This document shows, one piece after another, positions 1-64,000 of a stretch of DNA of 64,000 nucleotides. The stretch covers positions 101,357 to 165,356 of the forward strand of contig PPXM03000013.1 in the NCBI GenBank assembly GCA_003707065.3. Reading direction: 5' to 3'. Positions within the stretch are counted from its first letter, which is position 1. Every line of letters begins with the position of its first letter. The notes under the pieces were generated by a model. It saw only the letters and a program-made list of their open reading frames with translations. It ran no database searches and was not told the DNA's origin. A program made the translations under genes and the position numbers. Origin of the DNA: Trigonopsis variabilis. Its lineage: Eukaryota > Ascomycota > Trigonopsidomycetes > Trigonopsidales > Trigonopsidaceae.

Positions 1-1020
1 TCGATATCATCCTTTGTTTCTCGGAGAGGAGGTGAACATATATATTTGGCGCCTTCAAAGTTTGGTTTCTTCATCTGATCCGACAAAAGATAGAGGTATT
101 GTGGACATGTCTCTGCGGTGATGGGTAGAAGTCTGGTCTGAGCCGAACGGATATGATCTCGAGTTTGCCGATTTGATACGTGGACAATGAGAATAGGAGT
201 GTCCATGAGTTCTGACAAGCAGATTGCCCGATAGGATGCTTCGGTCTCGGCTATTGCTGGCCGTGAAACAGAATGATAAAAAGGATCTGTTTTGTTTTGT
301 TTTTTCAACTCGTTTATCAGACTGCAGTTAGATAACATAAAGCTTTCATCTCTCACAATTTGATCATGTCCCAGTTCTCAGCATGGATCATGGTCGTCAT
401 ACCGAGTTTCCTTGTTTGAACCATTAGTCTCATTATATTCTCATCACTCAATTGGCGACCTTCATATGTCATGTATGCTTTCACGCTGGAGACCCCATCT
501 TTGAAAACAAGAGCCAACTCCTTATTCACAACAGTGGCAGTTGGGTTTGTCACAATCAGATGGAACCCATAGTCACAGTACGTTTGTCCAGTAGCCTTTT
601 CATGAGATTCCGCGACCCACACACGATCTTACCTTCTTGTGATAATCTGCTACTACCTTGGTGACGCTTTGATCGCTGGGACTCTGAGCAGCAAAACTTA
701 TGATCGTCGTCGTTCCTCCACATATTGCTGACCGAGTGCCAGACTCAAACGAGTCTCCCGTCAGGGCAGTGCTATGTCCTTGATCGATATGGCAGTGGGA
801 ATCAACTCCGCCCGGAGTAACATAAGCTCCTTGTGCGTCAATGACTTTTTTGGCGCTTCTAGCCAATCCACAGCCAATGCAAGTGATTATTCCGTCCACA
901 ATCGCGATATCAGAATTAGGTGGATAAAGAATTTGGCCAGCATTAACCTTAATATCAATAATCGAACACGTCCAACTAACAAACCACCACGCCGTTGGTA
1001 ATTACGGTATCAAAGCTCAT
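1..1020 (-). CDS. Hydantoinase / dihydropyrimidinase, C-terminus cut off by window edge
   Basis: Cyclic-amidohydrolase-superfamily enzyme that hydrolyses the ring amide of hydantoins or dihydropyrimidines to N-carbamoyl amino acids, probably in the cytosol. I read four exons (1020-985, 947-633, 595-357, 321-1) separated by introns of 37, 37 and 35 nt. The joined product runs about 303 residues to the edge; the family is usually 460-550. Visible metal-site features are the HxH pair (His63, His65 in DSHCHID), the lysine that is carbamylated in this family (Lys156 in SVKAYMTYEG), His188 in IHAEN and His244 in IVHVS. The family block ETCPQYLYLL lies in the last exon, and the final metal-binding Asp must lie outside the window. 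The first intron is the least certain junction. Hydantoin versus dihydrouracil specificity cannot be read from sequence, but the N-carbamoylase and NCS1 permease nearby favour hydantoin-type substrates. Confidence 0.88.
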
Positions 1021-1358
1021 TCTCTTCGACGAATTCAGCGAGAAGCAACTTTCTGCGTCGTCTGCCGGTATAAAAGGAGTTGGTCTTTTCGGACCTTATC
1101 GCCGAACACGGCATCCTCTGCTCGATCTCTTTTGATCTGGCCTTCCTTTCCCCGAAGACCTCTCAAAGCTCGAACTTTTCCCTCGGTTACTCGGTTACAC
1201 GGCTAGTGGATCGCTCGTTATCTTATCGCATGTAACGCTGCGATAAGGAGTATCATCGAGTGTCTGAGTCTGTGCCTACATTGAATGACACGAGATTAAG
1301 AAATTTGCTTTTATTTTACAGCCACACGGACTGACTATTTACATGCTAGAATTTCGAT
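1021..1358 (-). promoter_or_regulatory. Hydantoinase promoter with three GATAAG sites
   Basis: Gap between the RidA stop and the hydantoinase start. It holds GATAAG/CTTATC hexamers at 1095-1100, 1222-1227 and 1242-1247, the core bound by GATA factors of nitrogen catabolite control (AreA, Gln3 class). A TATAAAA-like stretch lies about 50 bp upstream of the ATG. Function is inferred from the sites and the neighbouring genes. Confidence 0.5.
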
Positions 1359-1780
1359 TTATTGTAGTGCGCTGCATTCTATTTCAATCAGAGCACCACG
1401 GGGGAGGCCTGAAACAGCCACACAAGTTCTTGCAGGCTTCATGTCGGGAAAGTAAGTGGCATAGATCTTGTTGATTGCCGCAAAGTCATCCATGGTTCTT
1501 AAAAAGACATTCACTTTGACTATTTTTTCCAAGCTTGTATTAGCAGCTTTCAAAATGAGCTTGATATTTTCAAGGCTTTGAACCTAAATGGTAAGCAGTT
1601 TCACTAAACTTTTTGTACCGTCTGCTCTTCTACCGTGTCTGGCAGCTTGCCGGTGTCTGGACATGTTCCTGTCTGACCCGACAAAAAGACCATTCCCGAG
1701 CATGAGATCGCTTGCGAAATGACAGGGTTTGGCGATGGCGCGGCCGAGGTGAAGATAACTTTGGGCACTTCTTCTGACAT
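1359..1780 (-). CDS. RidA/YjgF-family enamine/imine deaminase
   Basis: Small Rid-family protein that hydrolyses reactive enamine or imine intermediates such as 2-aminoacrylate to keto acids and ammonia. Two exons (1780-1619, 1583-1359) with a 35-nt intron give 128 residues, the normal family length. The N-terminal half has the typical SQAI...GMVFLSGQTG segment; the C-terminal half has the family block PARTCVAVSGLPRGALIEIE with the conserved Arg that binds the substrate carboxylate, ending in the usual Glu region. Without splicing, the reading frame stops right after the TVQK stretch, so the intron is needed. It is divergent from the N-carbamoylase across about 210 bp. RutC, a Rid protein, plays a comparable part in bacterial pyrimidine breakdown, so co-location with ring-opening genes makes sense; its exact substrate here is unknown. 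Confidence 0.9.
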
Positions 1781-1990
1781 ACTTTTCTGAAAAACGTACA
1801 GTAGAACCCTAGCTTTTTGTACTCATCAGTATTCTGGATCTCGCTTTGTTAACCGCCGGCAAGGCCCTGACCATCATTATTGCCGAGTGCGTAACGGCTA
1901 ATTCCCGCTTACGCTAAGAGAGTGTTATATATTTTGAAGAGAACAGACGATGAACAAGATAATCACGTTCCACTCTTACTGAAGTTCTCA
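1781..1990. promoter_or_regulatory. Divergent promoter, RidA / N-carbamoylase
   Basis: A 210-bp gap between two head-to-head genes whose products plausibly act in one pathway, so joint control is likely. Only one GATAA core (near 1956) is seen, unlike the GATAAG pairs in the other promoters of this cluster. A CCGCCGG stretch near 1853 could be a zinc-cluster half-site. Confidence 0.35.
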
Positions 1991-2995
1991 ATGGCAAGGA
2001 AAATCAAGGTTGCTGCCGCCCAAGTGGGACGCGTCGATGCTGACACTCCTCGAGAAGAGGTGGTCAAAAGAATGAACGCACTTCTCGATCAGGCAGCTGA
2101 GAAAGGCATTGTCTTGGTGGTCTTTCCTGAATTGACTTTCACAACCTTCTTTGCAAGATACACCATGGAGCCTGGCTCCAAAGAAGCCGATAAATGGTTT
2201 GAACAAGGAGACATTCGGGAAAGCAAAGAGTTGAAGCCCTTCTTCGATCACGCCAAGGAGCTTAAGATCGCCGTCTATGTGGGTTATGGCGAGCTTACTG
2301 AGGAAGGCGAGCACTATAACAGTGCGATCACAGTCGGTCGCGATGGTAGCATCATAGCAAAGTACCGAAAGACACATATTCCAGGGGATAAAGCACCCAT
2401 GAAACAGTTGAATACCCAACATATGGAAAAGAGGTACTTTCTCCCAGGAAATCTGGGCATGAATGCTTTCAGACTACCCGGCACAGGAGTTGAGACCAAC
2501 GAGGAACATGGAGACCCTATCTGCGGAATGCTCATCTGCAATGATCGGCGATGGCCCGAGTCTTGGCGCGTCTACGGCCTTCAAGGAGCTGAGATGATTC
2601 TCTGTGGGTTCAACACACCTTCCAATGGCCCCAGAAACCATGGCTTCGGCTTCGATATGCCTTTAGATGAGTGCGACCAACTGTGCCGCTACCACAATGA
2701 GCTCTGCATGACATACAACTCGTACGCTAATTGCTGCTTTGGGATTGCTGCCGCACGATGCGGCCCTGATGATGGAATCTATGACATGATTCCAGAATCC
2801 ATGATTGTCGATCCGGCCGGCAGAATCGTGGCTCGCGCACAAACGGGCGGTGATGAATTGGTCGACGCTGAAATTGATCTCGACATGTGCAATCTGCCCC
2901 GTAAGCGAATCTTTGATTTCGATCGTCACCGTCGCCCAGAAGCATATGGATTAATCACTTCAAGAAAAGCAATTGTTGAGCCTCCATTTCTATAA
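1991..2995 (+). CDS. N-carbamoyl-D-amino-acid amidohydrolase (nitrilase superfamily)
   Basis: Carbon-nitrogen hydrolase that cleaves N-carbamoyl amino acids to the free amino acid, CO2 and ammonia, the step after hydantoinase. It is intronless, 334 residues. The frame is open from 1922, but starting at the internal ATG puts the catalytic Glu (VVFPEL) at 47 and Lys (KYRKTH) at 127, matching the numbering I recall for bacterial D-carbamoylases; Cys183 (ICNDRRWPE) completes the Glu-Lys-Cys triad. The insertion before the Cys accounts for the slightly longer protein (bacterial forms are near 304). Beta-ureidopropionase is the main alternative, but that family is longer and has a different N-terminus. 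It sits head to head with RidA and upstream of the NCS1 permease. D-stereospecificity is inferred from family likeness only. Confidence 0.88.
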   Translation: MARKIKVAAAQVGRVDADTPREEVVKRMNALLDQAAEKGIVLVVFPELTFTTFFARYTMEPGSKEADKWFEQGDIRESKELKPFFDHAKELKIAVYVGYGELTEEGEHYNSAITVGRDGSIIAKYRKTHIPGDKAPMKQLNTQHMEKRYFLPGNLGMNAFRLPGTGVETNEEHGDPICGMLICNDRRWPESWRVYGLQGAEMILCGFNTPSNGPRNHGFGFDMPLDECDQLCRYHNELCMTYNSYANCCFGIAAARCGPDDGIYDMIPESMIVDPAGRIVARAQTGGDELVDAEIDLDMCNLPRKRIFDFDRHRRPEAYGLITSRKAIVEPPFL

Positions 2996-3426
2996 ACTTG
3001 TTTGCTAATAATAAAAAAATGCCAACTACAAGATCATGCCGCAACTACTTTTCGTAAAATGACTTTTCTTTAGATCACCCCATCATTTTCCCCAGCTTGT
3101 CATCATTCTTGCTAGCAAGCTCGAGGTTATCGGTATCGCCTGACAGCGTGAGAGTGCGGCGCATGGGCGTAGACTTGTGTTTCTGGTGTTACAACTTAGC
3201 CGATAAAGATAGCCGGACAACTAGGTCGCCAGTCAAGGCGAAAGATGATGCAGACAGTGCACTGTCACCTTTTTTGATAAGAAAATCATCGGAAAAACCA
3301 CGTTGATCGATCGGATAAGCTTGCGCGGTACCATACCCGTCGATATAACCGATGAGATAAGGGAGAAGAACATGTCCAGAGCCTTATATAGAATCCAAGC
3401 GCGATCTCTATTTGAATCAAATCACA
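2996..3426 (+). promoter_or_regulatory. NCS1 permease promoter with GATAAG pair
   Basis: Holds the 3' end of the N-carbamoylase transcript and the permease promoter. GATAAG hexamers lie at 3314-3319 and 3356-3361, about 70-110 bp upstream of the ATG, and a GATAAAGATAG stretch lies near 3201. This fits nitrogen catabolite control by GATA factors. No other gene is seen. Confidence 0.45.
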
Positions 3427-5265
3427 ATGGTTGAAGGGTCCTTTCTGAAAAGACTCGATTATCGATTACAGACAAGACATTGGAAAGAAAACCATGGCGA
3501 AGACAAACACCAGAACATGAGAAATGAAGATCTCGGTAAGGAAACGAATATGCATAAACTAACAGTCAAGATCCTACGCCGTGAGTTAGCCATGATGAGG
3601 TTGTGGAGCTGACAGAATTAGACCTAGTATGAGGACGTGGAGCTGGATCCAATATTTCCTTGTCTTTTGGGCAGTTTCTTTCAATCCTAATCAATATAAT
3701 ACTGGTGCAAGTTTAGTCAATCAGGGTCTGGTATGGTGATTTTTGCTTCACAAGACTAACGGGATCAGCTCTGGTGGCAGGCTACCGTGGCTATCTGCAT
3801 TTCGTGCTGTATCTGTTCTTTTGCTCTAGTTTTTATCTCCCGTGGTCCTTCAACATACCACATTGGGTTTCCTGTCTTTATCAGAACATGTGCTGGCCAT
3901 TATGGTGCATATTTTTTCATTCTCCTACGCCTTATGGTTGCCTCCATCTTCTTCGCCGTTCAAAGCTACTATGCAGGTCAATTAACTGATGTGATGATGA
4001 GATGTATCTTTGGGTATAAGTGGCAGAACATCCCCAACCATATTCCTGAAGTCCAGCATTTCACGACGAGAAACATGGTCGCCTATTTGATCTACTGGGT
4101 TGTCCAGCTTCCCTTCATGTTCATTCATCCGGAAAAAGCCCGCTGGCTCTTCACAGTAAAGTCTATTATTGTCCCTCCTGTCATCTTTGCGACGTTTGGG
4201 TTTGTCATTGCTAAAAATGGAGGCTCCATTGGCCATCCAGACTCCCTTACTACCAAAGCTTTAACTCCATCTCAGACTGGCTGGGCTTTCATGGCAGCCA
4301 TGAACTCTGTGGCTGGTACGACTGTTCCTGAGATCATGAGTAACGCTGATCTCGCTCGATATGCGAGGAAAGTTTGGTATACAACGTGGCCACAATGGTT
4401 TGGTTTAGCCTCGGCGAGAGCTCTGGTCATCTTTCTCGGTATAGCATCTGCGAGTGCTGCCAAAGGAGTCTACGGTACAGCATACTGGAACATGTGGGAT
4501 CTTTATGGTGCCATTTTGGATCATAACTGGAATGCCGGGGCTCGCTGTGCTGTTGCATTAGCCTGTTTTTTCCAGCTGTTTGCAGTTATAGCGACTAACT
4601 TGAATGCAAACTGTCTTCCCGTGGGAGCTGACTTGACAGGGCTTTTCCCCAAATATTTCAATATTGTCCGTGGTCAGTTCCTCTGTGCAATGCTCGCTTG
4701 GCCTTTAGTTCCTTGGAGAATCGTTGGCACGGCTCAGAATCTTCTGATCTTCCTTGGCTCGTCTACCTGTTTCCTTGGGTCTCTGATTGGTATCTGCATC
4801 ACAGACTACTTTTTTATTCGCAAGGGAAATATACATATTCCTTCTCTCTATCTCCCGCAAGAGTCAAGCCCTTATTATTACTATAAAGGTTTCAATATTC
4901 GCACCTACATCTCCTGGGTTGCTGGGACTGTCATCACTATTCATGGCCTGTCTGGATCTTACAGCATCACTGCTCCTCAAGTCTCTAAACACTTTTATTC
5001 GCTCGGCTTCCTCCTTTCTTACACGACAGGCTCAGTTTTCTATTTTGTTATAAACAAGTTCTTTCCACCTAAGATCTACCCCAAGGGTCACGAGGACTCT
5101 CCCAAAACTTTTGAATATCTCGGGGCCACGGATGGCTATTTTGAGGATGAAAATGTAATTGAAGGAGTGGTTTTTGTTGATGAGGCTAACGACAAGTCTG
5201 AGTCAGATGATAGGCTGAGAGATACAAAGGGTGACTTGCCTTCTTTTGGGAGTAGCTTGACTTAG
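3427..5265 (+). CDS. NCS1-family nucleobase/hydantoin/allantoin permease
   Basis: Plasma-membrane symporter of the NCS1 family (purines, pyrimidines, allantoin, thiamine, hydantoins). Four exons (3427-3535, 3571-3580, 3622-3730, 3769-5265) with introns of 35, 41 and 38 nt give 574 residues, normal for fungal members. The second exon is only 10 nt; it is needed to build the conserved N-terminal block NEDLDPTPPSMRTW and keep frame. After it come the family signatures SFNPNQYNTGASL (helix 1), LLWWQA, a GFPVFIRTCAG loop and about 12 membrane segments. The acidic, hydrophilic C-terminal tail has Lys and Glu residues suited to ubiquitin-driven turnover. In bacteria the NCS1 member Mhp1 imports hydantoins and is encoded beside a hydantoinase, which makes a cyclic ureide a good substrate guess here. 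The coding end overlaps a 33-bp tandem duplication. Confidence 0.9.
3571..3580 (+). other. 10-nt microexon of the NCS1 permease gene
   Basis: The ten bases ATCCTACGCC are flanked by a CTAAC branch site and TCAAG acceptor on the left and a GTGAGT donor on the right. Including them gives Asp-Pro-Thr-Pro at the position where NCS1 proteins have a DPxPP-type motif. Joining exon 1 directly to exon 3 hits a stop within four codons, and the other nearby acceptor (AACAG) also leads to a stop. Confidence 0.8.
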
Positions 5266-5306
5266 TCCTTGCCTTCTTTTGGGAGTTGCTTGACTTAGTC
5301 CTTGCC
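5235..5306 (+). repeat. 33-bp tandem duplication spanning the permease stop codon
   Basis: Two 33-bp copies (5235-5267 and 5268-5300, one mismatch, agtagctt versus agttgctt) followed by a 6-bp partial third copy. Each copy includes the TAG stop, so the duplication extended the 3' UTR without changing the protein. Confidence 0.9.
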
Positions 5307-6252
5307 GTTATCAATGTCTGTGTTCTTTTGGTTGCATTATCGTAGGCTATATTACAACTAATCATTCGGGGGTCCAAGGCATCAAACCAAGTCTAAAACA
5401 GTTACATCTACTGTTGCCTAAGTTGAGACACTTGGAAATATTCGTATTCTAAAAACCTGCATAGTCCAATTGCGGAACTTAAAAGATACCCGTGTATCTT
5501 AATGGCATTCGCGAATGACGATCGTACGTTATTGTATATAGCCCTGAATAGCTCAGATATCCAACTACACAGCAAAAGGAGTAATGTTTTCTACTCTGTT
5601 GAGAAGTTTTTTTCAACTAAACCTATATCTCATTTAAGAGTTTGAATTTTCTATTTTCTTTCGACGATCACTCACACTGGAGAGCTATCAAAAACCGTAA
5701 CAGAGAAAAAGGATATCTAGCTTTCAATTGACGTCTTTTACAGCTACTAAACAAAGATATGCTGTGGTTAGAGGATGGAACTACACTTTAATCCCATGGC
5801 GTGGAATCTCTATCAAAGTTCTAATAATCTTTGATCCTTTCACACGACCAGCAAGTCAACTCATTACGTGACGAGGCCTCCTCTTCTGAAAGTGAAAGAG
5901 AACGACACTTTCATCTAGGGCAATGTAAGACCAATTCTTCTTTTCTTGAACGGAAAAGAAACTTTGATGCTAAACGACGTTATCCGTTATCAAGGCGGGT
6001 AAGAAGCTCGCGGAGAGAACCTAAGAAAATGCCGTACGGATTTATACCGAGCCCATCTGTATTATCGTGGCGGCATGTCTTTCATTTGCAATCGCCGATA
6101 AGGCTTGGGCGTAGCCGGGAAGGAACTGATAAGAACGGTAGCGCTCGGCTATCCGCTAACGAACCGCTTAAAGTGTTCCCAAAGGTGCAACGGCTAGGAC
6201 ACAAAGTGATTTAAAGATGAGGGAGCCTTGTCCGTAAGCTCCAATTCTTGCA
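5307..6252 (+). promoter_or_regulatory. Intergenic region with deacetylase promoter
   Basis: No convincing gene; a 127-codon open frame at 5831-6214 has no recognisable domain. GATAAG sites at 6097-6102 and 6128-6133 lie 120-155 bp upstream of the next start codon, in the same style as the other cluster promoters. Confidence 0.45.
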
Positions 6253-7326
6253 ATGGTGGTAGCTGAAGCGAAATACGACGTTCCTCGCGACTTGATTGGG
6301 TACGGTGAAGCTGGTCTTTCTGTGCCTTGGCCTAATGGTGCGAGAATAGCAATAACAATTTGCATCAACTATGAGTGAGTACAATGCTGAATAAGATTGA
6401 CGGTCAGGGAAGGCGCAGAACGTACGATTAGCAATGGCGATGCCGGATCAGAAATCAGCAATTGGGAGCGAAGTAAGTATGGCTCTTGGATTCCTTACTA
6501 ATATCTCAAGCCGGTGAGGCCCAGAAAATTGGTTCTCGTAACCCAGTAGCCGAATCTCATTACGATTATGGTGCGCGGGCTGGATTCTGGCGACTTTTCC
6601 GAATGTTCAGGTCGCGAGGACTACCCTTTACTCTCCTAGCTATTGGACAGGCAATTGAAAAGAACCCTTCTGTTATCGATGCCTGCGTAAGAGAAGGATG
6701 CGAGATTGCTGGACATGGATATCGATGGGTCGATTTCTATGACTGGGAGCCAGAAAGAGAAAAAAAGAACATCAACATGACTATCGATGCGATCAAAAAG
6801 TTATCAGGCTCTTACCCGAAAGGATGGTTTGTGGGTCGAGCTAGTCCCAACTCGATTGGTCTTGTTCAAGAAGTCTTTAAGGAGAGAGGACTCCCGCTCA
6901 AGTGGGAGAGCGACACCTTTGCGGACGACGTCCCATACTGGTTGACTATGCCAGGAAAGGACGACGAGCCAGAAGGTATGAGGTGTACTGTTGACCATTC
7001 TAATTACAGGATTGTTGATGGTTCCATACGCGTATGATTCCAACGACATGAAATTTTCCATGAATCCAGGCTTCCAAGCAGCAGATGGATGGTGTGACTA
7101 CTTGAAGAGAACGTTTGATACTCTGTATGAGGAAGGAGGAAAAATGATGTCGTTAGGCCTGCACTGTCGATTGGTGGGCCGACCAGGAAGAGCCAAAGCG
7201 TTGCAAGATTTTCTTGATTACATCTTGGCAAAAGAGGACGTCTGGGTCTGCAATCGCTCAGAGATTGCCGACTTTTTCGCCAAAACGTATCCATATAACC
7301 CCCCTAAGCTTCAAACCAAGCTATAG
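6253..7326 (+). CDS. PuuE-like allantoinase / polysaccharide-deacetylase-fold hydrolase
   Basis: NodB-homology metal-dependent hydrolase. Four exons (6253-6374, 6408-6472, 6511-6975, 7010-7326) with introns of 33, 38 and 34 nt give 322 residues. The arrangement NYEEGAE near residue 39, then SHYDYGARAGFWRLFRMF, a GHGYRW metal-binding segment, and GLLMVPYAYDSNDMKF match the cytosolic PuuE / peptidoglycan-deacetylase-like subgroup rather than secreted chitin deacetylases; no signal peptide is present. PuuE proteins open the hydantoin ring of allantoin without resembling classical allantoinase. In this neighbourhood (hydantoinase, carbamoylase, urea transporter) a cyclic-amide substrate is more likely than a polysaccharide, but the substrate is inferred. 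All three introns break the frame if retained, and each junction restores family sequence, so the gene model is well supported. Confidence 0.85.
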
Positions 7327-7543
7327 GATACAGGATCTGGCCGTACTGGGTAATTACTGTGCAGGTTGTCACATTAACTTGCACCGGGTTGGTCTTTTGT
7401 GCCGTCAGCCAAAGAAAGATTCTTAAGGTTTGTTGTAGTTGTACGCGTATCTGTCTTCTCACTCCGATATTAATCCTGCAATTATATACACATGCAATCC
7501 CCTTCTAACCGCAATAAACTCCGCGAAACAATCTATACTTTTA

Positions 7544-8669
7544 TTATGCATCTATGCCTTCATCCAGAGCGGAAGTCATTTCCTGCCCAGTCAATCTCCA
7601 AGCCTGAAAGCGCCAATTTAACTGCTTATGAGAATGAATGCAAAAACCAGCGCCAGAAGTAGGTTCAATGCCTCCTGTCTTTGGCATCTGCTTGGCATAG
7701 ACAAGCTTGCTGACCCGCGAGTGAACGAGAGCCATGCTGCACATCGTACAGGGCTCATGGGTGGTATATACATGGAGATTATGACAAAGGTATGTTTGTC
7801 CTGGGGCGGGCGAACCGTCCCGGACTTGACGTTTGTGTCCCTGCCGCCTTTCTCTCTCTTGTCGAGCCACTTCCTCTATTGCCTTCATCACGCTGTGATT
7901 AAGTGGATTCCCGTCAGTTTTGCGATGATCCGCTATTTTGCAGAGAACCTTATCTTCGTTGGGGTCCACGATAAGAGTCAGAATAGGGGGATTTTCGGAG
8001 TCTTGGAATTCGTGGGATAACACATCTTGCATGTACCGTGCCATTGTCGTAGCTTCTTCCTTCGAAAGATCTATTGGTCGTAATTGTGGATTATCTCGCC
8101 AGATACAGGGCCAGAGCATTTCTGACCATTGTTGGTTTTGTTCTCGAGTCAGAGCAGGAAACCTTGGACAGCTCTTTCGATAAATTGGGAGGCCACTCAT
8201 AACTTCGTCCAGAATCGCTCGCATTTCAGCCTCAGACTCAATACACTCCATCGAACAGATTTCCACGTTTAGCATGAGCTCATCCGAAGACGGAGGAGGA
8301 GTCGCATCATTATCACCAGGCTTGTTTGATCCGACTTTAAAAACACGACGAAGATGGCCCAAGTTAACTGGATCCGGAGGTACTCGCTCTTTCAGATGTC
8401 TGCAAGTCAGCCCCAAATTCTTTGTGAAAGCAATACCTTAGTAGCTTAGCTGAATCGCATGCCCGTAAAACCGTGACCCATATATCAACTGGAAATTAGC
8501 TTTTTGTCAACATGAAAGTAATACCAAGAACAAGATCGCACTCGGTTGGAACCCGACGAATCTCTATGAACTCGGCTGTCTGCCCATTCTTATGAGCACC
8601 GTTTGACGGAGTCTCCTTTGATGCCACAGAGCCATTTGGTGAGGCCCCATTCCGGTCCTCTGCCGTCAT
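7544..8669 (-). CDS. TAD3: tRNA adenosine-34 deaminase non-catalytic subunit
   Basis: Partner of Tad2 in the heterodimer that converts A34 to inosine in tRNA anticodons (nucleus or cytosol). Three exons (8669-8525, 8488-8437, 8399-7544), introns 36 and 37 nt, 350 residues, close to human ADAT3 (351). The C-terminal cytidine-deaminase-like domain keeps zinc ligands His (NHSVMKAIEEVA) and the PCTMC pair in THEPCTMCSMALVHSR. The catalytic Glu of the HAE motif is replaced by Val (HSVMK), as expected for Tad3. The first 35 residues are low complexity (Asn, Ser, Gly, Lys). The start is the first ATG after an in-frame stop. It is an essential housekeeping gene lying inside a nitrogen-catabolism cluster, convergent with the PuuE-like gene, and has no evident functional link to its neighbours. 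Confidence 0.9.
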
Positions 8670-8889
8670 TAACGCGGTCACCAAGATTCAACAATTTTTT
8701 TCCACTGCTGGGTGATTTGAAACCGTTACAACGAACGTTACAATGACTTGTCCCATCGCACCACACAGTGCAATCAATCATTGCGAGAATGGACGTATTA
8801 ATACACTGAAGCTGAGTTGTGTATAATATTAAGCTTACAAGGCTTACGTCCTGATTAAAGATAGAACCTAACTTGCTGTGGTATTAGAG

Positions 8890-10167
8890 CTATGTAGTGT
8901 GATGGCCATTGGTATATCCGTTTGTAGACTCCGAAGGAAACGCACACGTTCCTGAGACCATCTTTTGGGCGGGAGTCGCCGACGGAGACACATCGAAATC
9001 AAAGATATCCATGGGAACTCCTATGGTGGTACATGAATTGGGGATGTCGACGATTCCAGCCACATGGCCTTGGATGGGAGCTGAACTCAGCAGTAAATAA
9101 ATTTGATAGTCATTATATCCAAATCGGCGGAAATATTCAATGGTTCGGAGAACAGTTTGACGATAAGCTTCGGTAGTATCAAGGAATAATTGTTCCCCTT
9201 CACTGTTGACTGAGAACCCTTCAAAAGTAAGATACCGGTTTGGTCCATAGTGAGGTTCCATGGGCCCAGGAATATACATGGGGGACTTCATATCCATAGC
9301 AGACATGCCGCCCTTTAGAAGGGAACATTTGAGGGTGATTACGCCGGCCATCTCGATGCCCCCACAGAAAGAGATTTCACCGTCACCCTGGGAAAAATGG
9401 AGATCCCCGACTGAGAGCTTGGCCCCAGGGACATAGACAGGAAGATAGACCTTGGATCCTCTTGAGAGGTTTTTTATATCGCAGTTTCCGCCATTTTCAG
9501 GCCGTCCAGGAATCGTGCGGGCTCCTTCTGCAGCGACACGAGCAGCAGAGGTCTGGTCAGCTAGCGTACCAGCAAAAGCGTGGTTCTTATTCGGTAGCTG
9601 GGCAACAATCTTGTCTGTTTTATTACAGGCGACTAACTCGCCCTCGCGGCGGTTCCATTCTGCCAGGATCTCATGACTGGGGGCAGTTCCGACGATACCA
9701 GGGTGGATGAGACCAGCAAATCGAACCCCAGGAATGTGTCGCGAAGAACAATGAATGCCCTCGAAATCAAAAACGGCTTTAGCAGCAAGAGGATAAAGCT
9801 CATCTAGGAAACCACCGCCATTTTCCTTCGCAAAGACCCCGCAATAACCCCAAGGCTGGCGCTCGAGCGGTTGCACGTCCTGGATCTCGACAACGAGCAC
9901 ATCGCCAGGTTCAGCACCTTTGACGTTGACGGGACCAGACAGATAATGAATATGAGTAAGATCGACATATTTGATGTCGTCTGCGCAATCGTCATTTTTG
10001 ATCTGACCTCCTGTCCAGTCGAGACATTCCATCTTGAACACTTCCCCTTCTTCTACATCAACCGCAGCAGGAATATCAGGGTGCCAGCGATTATGCAGTC
10101 CTGGCTGCTCCCAGGCGGGCTTGTCGAGAGAAACTTTAACGGCAGTGCGAATGGGTTTGATAGCCAT
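8890..10167 (-). CDS. fmdS: Formamidase (FmdA/AmdA family)
   Basis: Zinc-dependent hydrolase of the acetamidase/formamidase family that splits formamide to formate and ammonia. It is intronless, 425 residues, standard for fungal FmdS. Family segments run throughout: HNRWHPDIP near residue 26, the DWTGGQI segment, VEIQDVQPLE, a PGIVGTAPS stretch, the metal-site region DLHFSQGDGEISFCGG, and EVAGVITLK-type core. The last 20 residues are a non-conserved Ser/Thr/Asn/His tail. It shares a 516-bp divergent promoter with the DUR3 urea transporter that has GATAAG sites and zinc-cluster-like palindromes, consistent with nitrogen control. In the cluster it would recover ammonia from formamide or a related small amide; acetamide is the alternative substrate. 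Confidence 0.92.
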   Translation of the reverse strand: MAIKPIRTAVKVSLDKPAWEQPGLHNRWHPDIPAAVDVEEGEVFKMECLDWTGGQIKNDDCADDIKYVDLTHIHYLSGPVNVKGAEPGDVLVVEIQDVQPLERQPWGYCGVFAKENGGGFLDELYPLAAKAVFDFEGIHCSSRHIPGVRFAGLIHPGIVGTAPSHEILAEWNRREGELVACNKTDKIVAQLPNKNHAFAGTLADQTSAARVAAEGARTIPGRPENGGNCDIKNLSRGSKVYLPVYVPGAKLSVGDLHFSQGDGEISFCGGIEMAGVITLKCSLLKGGMSAMDMKSPMYIPGPMEPHYGPNRYLTFEGFSVNSEGEQLFLDTTEAYRQTVLRTIEYFRRFGYNDYQIYLLLSSAPIQGHVAGIVDIPNSCTTIGVPMDIFDFDVSPSATPAQKMVSGTCAFPSESTNGYTNGHHTT

Positions 10168-10683
10168 GGTGGAAGCAGAGCACTAGCGACTCCTCAATAT
10201 ATATATGGAGGGTGACCACTGCTTTCCCTAATTCGATCACACCTCACTTGCTACTTTAATCTTTTCTATCTTGTATCATTCTCTTAATCAGTGGCTCTAC
10301 TTGTTTCGAGAGCGGCGGGGCATCGCCGCGGCGAACAGTACCCGAGCGCCATCGCAATCAGATCTAATCTTCGCTGACACCAGCCATCTAATCTAAGTTT
10401 GTCTCTGAACTTATCTCAGGCACAAGAGATAAGGCTTCTTTATCGGCATGACCTATCAATTGACGTGAAAAGTTACACGGGCGTTACTGACATTAGTCAA
10501 TAACGGGATTCTTGTCGCCGCGGCGCGGCATGCCGTCTACCGGCCGCCATCGATCTTTAATCGATGAGTCCTAAAACTTTGGCAAAAGGTGCACATATCG
10601 GACGATAGATAATGGAAAAGATAGACGTTTAATTATATATAGTGTTACCGTGTTTGCTTGCTCAACTAACATTCTTGAATACC
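10168..10683. promoter_or_regulatory. Divergent formamidase / DUR3 promoter with GATAAG pair and two CCG-CGG palindromes
   Basis: Contains GATAAG elements facing each other at 10410-10415 and 10428-10433. It also holds two copies of TCGCCGCGGCG, at 10323-10333 (a perfect 12-bp palindrome when extended to 10334) and 10515-10525, 192 bp apart. CCG/CGG inverted triplets are the typical target of Zn2Cys6 dimers, and the UAS-GABA element of budding yeast is similarly CCG/CGG-rich. A cluster regulator site is therefore a reasonable inference. Confidence 0.5.
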
Positions 10684-12705
10684 ATGGTCGAAGCTATTCT
10701 TAATCAAGGATACGGATATGGTATAATTCTCGGGCTGGGGTTTGCGTTTGCCCTGCTGATGATCACTGTTACCTATGTTTTAAAACGATATGTGGGCGAG
10801 ATCCAAGACTCTGAGCATTTTTCTACTGCTTCACGATCCGTAAAGACTGGGCTAGTAGCTTCAGCTGTCACGTCGTCCTGGACATGGCCAGGTACTTTAC
10901 TTACATCTTCCGGCATGGCCTACTCATATGGCGCCATGGGAGCCTATGCCTATGCTAGTGCCTTTACTATTCAGATTACTTTCTTTGCGATCATTGCTCT
11001 GCAGATCAAGCGGGTTGCGCCCGGTGCTCATACCGTCGTTGAGATTATTAGGGCCCGCTATGGCGCCGTCGGCCATCTTGTCTTCCTTTTCTATGCTCTG
11101 GGAGCCAATATCATCATTTCTGCTATGCTTCTGCTTGGAGGTTCTCAAGCCATCTCAAGTGTCACTGGGGTCCATGTTGTTGCCTGTGGATTTCTGCTCC
11201 CTCTTGGTGTCATTCTTTATACTTTAACTGGTGGACTCAAGGCTACTTTCCTCACTGACTGGATCCACACTGTCATCGTGTACATTGTCATTTTGGTTAC
11301 CATGTTTGTCTGTTACACGTCTTCAAAACACATTGGCAGCATCGATCGAATGTATGATTTGTTGACTGAGGTCGGAAAGACTCATCCTTCTGCAGGTTAT
11401 CAAGGAAGCTACTTGACATTCGGCAACACTGATGGTATCTACAATTTGTGGAATATAGTTATCGGTGGCTTTGTCACTGTGTTTTCCGACCCAAGTTATG
11501 GACAGAAAGCCATTGCTGCACAGCCTGTTGCTGCCATGAAAGGCTATTTCCTCGGTGGTGTCTGTTGGATGGTTATCCCATGGGCAATGGGCAGTGCTGC
11601 TGCATTATCATGTCTTGCTATGACCAACAATCCCATTTCTGTGTCTTATCCCAACCTTTTAAGTTCTAAAGATGTCGCAGAAGGCCTACCGTTGCTTTAC
11701 GGCATGTACAACCTCATGGGCGCTAAAGGTGCCAACTGCGGTGTCTTGATTTTGTTCATGGCTGCTACTAGTGCCACTAGTGCCGAGCTTATTGCCTTTT
11801 CTTCTGTTATGACCTACGATGTTTATCGGACTTACTTCCGACCGAATGCTTCTGGAAAGGAACTCGTCAAGGTTACTCATCTCTTTGTAATGTTCTTTGG
11901 TGTTTGCATGGGAGCAGTTGCTGTCCTTTTCAACTATATTGGCATCACGATTTCATGGATTCTTAATTTCCTTGGAGTTGTTCTTGGGCCCTCTGTGTTT
12001 GCAATTACTCTTGCTCTTTTCTGGGGCAAGTTCAGTAAGAAGGCTTTGATTATTGGATCACCTCTTGGATCGGTGTCTGGTATTCTTTGCTGGGTGGGTT
12101 CCGCATACGTCTTTTCCGATCACGTCGTCAACAAAAATACTCTGAATGTGCCAAAGGCCGACTTGATTGGCAATCTCGTTTCCTTGTTTTCATCTCTCAT
12201 TTACTTTGTTATCTTTTCTTTTATCTGGCCCGATACTTACAACTTTGATGAGCTCGACGGTAATTTCATCGTCGGAGATGACGCTACTAGAAAGGAGGCT
12301 GAGGAAATGGAAGTTGATCCCAACGAACGCGAAAAGCTAAAGAAAGCTCTAAAGCTTACCCAAATTGTTGCCTGGTTTATCTTCTTTGCCATTATCATTC
12401 TGTTGCCTTTGCCCATGTACGGCACCAACTATATTTTCTCAAAGCCGTTCTTCCGCGGCTGGATAATTGTCCTATTCATCTGGCTTATAATTGCTGCTAT
12501 ATTTATTACGTTCTATCCACTTTGGGAAGGTCGAGACACTTTGATCTATCTCGCGAAACTGGCCCTTGGAAAGACAAAAGAGAGAAAAGCTCCTGTCATG
12601 CTGTGTGATTCCACTGATCCCGAGAGGCGCTCCGACTATTCACTAGAAAGAGAGAAGAGCGGTGTGGTTTCTGGAGAAAAGTCTCTAGCTGATGATACAT
12701 CATAG
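10684..12705 (+). CDS. DUR3: Urea active transporter (sodium:solute symporter family)
   Basis: Plasma-membrane high-affinity urea (and polyamine) symporter of the SSS family. It is intronless, 673 residues, in the family range of 660-740. The ATG in ACCATGG context is chosen over the open frame that extends 14 codons upstream. The N-terminus begins with a membrane helix; the block SRSVKTGLVASAVTSSWTWPGTLL is split here as the DUR3 hallmark SAVTSSWTW followed by GMAYSYGAMGAYAYA. About 15 hydrophobic segments follow. A hydrophilic loop rich in Glu/Lys lies near residues 530-560, and the C-terminal tail is charged. It is divergent from the formamidase and close to the regulator. In the cluster it would bring in urea, or recapture urea released by ureide breakdown. 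No urea amidolyase or urease gene is in the window. Confidence 0.93.
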   Translation: MVEAILNQGYGYGIILGLGFAFALLMITVTYVLKRYVGEIQDSEHFSTASRSVKTGLVASAVTSSWTWPGTLLTSSGMAYSYGAMGAYAYASAFTIQITFFAIIALQIKRVAPGAHTVVEIIRARYGAVGHLVFLFYALGANIIISAMLLLGGSQAISSVTGVHVVACGFLLPLGVILYTLTGGLKATFLTDWIHTVIVYIVILVTMFVCYTSSKHIGSIDRMYDLLTEVGKTHPSAGYQGSYLTFGNTDGIYNLWNIVIGGFVTVFSDPSYGQKAIAAQPVAAMKGYFLGGVCWMVIPWAMGSAAALSCLAMTNNPISVSYPNLLSSKDVAEGLPLLYGMYNLMGAKGANCGVLILFMAATSATSAELIAFSSVMTYDVYRTYFRPNASGKELVKVTHLFVMFFGVCMGAVAVLFNYIGITISWILNFLGVVLGPSVFAITLALFWGKFSKKALIIGSPLGSVSGILCWVGSAYVFSDHVVNKNTLNVPKADLIGNLVSLFSSLIYFVIFSFIWPDTYNFDELDGNFIVGDDATRKEAEEMEVDPNEREKLKKALKLTQIVAWFIFFAIIILLPLPMYGTNYIFSKPFFRGWIIVLFIWLIIAAIFITFYPLWEGRDTLIYLAKLALGKTKERKAPVMLCDSTDPERRSDYSLEREKSGVVSGEKSLADDTS

Positions 12706-13183
12706 AATTATAGACTCTTTATACTGCTTTTTTGGTTTATTGTTGTGTACTTACCACTCTTTAGATGTACCAATAGAATAATCTTACGAATGTACCACTA
12801 TAACTGTCGGTAGCTGTTCTCCCTCCAAGAGTAGGATCTCCAACGTCTAAAATTCATCAAGAAATGCCTTAGCGCGTGAGCTGACAGAGATCTGACTCGA
12901 TTGAGAAAGCTAATCCCCTTTCTACAAACGCCACGGCCAAAAATAGACACGAGTAGCACCGTCATAGTTCGCCGCACCATTAGAGCTGATAAGACGATCA
13001 CTGAAGGCCGAAAACAGAAGGCAGATCGTTAAAGTTTTTTCCTCGCACCCAGTTCTTCGGAGTCGTAATCCATTTGTGCCTGATCCGGGGACCGACGGTA
13101 ATAAAATTTTCGCCCAAGAAAAGAAAATGGATGGTGCGCTTGCTTGTTTATAAAGGCAAGCAAGAAAATAAATCTGAGAAAAG
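12706..13183 (+). promoter_or_regulatory. Promoter of the Dal81/TamA-like regulator
   Basis: 3' region of DUR3 followed by the regulator promoter. A GATAAG lies at 12988-12993 and a TATAAA at 13149-13154, 30 bp before the ATG. No gene is seen. Confidence 0.4.
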
Positions 13184-15112
13184 ATGAGTGGTCTACGACC
13201 GTTTAAAGACAGGCCGTGTGATGATTGTCGAAGACGAAAGTCGAAATGCGTGTTTCTAGAAGATGAGCCGAATTGTATGGCCTGTAAGAGCCGCGGTCAG
13301 GAGTGCACGTTTCTTGAAGATACAGGGCGGACGCGGAAGAAACGTCGCACCGGTTCGACGGGAGGAACGGTTAATTACTCGGGAGGCGAGACTGGAACAT
13401 CTAATGGGCAAGGGCAAGGAGCAAGGGGGGATTCAAAAGAGCCTCAGGCTGATCAGACCGTTGGAGACTACGCGGGTCTGGTTGGTCCCTCGCTTCTCAA
13501 GAAAACGTTGGGGTTGCAGAATAGTCGATGCTCTTTCCTGATAGGCCATTCTAGCTTCTTGGACTACTCTCTCATCTCTCGTGCTCACTTCAATTCTCGG
13601 GAAGAAGCCGAATCGGAACTCCCTCCTGGACTGAGACTCCGACGAGCCACGGATGACACGATTTTTCTAATGAGAGAAGATTCATCAATCGAATCTACTG
13701 ATGCGATTCGAAGAGATGTCGAAGCAATTGAAGAGATCGTGACGCCTTATGGAAACGACCTCGTTGACCTCTATTTTAGAATTGTCCACCCGTCTTATCC
13801 CATTCTACATCAGAAAGTGGTCCGAGAAAAATATGCTCGATCCTACCAAGAGTTCTCACCTCCTCTTTTGGCGGCAATATATTCCTTAGCTCTCAATTGG
13901 TGGTCATACGCCCCCCATCTCCGCCAAGATCGAAAGCCAAATTCAGAAGAGCTTGATAAGCTGGCACTGAAGTCCTTCTATAACATCTCTCGTCACCCAA
14001 AATTATCTTCGGTCCAAGCAGGTCTCTTGATTCTGCAAAAGCAATCCGCCCATGACGATATCGCCGTTCCACTACTGGCCCAGACTGTTGCTATAGCCCA
14101 ACAACTTGGGCTTCATTTGGATTGCCGAGAATGGAAGATTCCTCGGTGGGAACGAAAGCTACGTCGTCGTCTTGCTTGGGCATTGTGGATACAAGATAAA
14201 TGGCAATCTCTTGGAACCACTCTCCCTCCACATATAAGGCGAGACGACTGGTTGGTGACATATTTGACCGAAGAGGACTTCCCTGATAAGTCTCCCGATG
14301 TTGAGATGGAAGGCTCGAGTGATGTGGACAGTGGAAAAATCATTTTTCAGTACATGATATACCTGAGTGATGTTGTTGACGATATTATGAGTAATCTTTA
14401 CTCTCCTTCTGCTCTAAAGAAGGTCGTCGATACCATGCAGATTCTAGAGATTGCCAAACCGCTGCAAGCAAAGCTCCGATATTGGCAAAGCTCGTTGCCT
14501 GAATGTTGCAGGATGTCTAATCTCAAGAGTCGAAAGTTCTCCTCGAACGCATACTTATTTTTGGCTTATTTAGCTGCCGAGATAACCTTGCATGGGCGCA
14601 TTATCCACTCTCTAAATAACGCCCAAGTTTCTCGTGATTTGGTAATAGTCTGCAGAAATGCTGCCCGGGAGCGGTTAGTAGCAGCCATTGAGTTCGTGCG
14701 AGACCTCCGTCCCGAACATTTCCAAGCCTTTTGGCACTCGTCTGCTAGTTCTAATTTTGCTCTTATTGGTAGTTTTGCCGCCCTTCTCTTGGTCACTGCG
14801 ACTGATAATGGCGAGTCAGAGGCATTGTTATCGGATTACAAAAACTATAGATGGATGCTGCGCGTGTCATCTGTCGCTTCACAGCAAATGGCTGATGCTC
14901 TCAAAAGTGTGGAACTTATAGTAGGCTATTTACCATTTGTTCAAGATGGTGTTCTCGTTACTAGGACTTTGCGACCAGACAGTGATAGTGAATACTCTGA
15001 AGAGGAACAAGAAGGCGCTGTTGATGATGTCGAAGAGAGTTTTCTTGCTCGACTCGGGGAAAATGAATTGGAAGAGATGGCACTTCCGTTTTTCACAGAG
15101 AACTTGTCATAA
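13184..15112 (+). CDS. Zn2Cys6 transcription factor, Dal81/TamA-like; probable cluster regulator
   Basis: Nuclear activator, intronless, 642 residues. The N-terminal binuclear zinc cluster is Cys-x2-Cys-x6-Cys-x8-Cys-x2-Cys-x6-Cys (residues 12-37, core CDDCRRRKSKC), followed by a basic RKKRR nuclear-localisation stretch. The middle homology region (about 190-560) has the HPSYPILH...PLLAAIYSLALNWW segment and ends with FWHSSASSNFALIGSF, both features I associate with the TamA/Dal81 group that co-activates allantoin, urea and GABA genes. The C-terminus is acidic (DSDSEYSEEEQEGAVDD), a likely activation region. Position between DUR3 and a Dal5-type permease, plus CCG/CGG palindromes in the neighbouring promoter, make it the best candidate regulator of the nitrogen cluster. 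The subfamily assignment is from memory of motifs; the zinc-cluster class is certain. Confidence 0.85.
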   Translation: MSGLRPFKDRPCDDCRRRKSKCVFLEDEPNCMACKSRGQECTFLEDTGRTRKKRRTGSTGGTVNYSGGETGTSNGQGQGARGDSKEPQADQTVGDYAGLVGPSLLKKTLGLQNSRCSFLIGHSSFLDYSLISRAHFNSREEAESELPPGLRLRRATDDTIFLMREDSSIESTDAIRRDVEAIEEIVTPYGNDLVDLYFRIVHPSYPILHQKVVREKYARSYQEFSPPLLAAIYSLALNWWSYAPHLRQDRKPNSEELDKLALKSFYNISRHPKLSSVQAGLLILQKQSAHDDIAVPLLAQTVAIAQQLGLHLDCREWKIPRWERKLRRRLAWALWIQDKWQSLGTTLPPHIRRDDWLVTYLTEEDFPDKSPDVEMEGSSDVDSGKIIFQYMIYLSDVVDDIMSNLYSPSALKKVVDTMQILEIAKPLQAKLRYWQSSLPECCRMSNLKSRKFSSNAYLFLAYLAAEITLHGRIIHSLNNAQVSRDLVIVCRNAARERLVAAIEFVRDLRPEHFQAFWHSSASSNFALIGSFAALLLVTATDNGESEALLSDYKNYRWMLRVSSVASQQMADALKSVELIVGYLPFVQDGVLVTRTLRPDSDSEYSEEEQEGAVDDVEESFLARLGENELEEMALPFFTENLS

Positions 15113-15427
15113 GCTATACTCTTCCTGTGACTTATATTCTGCAAAAGTGATAATTGCATTTTTATATTACTACAAAAGCATGGTATTGAGTTGGGCATCT
15201 ATGTTTCATGAGCTTAAACTTTTTAGAGAACTTGAACCCTAATATTAGAATGTATACTTAGACAATTATGAAAGGCTGCCTATTTTGTACTTCTATTGAA
15301 AAGTGTTACGTTATGCTCAATTTTTGAAACAATTGGTCCAATGATCAAATCATCTATTCTATCTTTGTTCGATCGTCCAGTCTACTCGGCTAAATACTCA
15401 AAAGATTTAGTACCAACATAACAAAGT
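15113..15427. other. Convergent 3' intergenic region
   Basis: AT-rich spacer between the convergent regulator and permease genes. No gene or clear terminator structure is seen. Confidence 0.5.
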
Positions 15428-17011
15428 TCAAAGAGGATATATAAAGGCCTTGTTTTCCCAATCAGTAAGGTCAAGCATAGCAATATTGACTTTCTCTTTC
15501 GTTTCCAAGCCTTCATCGTCAACCGTGGTCACAATTCCGACGTTATAGTCTGGATTCAAGGCGAGAAATTCACGCCTCTGTTTGTTTCTTCGAGCGAGTA
15601 TAAAGCGGATAGTCAACAGAATGACGATATTTAAGAAGAAAGAGACGACTATCTGTACAATCCATGAAGGGTAATATCTGGGACTGTCCTTTGGATTCCA
15701 TAGTTGAGGTGAAATGATGTTGGCAACGCCATAGCCGATCATGAACAAAACATTTCGATAGAGCTTCTTGGTATATCCCGAGCAAGAAGATGTGGTCCAC
15801 CCTAGAGCGACGATATAGGTGACACCTTTGAAGCACCCTGCTAGAATCATCATGGCGAGAAAAGCATAGGTATGACCCCAGGGAATGGAAACCATTGCGA
15901 TTGAAGCGGCGAGCGTTGGAACCAGGAAAGCCGCCCCAATGTAGCCATTTTGGTTGGGGACATACTTAATGAGGAAAGAAGCAAGGATGAAAACAACGAT
16001 GTCAAAGCCTCCACCCGCTGCTGAGACCAGAGTAGATCCAAGGCTATCGACACCGATGTCCACATAGAGCTGGTTCTGCTGGTAGGTCAAGCTATTTGAA
16101 AGCATAAGAGTAAAGGCTTGAAAGAGAAAAAGCCAAGAGATTGGATCTTTGAGGCATTCAATTAGTTGGGCCTTTTTGAAGGTTTTCTGTTCAATAGAGC
16201 TCGAGGTAGACTCCTGAACGCGCTTGATGGTGAAGACCCTTTCGCGGATGCTCAGATAGCGGGCGTTGGCAGGGTTATCGGGGAAGAAAATGAAAACAAA
16301 GGCGAACAAGACTAGACTAATGCCTGCATTGATTGCCATGAATATTCTCCAAGGATAAATGGTTGTGTGGGTATACAAGAGACCATAGGCGATAAAACTG
16401 GAGACCACAGGAGCGGCCGCAGAGGAAGCCCAGAAAATCGGCTGGGCAGTCTCTCTTTCCTCGGCGGTCAAGAACATACCAAGAGTCATTTCCAATGCCG
16501 GAACGACCACTGCTTCCACCATACCCAGAACGAGACGAACAATCATCAGTCCAGCGTAATTGCGACAGGCAGCATGGCATCCTATCACGATAGCCCAGCA
16601 GAAGACTGTGAGAGCAATATATTTACCGAGAGGAAGCTTCTGCATAAGCCAATGACCGGGCCATTGGGCGGCCAAGTAGCCGGCATAGAAGATCGAGTTG
16701 AGGTTGTTGAAGTCAGATTTATTCATAGTTGTATCTTTATATAAACCCAGGACTGCAGTGTATCCAATGGTAGCCTTATCCATGAATAGCACTATATTGA
16801 TAAACATCACAAGCACCAGAATGATGGTGAAGTTCTTTCTTCGAAACTTCTTCTCTTCTTCCTCATTCAGCGGTTCGACATCTCCATATTGTTCCATAAA
16901 TTTGAATAGCTCATCGGCATCACGAACATTGACGACTTTGTCAACTTCTTCGACCGAGTCGGCGCTGTCGTAGGAAGACTGGACGATGATTTCTTCTTTC
17001 GACGAACTCAT
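15428..17011 (-). CDS. MFS permease, anion:cation symporter (Dal5/allantoate permease) family
   Basis: Plasma-membrane transporter for small organic anions (allantoate, ureidosuccinate, nicotinate and similar are known substrates in the family). It is intronless, 527 residues. A cytosolic acidic N-terminus of about 65 residues is followed by 12 predicted helices in two halves with a central loop near residues 250-290. Dal5-type signatures include the start of helix 1 with a conserved DKATIGY segment and LGMVEAVVVPALEMTLGMF in helix 4-5. The C-terminal motif FLALNPDYN followed by LDLTDWENKAFIYPL is typical of the Dal5 group. It sits convergent with the Dal81/TamA-like regulator and has a CTTATC site upstream, so allantoate- or ureide-type transport under nitrogen control is likely, though its specific substrate is not shown. 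Confidence 0.88.
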   Translation of the reverse strand: MSSSKEEIIVQSSYDSADSVEEVDKVVNVRDADELFKFMEQYGDVEPLNEEEEKKFRRKNFTIILVLVMFINIVLFMDKATIGYTAVLGLYKDTTMNKSDFNNLNSIFYAGYLAAQWPGHWLMQKLPLGKYIALTVFCWAIVIGCHAACRNYAGLMIVRLVLGMVEAVVVPALEMTLGMFLTAEERETAQPIFWASSAAAPVVSSFIAYGLLYTHTTIYPWRIFMAINAGISLVLFAFVFIFFPDNPANARYLSIRERVFTIKRVQESTSSSIEQKTFKKAQLIECLKDPISWLFLFQAFTLMLSNSLTYQQNQLYVDIGVDSLGSTLVSAAGGGFDIVVFILASFLIKYVPNQNGYIGAAFLVPTLAASIAMVSIPWGHTYAFLAMMILAGCFKGVTYIVALGWTTSSCSGYTKKLYRNVLFMIGYGVANIISPQLWNPKDSPRYYPSWIVQIVVSFFLNIVILLTIRFILARRNKQRREFLALNPDYNVGIVTTVDDEGLETKEKVNIAMLDLTDWENKAFIYPL

Positions 17012-17563
17012 CGGTACTTGCTCAGGATAGGCTCTTTGCTCAATCCAGGCGGAACTGTCTATTTAAGCTCATCTTGTTGAATACTCTTATCATTTTAAAG
17101 TCTTGGACTACTATTGTTAACGTGCTTGCTTTTTCTTTTTGCACAATTTCGCGGAGACTTGGTCGCTCGCCTTAGCGCGATGGACAGCGTCGGCCTCTTG
17201 CCTAATCAGGTAGGAAAACCAAGACTCGATTGAATAAATTCGACGGCTCAATGGCGGCCGTTTACTTGTTTTGGCTCCTGGCCCGCTCCTTCTTCTTGGC
17301 AATTACTCTTCTTGGAATAGTCCCCGGCATGTGGGCACCATCAGAGGCCTTAATTAAGGAACAGAGACCTCCTCTTGGACTGACAATGCAGAGCTCAGCT
17401 TGAAGATCTCGATCTAGATTGCGATTGTTTGCTTTTCCCGCCACTCATCGGAGTGGCAGACTAGGTTTCCCGAGACATTTGATGCCCAGAGTGCCATTGT
17501 CGGTCTGAATCTTACGGAATGGAATCAACCTGACGGCTTAATTCAAAATTTGCACAACACTAA
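17012..17563 (-). promoter_or_regulatory. Permease promoter
   Basis: CTTATC (GATAAG) at 17086-17091, 75 bp upstream of the permease ATG. The rest of the gap, towards the SDR stop, shows no gene. Confidence 0.35.
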
Positions 17564-18352
17564 TTATCTAAACCCTACAAAACGTCCACCATTTACGTCC
17601 AATATTTGACCAGTTACCCAGCGAGATTTTTCGGACGCCAAGAACGCTACAACGTCCGCGATGTCTTGAACGTCTCCCAGGCGAGTCGCAGCAGATGGGA
17701 AGGGTGGCAGTGTTGAAGGATCTTTGCCAGCCGTCGCATTAAAGAGGTCGGTGATCACTGGGCCGGGATTAACAGCATTGACTGTGATACCATAAGCTCG
17801 CCCAAACTCAGACGCCCATACTGGAGTCAAGGCATTGATGGCACCTTTAGTTGCACTGTAGACTGTAGAATTTATTTGGCCATTATTGGCCGCTCCTGAA
17901 GATAAATTGATTATTCGTCCCGACGAGCTTTTCTTTAGGGCTGGAAGGATCGCTTGAGTGAAAAAGACAAGACCTCGCACATTGATTCCAAACTGCAAGT
18001 CAAACGTCGTTTCTGTGACATCCTCCAGCGGACTAAAGATCGACGTTCCTGCATTGTTGACGAGAATATCGATAACAGGAGTCTGGAAGAACTCCGTCAC
18101 AATACTTAGCACCTTATCCCCTGAATCGGTCTGACTAACATCCGCCAAGACGGCTATTGCACGCCTTGTGTGGCCATCGCTGGATGTAAAACTATTGATC
18201 TCGGCCACCACAGCGTCAGCTTTGCCTTTTGAAGAAGCGTTAACGTAGGTGAACGCGACACGAGCACCATTTCGCCCTAGCTCTAGAGCAATGCCTTTTC
18301 CGATTCCTCGGGTGCCTCCGGTAATAAGCGCAATCTTTCCTTCAAGAGACAT
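17564..18352 (-). CDS. Short-chain dehydrogenase/reductase
   Basis: Classical SDR, 262 residues, intronless, with no signal or membrane segment, so cytosolic. It shows the nucleotide-binding TGGTRGIG at residues 11-18, NNAG near 98, a Ser near 150 and the catalytic YSATK, then PGPVITDLF and the C-terminal VTGQILDVNGG that is common in FabG-like enzymes. An NADPH preference is suggested by the TGGTRGIGKG loop with basic residues but is not proven. The substrate is unknown. It is divergent from a Zn2Cys6 regulator over a 488-bp gap that contains a TCGG-N6-CCGA site, so it may be one of that factor's targets. It marks the left end of the oxidoreductase-rich region. Confidence 0.9.
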   Translation of the reverse strand: MSLEGKIALITGGTRGIGKGIALELGRNGARVAFTYVNASSKGKADAVVAEINSFTSSDGHTRRAIAVLADVSQTDSGDKVLSIVTEFFQTPVIDILVNNAGTSIFSPLEDVTETTFDLQFGINVRGLVFFTQAILPALKKSSSGRIINLSSGAANNGQINSTVYSATKGAINALTPVWASEFGRAYGITVNAVNPGPVITDLFNATAGKDPSTLPPFPSAATRLGDVQDIADVVAFLASEKSRWVTGQILDVNGGRFVGFR

Positions 18353-18840
18353 CTGTCGTTTTTATCTTTTTAAAAGGTACGTGGGTGCTTTTGTTTCCTT
18401 CGCGCACTTGTAGTGTTCAAGAGCAATTCTTGATCGAGGAGAATTTTGTTTAAATGCCATTCACCTCATAGTATCATCCAGCTTCTCAATGTCGACTGCT
18501 TTCGCCGTGGGGAAGCTCTTCTCCTATCTCGGACTCGGCCGATACACTATCCCCGCCGTATATGGCCCTTGTGTTCCCTTTTCAGGCACAAGCCCGCCTG
18601 CTGGGGCTCTTGCACAAATGACGAATATTTCTTGAGCGCTGACTTATCGGACTATCTGAGAGCCAAGACTTTCATTGATTGTACTGGTAATATCACGCCT
18701 TCGACACAACTCGTGAGATTGCGACAGATGATAGTGAACCGTCTTCCTTTCTCACCCTACAACAGACTCATCGCCCAAACAAGACCAACTAGCGCCCTGA
18801 ATTAAATGGGACTGTTCGAGCAGTACTGAGGCCGACTGTC
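18353..18840. promoter_or_regulatory. Divergent SDR / Zn2Cys6 factor promoter with TCGG-N6-CCGA site
   Basis: The sequence TCGGACTCGGCCGA at 18529-18542 is an exact TCGG-N6-CCGA, the target format of Ppr1 and UaY zinc-cluster factors. It lies between a regulator and a likely target gene. An open frame across 18446-18805 has no recognisable domain and is taken as chance. Confidence 0.35.
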
Positions 18841-21060
18841 ATGTCAAACAGAGAATGTGGGCCTCCAGGAAGCCAAATATTGGAGCTCCCATATCTCAGA
18901 GAACGCCGGGTAGCGTCATGTGTCACTTGCCGCCAGAGGAAAAGAAAATGTGATCGACAGGAGCCTACTTGTGGACCTTGTAGACGCTTCGGAAGGAAGT
19001 GTCTTTATAACAGGCAACCGAGGGATGCTTTCCCGTCTGCCCAAGAGGGAGCTTTGTTGTTGATGGAGATCGCAAAGTCTCCTCGCCTAATCAATGCTGC
19101 GAATAAAGAGACGCCGTTGAGCACGTTCAGTCCCAGAGAAGAAAGCCGTCACAGCTGTGAGACGAATAGGGCCAGTGTTGCTGATTCATCTGTCGGTGAA
19201 AAGCAAAACGAGACAAAGAAGCGCTCTATTGGTGCGGAATGTAATGATATTGATTCAGCTCCTTCAATCCCCTCGATCATTTGGCCTTTCTATATGGAAG
19301 ATAGCGAGACTTCTGAACAAAACGGAAAGAGTTCAGAGTGTGAGCTGACTTTACGATCAGGCCCAATTTATACCAATATTATGGCAGCCTCATTGAGTCA
19401 GAACTGGGCCAGTCCAGATCCTAATCGAAATACACTGATGCAATATCTTCCAGAGAGTAGTAAGATGAACTCCCTTGTTAATAGGTACATTATTTCTATA
19501 CACCCTATTGACCCAGTGCTCGACTGGTCCATATTCATGCCCAAGTATGAAGCTTTCTTACATGATCACCAAGAGGCGGATCTTGCTTTTCTCACATTGC
19601 TACTCGCTGTTCTTTATGCAGCATCAGTTTCTGCTTACGAAGAGGCAAACTTTTCTGGTCTGCGAGCTGACAGGCTTGACCTACTGGTTGGTGACATGCG
19701 TCGATTCATGAGCGGAGCCGAGCTAGGTCTTGCAATGTACCAATTTCCTCGCAAGGCGACCATTATTGGTTTACAAGTCTCCGTCATCCTACATTCGGTC
19801 AGTCGCAATGATTGCCGAATTGACGATAGTGGCAGTGTAGCAATGCTTCTACGGTTGGCTCAGTTACTGGAACTGCACAGGGATCCGGTAAAATATCATG
19901 GGCTAACAGACACCAAAGAAATACAGCTTCGGCGTATCTTATGGTGGAGCGTTGTCTATCTTGACGGTGTCACTTCACTATCCAATGGTCTTCCTCCTCT
20001 CGTCTCAATAAATCATTTCGACACTATGTTCCCAGTTGAATATCACAAGTCAAGAGACCAAGGAAGTGGACTTGTTTTCGACCACACGATTGCGTTTGCC
20101 AACGCAAGGTTCAAGTGGATTCTTGCATCAAATAGAATTCTTCATACCTTATACGGGCTCCATCAGCCGAGAGATGATGAGCTACATGAACTCGAGGCGG
20201 CACTGGCGGACTTTTCCTTTGATTGTCAAACAGCAATCAAGAAAATCAACAATCCAGATCATTTTTCAGGCGACATGGAGCTTTTCATCAATTTTGCCTC
20301 CTCAAATATATCCACCTTTCCCGACAGATGCTGCCTATTAATGCACAGGAAGCTGATAGAATCCACTGGCGCTGGCGAAAATCACTCAAATAAAGAACTT
20401 TCACATAGATCAACGCAGAAGATAGCGACGTCATCTTCGCTTGCTGGAGCCCCGCAGACAAAGAGAATAAACTGCAGATCAATCAAAGCAGCCATGCACT
20501 TTCTTCAGGAGATGATAAGATACGGCGAACAACCGAGAAATATAATATATGTCTGGGAAATTCGGAAATACCAACCTCTTCATGCATTATTCACATTGCT
20601 TCACAGTCTGATCATAACGGCTCAGGATATTTACGTTCATCCCCAAGTCCAGCTGTCTGACTTTGCTCGGTTTACATCTGACGAGCGGGTATCACTTGTG
20701 GAGAAAGCAGCAACAAAGCTGCGATACCTGGGTTATAATACTTCCGAACTGTGTAAAGAACGATGGAATCTCGTTGACGAGTATAAAACTAATGCTTGGA
20801 AGAAACTTCTTCTCGAATTCGATCCTGATGCAAGCGAGTTCACAACTCGGTTCTGCGTCTCAACTGATAAATCGTGGTCTTCGACAGGCGACTCTGACGA
20901 TTCACCAGAGTCATATTTTTCAGAGGGTGCCTATCCCCCGGGATTATCTCCAGAAGTCATTTCTCAGATGAGAGATGACATCCGACTCTTTGAAGAGCAA
21001 TTGTTTGAGCAGATGGCTTTGAAAGTCTGGGATCAGCAGGCTGGTCATCTATTAATGTAG
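18841..21060 (+). CDS. Zn2Cys6 fungal transcription factor
   Basis: Nuclear regulator, intronless, 739 residues. The zinc cluster at about residues 27-54 reads Cys-x2-Cys-x6-Cys-x6-Cys-x2-Cys-x6-Cys (CVTCRQRKRKC...CGPCRRFGRKC), followed by an Arg-rich linker. The middle homology region spans roughly 220-560, with LRRILWWSVVYLDGVTSL as its most conserved stretch. A Ser/Asn-rich linker lies at 520-550 and an acidic stretch at 680-700. It is divergent from the SDR and convergent with the aldo/keto reductase, and a candidate regulator for those genes. The target pathway is not known. The frame is open throughout, so no intron needs to be proposed. Confidence 0.9.
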   Translation: MSNRECGPPGSQILELPYLRERRVASCVTCRQRKRKCDRQEPTCGPCRRFGRKCLYNRQPRDAFPSAQEGALLLMEIAKSPRLINAANKETPLSTFSPREESRHSCETNRASVADSSVGEKQNETKKRSIGAECNDIDSAPSIPSIIWPFYMEDSETSEQNGKSSECELTLRSGPIYTNIMAASLSQNWASPDPNRNTLMQYLPESSKMNSLVNRYIISIHPIDPVLDWSIFMPKYEAFLHDHQEADLAFLTLLLAVLYAASVSAYEEANFSGLRADRLDLLVGDMRRFMSGAELGLAMYQFPRKATIIGLQVSVILHSVSRNDCRIDDSGSVAMLLRLAQLLELHRDPVKYHGLTDTKEIQLRRILWWSVVYLDGVTSLSNGLPPLVSINHFDTMFPVEYHKSRDQGSGLVFDHTIAFANARFKWILASNRILHTLYGLHQPRDDELHELEAALADFSFDCQTAIKKINNPDHFSGDMELFINFASSNISTFPDRCCLLMHRKLIESTGAGENHSNKELSHRSTQKIATSSSLAGAPQTKRINCRSIKAAMHFLQEMIRYGEQPRNIIYVWEIRKYQPLHALFTLLHSLIITAQDIYVHPQVQLSDFARFTSDERVSLVEKAATKLRYLGYNTSELCKERWNLVDEYKTNAWKKLLLEFDPDASEFTTRFCVSTDKSWSSTGDSDDSPESYFSEGAYPPGLSPEVISQMRDDIRLFEEQLFEQMALKVWDQQAGHLLM

Positions 21061-21701
21061 CATATTATCCAGGTTGAAAGGAGCTAGATTTTTTTATGAT
21101 AGTGCTTTGTCGACTTCTGTAAAGTCTTGTGTAGGATATGTTGGCTGCGTTGGCTGCGTTGGCCGCAACTGAGACTGCCTGTCAGTTGCAGATCCTGCTC
21201 AGTGCATCTTTATCTCTAGTCTAGAAAAGATAAAATAATAAATTTATCCAGAAATTTCAACACTTTTAACAAATTCGGTACTTGGTGCACAGTAGACATG
21301 AACTATTTTGGCAGAGCAGAAGATAGGTCGCTTGAGCTAACGTCACATGACTGTAACACGAGGCTTCATATGCTCCATTAAGACAAGATAAGAGTAGATC
21401 ATTATTCGATACTTCTTGGTCCTCTGAAGTGGTGGCACGTTGATGCTGCCGAATTGAAAGGATCGAACAGCGAGGTAAATAAAGCGCAGAAGAACCGCTC
21501 AATGGCTTCGAAGACAGTGATCAATCTATGCGGAATTTGAGGGATAGAGATGGATATTGATGGTCCCCTTACTACAGTAATTGCGGAAACAAGATAGTAT
21601 CTATATGCTACTTTTCTATATCTAATGCGAGTAGTCCTTCAGTATACCAATAGCAATGGTTTTTAGGAGATCTTTTGGGCTCGCGATGACGGTTCGGAAT
21701 A
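21061..21701. other. Convergent intergenic region with a short hairpin
   Basis: An 8-bp perfect inverted repeat (GCAACTGA / TCAGTTGC, 21165-21172 and 21182-21189, 9-nt loop) follows a 9-bp direct repeat TTGGCTGCG x2. It lies about 105 bp after the regulator stop and could mark a 3'-end structure. No gene is seen. Confidence 0.4.
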
Positions 21702-22568
21702 TTAGCCAAATATATTTTGCCAATGAGATCGAACTTCCTTTTTACTTCCCGCCTCAGAGATTGCAGCGACTTCCTCAGGTTGCAGTTTGAATTGAAAGAC
21801 ATCAAACTGCTGCTTTAGCCTGTCTTGGTTTCTTGAAGTTGTCACGGGGAGAACTCCACGATCTAGCACCCAACGAAGAAGAATCTGGGCTGAAGTTTTG
21901 CCATACTTCAATCCAAGTTTCTCCACAACAGGATCAACCGGTCCTCCGGGTGTCTTAGTCAGAGGTGACAGATTATTATAGGACTCTATAAGTATATTAT
22001 GATGATTAGCGTACTCGATTATACCGGGAGTCTGATTTTGAAGATAGGGATGAAACTCAATCTGGTTGACAGAAGGATATACTCCTGAACTTGTGAACAG
22101 ACGGTCTATATCTTGAGGAGAAAAGTTGGACACTCCAATGTCTCGAGTCAGACCTTCATTTTGCAGCTCTATCAGGCCTTTCCAAGCATCCTCGAGAGAT
22201 ACTCCATGACTTGCGACTGAAATTTCTGGAGAATGAAGAAGATAAAGGTCCACATAATTGGTCTGAAGTTTTTTTAACGACTCTAGAAGCGCTACTCTCA
22301 CATTTCCCGCACCTTTTAGAGTTTTCGTTGTGATGAATAACTCCGATCGAGGAATGTTGGACTTGGCAAGTGCTTCTCCGACTTCTTGTTCCGTGTTATA
22401 CATTTCAGCAGTATCTATATGTCGAAAGCCGATCTTTAGTGCCAAACTAACCCCATCAACAATCTTCTGATCCACTTTGTCTTCGCCTTTAGAGCGAGCA
22501 ATTGCTGTTCCTGTGCCATATGCAATTGACGGAATACTTCGCTTCGTGCTCAGAATAAAGCTGGTCAT
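21702..22568 (-). CDS. Aldo/keto reductase
   Basis: NADPH-dependent carbonyl reductase of the AKR superfamily, 288 residues, intronless, cytosolic. The catalytic tetrad is visible as Asp52, Tyr57, Lys82 and His112 (FRHIDTAEMY, TTKT, YLLHS). The cofactor region VSNFSPQDID and a C-terminal block PVTTSRNQDRLKQQ follow. Length and motifs fit the AKR3/2,5-diketo-gluconate reductase-like fungal group that reduces aldehydes and ketones; a specific substrate cannot be named. Neighbours are a Zn2Cys6 factor (convergent) and an MFS transporter (divergent). An oxidoreductase next to a Baeyer-Villiger enzyme and a glutathione transferase suggests a degradative context. Confidence 0.92.
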   Translation of the reverse strand: MTSFILSTKRSIPSIAYGTGTAIARSKGEDKVDQKIVDGVSLALKIGFRHIDTAEMYNTEQEVGEALAKSNIPRSELFITTKTLKGAGNVRVALLESLKKLQTNYVDLYLLHSPEISVASHGVSLEDAWKGLIELQNEGLTRDIGVSNFSPQDIDRLFTSSGVYPSVNQIEFHPYLQNQTPGIIEYANHHNILIESYNNLSPLTKTPGGPVDPVVEKLGLKYGKTSAQILLRWVLDRGVLPVTTSRNQDRLKQQFDVFQFKLQPEEVAAISEAGSKKEVRSHWQNIFG

Positions 22569-23465
22569 GTTTAATTGGAAGACTGGTCGACGGCTGATTT
22601 ATCTGGTATCGCTCTTATCTATATTCGATACGCAGCAGGTTCGTTTCGTTGCAACCAATCCTTCAAAATGAGCAAATCTCTCGGAAACCAACCGGGACCG
22701 GAAAAGGTTGCCTGAGGATCTATCCTGAATTTTCATGAATCAAGAATACCACCATTTTGGAATAACGACTAATGCAGATAATGTGCGGCCATAAGATCCG
22801 AATACAGCCCTTCCACGTTCGCGGAGATTACGGAAATTTATAATTTCTCTTGATCAAAGCTTCAAATTTTCAATTCCTATTAAGCGAATATCGCCGATAT
22901 CTTGGCACTGGTTTCTTAGCATGGAAACAAGCTTTCTTGTCGGATATAGGTCTTTCTTAGTTGATCCGAAGGAACGAGACACAGATCTGACAGGACAAAT
23001 TTACGTCTATTTCCTTAAATGAACATCTATTTGACCCTTAATAGCCAAAACTTCCCCAGAAAGGCCATAGAATGTTAGCAGAGAAAGCATTGTCAGACAA
23101 TGCTGCCAATGATTTCCTATAAATGACCAAATGTGACTATTCTACACAAGTACTCTCAGGCTCGATCATATATATGAACATTCTGGGGCATTAAATATAT
23201 CGATATTCAAAGTTTAACGTGATCATCCTGTCAAAATGGCTGACTTTTCCCGTCTGGGAGAATAGGGGCCAATATTACTTGTCTTTGAGATAAGTGGAAT
23301 GTTGCCTTTGAATTTCGGCAAGACGTGATGCTGCAAAATTCACTAGTTTCTAACGGTTTCGGGACGCTCCACTCCTGCGATTACTCTAATGTGGTTACGG
23401 TGAGATCTATATAAGATTTCCAATTTCTCCAAATTTCTACTTCTGGAAAAGACACCGGCCGCAGT
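22569..23465. other. Divergent intergenic region, AKR / MFS
   Basis: About 900 bp of AT-rich sequence holding both promoters. I see no gene, no GATAAG cluster and no clear regulatory palindrome. Confidence 0.4.
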
Positions 23466-25124
23466 ATGACTAAAGAACAGTTGAATACCACGGTCATCGA
23501 AAAATCGACGGCTCCAATAGGTCTTCGTTCTCCTCCGCCTCGGAAGTGGTGGTGGATATTCAATGAAAACGAACATCGAAATCTACTAGAAAACTCGCCT
23601 CGTCGAGGGTTGCGAAACTATTTTCGCTGGTTTAACGAGAATGACACTCCTGAAGAACGTCGACTAATCATCAAGCTTGACATTCTAGTTGCCTTCTATA
23701 GCTTAGTCTGTTATTGGGTCAAAATGCTCGATGCGAGTAATATAAGTCAGTCTATTCACGTTTCAGGATATCTAACGGCCAGATAACGCATATGTGAGTG
23801 GTATGCAAGAAGATTTAAAACTTGGAGGAAATGATCTTGTTCATTTCAATACCATGTATTTCCTCGGCTGTATTATTTTCCAGCTGCCTTGTACTTATAT
23901 CTTTCCGCGAGTGAGAATGAATTATGTCTTGCCCACAATGGATATAGGTTGGGGATTTTTTACTCTTGCTCAATATAGAGCCAAGAGTTATGGTGAGATG
24001 ATGGCTTATAGATTCATGGTTGGAGTCTTTGAGGCCGGTTCCTTTCCTGCTATACAATACGTTCTCGGTTCTTGGTATAAGAGAGATGAGCTTGCGAGAC
24101 GTGGCAGTATATTCTATATTGGCTACTACTTAGGTTCTATGACTTCTGGGTTACTGCAGGCTTCTGTCTACTCCTCTCTCAATGGTCATCTTGGTATTGC
24201 TGGCTGGCGATGGATGTATATCATCAACACCATCATCTCATTGCCCGTGGGAGTTCTAGGATATCTTATCTGGCCCGGTACTCCAGATAAGTGCAATTCC
24301 CTGTTTCTGTCCAAAGAGGAAAAGGAGTTGGCTATCAAAAGAATCAGGGAAGATGGAAAAGCCAAACCCAAATTTGAAGCCAAAGTCATTCTAAAAACAA
24401 TGCTAACGAAATGGCATTTTTGGATCCTCGTTCCTTGGGCCATCTTTCTCAATAACTCTCAATCTCCTCAACAGCCCGGTTATCTATTGTGGTTAAAGAG
24501 TCTCAAGCGGTTTTCAACTGCAAGACTGAACAATCTATCTGCCTTGTCCCCGGGTCTGGGAATTGTTTACATGGTCATTGTCTCGACATTTGCTGACTTG
24601 ACTGGACTACGGTGGTTCACATTCACCGTTGTTGAAATACTTAATCTGACGTCTCTCGCACTCCTGGCAACCTGGAATATACCTGAACACAGCAAGTGGT
24701 ATGCCATGTTGACGCAACATCTAGGCACAGCAGTGACGCCCATCTTTTATTCGTGGGCCAATGATATACTTCGCTTTGATGATAACTACAGAGCAGTTGT
24801 GCTGACTCTCATGAATACAATTTCTCAGTCGACCCTTGTTTGGATCCCGCTGTTGGTCTGGAAAACAGTCGACGCACCGCGATATTTTAAAGGATACTGC
24901 TACACGGCGACGTGCGCAGCTCTCATGATTATTCTTGGTGTCACTATCAATATTCTCTTCAGAAGGGATGAGTATGTATGGTCGTTTCTCAGTGCTAACT
25001 TTATTTTAGAAAGAGGCGATACTTTGATCTTGTACGTTCTCAGCAGGAGGAAGGATCCTTTGAAGACAGCAAAAATGATGGACTGGTAAATGAGTCTACG
25101 AGCGAAGATGATATTTATCCGTGA
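23466..25124 (+). CDS. MFS permease, Dal5 (anion:cation symporter) family
   Basis: Plasma-membrane transporter, 524 residues from three exons (23466-23736, 23783-24971, 25010-25124), introns 46 and 38 nt. The first splice restores the family block DANNAYVSGMQEDL after helix 1. The second is easy to miss because the unspliced frame stays open for another 40 codons, but splicing gives a charged tail (EKRRYFDLVRSQQEE...) typical of the group, whereas the unspliced tail is atypical. Twelve helices are predicted, with conserved GVFEAGSFPAIQYVLGSWY in helices 4-5 and GWRWMYIINTIISLP in helix 6. It is similar to the pantothenate/vitamin (Fen2, Vht1) branch. It is divergent from the aldo/keto reductase and ends 39 bp from the convergent glutathione transferase. 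Substrate unknown, probably an organic acid. Confidence 0.88.
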
Positions 25125-25163
25125 TAGTGACATAGTCTTGAAAAATAAAATGATTTTTTTTGC

Positions 25164-25891
25164 TCAAAGTTTATTTATAGACGGTAGACCGCTCGATAGC
25201 TTTGAATCAGATAGAAACGCTTTCTGGACACTTTTTCTAGTAGAGACCCGGAGTCTCCAGTCGTCCAGATTGGGGAAAATCTTCCAGTCATCAAGACCAA
25301 GACGCAGCCGTCGTTGCTCGTCAACAAAAGAGATCCACGCGATATCTGCTATTGAGAAGCCAGAATCAATAATGTAGCCGCTTTTAGATTCTGCTAAACG
25401 TTTGTCTAGGAGATCATAGAAATGTAATACTTCCTGCTTGAAATATTTCCGCGTCTCGTTGTCTTTCAGAACTGCGAAATTGAACATTGAAATGCTAAAA
25501 GTTAACTACCACACAGTTTAGTCGCATACGCCAAACCAGATACTTGAAGTGAGATCCATGATATAGTATCAGCTCGCCGTTGGGGATCCAGTCTGTCCTA
25601 GTGTCAGAACGCTCACTCCACTGGAACCCACGATAAGAGTCGATGAGAAGAGTCATATTTGTCTACAAGGTAGAGCATGATCGCAATTGATTCGAAAATA
25701 ACAATGTCATTGTCTTGTAGCACAGGCACTTTTTTATTTGGATGGCCCAGTACTCCATTCTCTCGCAGTTCTTTTCTGGGCACAGGATGCCCATTCCATG
25801 GCAAGCCTAACTCCTCCAAAAGAATGAAGATCTTACGGGGATGAGCACCAAAAAACTCCTCCTCGGGAAGATGATAGAGAGTAATTGGCAT
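25164..25891 (-). CDS. Glutathione S-transferase
   Basis: Conjugates glutathione to electrophiles or acts as an isomerase. Three exons (25891-25632, 25592-25530, 25494-25164), introns 39 and 35 nt, 217 residues, standard length. The N-terminal thioredoxin-like half has the cis-Pro context KKVPVLQ and the glutathione-binding ESIAI near residues 68-72. The C-terminal helical half has the capping motif region SGFSIADIAWISF with the conserved Asp. The first intron has two possible acceptors 5 nt apart (ACTAG and GACAG). Only GACAG gives the family-like LDPQRRADTISW and an open path to exon 3. It is convergent with the MFS gene, divergent from the Baeyer-Villiger monooxygenase, and probably part of the same catabolic or detoxification group. 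Confidence 0.88.
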
Positions 25892-26810
25892 GTTAAGGGG
25901 CCTTCTGGATATCTGGAGCTGTGAAGGCTTATCAATCTCTCAATTGGTTCATATCTGTTCTTGCGTTAAGCCCAAGTCTATCGACGGGCTCTGTTTGATA
26001 TGGCGTGCTCATAGATTACGGTTCCTGGCTCGGGTAGACAAACAATCTAGCAACACGCCTTTAAGCTCGTTACCCCGGTACACAGTTACAAATACCAGAG
26101 CGGGTTACTTCCTTAACTGTACACCTTCAATGAAGTAGAGAGTCACTGAGGTGACCAAAACAAGAAATGGGCCAGTTGCTTCAGGACAAGACGTAACCAA
26201 ACAATTAGCTAAGCAGATAGCCAATATCACCATTTCACACTCATTCGTGCTCGGTTACAAAGCTGTTTGTGTGTGCTCTCCTAAGATACTTGCTATCATA
26301 CTGTACGATAAGCTTCGACCGAAGGACAGAACTAGAGCTCCGGGATCCTTGGCAACGAGAATTTGACAATGGGAAGGAAGGCCTGGTGTACATATCTAAG
26401 GTTCCATTCATGACAATTGTAACGCACGACAGCTTCTGATATGATAACAATTAACTGTACTCGGTAAAGATGTCTTGAAGAAGCAATTGGTTGACCATGT
26501 CATGAAATTGCATACTAGATGGCAGACTTGATGCCTTGCTTCTGCTTTCGTCACGGAACTAGAGCGGGTGCCGAGCCTAATCAGTATTAGTCACCCAAGG
26601 ACCAAACTACAGCCTACTATAGCCTAAGACAATGTAATGGGAAATTGCATTAGTAAACTGTCACTGCTAGGCTAGCTACCCGAAGCCGGGGACCGACAAA
26701 TTAGCGAAATGTGTATGACGCGATCCTAGCTGACGATCACATCTGGAGATGCAGTCGCGTCAGAGCTGGCATAAAACTTGAAGATGCCTTGGGTAGGATG
26801 TCTTAGGAGA
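25892..26810. other. Divergent intergenic region, GST / monooxygenase
   Basis: About 920 bp with two promoters. No domain-bearing frame is seen. An ATG at 26784 is in frame with the monooxygenase start and could extend it by 9 residues. Confidence 0.4.
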
Positions 26811-28682
26811 ATGTCTGAAATTCCGGAACTTCTTGCTTTGTTTCCTGAGCTGAAAGCTCAACTAAAGGATAGTCTCAGCCCTTTTGCGGATGACTTCCTC
26901 TCAAGACCTTCGCTGGGGAGCGTGGACAAGATCAAGGTAGGGTAGCGATTGCTGTGGCTGAAAGCTGACGGCGAGGTCGTGGTGATTGGTGCTGGACTTG
27001 CAGGGATCCTTGCCGGAATTCTTCTTCCCCGTAAAGTCGACAATCTCGACATCACCATATATGAACAGCTCGATGGTGTGGTAAGAATTGACTCATTGAT
27101 CTGTTACCTGACCTGATAGAGTGGCACTTGGTATAGTCATCGTTATCCGGGAGTACGGTGCGATGTACCTTCTCATGTCTATCAAGCGTCGTTTGATCCT
27201 AATCTCAAATGGAGGTACGAGTATTCTCCTGGAGCAGACATTCGCGACTACTGGACTGGGTTGGCTGTGAAATATGGCGTTGATAGATTTACAAAGCTGA
27301 GACACGAAGTGGTGGAGTCTCGCTGGATCGAGTCTGACGGCCAATGGCAGATTAAAGTCAAGAATCTTGCCACTGGAGAAATCACCACTGATACCGCCAA
27401 TATTGTTCTTGCAGCTACCGGTCGGTTTAGTCGTCCCCGGATACCTGAATTCCCAGGGATCGAAACGTTCAAAGGCAAGATTGTCCATCCTGGAAAATGG
27501 GACCAGAGCTTATCTCTCGAGGGGAAAAGAGTAGCAGTCATTGGCAATGGTGCAACTGGAGTGCAAATTCTGCCTGAGGTGACCAAACGGGCTGCTCATG
27601 TTGATCATTATGTTCGCAACCCGACCTGGATCACTCAAAGCCTTTATGGGGCTCTGAAAGGCCCTGAGGGCTATGAATACACTAAAGAGGATCTTGAGTC
27701 TTTCCAAGATCCTGAGCAATATCTCAAATTCAGAAAAGAGCTCGAGGCAAGGGCCCACGGCCGCTTCGACGGGTCATTTGACGGCGCCCCCGGTTTAAAA
27801 GACTTGGTTACAAAAACTCTTGATTTGTTGTATAAAAGGTCGGACGGAGATCTGGAGCTGTTTAAGAAAATTGTGCCCAAGTATATTCCAGGCTGCCGCA
27901 GATTAACTCCCGCCCCAGACTACATTGAGTCACTCAGACAAAATCATGTCGACCTGGTTATCTCTCCCATTGCAAGGCTAACCGAACGAGGCATTGTGGC
28001 TGCTTCAGATGGTATTGAAAGACCAGTCGATATTATCATTACTGCCACTGGGTACGAAGGACGTGCTGTGCCACACTTCCCAGTCATCGGTCAAGGAGGC
28101 CATACCTTGGAGTCTATTCAGGGCGCTGAGAAATCAATCTATGGAAAATCTGTCTCCTATCTAGGACTGGCGGCGCCCAAAATACCAAATTACTTTTACA
28201 TCTTTGGAGTCCAGGCTGGGGCATTGGGAGGCTCCGTGCCTTTACAAGCAGAACGAATTGTTGCTTATGTCGCCCAGGTAATTCGAAAGATCCAGGTGGA
28301 AAAGATTAGCTCGGTGACGCCCTCACTGGATGCTTCTCTAGAGTTTCAGGAGCTTATTGATGAATTCAGTACTGCTAGCGCCGTCACCAAAGGGTATGAC
28401 ACTTACTTCACCGAGCGCGACGCCCGTGGTAATCGAAGAACTGCAATTCACTGGCCAGGGACTGCTTTTCATTCCCTTGTTGCTCGCCAAAGCCCGAGAT
28501 GGGAAGACTATGAAATTCGATATCAGAATCCGCGAAACAGATTTACCTATCTCGGCAACGGCCGTACCTTGTACGAAGAACTCGGAGGTGATAGAACCCA
28601 CTACATTGCGCCTCAAGTTAATCTGAAAAAGCTGCATGAGGAGATCCCAGAAACTAGGGTTCATGCAAAGCCACATGTATAG
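26811..28682 (+). CDS. Baeyer-Villiger-type flavin monooxygenase
   Basis: FAD- and NADPH-dependent class B monooxygenase that inserts oxygen next to a ketone to give an ester or lactone. Three exons (26811-26936, 26976-27080, 27120-28682), two introns of 39 nt, 597 residues. The FAD-binding GxGxxG is VIGAGLAGIL at about 46-55; the GTWYSHRYPGVRCDVPSHVY block follows as two conserved parts. The Baeyer-Villiger fingerprint is exact: FKGKIVHPGKWD (F-x-G-x3-H-x3-W-D). The NADPH-binding GxGxxG is VIGNGATGVQ. Both intron junctions fall inside conserved sequence and are well supported. Neighbouring AKR, SDR, GST, transporters and a downstream alpha/beta hydrolase fit a ketone-to-ester-to-alcohol plus acid route. 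The natural substrate is unknown. Confidence 0.93.
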
Positions 28683-29080
28683 ATAGTATATTGAAGAGGC
28701 TAGTTCTTCTCATTTTACTGTAGACATTTATGAACCCAGCTGTCATATAGATCGAGTTCGAGAAAGCACAAATTAGGGATTTCATCATTCTAAGTGGCTT
28801 GATACAATATCACTTGAGGTGCACCATCCGAACGACTTCAAGGTCAGTCTTGTCCCTACAAACGAGAACATTAGCTTCACAGAAGGAGACATCAGAGCAG
28901 GAATTAAGCGAGTAAACAATATGGTAAAGAGTAAAGCCCCATCTTATTGCAGTAATAAGCAAAAAGGTATATGTTCTCGTAATACTAGGACCAAATTTTA
29001 GATGATGACTCCATTACAAGCATGAAAATATGTCCTCTAACCATCTAAAGAATCTTTTTCTCTAAATACAAGCCTTCCAT
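28683..29080. other. Convergent intergenic region with possible gene remnant
   Basis: Between convergent genes. The plus-strand frame 28777-29001 reads FHHSKWLDTISLEV then SFTEGDIRAGIKRVNNMV, which looks protein-like, but it has no start codon before an upstream stop and I could not assign a family. It could be a decayed 3' exon or chance. Confidence 0.25.
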
Positions 29081-30595
29081 CTAGACAACGTATCTAAACT
29101 CGGGATTTTCTTTATCAGTTAGATCAAGAAACTCAGCATTCTCAATGTATTGATAATTTGAGCCTTGTTCTTCTTTCAGTCGGTCTCTTCGTTTGTTCTC
29201 TATGACGTTGACAAAATAAGAGACTATTAGAGCGACAAGCCCCACTGCATAGCAGACAACAATGGCAACCTTTGCGCTATGATATGAAGGAGATTCTGAG
29301 GCGACAAAAGTCTGAGGACCAATCAGGTTACCAACACAATAACCAATCAAAAATATGGCATTGGTCGTAATCTTTTTCGTGTGGCCAGCGGTATTAGATG
29401 AGATACAGCTAAGGAAACAGATCAGACCCATTGGACTTATGCCAATGAGATAGTAGCCTGCCAATTGCGCATGCTGCTGTTTGGCGAACGCCAAGAGACA
29501 GCTTGCCATCAATACTATGGCTATGACGATCGTCGACATAATGATTCTTCCACCTGTATAATACGCAATGTAGCCGAAAAACAAACAGCCGACGATTTCT
29601 ACTGCTCCCTGGGGAGTCCCCATCAGCAGCGCTTTGAGCGAGTCATATCCTAAACCGGTGAGAACTATACTACCAAAGCTTCCCAGTCCTCCATTTGGAA
29701 TATTAGTTGCGACTATAAATATAAACATGACCCACGTCCGAATGTCCAGTAAAGCCTCTTTGAATTGGTACCACTTGAAATGATGGTTTCCGAAACCTTG
29801 ACCGTTTGATCGGATTCGCTCCACTACCATCAGTTTTTCCTCGTGACTTAGGAACCAGGCCTTCATGGGATTGTCTGGAATGTGTAGTATGACCAAAAAC
29901 CCAGTGAAAATTGTCATAACGCCAATCACAATGAACATGATTTTCCATGACTCCATCGGCAAGGAAGCATCTCGTTTCTGCAAGCCCCAAGCAATGAGAC
30001 CGCCCATGATGATTCCCCATCCATTGAAACAGAACCATATGGACGTACGAAAGAATTGCTCTTCCTTCTTGTACCATTGCGAAGTGATTAAAACGAAAGC
30101 AGGAGTGACAACAGATTCCAGAGCTCCCATAAGGGTCCGGATGACTATGAAACCAGCATACTGCGTACTTGCAAGACAACAGATGATTAAGCCCCACCCA
30201 ATGACAAAAGCTCCCAACACCTTGGCTAGAGGAAAACGCTGGAGGAGGAGTGATCCAGGGAATTCAAACACAAGGTAGCCAAGATAAAACGAGGTACCAG
30301 TCCAACTAAACATATTTCCAACCATATGAAGATCCTGTCGCAGCCCCATGATCGAAGCATTGCTATTCGAAGCCTTGTCCATATATTGAATCGAGTACAA
30401 TAGACACATCAAAGGGAACAGGTAGAAGTCTATCTTTCGTAGCAATCGTCTGTCTCTAGCCTTGTCGAACTGAATACCATGGGCCAGATCAGCATATTGG
30501 AGAGCTTCGTCAGCCTCCTTTACATCCACAGTGATGTGCTTATCGGGTGTCTCATCAATTGAAGTCTTTTCTTCTTCAACAGGAACTTCACTCAT
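29081..30595 (-). CDS. MFS permease, Dal5 (anion:cation symporter) family
   Basis: Plasma-membrane transporter, 504 residues, intronless. The acidic N-terminus is about 60 residues long; helix 1 starts at YLFPLMCLLYSIQYMDKAS with the family Asp-Lys. Helices 4-5 carry LMGALESVVTPAFVLITSQWY and the central loop has the HIPDNP motif. The C-terminal signature FLDLTDKENPEFRYVV is a close match to the Dal5/allantoate-permease group and to the tail of the permease at 15428-17011, although the two are clearly diverged. It is convergent with the Baeyer-Villiger gene and in tandem with the next MFS gene. Allantoate, nicotinate or a carboxylate breakdown product are possible substrates; none can be chosen from sequence. 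Confidence 0.88.
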   Translation of the reverse strand: MSEVPVEEEKTSIDETPDKHITVDVKEADEALQYADLAHGIQFDKARDRRLLRKIDFYLFPLMCLLYSIQYMDKASNSNASIMGLRQDLHMVGNMFSWTGTSFYLGYLVFEFPGSLLLQRFPLAKVLGAFVIGWGLIICCLASTQYAGFIVIRTLMGALESVVTPAFVLITSQWYKKEEQFFRTSIWFCFNGWGIIMGGLIAWGLQKRDASLPMESWKIMFIVIGVMTIFTGFLVILHIPDNPMKAWFLSHEEKLMVVERIRSNGQGFGNHHFKWYQFKEALLDIRTWVMFIFIVATNIPNGGLGSFGSIVLTGLGYDSLKALLMGTPQGAVEIVGCLFFGYIAYYTGGRIIMSTIVIAIVLMASCLLAFAKQQHAQLAGYYLIGISPMGLICFLSCISSNTAGHTKKITTNAIFLIGYCVGNLIGPQTFVASESPSYHSAKVAIVVCYAVGLVALIVSYFVNVIENKRRDRLKEEQGSNYQYIENAEFLDLTDKENPEFRYVV

Positions 30596-31900
30596 ATTGA
30601 TTCAGCAGGGAGTCGATCCTATCATCAGGGCCAGCCTTTGCTTGTTTTAATAGGTATCCTATCGTCTGATTGTTGAAAGTTTCAAGGCATGACGACTTCC
30701 GATATTGACGTGAGACTTGGGAACTAATGATATGGCGCCATGTAGCACATTGGCGATCTGTACCAGCTCCCGCTAACACCGAGTAAACGGGAATAGCTTC
30801 AGATGAAGACACCACCATATGAAGGATAACAGGCTATTAGACTAAGCCTTCTCTGGTTGCCTTTGCTTCTCCATAACGTCGAGTTGTAAATCATTAACAC
30901 CTATCATCGCTAAGACTTTCCCATATTTCTCGGGAAGCTCTTGAAAATAGCACGTTTGGTATGTTGTCGACACTCCGCGGGATAAGCACCATTGTTCCCC
31001 TCAACGTGACGCCGTTCCTGTCGTCTATTGCCGATTTCGTCGTGGATGTGCGGATTAAAGTTGCCTAATGGAGTCATGCTCTCCATTAAGGAATCCACGT
31101 CGAGTCAAGTTGCAACTTGTTTCCAGGTGTAGATCACGGTAAGAATAAAATACTGCATCTTTATTCTTACATACTAATAGCAATTGCTCAGCATGAGGTT
31201 TCAATATGTCATTGTACGTAGTAATGAACTACATGATGATCATGGGCTCTTGTCAGCCTCGGTGATGACTTACCGGATTCGGGCCAGTCTCCGCCATTTG
31301 TAGTATACTACTATAGAGGTTTAGAGGTTCACCACAAACAATTTTGAGAGCTCAGTATGCTTCTGATGTTGAATTTCCTTTTTGATTGCAACTAATACCG
31401 TCTTTATCGATTGATCTGCGTTAGCTGCCGGAAATCATCTCGCAGGCAGCTGTTCTACGTAGCGTATATTTGAGTCATGTGGTAGTCATCCCAGCACGAG
31501 CTAGATAATGCGCAAAGACAGCCTTTCCACACCTTTGACTGAAGCAAGAACGTATTCTTTTCAGAGAGAAGAAGAAAAGAAGAATAATATAATTCTCGTG
31601 GAAATATAGGTCTCTAGAATATTATATATATATATTTTACGCTTTGTCGCCAAAAGGGCGATCCTAAGGAGGTTAGTTAGATGAACCCAACGGAATATCC
31701 TCAAAAAGGAAAAGCAATAAGTATGGAACATTTCGTTCAAAAATCAACTATCATCATTTGATATAGAATGCTCGAAGCCTCGCTACTGCCCGTTCAGGTA
31801 AATCAATATACGACGAATCACTCTATATTGAACTATTTCATATTTACCTTATCATTTCTCTTCCTCTTCGACTTCCACACCAATTCTCTTTATCCTAGTT
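30596..31900. other. Intergenic region, 1.3 kb
   Basis: Upstream of one minus-strand MFS gene and downstream of another. Only short frames without domains are present (longest about 76 codons). It has runs of AT repeats near 31620-31640 and no clear regulatory structure. Confidence 0.4.
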
Positions 31901-33676
31901 TTATAAGTCAAATCTGAAATCAAGTCGTTTATTTCCCTGATCAGTTGTTGTTGAAGAATAGGCCTCTTGTTCTTCAGGAGTCATTTTATTCCATTTCTCA
32001 TCACGCTTTTTATTGCGCCACCAATAGTAATAGCGCGCTAAGAGATACAAGACTATGTCCATGCATGTCAGGCCTAAAATAACCCGGTTGCCTCGAACAT
32101 CTGGGGATTAGTGAATCCAAGGCAATATCAACTTACAATAAGGCTTATCATCCTCTCTATAAATATAGTTTGAGACGATACCCGATAGCTGGACAAACAT
32201 ATTATAGAGCGATGCAGAGACTGTACGAGTCCGTACTGAGTTCGAATTCCGAGAGCACCATCCAACGTTAAGCGCTTGGGAAGAAGGAAACGCCAAAAAG
32301 AGAGTCAAGACAACCCAAAATATCCATGGACTAGTATCATGTGGCAAAGTATAAAGTGCGATTGCCAAAGGTAATGTCCATAATGGCTGCAGCATTCCAA
32401 AAAAGCCATGTTCATTAAATCGTTCACTCAAATAGGTGAGACCGACCATATTTATACAGGATAATACCAGGTTTGGAACGCTAAGGGCATTGGTCTCTGT
32501 CGTGTTGAAGCCAAGATTCTTGAGACTCAAAGTAAGGTATGCTCCTGGGGGATTTGTCGGCAACTGGAACGTCAATCCAATGATATATAAAGGCCAGAGA
32601 TCGTAATCAGTTAGAGAAGCCCAGAATTGCTTGAAGTTAATGGCCTGCCTGTTATGCATATCTCCTTTAGATGGATCATCGCGCAGAATCCGATTGACGA
32701 TGATCTTCTCTTGGTCATCAGTAAACCACCCTTTCGGTCTATACCAAGCCTTTGTCTGGGTTGGAGAAGCGGGAAGAACAAACCAAGAGGCTATGCCAAC
32801 TCCCAATGTGATAAATCCCTCGATAAGGAACAAATACCTCCATCCTGGCAGACCATGTGTGCCTCTTAATCTCAAAATCCCAATTGCTACAAAAGCAGCA
32901 AAAATGTCACAAAGTTGATTGGAGATCCAAAAGAAAGATAAACGCACGGGCAACTCATCGGCTTTGTAGAAGTAGGACAGGTACAAGACAATATCTGGGA
33001 TAAATCCCCCTTCTAGGAAGGCAAGAATAAATCGACAAGCGAGAAAACTTCCACGTCCCGACAGCCGGAATTGACAGATAGAGACAACCGACCATAAGAC
33101 AAGTTCAATGGGAATCCATCGGTCGGGTCCAATTTTTTTTGAAATGAGCTGCATCGGTAATTCTGCACAAAGGAATCCAATACGGAACAAGGTATTTCCG
33201 AGGTTGTAATCGTCAGTGGTTAGACCTAGATCCTTTAAGAAGTTATCCGAGTTGGCTTGTTTGATATTAGCACGATCAAGCTCTAAAGCAAAGAACATCA
33301 CAAAGGCCCATAGAGTAATTCGAAAATCCAGCTTTCGAATGATCTTGCGTTCACTGCCCCATGTCCATCTAAAAGAAGGATCAAACCGGTGAATACCTTC
33401 ATAGTCGTCCCTAGGTCTATGATCCTGAGATAGAATGGGATCGTCAAACACAGATTTAGTCGTCGCGATCGTGTCATCCGATAACTTCTTGCCCTTGCTG
33501 AACCAAGAGAGTCTGGTGTATTGCGCAAGTTCTTCTCGCGTTAGGAGACTCTCTTTGGAGATCTCATCTTGATAATCTTTCTCAGTGACTGAGGCTCCAC
33601 TTTTGCTATCATGTTTTGAATGTACTTCGAGGAGGTTGGAGTCATCAGAAGAACGGCTTACTGCCGATGAACTCAT
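31901..33676 (-). CDS. MFS transporter, anion:cation symporter family
   Basis: Plasma-membrane transporter with an unusually long charged N-terminal region (about 105 residues, Ser/Asp/Lys-rich) before helix 1. Two exons (33676-32137, 32100-31901), one 36-nt intron close to the 3' end, 579 residues. Without the splice the protein stops inside the conserved REDDKPYY...RGNRV motif; with it the last helix and a basic tail (YYYWWRNKKRDEKWN) are restored. Helix 1 has ALELDRANIKQANSDNFL and helix 4-5 FLEGGFIPDIVLYLSYFY, matching the Seo1/YIL166c-like branch of the family (sulfur- or nitrogen-compound permeases). It is divergent from the tandem zinc-cluster regulator, which may control it. Confidence 0.88.
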
Positions 33677-34205
33677 GGTCCTATAGCAATACAAACAAAG
33701 TTCCCATTATCCATCATATATAGTTAAATACAATAAGATCCATCATCACGCAATACCATAGAGTGGTCGCTAGATCCCAGTACCTTATTCATTCGAAGAA
33801 CGAGTAGAACGCCAAGATGTTCAGCTCCTGTTTGGGGCAATACTCGAAGCGCCCGTTGTAACACTTTGATTGTCAGTAACCCTTCTCCCTTAAAAAAAAG
33901 AATGCCAAGAAACTGTTAGATGCCAAGATATGCAGTTTCCTCTTTGAGATGATAGTCGAAGCGCCCTATGTAGCACTTTTGCTCAGGGCCAGTGCTGTTG
34001 GTCTCTTCACTGCTTAATCGAACGGATCTAACGGAGAACCGTTAACGTAGATTATTCGGGACGCAGAAAGTCTCCGGATTGCATCATTTCTTTTATGATT
34101 GAGAAATGAGCCGAAAGAGCTTGAACTCAGACGATTACGTCGTTGTATGATCACTTGGAACACTCTCCCTGATCCTTAGTTCTTTTTCTTTTTTTCACGC
34201 AGACC
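33677..34205. promoter_or_regulatory. Divergent MFS / tandem Zn2Cys6 factor region
   Basis: Shared 529-bp upstream region. The pyrimidine-rich TTTTTCACGCAG just before the regulator ATG (34190-34201) looks like a splice acceptor, so a 5' UTR intron or an extra upstream exon is possible. Confidence 0.35.
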
Positions 34206-35692
34206 ATGACAGGATGCTCAACCTGTATGAGATAAAATATAAGCGACCTTTTAACATCACGTCTAGGCAAGAAACGCAAAATCAAATGCGATCAGAATCG
34301 TCCGGTGTGCGGAGAATGTGCAAAGCGGAGTCTTCTTTGTTTCTTCCCCGATGATCTCACTTCTTCCTATTCATTATCCGTCAATAACTCGAAAAAGAAA
34401 GATCGACGAGTCCGAACTGGCTGTCTCACTTGCAGGTGAGCGTCCCAGCCGACTGTACTGATGGTAACAGGAAGCGTAGGAAAAAATGCCCTGAGCAACG
34501 ACCCTCGTGTCTCAGCTGTTTACGGTTAAAACTACAATGCGTTTGGTCCCAGGGCGATTATGATAAGCAAAACACTCCATACAAGGAGAAATGCGGTATG
34601 GGGTGTTGTGATAAGCCTGTCCTTTGCTCGGATTCGATTAACGGGCGTGGAGAATCTCTTACGATCGATACCATAGAAGAAACTACTACCTCTGATATTT
34701 GCATTTCAGATTCTTCCATCTTAGCAAAAATTCGACCCTGTCTGAGGCCTATCTGTCGGGAATATCCATATCTGATTCTTGTCATATTGCTCATTATTAG
34801 TCCCGACCCTGAGTTGCGGACAAAAGCCTTGCCTTATTATAATAATGTAATGGATGAAATAACTCATGATTTGAAGAGAGGAATTCTTCAAGGCTCCGAA
34901 AAGTGGATCAATAGCACCTGCCTATCCTTTAGTCTCTTTCAGTTCTGTCGGTCTCCTGAGGGTGATCAGTCATGGAGACACTTGCTTATTGTATCTCTTG
35001 TCTTGGAGAGTAAAGTGGTTAGGGGGTCCACAGATCAAGCTACGCAAAAATCAATCGAAATCTATATTGAACATACCTTATTGCTTTCAACATTGTCTTT
35101 CTCTTGTGCCAAGACTTTGGAATCCCATAGATTTTTGTTTCATTGCTTATCAATGACAGATCATACGCTACTGCCTAATTCGAAGATCAGCTTCCATCAC
35201 GAGCTGTATAAGATATTTGCCGATATCATAGTGCTTTCTTCCAAATGCCTTTCACGGCAGTCTAAAATGGTCTACTTGGAGGAGGTACGAAAAAGCTTAG
35301 GTTCTTGGCGCCCGATAGTCAATATATACGACTCAGCGAGTATATACGCAGCTTTGCTTTATGCTGCGACTGTTCTTTTGGTGGAACAAGTCTATATGAC
35401 TCTGATCGAAAAAGAAGACAAAAAAAAAGAACTGTCATCGTATCAGAAACGAGTCGTGGACGGTGCGATCATGACACTGGAGTTCCTGACCTCAGAGAAT
35501 GCCGCAGATTATAAGTATGAGTGGATATTATACACAATCGGACGCTCTAGTAACCATGTTCATTGTATGAATCGCATAATAGACTGTCTGGGCCTTTGTG
35601 CTACTGATAGCAATCGCAGCAGATACGTTGAGGAAATCAAGCGGCAGCTAGGGACTCATTTAAGATTTGGAATCTCTCCAGCTGAGCTATGA
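34206..35692 (+). CDS. Transcription factor with two tandem Zn2Cys6 domains
   Basis: Nuclear regulator, 469 residues from three exons (34206-34224, 34267-34435, 34471-35692), introns 42 and 35 nt. Splicing reveals two complete binuclear clusters in a row. The first is Cys-x2-Cys-x6-Cys-x6-Cys-x2-Cys-x6-Cys at residues 4-31 (CSTCKKRKIKC, CGECAKRSLLC). The second has the same spacing at about 58-85 (CLTCRKRRKKC, CLSCLRLKLQC). A Ser/Asp/Lys linker of about 26 residues separates them. Each domain is interrupted by an intron at almost the same place, at or just after the second cysteine. The rest is helical and resembles the C-terminal fungal_trans_2-type region (PYLILVILLIISPDPELR). A canonical factor has one such cluster. 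An upstream coding exon remains possible. It is probably linked to the divergent MFS gene; targets are unknown. Confidence 0.8.
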
Positions 35693-36566
35693 CCCAGTGA
35701 GTCTTGATATCTTTCTCGGCATGGGCGAAAATCATCGAGGAAAAAAGGAAGTCTACTTTCTAAAAGACAAAGCAATGAGCTCCTATCCCATTATTTACCG
35801 AGAAGCAGAGACAAGAAACATTTTCTTCTGACAGGCCAAAATTGGGAGATGAGTGCGCCGCAAATACCCCCATCAGGATATCAATCAACAAATGCTTTCT
35901 GTCGATGATTAAGTCATGGACTTACGCCCTTTCTTTCTTATCATTTTCTCTCTAAATTGAAATTAGCGACTTCTATTACTATTTGCCTATAATCATGCAG
36001 TTTGTCTTCGACTCGACTAACAACATGTCACGGGTTTCCAAAGGGCCTGGTGAAACCAAAGAACCTTGTGAAACCAAAAGGCCTGGCGAAACTAAAAAAT
36101 CTGCTGAAAAGCAACAGCTGTACTTTCCTCAAAATTATAGAAGACAATTACTCGATGGTGTGCTTACTTTCAGAGTTTATACTTCCAGAATTTCTCGCCT
36201 GTCGTCATCGCCCGCCCTCTCACCTAGAAAAGGTGAGACGTTTATATTTAAAATTGCAAACTACCGTCATTAATGTTTTGTTATCTTCCGGAGTATTTGT
36301 GGGCAAGGCTCAGAGAAGCCTATTTTGGATTGTTCGTTAGGAATTACGGGATATCTGTCTGCTTTAATAACTAGAACTTACGTAAAGACTAACTAAACAC
36401 TAACTATAAAAGCACTGTAGGGCCTTTTCAATCTTCTTGACCATCCAGTATAATGATAAACAGATGAATCACATGCCAGTACGTATGCTTTTCTCTGTAC
36501 CAGAGTTTGCGACTGGTCTTAGCGACCTTCGACCTTTCGACAGAGCTTCATTGGTCATCAATATAG
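35693..36566. other. Convergent intergenic region with 15-nt repeats
   Basis: Three imperfect 15-nt units (GGCCTGGTGAAACCAAA type) at about 36045-36095 encode a PGETK-like repeat in a 96-codon frame (35983-36273). An overlapping 112-codon frame is also open. Neither has a recognisable domain or family, so I do not call a gene. Confidence 0.35.
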
Positions 36567-38144
36567 TCAAGAACTACTCTTGATTTTCAACTCGTCCTTG
36601 TAATTAATTGCATCGTCGTGGATATTCTCCTCTAAAGACGCCTTGGCCCATTGACGCTCGTCCCATTTTGAAAGATACCAGATCAACCAGATGGTAAGTA
36701 TCTGCACCCCTGCCACCACAGCAGCAGAAATATATCCCATTTTGAATCTTGGGGCATCCGTGACAGGCCAGGTTATGATGTAGGACCAAGCAGTCATAGC
36801 TTGACCGATACAGTTCATACTTGCAGTAACGATCGCGCGCTCTTCGGCATCGTGGCGAGTTTGATAAGAAGCCCAGCCCATGAACAATGGTGATAACGCT
36901 TAAACAGTTAGCTTTATTCACGTGAATGCCTTACCTCCTTCACAACCGCACATGAACCAGGCAAAGAATTTCGCGCCCTCTGGTATATCCCAAGCTGCTA
37001 GCAAGACCGAACCGATGAATACTAGAACAGCGACGATCGTGGCCGGAACAGCTCGATTACCGGTCTTGTCTACAGCTGCGTTTGCTAGGAGAGCCGAGAC
37101 GATGCTAAAAGCCGAGGCAATAGTCGGTAGGTTATTTATCCGTGAAATAGAATACTTTTCTGGATGCGCCTTGAGATACAAGGTGAAAGGAGTCCCTGAG
37201 GCATAGAAAGCCTGGTCAAGGATACACCAGAGAAACACAAAGACAGTCCAATGCCACCGCGAGAGGACTCTATTAAGGATCTTCCAGTTCAATTTGGGCG
37301 TGATTAGTTTGACGTCTTGATCTTTCATCCTTTCCCGAGCCAGTTCGAGATTCTTTTCCGTGAAAATTTTAGAACGGCAGGTTTCCGGGGTATCAGGGAA
37401 AATGACAAACCCGAGCAAGGCGATTGGAATTGTTATAATGAAGCAAATGATGAAGAGCCAGCGCCATCCTTCTAGTCCATGAACTCCGTTGAGATTCGTG
37501 TACGCAGCACTTTGAAGATACCCAGCAAACATGGTTCCTAAAGGAGAAGCAATAAAGAAGAGAGCTATGCGCCTTCCAACTTCCTCTTTGCGATACCAAC
37601 AACCAATCACATAGATCGTCCCCGTGAACGACATCGTCTCACATAAGCCAACAAAGAACCGACAAGCATAAAGGCCGTTGATATCTTTGACAAACGCGCA
37701 ACCAAGAGTGAAAAACCCCCATCCGAACTCGCAGAGAGGTAGTAAAATGCTCGGCTTCAATCTAGTGAGGGCCAGACAGCCGGGAATCATAAAAACGCAG
37801 TACGAGCACCAGAATACCGCAACAACATAATTCAAGTCGTTGCCTTTCATATCGAGATCCTCTTTCATACCACTAGAGATCAGTAACTATCATCATATTC
37901 TTCTATCTTACCTCACATAGGCATTGGTAAGCGCAGATTGATCGAGATATTTAGTGAAGAATGAGAGACATCCAAAAGACAGAATACACCAATCGAGTTT
38001 GAAAACGAACAGCTTTTCTCTCCGTGACATTCCAGGCTCATACCAGCTTAGATAATAATACCATTTTTTTTGTTCTTTGGCACTGTCGTCTTCGTTCAGA
38101 CCGACTTCTCGAAGTTCCACGCTTGCTGTTTCCTTAAGCGACAT
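36567..38144 (-). CDS. MFS permease, Dal5 family, vitamin/pantothenate-like branch
   Basis: Plasma-membrane transporter, 500 residues from three exons (38144-37912, 37872-36935, 36898-36567), introns 39 and 36 nt. The joins restore TNAYVSGMKEDL after helix 1 and CGCEGALSPLFMGWASY in helix 10, both standard for the Fen2/Vht1/Dal5 branch. Helices 4-5 have GLCETMSFTGTIYVIGCWY; the central loop has VIFPDTPETC. It starts at the MSLKET methionine; the open frame extends 22 codons further upstream without a family match. The cytosolic tail is Glu/Asp/Lys-rich. It is convergent with the tandem-zinc-cluster regulator. An exact TCGG-N6-CCGA element lies about 520 bp upstream. The substrate is likely a monocarboxylate or vitamin, not determined. 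Confidence 0.88.
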
Positions 38145-40317
38145 TGAATAAGGCAGAAACTTATTTGGCAAAAGACGGAGCGATAGGACAAAATATACTC
38201 TACCTTTCAATTCGTCTGCTTGGAAGACATTCTGTCATCATTACATGTGGAAGTCCGAGCACGACATGGGCATCGGAAATGCATGCTGCGGCGTTGATTA
38301 GAACCCGATGATAAGAACCGGCATCGACCAAAGCCATTTTGATGTTAATGTGCTATGATTTTGAAATGCACAGGTTTACCTTCTACGTGATATTAATCAC
38401 CTTCGGCTAAATCCCTGTTTCTACTCATCCTCTTTGAACCACTGTATGGCCGGGACACAAAATAGGAGAACAGTGGGCCAATAGAGTACGCCTGAATCGA
38501 CTCCTCACTACAGATATTTTGTTTACTGCCGCTAGACGAACCAAAAGAAGAAAAAGGTGTAAGTGATCTATTTAGATCGCCGTCTTATTCACAGGTTAGG
38601 GACAGCCGAAAAGCAATCTTTATGGATTGATTGATGACTTGGCCAATTCTCATTGAGTATCCTTTGTCGGACATGGCCGAACGGTCTCCGTATTCTCAAT
38701 AACCGGAGTAAAATCTGGCCTCAATTCATATTTAAGTTCTTTTATTAAAGTGAAAGTGCTTGTATACCTCTGTTACTTGTTTTTGCTTACTATTTGTCAA
38801 GAGAACATATCAGGAAAGTATATTTTCGCACACAAAAGAGTCCCAGAAGCCTTCAGATAATTAACAAGTATAAAAGAGTCGCTCATGAACAGTACTGGGT
38901 ACGTCACTAGAAATTTGTCGAGAGACTGCTCTACTGAGTGAACCTTTACTTAACTTGTTACTTAACTTACTTAAGCTGCTCGAACACATTCTACAGTTCA
39001 GCAGCAGTAAATAGAGTAACTCTCTAAGTCTCTCTCTAAGTGCCTTCTCCAAAGTGTTTCTTTTTCACCCTGGGATTTGGTTTTGCTCATTGATTGAAGC
39101 TTATTCTGAGAATGATCCATTAGAAACATTTATAACTTGTACAGTCCATTTACTCTTTTCACGTGGCCTATTGTCATCTTCTGTGATGAACCCGTTCATA
39201 TTCTTTATGGGTGGCCTGAATACCATTGTTTGGATCCAATAGTCCACTTTGACTATTTTTTGCAGCTGATATTGTTGTGAAAGCCTTAGTAGAAGCTATT
39301 AGATATCATTTACATATACTTTATCGTGTCTTCTTCTTTGCCGTCTGCGCTTGCCAAGTATCACTCATGCTGCTGTCAATGTCGGTCAGTAAAAAAATTC
39401 CCAAATAGGAACATTCTACTTGCCATAAGTGTTCCTACGTGTTGGAAGGGTTAATTCTTTATGGGCCTGGCGCCCCTCTCTCCTTTGATTGCAGAATAAT
39501 GATGCCTAGACTGAAAAACAAACAGAGATAAACAAAGTCATCATTCTATGAATTACCATCTGATGGCCCAAGAAGAAGTGCCATCAGCCTAGGATCAACG
39601 TGATCCACTTGAATATCCCACTGCCTGTTTGCGTGATGCAATTCTATAGATATTAACTAAGAATGGTCAGGATATACTGGCGCGGTAACACTATAGTCCA
39701 AGCCATCGACAGAGTCATTGATATACCTTGGTACAGTTTTTGCCATCAAAGAAAATGCTCAGAAAGTCCATATCCTGGAACCTCAGCAGAGATTATCATT
39801 AGCATTGGAGCCATCCGTGGCCTTACTCATAGCTCACCACTGTTCCTTGTATTTAACACGGGTTCATAAGACAACGTTGAGAACAGGGCTACAAGTCGAC
39901 TAGGTCAAAGCGGGCTTTGATGTAAATGACACCGCTTGAGAGTGTCTTTTTTCCGTGTCCACCTTTGTGGCAGTGCACTTAATGAATGCCATCTCATCCG
40001 AAATGACCCATCGGTCTGTAATTAACTCGCCTACTCGTGATACCGGAATTTAAAACCAGTTCTTTGGTAAATAGATAAACATAGTATACTATCTCTTGAG
40101 CGTAAACGAAACTGAGATCACCCAGCTTTTCCTGTTCCTCTCTAATAAACAACACTTTCAGAGATTTCGAGACATAAAGAATCCAAATCCGCAGAACATG
40201 TCCTTAAGAAGCTTCCTTGCTACTTATGTCCGACAGGTGACTCACTTGAAAGACAATTAAGCTCCAGTTCGCTCCAATGTTTGGTCTTTTCGCCGCAGCC
40301 TTATGGTACAAGAATTT
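38145..40317. other. Gene-poor stretch, 2.2 kb
   Basis: No convincing coding region; the longest frames are under 70 codons. It contains TCGGACATGGCCGA (TCGG-N6-CCGA, 38667-38680) and short direct repeats of TTACTTAACT (38940-38970) and CTCTCTAAGT (39018-39042). A 240-bp stretch near 39660-39900 is open in two frames but matches nothing I recognise. Confidence 0.4.
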
Positions 40318-41328
40318 CTAAGGATTCGCACCAGTCGCACTGATAATACTGTTTATGGTGCCCCTAACAGATGTCTTCAGGTCGCGGTATTCTATACCAA
40401 GCTCTCGTGTCAGCTTAGATCCATCCACCTTGAAGAGCGCTTCTCCATCTCCAAATTTAGGAAGTTTTCGATCAGGATACAGCTCTTTGAACACTTTCTC
40501 TGCCGATTTGTTTTCAAAGCTATTTATTGCAGCCAAGTACCGCTCGTTGGTGTTGAGAGGAAGCACAGCTACATGTGCTCGAGCCACATCGCGAACATCA
40601 ACCCACGGTACGTTCGCTGCGCTCTTAAAGTTGGGATCCGCCGTATAGATACTCCATAATTTTCGGTCAGAGTTATTGATATGATCTAATGACACAAGAC
40701 CGATAATTGGGCCAAAAACAAGGGCAGGGTTAATGACTGATAGCCCCCACGATGGCCTCTCCCTTTCCCAAAATTCCCAGGCTGCCCGTTCAGCCATTGT
40801 CTTTGCTGCCGTGTAAACCAGGAACAGACTACCACCAGAAAGTCCTTCTTGGGCCGTAATCGGATTCCAGTCTTTTTCCGTGTATATGACGCCTTTGGGG
40901 ATCTCCTTGTGGCATCCAGCTACTGCTAGAGCTGAAGATGTGAGAACGACTCGCTTGACAGTCTTTGCCACTGACGGCTTCAGGGCAACCTTAAGTATAT
41001 TCAAAGTCCCATTAATAGAAGGCTCATAGATGTCCTTCGCAGGATCGGACATGCTATGACAGACTGGTACCACAGTATGAATTATGTAGTCGAACGGATA
41101 CTTGGCAATCAGCTTTTCCACATTTGCCTCGTTCGTGAAATCTTGCAGTTCTTCAATAATCAATTGATCGCCTGTTGCTTGAGGAAAAGCCTGTAGGACT
41201 ACTTTGCCTGACTTATCTGGGTTTCGGACTGAGGCAACCACACGATAGCCATGGTCAAGAAGTTCCTGAATAATATGCATAGCAATGAATCCATTTCCAC
41301 CAGTTAAAAAAACAAGCTCCCCAGTCAT
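40318..41328 (-). CDS. GRE2-like NAD(P)-dependent reductase (extended SDR)
   Basis: Extended short-chain dehydrogenase of the dihydroflavonol-reductase/GRE2 group, reducing methylglyoxal, diketones or other carbonyls. It is 336 residues, intronless, cytosolic. The N-terminal FLTGGNGFIAMHI is the nucleotide-binding TGxxGxxA-type motif; VASVRNPDK supplies basic residues that favour NADPH. The catalytic YTAAK lies near residue 172 after VLTSSALAV, and SVINPALVFGP is the usual substrate-side block. Length is normal (yeast Gre2 is 342). The next gene, in the same orientation further right, is a Dal81/TamA-like regulator. With the alpha/beta hydrolase, AKR and SDR in this window it could serve ketone metabolism, which is inference from proximity. 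Confidence 0.9.
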   Translation of the reverse strand: MTGELVFLTGGNGFIAMHIIQELLDHGYRVVASVRNPDKSGKVVLQAFPQATGDQLIIEELQDFTNEANVEKLIAKYPFDYIIHTVVPVCHSMSDPAKDIYEPSINGTLNILKVALKPSVAKTVKRVVLTSSALAVAGCHKEIPKGVIYTEKDWNPITAQEGLSGGSLFLVYTAAKTMAERAAWEFWERERPSWGLSVINPALVFGPIIGLVSLDHINNSDRKLWSIYTADPNFKSAANVPWVDVRDVARAHVAVLPLNTNERYLAAINSFENKSAEKVFKELYPDRKLPKFGDGEALFKVDGSKLTRELGIEYRDLKTSVRGTINSIISATGANP

Positions 41329-41956
41329 TTTAGTTCAATGCGAATCTGTTCGACGCGAACTGGCGATCATTTGTCGGTTGTATCTGTCATCAATCAACCC
41401 GCGATTCGCCAACACAACCGCAGTCATCTGGTATTTTTCTCTCACTGTTATGATTACAGGCCGCCATTCGAAACTGAAGGTCTGCTGCAGACTATAGCTG
41501 AGTGGTCTTCGACATTCTTGTTCTATATACAGCCGTCAAAAATTAATCCTCGAGCGCACTCATCTTTGTCATTAGCATCCTTTACCCCTAATAAAAGACA
41601 CGGAGAATAATGCAACTAATCATGCTCTACTTGAAATTACAATCTATGTATAGTACTTCGCGTTCATTTTACTTGGAAAGATAAGGTCATCCGCAGAGCT
41701 AACAATTACTATGAAGCCTGGACTAAGCCAAAACTAAAGTCCGTCAGAGAGTAGAAAATGCTAAGCGACTTTGAAACAAAACCAAGGCAAATGTTCCCGT
41801 TAACTCTGAGATCATGCGTGAGTTCCAATTTGGAATAGAGCCCGTCGCAGTAGTAGAATCAACGTCGAAGTAGGTCAGTTTGAGAACTATTAAGACCATT
41901 ATTCTTACGATATCATCAATGCCTTTCAGGATTTTGTGCCAGCTAAGCAATCGCAG
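41329..41956. other. Intergenic region
   Basis: Promoter of the reductase and 3' region of the next regulator. No gene or clear element is seen. Confidence 0.4.
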
Positions 41957-44101
41957 TTAAAATCCATAGTTTTCTGAGAGTTTGGGCTCCATGCGAGACA
42001 ATGTGGTAGTTTCAGAACCAAAAATTGCCGAAATCCGTAACAAGGCTAGGTTGAAGAGATTGTCGCTCTGAGGAAAGTGGAAACGTAGAGCATCAGACCA
42101 TTCTTCAACAAGATGCAATAGCTCTTGCTGTTCTGCAGAAGAAAGGCATGTTAGATATATACTCCCAATAAAAAAACTCAACGTAGCAAATAGCTGGCGA
42201 CACCCTTTAAAGTTAATCAAAAATATGAAATCAATCTTCCACTCACAAGAATACCAAAAGCAAGAGATATGGAATGGTTGCAAGTTGAGTACAAATTTAA
42301 TCTCATCCTTGACTGCCTGCTTTAGTTCTGATCTAATTACTCTAACGCCTTCACCAAGTTTAGCTCGTTCTACGGGGGAACGAAATGCTGTAAGAACAGG
42401 ACGCCAAAGCAAAATTTCCAAGTTCGAGATCATAAACTGAAGAACAACCACAGAGTCAAGTTCATGAGGAGTAGTCCCAGCGATGCTAAAGGCACTGCGT
42501 ACTTCCTGCTGGAGCTCTTTGACTTTGAGGCGCAGAGGCTTGATACATTCAAGAGCGGCACAGATATCAGTACAGAGCCGGCCTCGCGCTTTGACAGAGA
42601 AGACTTTGGTCAGGATCTCATGAAGGAGAGAGGATGCTTTACATATATTTATGAAAAGCATGGGTGTCAAAGAAGGCAGGTATGTGGAGGTGGGATCGGA
42701 AAGATCAAAGTCGTCAACTGTAAGCATAGGAACATCAAACTCATCGGTATTGATATTCGTCGGGCGCCCATGAAGAAAAGCTGTCCAAACTTCCGTAGTA
42801 TAGACCAGCCACCATAACCTTCGACGGATGCGTCTTTCCCATGCAGGTATTTTCCACTTCGAGCAATCAATATTTAGTCCCAGGTTCTGAGAAATTGTTA
42901 AAGCCAGACCGACAAGATTCCAGTGAAAGGGAGAATTAGTAATGTATGGGTGAGCTGGAGGCAGCTGAGTAAGTAGTAAGCAAATTTGCAGCGTCTCTAA
43001 ATGAGGAGTATATAGAGTCCGCCGAAGGTGCTCCATTGCGATATTGTACAATTCTTTGGGATCAAATCGACTGAATACCTGAGCTTTGTCACGCATATCG
43101 TATTGTATAAGGACCTGATCGAGATGCGAAAAGGGGAGAGTAACCGCGTAGATGGCCGCCAGGAGGCCAGGACTGATCTCTTGCACTGGAGTCGTTGCAA
43201 GACGAGCACAAGATACCACGGGAAAGAGTGGATAGATGTGACGAAGAAACAGATTGATATATAGTCTTCCTCGATCTGGTGAGACCAAGCTATGTATATC
43301 TCCTGAATTAGATGGGAAATAGGTCTGTTCCATGGCTGGCAGGTAGAGATAGTAGTTATTATACATCATAGTGACTGGTGCAATCGATAAGTCAGGAAAG
43401 CGGCCTTCCATCATCCGATATCCGATCGCTTGAAAGAAAAGTTCATCATGCCGATCGCAACGGAATGCCCAGCTCATCTGAGGATCGAGCTCGTGAGTGG
43501 GACCCACAAATAATGCTGTATGTCCAGATCGCTCATCCAGCGATAGTTGATCCATCTGAAAGCTTAATAGATCGCTTGCCTTTTCGCCCTCGTCCTCGGA
43601 TTCATATCTGTCATTCAGCTGTTCAAGGAAAGAGCTGAAGTCTTCAAGTACATAATCTTGGTTATTTCCCGCAAGGCTTGGATCGCCCTGGACCACATTA
43701 GTTCCGACATCATCTTGATTAGGTAAGAAAGCTTGCTTTAGCTCACTATATTCTATCGGATATTTATTCAGCGTAATTGGAATGTGTGTAGACGTGTCTG
43801 CCGATAAAGACAAGATTCTGTCTGGCGTATCAGACTCAGAAGAGATGACTTCACTCCTATGATTCCTTCCCGTTACTTTTGCCTTTGCAGTATCAAGATT
43901 CACTTGAGCCTTCTTCCTTTTTATTGGAGCTATCACAAATGTACAGTCCCGTCCACATCGTCGACACATATCACATGGAGGTGAGTCTTTTATAATGCAA
44001 CAGTACTTCCGGAGCCTGCAAAAGTCGCAAGGTCGGTTTCGTCGTGACTTGTATGCTCTTCCCATTGAGATTTTCTCCCCATTTCCTTGGTTTGCACTCA
44101 T
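41957..44101 (-). CDS. Zn2Cys6 transcription factor, Dal81/TamA-like, divergent paralogue of the 13-15 kb regulator
   Basis: Nuclear regulator, 700 residues from two exons (44101-42247, 42204-41957). The 42-nt intron keeps frame, so the gene also reads through unspliced. Removing it aligns FWYSWCRQLFATLSFF without gaps to FWHSSASSNFALIGSF of the 13-15 kb factor, and the removed piece has a GTGAGT donor and TTAAC branch. The zinc cluster (RPCDFCRLRKYCC...CDMCRRCGRDC) keeps the six spaced Cys but has an extra Cys where most family members have the basic Lys/Arg before the third ligand. The middle homology block LGLNIDCSKWKIPAWERRIRRRLWW parallels LGLHLDCREWKIPRWERK in the other factor. It is head to head with an MFS gene. 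Its targets are unknown. Confidence 0.87.
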   Translation of the reverse strand: MSANQGNGEKISMGRAYKSRRNRPCDFCRLRKYCCIIKDSPPCDMCRRCGRDCTFVIAPIKRKKAQVNLDTAKAKVTGRNHRSEVISSESDTPDRILSLSADTSTHIPITLNKYPIEYSELKQAFLPNQDDVGTNVVQGDPSLAGNNQDYVLEDFSSFLEQLNDRYESEDEGEKASDLLSFQMDQLSLDERSGHTALFVGPTHELDPQMSWAFRCDRHDELFFQAIGYRMMEGRFPDLSIAPVTMMYNNYYLYLPAMEQTYFPSNSGDIHSLVSPDRGRLYINLFLRHIYPLFPVVSCARLATTPVQEISPGLLAAIYAVTLPFSHLDQVLIQYDMRDKAQVFSRFDPKELYNIAMEHLRRTLYTPHLETLQICLLLTQLPPAHPYITNSPFHWNLVGLALTISQNLGLNIDCSKWKIPAWERRIRRRLWWLVYTTEVWTAFLHGRPTNINTDEFDVPMLTVDDFDLSDPTSTYLPSLTPMLFINICKASSLLHEILTKVFSVKARGRLCTDICAALECIKPLRLKVKELQQEVRSAFSIAGTTPHELDSVVVLQFMISNLEILLWRPVLTAFRSPVERAKLGEGVRVIRSELKQAVKDEIKFVLNLQPFHISCFWYSCEWKIDFIFLINFKGCRQLFATLSFFIGSIYLTCLSSAEQQELLHLVEEWSDALRFHFPQSDNLFNLALLRISAIFGSETTTLSRMEPKLSENYGF

Positions 44102-45036
44102 TATGTTTGTCTTGTTTGGATCTGTAAAGATCGAAAAAACCAGGATAGGGAGCCGAGACTGATAATGTCATCCAAGAAACACGAGAATCGTGGCAACTAT
44201 ATGTTACAGTGCTTCTCTTAGCGTTAATGGTCTGAAAGGCCGATAGGTAAGCCTAGTAGTAAGAAATAATGGTGTGTTGTCCTAGATCGCTAGCCAGTCT
44301 CGTGAGATACTCGATTACATAAAATGATCCTGTTACAACGAGCATTCAATTTTGGCTTCACCATTGATAAGATCTGTAAGCCAATTCTGCCGTCCCAGCT
44401 TCTCATACATGGACGCTACATTGCATTCGGGAATCTTTTTAATGAGAACAAACTAAGCGCTTATGCGGAATTCTCTTTACCTTTACTCTATACAGGAGTC
44501 TGTGCCTCAAGTACAGACTTAGGTATCTAGGCCTCTGCGATGTATGAGGATGGGTCCAGTCAATCAGAAAAAGCAACTCATCCGTTGTACCCAATCCATG
44601 TGCAGTATCCAAGATATCTTCCGTTTCTCATATTTGGTCTCTTTCATATATGGACAAGTCAAACCCATAGAAGATCTACTCATTGAGGTCCCTACTTTCC
44701 ATTGCTCGTTGGACGCCGGCCAAGGCGAAGGCGATAAGGACGTTTATCTACGATGCCACCACCGCTACATGAGCCACAATGTCTTCTCATTCGCCGGACA
44801 CGTGACTTGTAGCATGCCTCGCGAGCCTCAAAGAAAGAAGATGATTGGTTCGTTCACCAAATCATGGGCTGTTTAGGCCACTGTAGATGAGTCAATGCTA
44901 ATTGATAAGTCAAATTACTATTCTTGCTACCAGATAACCCGATAATGACTTACAATATCAGCATCCAGATGCGTTAGCCGAGGGTTGACTATTTATACCT
45001 CGTCTTTTGCATCTGGACTTATCGATAAGTGAAAAT
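44102..45036. other. Divergent intergenic region, regulator / MFS
   Basis: About 935 bp. A 110-codon frame (44544-44876) has no domain and no splice-supported extension. Nothing else is seen. Confidence 0.4.
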
Positions 45037-46648
45037 ATGGAAATATCCAACATTAAATCTACGAGAAGTATCGAGGAGAAATCCATCGACACTTATGGGC
45101 AGGGCCAGCTACACGCTGTTCAAGGAGTTGAGCATTTCGATCCTAAGGTCGAAAATCATATTAGATGGAAAACAGATATTCAAGTGATCCCATTTATTTG
45201 CTTGATATATCTCTGCACGTGAGTCCAGATGCTCCGTTAACGTCATGCTTACGCCTGCAGCTCTCTTGATCGAAGTAATATCTCCAACGCCAAGACTGAT
45301 GGTCTTGATACAGATATCGGAATGACTGCTGAACAATATAATACGATGATGTCAATTTTCTTTGTTCCATATGTCATATTTGGTCTCCCTCTGGCCATCT
45401 TGATTAAACGGTTCAACCCTGCTAATGTTCTTCCAATCCTCTGTTTTATCTTTGGAATCATGAGCATTTGCACTGCTGCAGTTAAAAACTGGGTACTGAC
45501 AATGTGTAACAATTTGGCTAACTTGATCTAGTCTGGTCTCATGGCCTTACGTTGGTTCCTGGGAATGTCCGAGAGCGCTATTCTACCGGGGTTTACCTTC
45601 TACCTTACTATGTTTTATCGCCGTGATGAAATGGCAAGACGAATCGGCTTATGCTATTCAGCTTCCAATATCGCATATGCCTTTTCAGGTCTTTTGTCTT
45701 ACGGTGTCTTCCAAATTAAGTCTAGCCATCTTTTTGGCTGGCAGTACTTGTTTTTAATCGAAGGTGCGTTCACTTTATGTGTTTCTGCCGCTACCTTTCT
45801 GTTCTTACCAAGAGGCATTGACAGCCTTCGCTATATGTCGGAGGAGGAAAAAAGGATCGCCAAGGAACGCGTTATTCACGATTCTTCGCACATTGTCGGT
45901 GATAAGACAAATTTAAGAGATGGTCTTTCTACATTCAAGCACCCCATTGCTTATCTATGGATTGCCTCTGATATGTGTCTAGCCGTGCCTCTCTGGACCA
46001 TTGCTAACTGGTTCCCTCAGATTGTTCTGCAATTGGGAAATACAGTCGTTATCACCAATCTCCTGACTGTCGCCCCAAATGTATGGGGTTCTTTGTCTGT
46101 TCTTTTTTTCGCTTACCTCTCTGACTACTTCAAAATCAGATCGGTCTTCCTAATGTGCACTTTACTCATTACCTTTTGTGGGGTAGTCGCATTTGGTAAC
46201 ATAGACGTTGAAACTCATAAAGGTGCCGCTTACTTTCTTACCTTCCTCATGACCACTGGCGCCTCGGTGTCTTCGGTACTGATGAATAGCTGGTCTAGCA
46301 ACAACCTCCTTGGAGAGAACCGAAGAATTGTGTTTGCTGGTATTGCTATTCCTTTAGCTAATGCCTGTGGTCTCATTTCAACCAACGTAAGTCGACGAAT
46401 TAATAATATCTGCTAACACTTTCCAGATTTTTCGACCTGCAGATGCTCCTAGGTATCTTCCGGCCCTAATTGTCACTGCTGTATTTGGTGGTGTCGGTGT
46501 GGTCATAACTGGATTCACTTTGCTATACATGTACGTGGACAACAAGCGTCGTAATAGCAAGCAAGGAATCAATATTTCTGCTCACGAAATTTCTACTGCG
46601 GAAATGGGAGACGGTCCTAGTAATCCTTCCTTCAGATGGTTCTATTAG
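45037..46648 (+). CDS. MFS permease, Dal5/Tna1 family
   Basis: Plasma-membrane transporter, 496 residues from four exons (45037-45218, 45261-45492, 45532-46386, 46427-46648), introns 42, 39 and 40 nt. Joins restore the family blocks CTSLDRSNISNAKTDGL (helix 1 to loop), VKNWSGLMALRWFLGMSE (helices 3-4) and a complete helix 12. The central RF/RGID loop, the STFKHPIAYLW segment after it, and the C-terminal motif MGDGPSNPSFRWFY are hallmarks of the nicotinate/Tna1-like and related carboxylate permeases. The third intron shows the clearest yeast-style 3' end in the window (TGCTAACACTTTCCAG). It is head to head with the second Dal81/TamA-like factor and followed by an alpha/beta hydrolase in the same direction. 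Confidence 0.9.
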
Positions 46649-47079
46649 TTCTTTTTGTCTTACATTGGCTGTGAATGTAAAGAAGCAATGCAGTGTCCTT
46701 TTTGTCGCACTATAGCGTAATAGCTGTCACAACAAATCATATGGGCGGTCTGCTAAAGTAGCTAAAAATTCTCTAGAACTTTGGATCGAACATAAGTTTA
46801 GGCTGAGGAATGAGCAAGACTGACGTCTATGATCTCTATTAACTGAGCTATGTAGCGGATGTGGAGGAAGGAACGATATTTGACACGTGACTCAAATGGC
46901 ACTTGGCGTAGAATATTACCACCAGAAGATTCGCAGTCGCCGGTGGCCAGCGGGAATCAAGATCTCCGCCACACTCATAAGTCGTGCAAATGGATTTAAT
47001 AGCCTGATAGGCTAAGCGAAAAAGTATAAGATGAACAAATTTCTCCGGTAGTTGGTGTGTGAACAGGTGCTTGTCAGCA
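46649..47079. other. Intergenic region, MFS to hydrolase
   Basis: Hydrolase promoter. A partial tRNA-like A-box/B-box arrangement on the minus strand (46783-46859) does not fold into a tRNA; see rejected items. Confidence 0.4.
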
Positions 47080-48246
47080 ATGAATTATGTGGGCGATCAG
47101 GAAAGGCACAGGCCTGTTGTATATGTGGAGCCTCTGAACGCCATAAAACCGCAATACCTGGCAGGACTAGATCCAGTTTTTGTCGATGCATGGAACAAAC
47201 ATCAAGTTGGACGGATGGTGAACCACCAAATGCCGCTGGAGGTGGTTCGCAAAGATCCCAAATACACAATCACGTTTGGTCTCACCTATGGGCCCAAAGT
47301 TGGTAAAGAGTATGATGTCAAATGCCCGGTCGAAGGCGGGGAGATCTCCATTCGAGTCTATGTTCCAGAAAACCGCCCAGAAACACCTCTACCTTGGTAT
47401 ATGAACCTTCACGGTGGAGGCTGGGTCTTTGGCAGTCTGAATAGCGATGCTACCTTCTGTCGACGAGTGTGTCACGGAGTGGAATGTATTGTCTTCGATG
47501 TTGACTACCGTCTAGCTCCCGAATATCCTTTACCCATTCCGATTGAAGACAGCTGGAGAGCATTCAATTATGTAAGTTTTGCGCGTTCCTCGCGAACTAA
47601 TATAAGATCCGTGAAAACAGTGCCAAATTCAACATCGATCCTTCTTTGGCTTCTGTAGGGGGGATATCTGCCGGTGGTCATATGTCGGCTGTTTTGGCTC
47701 AACGCTGTCACGAGGCCGGCTTTCCACTTTGTCTTGCACTTTTAGCTGTTCCAGCCGTCGATATGACCCAGCTAGATGATGGTGTTTCTGGAGTTCCAGC
47801 TTCTTGCCCTTACAGGAGTTACATTGAATGTTATGATGTTCCTCATCTGTCCTTTGCCAGAATGAAATACTTTTCCGACTATGCTCTCGGTCCAAAAACT
47901 CAGGATCTTAGTGAGGTATTATCTATTTTGGTGCTCGATGTATCTGCTGACATATCAGGTGATTTACAGTCCCATTAGGAATGAAAACATCTCGGGACTA
48001 TGCCCTCATTTGGTTATCACCGCTGAATTTGACGTTCTCAGGGACGAGGGAAAGGCTTATGCTGAAAAGCTTGCATATGCTGGAGTGCAGGTCAAACATA
48101 AACTCTATAAGGGTGTGACCCATCCGTTCATGCACATGGACGGCCTTTTGAATCAAGCAAAGGACTACAACAAGTTGACCATTGCGACGCTCAAGCGAGC
48201 ATTTAAAACCAGAGGCAAAGATGTTTTTAATCAAGAATCTTCCTAG
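47080..48246 (+). CDS. Alpha/beta hydrolase, hormone-sensitive-lipase-like esterase
   Basis: Serine hydrolase acting on esters or lactones, 362 residues from three exons (47080-47571, 47607-47915, 47959-48246), introns 35 and 43 nt. The oxyanion motif HGGGW is followed by the nucleophile elbow GISAGGHM (G-x-S-x-G), an Asp in DVLRDEG and the catalytic His in THPFMHM, so the triad is complete. No signal peptide is present, so it is cytosolic. The ATG at 47080 is used; the frame is open 21 nt further upstream without another ATG. It is in tandem with the Tna1-like permease. An esterase or lactonase near a Baeyer-Villiger monooxygenase could cleave its product; kynurenine formamidase and carbamate hydrolases belong to the same fold and are alternatives. 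Confidence 0.9.
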
Positions 48247-48918
48247 GCTTGGTCTTGTTTTTGTAGAACTTTCCAGTCCGCCTATATCCGCCTATATCCG
48301 CCTTTTAATACTCGTCTAAAGCCTATAATGATTGTACAAAAAACAAATAGATTTCCAGAAGATGGTTAACGGGCTCCCGCTAGAATGCAGCATTGAGCTG
48401 GATCGAGTGAACGCAGATTATTGCTTTGAAACTTATTCTTCAAAGCTTACTTGGGCCGTCAACTTTTTAAATTACTTTCAAGACTCTAAAATCGATGTCC
48501 AATTGCGGGAGCGATTATTCGCGTCCCCATAGAGTTGATTGATCAAACTCTTCTTATCTATGAATTACTGCTCGCGTTCTACAATGCATATCGTAAGTAT
48601 ACGGTGTCCAGGGCAGATCGCCGAGTGACCGTATTACAGCACATACAACGAAGCAAAGGGAGTCTCTACAATGTCAATCCGTAGACTTTACGATATATTT
48701 GAGATTGCTGGCTATGACTGTGCCTATTCTATCACTGAGCTAGAATGATTAAGTGAAACCAATATATCATTCTCATGAAATCTGTCGCAGGGAACTATGA
48801 GAGGGAATTCGGGTGATTGTGATCAGCATCACGAAGTGTAGCATGTCGACGTATCACTTCACAACCAGGTTGTCGGAGCAGGTCAAAAAATTATAGCGCC
48901 AACTTAGGCCCTGTGAGA
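48247..48918. other. Intergenic region with short tandem repeat
   Basis: CCGCCTATATCCGCCTATATCCGCC at about 48281-48303 is an 11-nt tandem repeat just after the hydrolase stop. A 66-codon frame (48332-48532) has no recognised domain. Confidence 0.4.
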
Positions 48919-49327
48919 ATGGAAGGCCGTTGCCAATGTGGCGCAATCCGCTTTACTGCACCTCTCGATCGGCCGTTGCAGATGTACATTTGTCACTGTC
49001 TCGAGTGCCGACACCAGAGTGCCTCTGCTTTTGGCGTAACGGCTCTATTTCCGGCCTTTGACATTTATGCTAGTGCCAAAATTGGTGCCGATCGCTATTT
49101 ACTCTCACTCCAATACACACTCTGGTCTTGTAAAGAATTGTTACTTTTGCAGCAATTGCGGTACGCGGCTTATGCATGGGGGAGGTGCTTACACTGCGGT
49201 GAAGGGAGGCTGCCTAGAAGCACTTGACAGGGATTTATTGTCGAGTGCCACGCATATTTGGACCAAACACGCTCTAGTTTCTATCCCGCAAGATGTAGAT
49301 TCATATGAAGAGGAGCCTCCAAGCTAA
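48919..49327 (+). pseudogene. GFA-family (glutathione-dependent formaldehyde-activating-like) gene with a frameshift
   Basis: Cys-rich zinc-binding protein of the GFA/CENP-V family, about 135 residues across two frames. The first frame gives GRCQCGAIRF and CHCLECRHQSASAFG, the first Cys pair sets. The second frame, entered near 49096-49101 in a TATTTAC run, gives YFCSNCGTRLMHGGG and the C-terminal DSYEEEPPS-type end. A single extra base would explain the switch. I looked for an intron between the frames: no donor in phase removes the shift without also deleting the conserved CSNCG. It is either a recent pseudogene or an assembly error. The family has enzymes acting on S-hydroxymethyl-glutathione and many of unknown role. 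Confidence 0.7.
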
Positions 49328-50792
49328 TCTCTCTTCACTATCACTTGAAGTTGTTGATCGTCCTCTCTACTTGAGATCCCGCAATTATTGTTTTAGATTC
49401 TTGATCTATGAAAGCTGAGTTAAATCGATATCCAGGACGCATCGGCACTTGTTTATTCTCGCTAAATGACACAGTGTGAGTTTAATAGTGAATAGTTGTT
49501 GAAGTCTGGTAAAGTATTTTCTTGCACTGTGAACGACAAGCGAGAGGAGACCGGTAGCAAGCCTTCTTGCTGTTCAAGCTGGTACTCCGTCAACTTTGTG
49601 CTGACTGGAACTAGAGAAGCGTTAGCGTCTGAGGATATCGAGAAAATCTAGTAATGCTCGAAGCTATTTGATATCGTTCTCTGAATATGATACACTTGTA
49701 TACAGGGAAGATGTAGGAAATAGAGTATCTCACCGGGCCTTCACTTTCTTGAAGAGTATTGCTCCATATCTTTCTCGGAGGGCAGGCACGTATATGATAA
49801 CATGTAACCATATCAGTTCCCCTAGCTATAAGAACTCGCCGGTGCAGTCACTGAGCTATTAAGTACTATATTACATCCAGACTTGTGAGTGAAGCTGTGG
49901 TTGATAATAGCTGGACAGTCGAGACGGTCTTAAACATCGAAAAAATCAAACATACCAATGGGAAATCTCTTGGAAATGCAGTAGATTGTGGAAACGTAGG
50001 AGGGACAAAGTATATTACTGTATCTATAAAAGAGTTGAACACTAAGGAGGATTATTTGCATGACTGGCTTAGCTGACTGTGCTTTAGCGTACACCACTCC
50101 TTCCTATTGGCTTTGCACTGGAGAACTTGCAATCTGCATATGTGCGTCAGGACAGCTGCACTTTTTCATTCACTAACGAAACACATCAAATACGTCAGAG
50201 TAACTTGCTTATGTCAGTACCTTTCTTAGCAGGCACTCGGAAAGAGTCGCGGTATATCATATAGATTACTTCCTGTTTACTACATCTCAATATAGGTAGC
50301 CATAGAAAACCCGTGAGTTGTTTCCTGCCTTAGCCCCGAGTTCGGAAGTCCGAATTTCGACCGTAACTCCGTGTCTGGATGTTAACAGTCGTGGAACTAT
50401 CCACGTTGGGATCTTGTCACTCACTGCTACAACGTAAAGTAGATCAATCCCATAGACTTTTGCTTCTTATGCACACTAAACTCATGAAACTGTGTATAAG
50501 AATTGAATTTACAGAACACTGTCTACGAGCTAATCACGTATTCTATTATAGCCAAAATATGCTCCGGATGAAACAGGTATATCCTGCAGATCTTGCAAGT
50601 GCTGCTGTCAATTTAGGGACCCTATATGGATTGGAGCGGATTCGTAACAATGAGGATCAAATAGGTAACTCAACGGCTGACGTGGATCAAACTCATCGGT
50701 CGATTAGTAAGGTAGTCGCTGTAACGTGATCAGTTCTATTGTATAAAACTGCGCTCGCAAACACTGAAGCTACCGATATACCCTCCACGGTG
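49328..50792. other. Gene-poor stretch, 1.5 kb
   Basis: Only short frames (up to 116 codons at 50379-50729) without domains. Base composition is AT-rich up to the sharp change at the next gene. Confidence 0.4.
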
Positions 50793-51866
50793 ATGAAAGC
50801 TTGGCGGCTAGAGCGCCCTGGTGGGACTTTGGCACTGAAGGACATTTCCATTCCCGAGCCACGCCCTGGCACCGTACTGGTGCGCATCGAGGCTTCCCCC
50901 CTGATGTCGTATATCAAGAATTACGTGGAAGGGAAACTACCATTCTATATTCCGCCATCGGGCGAGTTCACGATTGGCACCAACGGCGTCGGTATTGTCG
51001 AGACTGTCGGCCGTGATGTCTGGCATATCAAGCCTGGCCAACGTGTCCTCATCTCTTCGCATTTTGTTGCGAGGGATAACGTGGATGATCCAGCACGAGT
51101 CCTGATCGGACTGACCGCTGGCGCTGCCACTGGCGCCGAAGCAATGCTGGCAGACTGGCCCAATGGAACACTTGCCGAATATGCCCTGCTCCCAGTCGAG
51201 GCCCTGATACCAGCAACTGGTCTGGAGCATATGGATGGTGCGCATCTTCTCGCGGTGAGCCGCTGCATCATCCCGTTTGGCGGTCTTCTGCGCGGAAGGC
51301 TGGCCGCTGGCGAAACTCTGGTCGTCACGGGCGCTACCGGTGCCTATGGAGCAGCAGCAGTCCTTGTGGGCCTCGCGATGGGCGCAGCCAGGGTTGTTGC
51401 GGCCGGACGCAATCAGGCAGCGCTCGAAGCCATAGCTATAGCAGGAGGCCCTCGTGTCGTGACTGTGACGCTGAAAGGCGATGCCGCCGCCGATGCAGAA
51501 GCCCTTCGTGCCGCGGCAGGCGGGGGCGCGCATATGGCATTCGATATGGTCGGCAACGCTGGTGATCCAAATGCGACCTTAGCTGCCCTTCACAGTCTGC
51601 GGCGGGGCGGCAGATTGGTGCTGATGGGCAGCATGACTACGCCGCTGCCGGTTCCTTACACGCTGTTGATGCTGAACGATTGGGAGATCCTTGGACAGTT
51701 CATGTATCCTGCAAAGGCGTATCTACGCCTGCTCGACCTGCTGCGGAGCGGCCTTCTTGACATCAGCGCAATTCAACCATCCATCTTTCCTCTTGCCGAC
51801 TTACCACAAGCGATAGAAGCAGCTACGATAGCCGGCAATCTCGAATACGTCGTGATGCGGGCGTGA
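50793..51866 (+). CDS. Zinc-free MDR-family oxidoreductase (quinone-reductase-like), probable bacterial origin
   Basis: NADPH-dependent medium-chain dehydrogenase/reductase of about 357 residues, intronless. The N-terminal catalytic domain starts MKAWRLERPGG; it has GTNGVGIVETVG where zinc enzymes have a GHE motif, so no catalytic zinc. The Rossmann domain carries VTGATGAYGAAAV near residue 180. A C-terminal block PLADLPQAIEAA is typical. Codon use is clearly richer in GCC, GGC, CTG and CGC than neighbouring genes, and the reading frame on the opposite strand is also long, a by-product of high GC. The ATG at 50793 is chosen because the family begins with MKA; an open frame extends 18 codons upstream. 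It stands alone between long AT-rich gaps, as expected for a transferred gene. Substrate unknown. Confidence 0.85.
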   Translation: MKAWRLERPGGTLALKDISIPEPRPGTVLVRIEASPLMSYIKNYVEGKLPFYIPPSGEFTIGTNGVGIVETVGRDVWHIKPGQRVLISSHFVARDNVDDPARVLIGLTAGAATGAEAMLADWPNGTLAEYALLPVEALIPATGLEHMDGAHLLAVSRCIIPFGGLLRGRLAAGETLVVTGATGAYGAAAVLVGLAMGAARVVAAGRNQAALEAIAIAGGPRVVTVTLKGDAAADAEALRAAAGGGAHMAFDMVGNAGDPNATLAALHSLRRGGRLVLMGSMTTPLPVPYTLLMLNDWEILGQFMYPAKAYLRLLDLLRSGLLDISAIQPSIFPLADLPQAIEAATIAGNLEYVVMRA

Positions 51867-52368
51867 AGTGGGCTTGACTCCCAACATTCCTATGCCTTCA
51901 AAGCAACTCCCATTTACTCCTGATTCGGCCTTCAACACTGTAGGAAGGAGAAAGTAGGAATTTATACGTGTATTGTTAACTGCCGTAACGTGCGTAGGAG
52001 GCTTTTGATTTCGTTAAACGATACAGACGTTGAGGTGTCACTTGTTCTTATTGAACAAGACAAATGTGAGCCAGTTTCTCAGGCTTCTAAAACAAGAATA
52101 AGCTTATCGAGATATTGGATGAGTTGCGATCACTGGGGTTTAATTGGGCGTATGGCGGGGTCGGGTTAAAATCTGTCTATTAGTTAGGCACGTGGGCGCC
52201 TCGAGAACACATCGGGTAAAAGCCGTATCTAGACATGAATATAAGATTGAGTATTGTATAGGAAGTACATATTATCGAGGGAGCATGTTATATTCATCGC
52301 AGACTACAATGGCGCGAGTTGGGAATTATTTCAGGGCTTGATTGAGCTCGAGATTGCAACGTACATTT
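51867..52368. other. Intergenic region
   Basis: Convergent gap between the oxidoreductase and the CFEM gene; nothing recognisable. Confidence 0.4.
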
Positions 52369-52953
52369 TTAGACAACAACGAACGCGCCGCCGACAAGCA
52401 AGGCAGCAAAGGCAACAATAAGAGGAACCTTGCCTTTATAGGAAGACGCATCAGATGAACCGGTTGTAGAGGCGCTAGCCGAAGAAGAAGAACCTGCTGC
52501 AGCAGAGGTCGTGGAGACGACAGCAGTAGTGGAAGCATTGAAGCCTCCAGCAGTCGTGCCAGCTGCAGAAGTTGTGGTGTTGACCACGGCAACTGCGGAC
52601 TCGGTGGCCACTATGATGCTGCTCGTAAGTTCTGGTGCAATAGAAGAAGGAACAATGGTAGAATTGACGGCAGTCGCCAACGCGCTGGGGTTAAGAGTAA
52701 AGGTAGTATACTGGGCGCATAAACTGTTTGCAAACGCGATGACCTCTTCAATTTCTTCAGCCGAGCAGTATTGTTCAGCACAGACAGCGACCTGTGAAAA
52801 CATGGCATCCGAAGTACATAGGCAGCTAACGTCCGTTGTTGAACAGCCAGAAGACGACGATGCGGACTGGATACAAGGCGTAACACATGAGGGGAGACCG
52901 CTTTGAGCAGATGCAAAGGAGACAATGAGAGACAAGAGACTGAGTGCTAACAT
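52369..52953 (-). CDS. CFEM-domain GPI-anchored wall protein
   Basis: Secreted surface protein, 194 residues, intronless. The signal peptide is residues 1-16 (cleavage after SFASA). A CFEM domain at about 17-80 has eight cysteines in the expected order (LPSC, TPC, SSGC, DVSC, LC, AVC, QYC, SLC) with the DVSCLC core. It is followed by a Ser/Thr/Ala-rich region likely to be O-mannosylated (about 85-165) and a C-terminal hydrophobic GPI signal (VPLIVAFAALLVGGAFVVV after a Ser/Asp/Ala omega region). CFEM proteins in fungi bind haem or act in wall structure and adhesion; the key Asp of haem-binding members may be the one in TTDVSC. Neither role is proven here. Confidence 0.9.
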   Translation of the reverse strand: MLALSLLSLIVSFASAQSGLPSCVTPCIQSASSSSGCSTTDVSCLCTSDAMFSQVAVCAEQYCSAEEIEEVIAFANSLCAQYTTFTLNPSALATAVNSTIVPSSIAPELTSSIIVATESAVAVVNTTTSAAGTTAGGFNASTTAVVSTTSAAAGSSSSASASTTGSSDASSYKGKVPLIVAFAALLVGGAFVVV

Positions 52954-53673
52954 TGAGGTAGAAGGAGTAGAGGAAGAACAAAGGGGGCTCTTCTGAAATA
53001 CTTCTACGTTGGTAAAAGATACCGCAAAGACCTATTACGGAAATAACACTGCCGCACTCATTCGAGAACAGCTACTTTCCTTTTTGGGATATGAGCCCCA
53101 GAATTACCACGATAGGCCAGTTAGACTCTCTAGACAAGCTCATGTACTCAATCTATCCAAATCCTGCAAGTCCTGTATCGCGACATGAGTGAGTACCTTA
53201 ATGTTATTTTGTGAGCATGATTTCTAAAAAGCTTAATTTCGTCGAATGCTGCAGCGATACGAGAGAATAGTGTCTAGTTATGTCACCGTAGAACGTTGAG
53301 GCATTGAAGCTTTCGACTCAATCATAGAGCTGGTGATGATATTATCCCACAACGCTCCTAGCACTTCACCTAGTTTTAATGGCTTAACTGAAATGGGCCA
53401 ATGTCCTGTTTAGATTTCCGACTCGGGCTACCTTCGACTATTCGACAGCTTGGAATGTTTCTATTGACTTGATTTGCCACTTTTGACCCCTCATTACCAA
53501 AGAGAGCGATAATACCTTTCTATGTGGAAATAATTGCGAGCCCAATAAGGGAAACCGCAAAGGGAGCTAGAGAGAGCAACAAGCGGGATTGCACTGGCAA
53601 CGCGTAGCTAGTCTCCACCACTCTGTCTGAATAAAGTCCCAATATCTTGATTCGTGTCTAGGGAGCTGTAGCT
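52954..53673. other. Divergent intergenic region, CFEM / DHA1 transporter
   Basis: About 720 bp, two promoters. An everted CCGA-C-TCGG motif lies near 53417-53425. No gene is seen. Confidence 0.4.
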
Positions 53674-55332
53674 ATGTGGGGTCTAATCGAGAGCAGAGGT
53701 GACCAGGTTCCTGGGACAGTAGCTCTAATTGCTGATCATCGACATGATGAGATGGTCTCAAAGGAGATCATTCTCATCCCACAGCCGTCTTCCTCACCCC
53801 GCGATCCCCTGAACTGGCCTCTTTGGCAGCGCGATCTGATCTTGGCGGTGCTATGTTTCAACACTGCCGTTGCAGGTGCGCTCGCTCCTATCCTGTCGAC
53901 CTCTTCCATTGCCCTCATTGTGGCGTTTAAGATCCCATTCCAAGATGTCGCTTTGCTAACAGGATACTTTCTGGTTGGGACCGCCGTCGCGGCAGCTTTT
54001 GTGTCTCCTCTATCCAGGGTCTATGGAAAACGGCCCTTGTATATCATTTCAGCTTGTTTAATGCTTGGTTCGACCTGTTGGACCGCTGCAGCGACCTCGT
54101 ACCGCTCAATTGTTTGGGCGAGAGTTGTCCAGGGAGCCTCAACGGCCGTTTTTGAAGTCGTCGTCCCGATATCTATCGCGGATATGTATCACGTTCACCA
54201 GCGTGGTCTCCGCGTTGCAGCTTGGGCTTTGGCGCTTCTTGGAGCAAGCTTTCTCGCCCCAATCCCGGCAGGAGCGATTACTTCAAACGTTCATATGGAG
54301 TGGAGATGGACGAATTGGCTCGCAGCCATATTCACTGCTCCTGGATTAATTGCAATCATTCTTTATTGCCCTGAAACGACATTTCCACGAAGTGAGGAAC
54401 AGGCGACGAGCACTGTCCTTGATCGAGAATCTTTAGCTCATGCGAAAGACCAGAATAACCTGGTTGGAAATGAGTCTGAAGATATGAGCACAAAAATTGA
54501 ACCGAGCCAGGAGAAAGTTCTTTTTGTTGATGATAGCATTCCTAAAATAGCTCAGCTATCTTGGATCTCTTGGCTGGCTCCAGTGTCAAGGCCATCTGAT
54601 CTTAGCACATCGGAGCAAGGTTCAGCTGTTCGCTTTGCTAAATTGTTTGCCAGACCTTTTATACTTCTAGTCATGCCGCATGTCTTATGGGCCATGGCCG
54701 CCCAAGCTCTGTGTATTATGTGGACTGCAATGATCGGAGTTATAATAGGCGGAATTTTGGGAGGCATTCCTAGATTGATGTCTCCCCATGATCAAGGACT
54801 GTTATACATCGGTCCTTTTGTTGGTGCATTGATAGGTTTTTTCGGATCGGGTATTTTATCAGATTTGTGTGCCAAATGGTTGACCAAGCTTAATAAAGGC
54901 ATCTATGAGCCAGAGTTCCGAATGGTTCTGTTGATACCCCAGCTAATCCTGTCGGTCATAGGACTGTACGGATTTTGCTACTATCTTCACGATCATCCGT
55001 ATTCAACTGCCGTACCTGCCGTTTTCTTTGGCTTTGTTACAGCAGGTCTTGTATGCGGTGCCACGGCAGCTTCAACTTATATTCTCGATGCATTTTGGGC
55101 TACAGATACCGAAGTCTTCCTAGCTTTAATGCTATTCAAGGGATTTGCCTCGTTTGGTATAACTGAATGCGCATACCAGTGGATAGGCAAAGTTGGCATT
55201 TGGCACGTCGGGACAGTCATGGGAAGTGTGCAGGTAGCAGTTTCGGTTCTTACGATTTTATTTTACGTTATTGCGAAAGTGAATCGAAGCTTATGGTATC
55301 GGCTTGATGTCTTTAAACGACTAGGATTGTAA
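53674..55332 (+). CDS. MFS drug:H+ antiporter (DHA1) family transporter
   Basis: Plasma-membrane exporter, 552 residues, intronless. The N-terminal cytosolic part ends in the DHA1 signature SPRDPLNWPLWQRD (residues about 42-55) just before helix 1. Helix 2-3 has the antiporter-type motif SRVYGKRPLYI, and helix 4-5 VVQGASTAVFEVVVPISIADMY. Twelve helices are predicted with a long acidic central loop (about 245-300). This places it in the fungal polyamine/HOL-like part of DHA1, distinct from the six Dal5-type MFS genes to the left. It stands alone between gene-poor stretches; efflux of a toxic or metabolic compound is the general role, with no specific substrate visible. Confidence 0.88.
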   Translation: MWGLIESRGDQVPGTVALIADHRHDEMVSKEIILIPQPSSSPRDPLNWPLWQRDLILAVLCFNTAVAGALAPILSTSSIALIVAFKIPFQDVALLTGYFLVGTAVAAAFVSPLSRVYGKRPLYIISACLMLGSTCWTAAATSYRSIVWARVVQGASTAVFEVVVPISIADMYHVHQRGLRVAAWALALLGASFLAPIPAGAITSNVHMEWRWTNWLAAIFTAPGLIAIILYCPETTFPRSEEQATSTVLDRESLAHAKDQNNLVGNESEDMSTKIEPSQEKVLFVDDSIPKIAQLSWISWLAPVSRPSDLSTSEQGSAVRFAKLFARPFILLVMPHVLWAMAAQALCIMWTAMIGVIIGGILGGIPRLMSPHDQGLLYIGPFVGALIGFFGSGILSDLCAKWLTKLNKGIYEPEFRMVLLIPQLILSVIGLYGFCYYLHDHPYSTAVPAVFFGFVTAGLVCGATAASTYILDAFWATDTEVFLALMLFKGFASFGITECAYQWIGKVGIWHVGTVMGSVQVAVSVLTILFYVIAKVNRSLWYRLDVFKRLGL

Positions 55333-56895
55333 TAAAAAAACTGGGACAATAAATGGGAATAATTACTGGATATAATATAGATTACGGTCAGCTGACCGCA
55401 AACCTAAGTGTTGCAACGCCGGGTCGGATCAGAAAGGCGTTGCCAAAGCCTCGGTCAAGACAAAGGCAGAAATTGCACAGAGTTAAAGTACAGACTGTAG
55501 ATGAAATCTAACTTGAATTATTTTCATGCAAAGTTACTCCTTATATATTTCTCTTTGTGGAACGCAGTGGCAGCCATCTCACTTATGAGAATATGATATA
55601 TCGTACTTAAGAACTGGCATATCACGAGTGACATACGAGTATCTGTAACAGTGCCGGGTCATGTCACAACATAAGGCATCATTTAACGTGTGTACCCTGT
55701 AGATGTCATTTAATTATATTGCCCTTTTGCAATTCATCATAATGCAATACTCCTCTGGTTCCTTGGTGGGCATCATGCCCAACTGGATGCAGCAGCTGCA
55801 TCTGTTTGAGTCTTGAAAAGGGTCGATAGGACATCTGATAACGTGAAGGGTGTCTTGGAGATGTCCAACCACAAGCGAAACCTGTTCTTGATGAAAGACT
55901 GCTAGAAAGCTGTTGGTCGCTCCACGGAATGCCTTCTTCAGAATCTGGAGACAATTCCGTTTGATTGTTCCAAGCGTTCACTCCGGAATCAATTCTTGAA
56001 TGCCTTTCCTAAGCCCGGATTTTTTGCAGTATGCTACTTGAGGCACCAACCAACTCAAGATAAACTGCCACTTTTGTATGTTCTGGTACTCCTGTTTCAA
56101 CGGTTCGAGGATGGATTGTTCTTGTGAAGCTCATTCTGATAACGCGAAGCACCTGATGTGCGCTACTCTATTATTAGCATTCTCCCGCACTTTTCAAGAA
56201 GATCCTTTATTTTTTTCTTAATTATTAGTAGAGGATAATATAGCGCCGAGCAGACCGCGTCTCTACGACTCCGGTTTCCATGGCATTCTAGTCGGTCGAT
56301 CTCTTTATTCTGCAGGCCTTTTATTTAAGAGGTTATAAAAGGGCTCTTTAGTAAACTTAGAGCTAATAACAGAGTCATCAGACTGCAAGTTGCATCCTTC
56401 GTTGTCTATGTAAAATGAGCACTTGTTTCTAGCCGGATACAGCAACGCCGTAATTAAACGAGCAACAGTTACAGAGAAGCTTCTCTGGCTCTCCATCCTT
56501 GCAAGAGTTTTTGTCCACGTTTCCCTTTTCCAACGGATTCCATGTATATGTTATATTTCGTCTCCTCAAATTCCAAGAAGCGCTACATTACCTATGCGGT
56601 GCTGTGAAGTTTGATCAGATACGATACAAGCTCTACGCAGGCTTCTGATGAACACATACCAAATGTATTACATGTCTTATAGGGGTTGAAGAGAAAAAGG
56701 GCAAATGGTAGAAGAGTGGACATATTGACAGATAAGATGTTTCAGATATATTTATTGGGGAGTGTCAGCTCACATTTTGCCTTATGGGCCTGATATGGAT
56801 CCAGAAACGAGAGCCTGGCATTAGTTTTCAGAGTTCGATCCTTGTTTGGTTTAAATAAGCCCGATCATTTACCTTTTTTTACCATCATCTTCGTC
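55333..56895. other. Gene-poor stretch, 1.6 kb
   Basis: A 91-codon minus-strand frame (55706-55981) rich in Ser, Gln and His has no recognisable domain. Otherwise no coding signal is seen. The last 150 bp form the promoter of the secreted-protein gene. Confidence 0.4.
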
Positions 56896-57312
56896 ATGAA
56901 ATTCTCAGCTGCACTTGTCTTCTCCTTTCTCGCTGTGAGAGCTGTTATGGCCACAGCATCTAATAATGATCCTACCTATGACGACTATTCAGACATGGAG
57001 CAAGAACTCGACCAGGCTTTTGGCGACTACCAGCAGAAAGCCCAAGATCTAGGTTTTTATGAGGGTAGTATTGATCGAAGACCTACTACTCCGGACTCTG
57101 TTCCTGAGGCGGAGCCTAGTTACTATTACCCCGATGACGATGGGTACATCAAACTTGAGTCTCCCCCTCCTTCTCCTCAATGGTCGCCTGATGCTGATTA
57201 TACACCTCAACCGTACCCTACAGAGCTCCGAGAATACTTTGCCGACACTGATAGCGAGGATGAAGACAACACTTATAACGCTTATAACACTTATGGTTAT
57301 AAGCAACATTAA
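56896..57312 (+). CDS. Small acidic, tyrosine-rich secreted protein
   Basis: No known domain. From the ATG at 56896 the product is 138 residues with a clean signal peptide (MKFSAALVFSFLAVRAVMA, about 19 residues). The frame is open 18 codons further upstream, but that extension would bury the signal sequence. The mature part is strongly acidic, with Asp/Glu/Tyr/Pro-rich runs such as YDDYSDMEQELDQ and SYYYPDDDG and a C-terminal Asn-Thr-Tyr repeat (DNTYNAYNTYGY). It has no cysteine and no GPI signal. Composition suggests an intrinsically disordered extracellular or wall-associated protein, perhaps binding metal ions or basic polymers; this is speculation. Genomic isolation (1.5-2 kb gaps on both sides) fits a fast-evolving secreted gene. 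Confidence 0.65.
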   Translation: MKFSAALVFSFLAVRAVMATASNNDPTYDDYSDMEQELDQAFGDYQQKAQDLGFYEGSIDRRPTTPDSVPEAEPSYYYPDDDGYIKLESPPPSPQWSPDADYTPQPYPTELREYFADTDSEDEDNTYNAYNTYGYKQH

Positions 57313-59466
57313 GACATTGGTCTTGAACATTTAGGACCTTACAGTCTTAAAGTACATAAGACTGTCTTAGAGTAGGTCTCAACAAGCTCAAATTCGACTA
57401 GTTGTTCTATTTTCCATATTTTGTCACAGACTGAAAAAACAGGGATTGAAAATTGTTCTTTGCTGTATCGCTGTAGACTTAATCTCATCGAGTTTCTTGC
57501 CTACCTTAGCTGATGAGACTCAAGGGTCCATCTCTCTACCAAGCAAAGACGTAGGTAATCGATACATTTCCATATTTCCTCTCTATTCACATTCCTTGAT
57601 AGATATATTCCACTTTTATATGCCGGCTTTCTAATTATGGCTGACCAATGCTGTATCGTGCGTGTACTCTAGTGTTTTGGGCTTTTCTTACATATCTAAG
57701 ATCGGCACGTAAGCATATTTACAGATCTCGAATTTTAACAAGAATTTAGACTTGTTTGGAGGAATTTCAAACATTTATTTCTCATTGGGCAGGCCTTCTT
57801 CTCCAACACTATGAGTCAGCCCTATCTCGAAGCGACGACCCTGAGATCTACGAGATGGCGCTACATTACTTAGAGGTCATCTAAGAGCAAACAGCAACGA
57901 GCTAGAGATTAATACCTAGTTCTGCATACTCTCGTGAACGCCGCTAAAAGAACTGGAACGGTTATAACATTAATAAATAAGTCCATAAGCCGAAAAACTT
58001 GAGAGGCCAATGATTATATCTCTCGCATTGTCAACTTGAAATTGATTGCAGGATTACAGGACCTGGGATCTTGTGTCTTTCTATAATCGACGATAGACTT
58101 CTAATCAGAGGAACAGACTGCTACTCGGGAAGCAAGATGCGCATGATATATTCGAGTGGTCTATCAATACTTATGGCTTCATCTTCTATACTTTATTATA
58201 AAAATAGTCTATAAAGTGCATCAAACGGTACGAGCGCCTATGGTGACAACAAATTGTTTCTTCTTTTGAATAGAAACATACTAAGACATGTGCCCTCAAT
58301 AGATTTGAAGTATTATACTGCGATATTTCTTTTTACCTTAATACAGTATTTGTCCTTTGCACATGTTCAATATCATCTTTCTTGAAACAACTTAGTAGTT
58401 GCTCGTTCCTGCAGTATACATGAGGCACTGAAGCAGGACCATACTGGATCGGTATTTTTCTGACGTTATATATTGCCGATATAGATTGACGTCAAACTCT
58501 CCTAAAGACTAGAGAGACGTTCAAAGTCGCGCAAAAGCAACAATAGAGAAAATTCGTCCTAGATGGAATTCAAATTTACATGTCCATTTTCACAGCGTTA
58601 TGCGACTTCATTCACAATGACTCATTCCTTTCTAGTCGTGACCCATCGCTACTACCACGACGTGAGTCTAACGCCTTTGTGAAAAGGACCAAGGGCAAGA
58701 GCAAGAATTGCGAGAAATAGACGTCATCAATATACCGCCAAGGTAGGACGCCATGGATCATCTGTGGCCTATAGCATTCCGCGGCTCCATTACCCTATGG
58801 TGTATCACTACTGTCTTGCTCCCTTGTCGGTTTCGAAAGGATATACTATTGCAGCGCGCTCTCATCGTGTAGACCTTACCACCAATATAACTGCCGTTTC
58901 TCGCGGATTCTACCAGAAAGATCAATATCCAATGATGTCATCTCGTTGGGTATTGACATGACGATATGGTGATGCACTCACTGGAAAGCTCGTAACTATG
59001 CGCTAGTCTTGTATTTATGTTACCACTGTTTTTCACGGTTCTCGGGGTACTTTCAGCTCTCTCTGATTTTAGCAGTTGCAGAATAGGATATTACGTCAGC
59101 AACGAAATTATAGAGACACTTTTGCGATGCCTAGAAGCATCTTTGAGTGCAATTAGCTCAGTCAATCCATTGACTGTAAACAATTTCAAGGCGTGAATCC
59201 TGTTTAATGAATAAGACAACAATTGAAAGAGATAGTTATTAAAGTTCGGTGTGATTCCCGATTGAGATTTCGGCTTTGAAAATGCCGCATCTCTGATCAA
59301 CATCGTAGACGTCATAACTTTGCAGATTATAAGAAAGCTGTCATCTCGAGCCGCGACGTCTTACTACTAACCTCACCAATAGCTGTTTATTTGCAGCAAC
59401 CAATTTTTCGAGAGACAGTCGCAGGTTTCAGACTTTGAGCCTCTTACTTTCAATTCAGCAATCATT
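57313..59466. other. Gene-poor stretch, 2.2 kb
   Basis: No frame longer than about 75 codons and no recognisable domain on either strand. It ends in the promoter of the 2-hydroxyacid oxidase. Confidence 0.4.
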
Positions 59467-60714
59467 ATGGGATCATCTCGAGAAGACAGCAAGTCAAGCA
59501 CCAAATTGGTTGCCAACACTACTCCATATACATATGAGAATGATGTCTACCAAGCCGGTCTCAAAAACCAAAAGCCATCGTTAACTTTCCATTGCCTCGA
59601 GTGGGAAACCCTAGCGAAAGATCGGCTCTCGGCGGAGTCATTCGGATATGTTTGGGGTTCTGCAGGGACTCGCGAAACTGACGCCAACAATAAGAAGGCC
59701 TTTAAAAAATGGGGAATTGTGCCTTCACGTCTTGTCAAGAGCGGTTTTCCTGACCTGAAAACTTCTCTTTTTGGCGTCACATACGATTATCCAATAGCCA
59801 TTGCTCCGGTGGGTGTGCAGCGCATCTTCCACCCAGACGGCGAGGTTGCGACCGCAAAAGCTGCCGAGCAAGAACATGTCACCTACATTCTCAGCACGGC
59901 ATCGGCCACGAGCATTGAGGATGTTGCGAAGGCAAATGGGAGCGGATCTCGCTGGTACCAGCTCTACTGGCCTAGTAATGAGAACAACGACATTACGGTG
60001 AGCCTTCTATCAAGAGCAAAGTCGGCCGGCTACGAGGTTTTGGTGGTCACTTTGGATACCTACATTCTTGGATGGCGGCCGAGTGACTTGGACAACGGAT
60101 ACAACCCCTTCATTCGTCCAGACAGCATCGGTGTGGCACTTGGCTTTTCTGACCCAGTTTTCCGCAGTAATTTCCATAAAAAGCATGGGAAAAGTATCGA
60201 AGAGGACATCGGGACAGCGGCCGCAGAGTGGACTCATACAGTGTTTCCTGGTCTGAGCCACGGTTGGGAAGACATTGCATTTCTTCAGAAACACTGGGAT
60301 GGTCCAATTGTTTTGAAAGGGATCCAGACAGTGAACGATGCGAAGAAGGCTGTGGAGTATGGTGTCCAAGGAATCATCGTCTCAAATCACGGTGGACGTC
60401 AACAGGATGGAGGTATTGGGTCTTTGGATGTCCTACCAGAGATCGTGGATGCTGTGGGAGATGAGCTAGAAATCATTTTCGACTCTGGGGTGCGCAGCGG
60501 TGCTGACATCGCGAAGGCATTGGCGCTTGGAGCGAAGATGGTCCTGATTGGTCGTCCATATGTCTATGGGCTGGCTCTTGAAGGCGAACAGGGAGTGCGA
60601 CATGTCTTGAAGAGCCTGTTGGGAGACCTGGATCTGACTCTTCACCTGTCAGGGATTCCCTCACTGTCTCCTGAGTATCTTAATAGGTCTGTATTGCGTC
60701 GGACGGATGTCTAG
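59467..60714 (+). CDS. FMN-dependent alpha-hydroxyacid oxidase, lactate 2-monooxygenase-like
   Basis: FMN enzyme oxidising an L-2-hydroxyacid such as lactate; in the monooxygenase branch the product is acetate plus CO2. It is 415 residues, intronless, with no cytochrome b2 domain and no obvious targeting peptide. A TIM-barrel runs from about residue 70: PIAIAPVGVQRIFHPDGE (FMN binding), STASATSIEDV, RWYQLYW, then VLKGIQTVNDA (catalytic Lys) and the family active site SNHGGRQQDGG near 306-316 with the catalytic His and Arg. The phosphate-binding end LIGRPYVYGL follows. The length and the VANTTPYTYENDVYQ N-terminus resemble fungal lactate 2-monooxygenase annotations rather than short glycolate oxidases. 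There is no PTS1 tail (ends RTDV). Isolated genomic position; no pathway link is visible. Confidence 0.9.
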   Translation: MGSSREDSKSSTKLVANTTPYTYENDVYQAGLKNQKPSLTFHCLEWETLAKDRLSAESFGYVWGSAGTRETDANNKKAFKKWGIVPSRLVKSGFPDLKTSLFGVTYDYPIAIAPVGVQRIFHPDGEVATAKAAEQEHVTYILSTASATSIEDVAKANGSGSRWYQLYWPSNENNDITVSLLSRAKSAGYEVLVVTLDTYILGWRPSDLDNGYNPFIRPDSIGVALGFSDPVFRSNFHKKHGKSIEEDIGTAAAEWTHTVFPGLSHGWEDIAFLQKHWDGPIVLKGIQTVNDAKKAVEYGVQGIIVSNHGGRQQDGGIGSLDVLPEIVDAVGDELEIIFDSGVRSGADIAKALALGAKMVLIGRPYVYGLALEGEQGVRHVLKSLLGDLDLTLHLSGIPSLSPEYLNRSVLRRTDV

Positions 60715-61469
60715 AAATTATCATCATCCGGTGATGGATGGCTATAAGTATACGATGTCCTTCTAGTCAAAATAGACGCACTTTTAATATACGCTTCTTT
60801 TAGTGTTCTTTTACAAAAGCAGAGAGCTGGCATCATCCGATAATACAAAGAAGAAAAAGAAAAAGCGAAACTGTAGCCAAGTCATAGATGCTGAATTTTG
60901 GAAGAGGTAAACGAGGCTAGTATTCAGACTAATGACTCCTGTCTTGAGAAGTAAATTCGGTACGGAATTGTTGTTAACCTATAATGGATGATTGTGCCTG
61001 TGAGACCGCCCCTATACGGCACTTTATCTCGTAATCTTAAGAACCTTTAAGCAAACTCACCAGTAGTTGAACTTCAAGTCCAAGAAGTTATTTTTTCTGA
61101 CTTAAAAGCTCATATCCCACCTCGCGTCCAAGGAGGACGGCGTCATGAACAACGTGCTTATGTCATCATTATCACAGTCACAGTGGGAAAGTGTCTTTGT
61201 AGCTGAGCACATTGACTACAGTCCTGAAACTTACCATTGGGAAGGTACCAAAGGTACCGTCTTGAAACTTCCCAATCATAAATTTCTATCGCCTCTATGA
61301 TGCTAGTTAATTAATTACTACGATGGGACGTGTTTCACCTCCCTGGTGCAAAAATATTAGTACATATATGACCAGCATAACGGAACTTCTAAATCACTTA
61401 CTGCCGGATATTTTTTATCTATAATATTGCACTGGCGATATATCTTTTTCGAACCCCCAGCTACCCACT
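60715..61469. other. Intergenic region
   Basis: About 755 bp with no gene. GGTACC repeats twice at 61246-61259. The last 100 bp are very AT-rich and form the likely promoter of the wall protein. Confidence 0.4.
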
Positions 61470-63320
61470 ATGTTTGCTATTGAACTTTTGCTTGCCGCAA
61501 TCATTGTTTTTGCGGGACTCGTTCAAGCTGCTTTGCCTCTTCCTGGGACAACGGCTTTCGATATCACTGGAATATTTAGCTATAAAATTGGTTCATCTAG
61601 TGATGTATATGTTTACCCTTATTATGGTGTTCAGCCTTCGGGATACAAGTATCTTATCCTTTCTCCGGATCCCAATCTAGATCTGACTTCACATGTGGCC
61701 TCGGGTCCTCTCTATTCGTTCTATTATGAAGACGGTGAGAACTCAAAAATACAAACATGCACAAATAGCGCCTGTTCCTCGAGTCTTGGTTACTGGGTTT
61801 TTGATCCCTTAAAAGGCTTGCTTCAGGTGGATGCAACAGACCCTGATGATTCAGCCTCAATAGTAAAAGTCGCCAATACAAATTATGTTACATACAAAGG
61901 TAATCGTGATCTTACGATTTGTTATCTTTCTGATTACAACATATACGTTCCTTCAACTCCTGGAAGCGATTGTACTGCATTGTGGGGCCTAGGCCATACC
62001 AACGACGACTTGCCAAATATCTTTGTTCAATATTATACACCGGTCTCGTCGTCATTTGCTTCGTCTAGCACTCCTGCTTCGTCTAGTATTGTTGCCTCAT
62101 CTAGCACAGTTGCTTCGCCTAGTTCTGTTGTCTCGCCTGGTGCCCCTGGTTCCTCCAGTGCGATTGTCTCGTCTAATACTATTGTTTCATCTAGCGCCCC
62201 TGGTTCCTCCAGTGCTATTGTCTCAATGAGTGTTGCTCGTTCGTCCAGTGATGCTGCCTCCTACAGCGCTGCTGGCTCTAGCGCTCCTGGGTCTTCCGGC
62301 TCTGTGGTCTCAACTAGTGTTGCTGTTTCGTCTACTGCCGCTATTTCCTCTAATATAGCTGCCTCTAGTGCTGCTGGTTCTTCTATTGCTGCTGGTGCCT
62401 CTAGTATTGCTGGTGCCTCTAGTATTGCTGGTGCCTCTAGTATTGCTGGTGCCTCTAGTATTGCTGGTGCCTCTAGTATTGCTGGTGTCTCTAGTGCTGG
62501 TGTCTCTAGTATTGCTGGTGTCTCTAGTATTGCTGGTGTCTCTAGTATTGCTGGTGTCTCTAGTGCTGGTGTCTCTAGAGCTGCTGGTTCCTCTAATGTT
62601 GCTGGTTCCTCCGGCACTGTTGTTTTCTCCAATGTTCCTGTTTCGTCGAGAACTGCGCATTCAAGCGCTATTTTCTCACCTCGTGCTAGCAGTTCAGTCG
62701 CAATCCTTCTTTCGGCTCTTTCCTCTTTTCATTCCAGGTCCACTGCGGTTTCAAGTACTGGCCCATACACAACCACGGTGATAGCTGATACTACTTACAC
62801 GATTCCCTGTAAAGAGTGCACAAAGACGAGAGCTGTTTCCCCAGGACATACTGTGACTGTTATTAATGGAGTTACTGTGACTGTTCCTTGCTCAACTGCT
62901 GAGACAGCCATTCCCTCAGGACATACTGTGACTGTTGTTAATGGAGTTACTGTAACTGTTCCTTGTTCATCTGACGAGACAGCTGGCCCCTGCTCACCTG
63001 TTGAGACAACCGTTCCCTCGGGATATACTGTGACTGTCGTTAATGGAATTACCGTGACAGTTCCCTGCTCGACTGCCGCTATTAGCACTGGTGCCACTAC
63101 TTCTCTTTCCGGTAATGACGGAGCTAAGGGCTCAAATACTAGCCATATTGCTGCCAATGAGTCCAATGCAGCTGTCAAATCTGGCTCAGGAACATCCCTT
63201 AGCCAACCTAAGGAGACCTCGACAGCTCCTTCTGAGCATGGCGAGTATTTGGGTTCAGCTTCTCGAAGCTCTTTTTCTCGGTTATCCTTGATGGTTCTCC
63301 CATTGTTAACTTTTTTTTGA
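61470..63320 (+). CDS. Ser-rich, repeat-containing GPI-anchored wall protein (adhesin-like)
   Basis: Cell-surface glycoprotein, 616 residues, intronless. The signal peptide is about residues 1-20 (cleavage near LVQAA). An N-terminal globular region of about 190 residues follows, with paired cysteines (TCTNSACSSSLG, TICYLS, SDCTALWG), Tyr-rich, of no family I recognise. Next is a long Ser/Ala/Val/Gly region (about 195-430) with an 18-nt tandem array, likely O-mannosylated. Then three copies of a roughly 25-residue unit (GHTVTVVNGVTVTVPCS) and a C-terminal GPI signal (SLMVLPLLTFF). The layout of folded head, repeat stalk and GPI anchor is that of fungal adhesins and flocculins. Repeat number is expected to vary between strains. 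Ligand unknown. Confidence 0.88.
   Translation: MFAIELLLAAIIVFAGLVQAALPLPGTTAFDITGIFSYKIGSSSDVYVYPYYGVQPSGYKYLILSPDPNLDLTSHVASGPLYSFYYEDGENSKIQTCTNSACSSSLGYWVFDPLKGLLQVDATDPDDSASIVKVANTNYVTYKGNRDLTICYLSDYNIYVPSTPGSDCTALWGLGHTNDDLPNIFVQYYTPVSSSFASSSTPASSSIVASSSTVASPSSVVSPGAPGSSSAIVSSNTIVSSSAPGSSSAIVSMSVARSSSDAASYSAAGSSAPGSSGSVVSTSVAVSSTAAISSNIAASSAAGSSIAAGASSIAGASSIAGASSIAGASSIAGASSIAGVSSAGVSSIAGVSSIAGVSSIAGVSSAGVSRAAGSSNVAGSSGTVVFSNVPVSSRTAHSSAIFSPRASSSVAILLSALSSFHSRSTAVSSTGPYTTTVIADTTYTIPCKECTKTRAVSPGHTVTVINGVTVTVPCSTAETAIPSGHTVTVVNGVTVTVPCSSDETAGPCSPVETTVPSGYTVTVVNGITVTVPCSTAAISTGATTSLSGNDGAKGSNTSHIAANESNAAVKSGSGTSLSQPKETSTAPSEHGEYLGSASRSSFSRLSLMVLPLLTFF
62391..62576 (+). repeat. 18-nt in-frame minisatellite in the wall-protein gene
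   Basis: Unit GCTGGTGCCTCTAGTATT (Ala-Gly-Ala-Ser-Ser-Ile), first five copies with GCC then several with GTC (Val), interspersed with 15-nt units lacking the Ile codon. The block order suggests spread by slippage or unequal exchange of a single mutated unit. Confidence 0.9.
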
Positions 63321-64000
63321 GCCTGGCCTTAGCCTCAAGTCATATGCTTCTCTTCTTGTTATTTTACTAACTTCTGGTGGCAGATCTGAATTCCCGCATG
63401 GCTGAACAGGCATGACTATGTCATGAAGAATTTTTTTCCCAATTTGTACGTTTAAATATTTATGTCAATTAATCTTCTGACATTTTATCTTGCTGACCTT
63501 AGAATCCAGATAGTGTCATGTGGTGGAGTATAAATAGGGCACTTGGCATATAGTAGATAGCTATTAAAATACTCCTGACAAAAGTACGAAGATCTACCCA
63601 TGCGAGCAAATCGGTAATCCTGATTTAAACAAACAAGAAATGAGAAGACACTCGATATCTAGCAGTATCGACATTTAACGCTTCACTTTACTAGAGGTCT
63701 TTTGTTCTAGCTTAAAACAAAGTAGTAGGTCACAAGAATGAATCCTCTTTGGCAGCCCTTTAGATTGTAGACAATGTTGAGATGCGGGATGGATAGCGTA
63801 CATTACAGGGCCTATGAAGGGATGGATACCAAAGTAGCTGGGGTTTGCGAGCACTTGTCGGTCTGGACAGGCTTCCTATCAGCGATCCATTTATTAAGCC
63901 ATTAAATCAACACTAGAGTAGAATTAGTAATAGATTCAACCCAGCATGAGATGCAAGTGCAGTCAGCAGAACGCGTGTGATCTTCGTCGGTATCTGTAAC
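63321..64000. other. Right-edge non-coding stretch
   Basis: No coding region seen. A clean TATAAATA at 63529-63536 could belong to a promoter for a gene starting beyond the window, but no usable ATG with a long frame follows within it. Confidence 0.35.

What the first reader, a model, noticed from the sequence alone, without database searches (positions are those of the whole stretch)
1..17011. Candidate cyclic-ureide (hydantoin/imidazole-type) utilisation cluster in a fungus
Nine genes that make chemical sense together sit side by side: hydantoinase, RidA, N-carbamoylase, NCS1 permease, PuuE-like ring hydrolase, formamidase, DUR3, a Dal81/TamA-like regulator and a Dal5-type permease. The enzyme motifs are seen directly. 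Hydantoinase plus carbamoylase plus NCS1 (Mhp1) clusters are established in bacteria; I know of no fungal counterpart with this content. Some Lipomyces yeasts are known to use imidazole and pyrimidines as nitrogen sources, which would fit. The overall pathway is inference: import, ring opening, decarbamoylation, enamine clean-up by RidA, and recovery of formamide or urea nitrogen.
Basis: partly seen in the sequence, partly recalled or inferred. Interest (0 to 1): 0.8.

Follow-up and report, generated by a model that had tools for sequence, protein, structure and literature searches.

The report
Yeast cluster for using D-hydantoins
A yeast, very probably Trigonopsis variabilis, carries a small gene set that looks built to break hydantoins and related N-carbamoyl compounds down to D-amino acids, which its well-known D-amino acid oxidase could then use; the substrates have not been tested.

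Summary
[quoted passage not shown] The best supported unit is five genes: hydantoinase, RidA, D-carbamoylase, NCS1 permease and a PuuE-like hydrolase. CGGCTA is the only 6-mer shared by the stretches of up to 250 bp before their starts; it also precedes a second D-carbamoylase (C10) and the one racemase-family gene found (C3), and is in 0 of 12 control promoters, including those of formamidase, DUR3, the regulator and the Dal5-type permease. Hydantoinase and D-carbamoylase share a contig length in 10 of 15 fungi seen in both hit lists. I read it as a D-hydantoin / N-carbamoyl-D-amino-acid nitrogen pathway ending in D-amino acid oxidase, which is listed as induced with N-carbamoyl-D-alanine. 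Weaknesses: no substrate was tested; the hydantoinase groups with a yeast dihydropyrimidinase, a Pyd3-like enzyme exists elsewhere, and the oxidase promoter lacks the motif. A new variant of the bacterial hydantoinase system.

The parts
1..1020 (-). D-hydantoinase/dihydropyrimidinase-family enzyme (HYD), 497 aa, 4 exons; runs beyond the window start to position -582 (C13:100774)
   Evidence: model; TIGR02033 445.5 bits over its cut-off 393; PRK13404 subfamily 562 bits, under its cut-off 647; H63, H65, K156, H188, H244, D321 and Y161 invariant in the 15 fungal rows and shown (their roles are recalled)
1359..1780 (-). RidA-family enamine/imine deaminase, 128 aa, 2 exons
   Evidence: TIGR00004 136.6 bits, cut-off 106; model
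1991..2995 (+). [quoted passage not shown]
   Evidence: PDB D-carbamoylases 209-233 bits; N-carbamoylputrescine amidohydrolase 42-47; chains named beta-ureidopropionase 26-48. NCBIfam gave only sub-cut-off matches, best N-carbamoylputrescine amidase 100 of 410 bits. FPEL, YRK, CNDRRW, NTP motifs present
3427..5265 (+). NCS1-family permease, 576 aa, 4 exons
   Evidence: PF02133 254.5 bits; TIGR00800 276 bits, under its cut-off 353; the only PDB relative is the hydantoin transporter Mhp1, 52 bits
6253..7326 (+). PuuE-like cyclic ureide hydrolase (polysaccharide deacetylase fold), 322 aa, 4 exons
   Evidence: TIGR03212 330 bits, under the cut-off 424.6; PDB 3s6o 283 bits, PuuE 3cl6 265 bits
1200..1205 (+). 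CGGCTA site before HYD
1895..1900 (+). CGGCTA site in the shared RidA/DCASE1 promoter
3197..3215 (-). two CGGCTA sites before NCS1
6112..6196 (.). three CGGCTA sites before PuuE
7544..8416 (-). TAD3-like deaminase-family gene, probably not part of the pathway; N-terminal coding lies upstream of 8416
   Evidence: PF00383 43 bits; TadA model 36.7 bits, under its cut-off 150
8890..10167 (-). formamidase (FmdA), peripheral: promoter lacks the shared motif
   Evidence: NF045496 557 bits, cut-off 500
10684..12705 (+). DUR3-type solute symporter, peripheral: promoter lacks the motif (the name DUR3 is my reading)
   Evidence: PF00474 55 bits; TIGR00813 187 bits, cut-off 184
13184..15112 (+). Zn2Cys6 regulator (Dal81/TamA resemblance not tested), candidate regulator
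   Evidence: PF04082 and PF00172
15428..17011 (-). Dal5-type MFS permease, one of several in this contig end (the name Dal5 is not tested)
   Evidence: PF07690; paralogues

Best explanation
A nitrogen-scavenging route for 5-substituted hydantoins and N-carbamoyl-D-amino acids in Trigonopsis variabilis. The NCS1 permease imports the cyclic ureide; the metal-dependent hydantoinase opens the ring to an N-carbamoyl-D-amino acid; the D-carbamoylase removes CO2 and ammonia to leave a D-amino acid; D-amino acid oxidase (encoded on another contig) oxidises it to an imino acid, whose hydrolysis RidA speeds. A racemase-family protein and a second D-carbamoylase encoded elsewhere carry the same promoter motif and would take both hydantoin enantiomers and extra carbamoyl substrates. 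The PuuE-like enzyme is probably a second ring-opener for another cyclic ureide, with allantoin or a 5-substituted hydantoin most likely. Formamidase, DUR3, the regulator and the Dal5-type permease are neighbours whose membership the motif does not support. Shown by calls: genes, families, conserved residues, linkage in other fungi, shared motif. Inferred: every substrate, the order of steps, D-stereochemistry in vivo, and regulation.
For: Families, PDB relatives and conserved residues. Organism and D-amino acid oxidase gene at 99% identity, with a separate first exon. PMC2873405, Table 2 footnote: T. variabilis oxidase production is listed as induced with N-carbamoyl-D-alanine (passage). In the 80 nearest bacterial loci kept, 18 have a D-carbamoylase (E 1e-8 or better) and 39 a racemase-family gene (E 1e-3 or better; one of them weak) within about 10 kb; 14 of the 18 have both; the racemase query is PF01177, 190 bits. 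CGGCTA is the only 6-mer shared by the stretches of up to 250 bp before the four core starts, is also before DCASE2 and the C3 racemase, and is in 0 of 12 control promoters; it ranks first in all four leave-one-out runs. GATAAG: 8 found, 1.85 expected in the four core promoters.
Against: No substrate, induction or growth data exist here. The fungal hydantoinase clade includes the Lachancea kluyveri dihydropyrimidinase, as its deepest, long branch, and the genome has a Pyd3/L-carbamoylase-type enzyme on C2 (an NCBIfam subfamily model names it allantoate amidohydrolase), so dihydropyrimidines could be substrates too. The D-amino acid oxidase promoter has no CGGCTA. RidA has seven clear gene places in the genome and two weak ones. 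The racemase is nearest to allantoin racemase among solved structures (61 bits; hydantoin racemases 23-51). The NCS1 protein is only distantly like Mhp1. The motif was found after the fact: in the leave-one-out test the held-out HYD promoter alone is not significant (P 0.077), RidA/DCASE1 barely (0.048); only the racemase promoter was wholly outside discovery, with 1 site in 792 bp. GATAAG is absent from the RidA/DCASE1 promoter. Five of 15 fungi in both lists do not share a contig, and in one of them (Meristemomyces) the locus tags are far apart. PuuE shared no contig length with the hydantoinase in the 8 species seen in both lists (by eye).
Confidence: 0.62

Rival explanations
1. Reductive pyrimidine catabolism: HYD is an ordinary dihydropyrimidinase (Pyd2) that opens dihydrouracil, and the beta-ureido acid is cut by the Pyd3-like enzyme on C2 or by the carbamoylase here.
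For: Best solved relative of HYD is L. kluyveri dihydropyrimidinase (407 bits), which falls inside the fungal clade; a Pyd3-like enzyme is present. HYD has no other close homologue found in the genome.
Against: The linked carbamoylase scores 209-233 bits to D-carbamoylases and 26-48 to chains named beta-ureidopropionase; the Pyd3-like gene is unlinked and its promoter lacks the motif; a URC4-family gene suggests a separate uracil route (that PF07958 stands for URC4 is recalled); bacterial relatives often sit with D-carbamoylase and racemase-family genes.
Confidence: 0.2
2. Allantoin/purine-ureide use: NCS1 imports allantoin, PuuE opens it, and the other genes are for related ureides.
For: PuuE family and allantoin-permease resemblance, both under the curated cut-offs; PuuE structures; racemase nearest to allantoin racemase.
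Against: Uricase, an allantoinase whose two exon pieces both score best to TIGR03178, and allantoicase are elsewhere, and the stretches before them lack the motif; allantoin does not need a D-carbamoylase (established chemistry).
Confidence: 0.08
3. Loose gathering of nitrogen genes in a contig-end region with no single pathway; only hydantoinase, RidA and carbamoylase belong together.
For: Contig end, further Dal5-type and Zn2Cys6 matches, a TAD3-like gene inside; PuuE without a shared contig in listed fungi.
Against: A motif shared by HYD, RidA/DCASE1, NCS1 and PuuE and by two unlinked family members, in 0 of 12 controls.
Confidence: 0.09
4. Cyclic-imide or nicotinate breakdown, with the PuuE-like protein as HxnM.
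For: HxnM shares the fold, and T. variabilis is named among species with hxn genes (PMC8478523, passages).
Against: The protein scores 265-283 bits to PuuE-type structures but 33 to 3qbu, the closest structure to HxnM (that relation from PMC9304392, passage).
Confidence: 0.01

Closest known systems
Bacterial D-hydantoinase / D-carbamoylase (hyu-type) gene clusters
   Same: Same two enzymes side by side; racemase family as partner in the bacterial relatives (14 of 80 loci have both carbamoylase and racemase family); an NCS1 permease as partner is recalled from the Mhp1 literature
   Different: Eukaryotic, introns, RidA and a PuuE-like hydrolase, racemase-family gene on another contig, D-amino acid oxidase as probable sink; NCS1 only distantly like Mhp1, and no NCS1 match in the 80 bacterial loci
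Lachancea kluyveri PYD2/PYD3 dihydropyrimidine pathway
   Same: HYD is homologous to Pyd2 (44% identity); a Pyd3-like gene exists in the genome
   Different: Linked carbamoylase is of the D-type CN-hydrolase kind, not the Pyd3 kind
Yeast DAL allantoin cluster
   Same: Clustered ureide nitrogen genes, GATA sites, NCS1 and Dal5-type permeases
   Different: Allantoinase and allantoicase genes lie on C5, not here
PuuE allantoinase
   Same: Family, and about 48% identity to bacterial proteins named PuuE
   Different: Below the curated score; substrate unknown; a Dal1-type allantoinase is also present

Membership tests
D-hydantoin (hyu-type) utilisation cluster | D-hydantoinase/dihydropyrimidinase-family enzyme with intact binuclear metal site | tested here: met
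   TIGR02033 over cut-off; H63, H65, K156, H188, H244, D321 (ligand roles recalled)
D-hydantoin (hyu-type) utilisation cluster | Linked N-carbamoyl-D-amino-acid hydrolase with Cys-Glu-Lys triad | tested here: met
   triad named in PMC11503299 (passages)
D-hydantoin (hyu-type) utilisation cluster | Hydantoin racemase in the cluster (not in all bacterial clusters) | tested here: not met
   The one racemase-family match found is on C3, with the motif before it
D-hydantoin (hyu-type) utilisation cluster | Hydantoin-transporting NCS1 permease | tested here: inconclusive
   NCS1 family yes, Mhp1 52 bits only
D-hydantoin (hyu-type) utilisation cluster | Activity on hydantoins and N-carbamoyl-D-amino acids | not testable with these tools
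   needs enzyme assays
Reductive pyrimidine pathway (PYD2/PYD3) | Pyd3 or beta-ureidopropionase linked or co-regulated | tested here: not met
   Pyd3-like gene on C2, no CGGCTA in the stretch before it
Reductive pyrimidine pathway (PYD2/PYD3) | Pyd2 homologue | tested here: met
DAL allantoin cluster | DAL1 and DAL2 in the cluster | tested here: not met
   both lie on C5
PuuE allantoinase (TIGR03212) | Score over the curated cut-off | tested here: not met
   330 against 424.6 bits
HxnM cyclic imide hydrolase | Closest to the HpPgdA/cyclic imidase branch | tested here: not met
   33 bits to 3qbu against 265-283 to PuuE-type chains

The most novel reading that the evidence does not exclude
Trigonopsis variabilis has a dispersed, transcriptionally joined D-hydantoin regulon: racemase, permease, two ring hydrolases and two D-carbamoylases under one CGGCTA-binding regulator and GATA control, feeding its D-amino acid oxidase. 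The natural job of this industrial oxidase would then be to burn D-amino acids made inside the cell from hydantoins, which would explain why N-carbamoyl-D-alanine induces it.
Probability: 0.35. Interest if true: 0.72.

Novelty: new variant of a known kind. Interest (0 to 1): 0.55.

Why it matters
It would be a eukaryotic form of the pathway that industry uses, from bacteria, to make D-amino acids, in the very yeast used as a source of D-amino acid oxidase. It would give a genetic reason for the induction of that oxidase by N-carbamoyl-D-alanine, offer new D-carbamoylases and hydantoinases, and suggest that the hydantoinase-carbamoylase pair is a widespread and little-noticed part of fungal nitrogen metabolism.

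Tried and rejected
Lipomyces as the source: not supported; the hydantoinase is only 61-63% identical to Lipomyces proteins and the T. variabilis oxidase matches at 99%. HxnM/nicotinate reading: rejected. A bacterial operon of the whole set: in 80 bacterial loci NCS1, FmdA and DUR3 were found in 0 and RidA in 1; PuuE-like genes were in 14, none of them together with D-carbamoylase. Recent transfer from bacteria: in trees of chosen rows HYD falls with Lipomycetaceae (30 of the 120 listed homologues and 15 of the 80 bacterial loci used) and DCASE1/2 beside Ogataea (33 of 120 and 8 of 18 used), inside fungal clades, so not supported. Neighbours of the oxidase gene: no related gene recognised by reading. 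Spaced CGG/CCG palindromes as a shared motif: nothing consistent by eye. Caffeine and Metarhizium papers that hold the word hydantoinase: passages speak of hydantoinase/oxoprolinase-type proteins. The split of urea carboxylase and allophanate hydrolase as a novelty: dropped, since PMC3073912 (listing and start of abstract) already treats urea carboxylase without the amidase domain in fungi. Structure prediction was not run, since close solved relatives already fix the folds.
Full report
What is there. The window is C13:101357-165356 of an 11.35-Mb fungal assembly in 15 contigs and ends at the contig end (contig length). Family and PDB searches name them: hydantoinase/dihydropyrimidinase (TIGR02033 445.5 bits, cut-off 393), RidA (136.6 bits, cut-off 106), D-carbamoylase type (best PDB chain 233 bits; NCBIfam gave only sub-cut-off matches), NCS1 permease (276 bits, under the cut-off 353; Pfam 254.5 bits, over), PuuE-like hydrolase (330 bits, under the cut-off 424.6), formamidase (557 bits, cut-off 500), DUR3-type symporter (187 bits, cut-off 184 for the superfamily), Zn2Cys6 regulator, Dal5-type MFS. 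A TAD3-like deaminase gene at 7544-8416 lies among them and was missed.

Organism. A search of the assembly with the T. variabilis D-amino acid oxidase, typed from recall, found a gene at C1:1173633-1174682 with 99% identity over residues 7-356, with the first residues in a separate exon. Two other oxidase-like genes are at 30-36%. I take the organism as Trigonopsis variabilis (Trigonopsidaceae); this rests on one recalled sequence.

Which genes belong together. Among the 1181 distinct 6-mers of the four core promoters CGGCTA is the most enriched (7 sites; 8 in 33.8 kb of other non-coding sequence of this genome) and ranks first in all four leave-one-out runs. Held-out P values are 0.077 (HYD), 0.048 (RidA/DCASE1), 0.005 (NCS1) and 0.002 (PuuE). 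In the 250 bp before the start codons (210 bp for the shared RidA/DCASE1 gap) it is the only 6-mer common to the four; it is also before DCASE2 and the C3 racemase, and in 0 of 12 control promoters (formamidase, DUR3, regulator, Dal5-type, TAD3-like, oxidase, second DUR3, Pyd3-like, Dal1-type, SDR, second regulator, AKR; the TAD3-like stretch overlaps probable coding). Longer stretches before allantoicase, uricase, an NCS1 paralogue and the urea genes also lack it. One site lies between the 3' ends of the regulator and the Dal5-type gene. DCASE2 was in the first discovery set but not in the four-promoter set, where its 887-bp stretch had 2 sites, 0.21 expected; the racemase stretch (1 site in 792 bp) was wholly outside. 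GATAAG sites are also enriched (8 found, 1.85 expected), though none lies in the RidA/DCASE1 promoter. So the supported unit is HYD-RidA-DCASE1-NCS1-PuuE plus two unlinked genes. The motif was picked after the fact and no binding protein is known.

Chemistry. HYD keeps the six metal ligands and the catalytic tyrosine (roles recalled). DCASE1 keeps the Cys-Glu-Lys triad of D-carbamoylases (triad as in PMC11503299, passages) and scores 209-233 bits to D-carbamoylase chains against 42-47 to N-carbamoylputrescine amidohydrolase and 26-48 to chains named beta-ureidopropionase. A second D-carbamoylase at C10:420648-421631 (55-56%) sits beside a second DUR3, an amidase-family gene and separate urea carboxylase and allophanate hydrolase genes. 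One racemase-family gene was found (PF01177), nearest to allantoin and hydantoin racemases. Uricase, a Dal1-type allantoinase, allantoicase and a URC4-family gene are encoded elsewhere. A Pyd3/L-carbamoylase-type gene lies on C2, which an NCBIfam subfamily names allantoate amidohydrolase.

Relatives. The 120 listed hydantoinase hits of 7973 are fungal wherever an organism is named, and the 120 listed D-carbamoylase hits of 6556 likewise. Locus tags are neighbours in Trypethelium, Zasmidium, Saxophila and Elsinoe, and four apart in Xylographa; for the other five only the contig length is shared; in Meristemomyces the tags are far apart. No PuuE row shared a contig length with the hydantoinase rows, 8 species being in both lists. 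The hydantoinase tree (48 chosen rows) puts T. variabilis beside the Lipomycetaceae, with L. kluyveri Pyd2 as the deepest fungal row on a long branch; the carbamoylase tree (43 chosen rows) joins DCASE1 and DCASE2, next to Ogataea, apart from bacteria.

Physiology. PMC2873405 lists T. variabilis oxidase activity obtained on induction with N-carbamoyl-D-alanine (Table 2 footnote, passage seen). I recall an original report of this (Appl Environ Microbiol 1996) but did not see it. D-carbamoylase would turn that inducer into D-alanine, an oxidase substrate (same table). The oxidase promoter lacks CGGCTA, so the link would be through the product, not through the same regulator.

What is not shown. 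No substrate, no expression, no transport. The PuuE-like role is open: it scores below the curated PuuE cut-off and a Dal1-type allantoinase exists. Dihydropyrimidines remain a real alternative substrate. Searches of the held papers showed me no description of a fungal hydantoinase-carbamoylase cluster: 25 of 196 listed; 28 of 28; 25 of 270; 20 of 40; 14 of 14; 15 of 116,282, none holding the carbamoylase term, so it adds little. From these I saw listings and abstract starts, and passages of PMC12735256, PMC9505000, PMC2628649, PMC7653285, PMC8478523, PMC11503299 and PMC2873405; of PMC9304392 and PMC10967932 (found) passages too. Most subscription papers are not held.

Noticed in passing
L015 1-7141 and L016 3-659 (C10:411000-421659): Separate, divergent urea carboxylase and allophanate hydrolase genes instead of a fused DUR1,2, next to an amidase-family gene, a second DUR3 (55.5% to the window copy) and the second D-carbamoylase.
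   Followed up: partly
L004 1742-3973: A second Zn2Cys6-type regulator, 37% to the window regulator over 265 aa, lies just outside the window beside the hydantoinase, so regulator genes flank the set on both sides.
   Followed up: partly
window 23794-45963: Five more matches to the Dal5-type permease and a Zn2Cys6 paralogue at 42-44 kb, in a contig-end region.
   Followed up: no
whole genome G000: The RidA family has seven clear gene places and two weak ones, including a second one on C13 at 89394-89781.
   Followed up: no
L056, L072 and L076 (Pseudomonas): A PuuE-like gene directly before a close relative of this hydantoinase; in L056 it also scores under the PuuE cut-off (350 bits).
   Followed up: partly
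   Followed up: no
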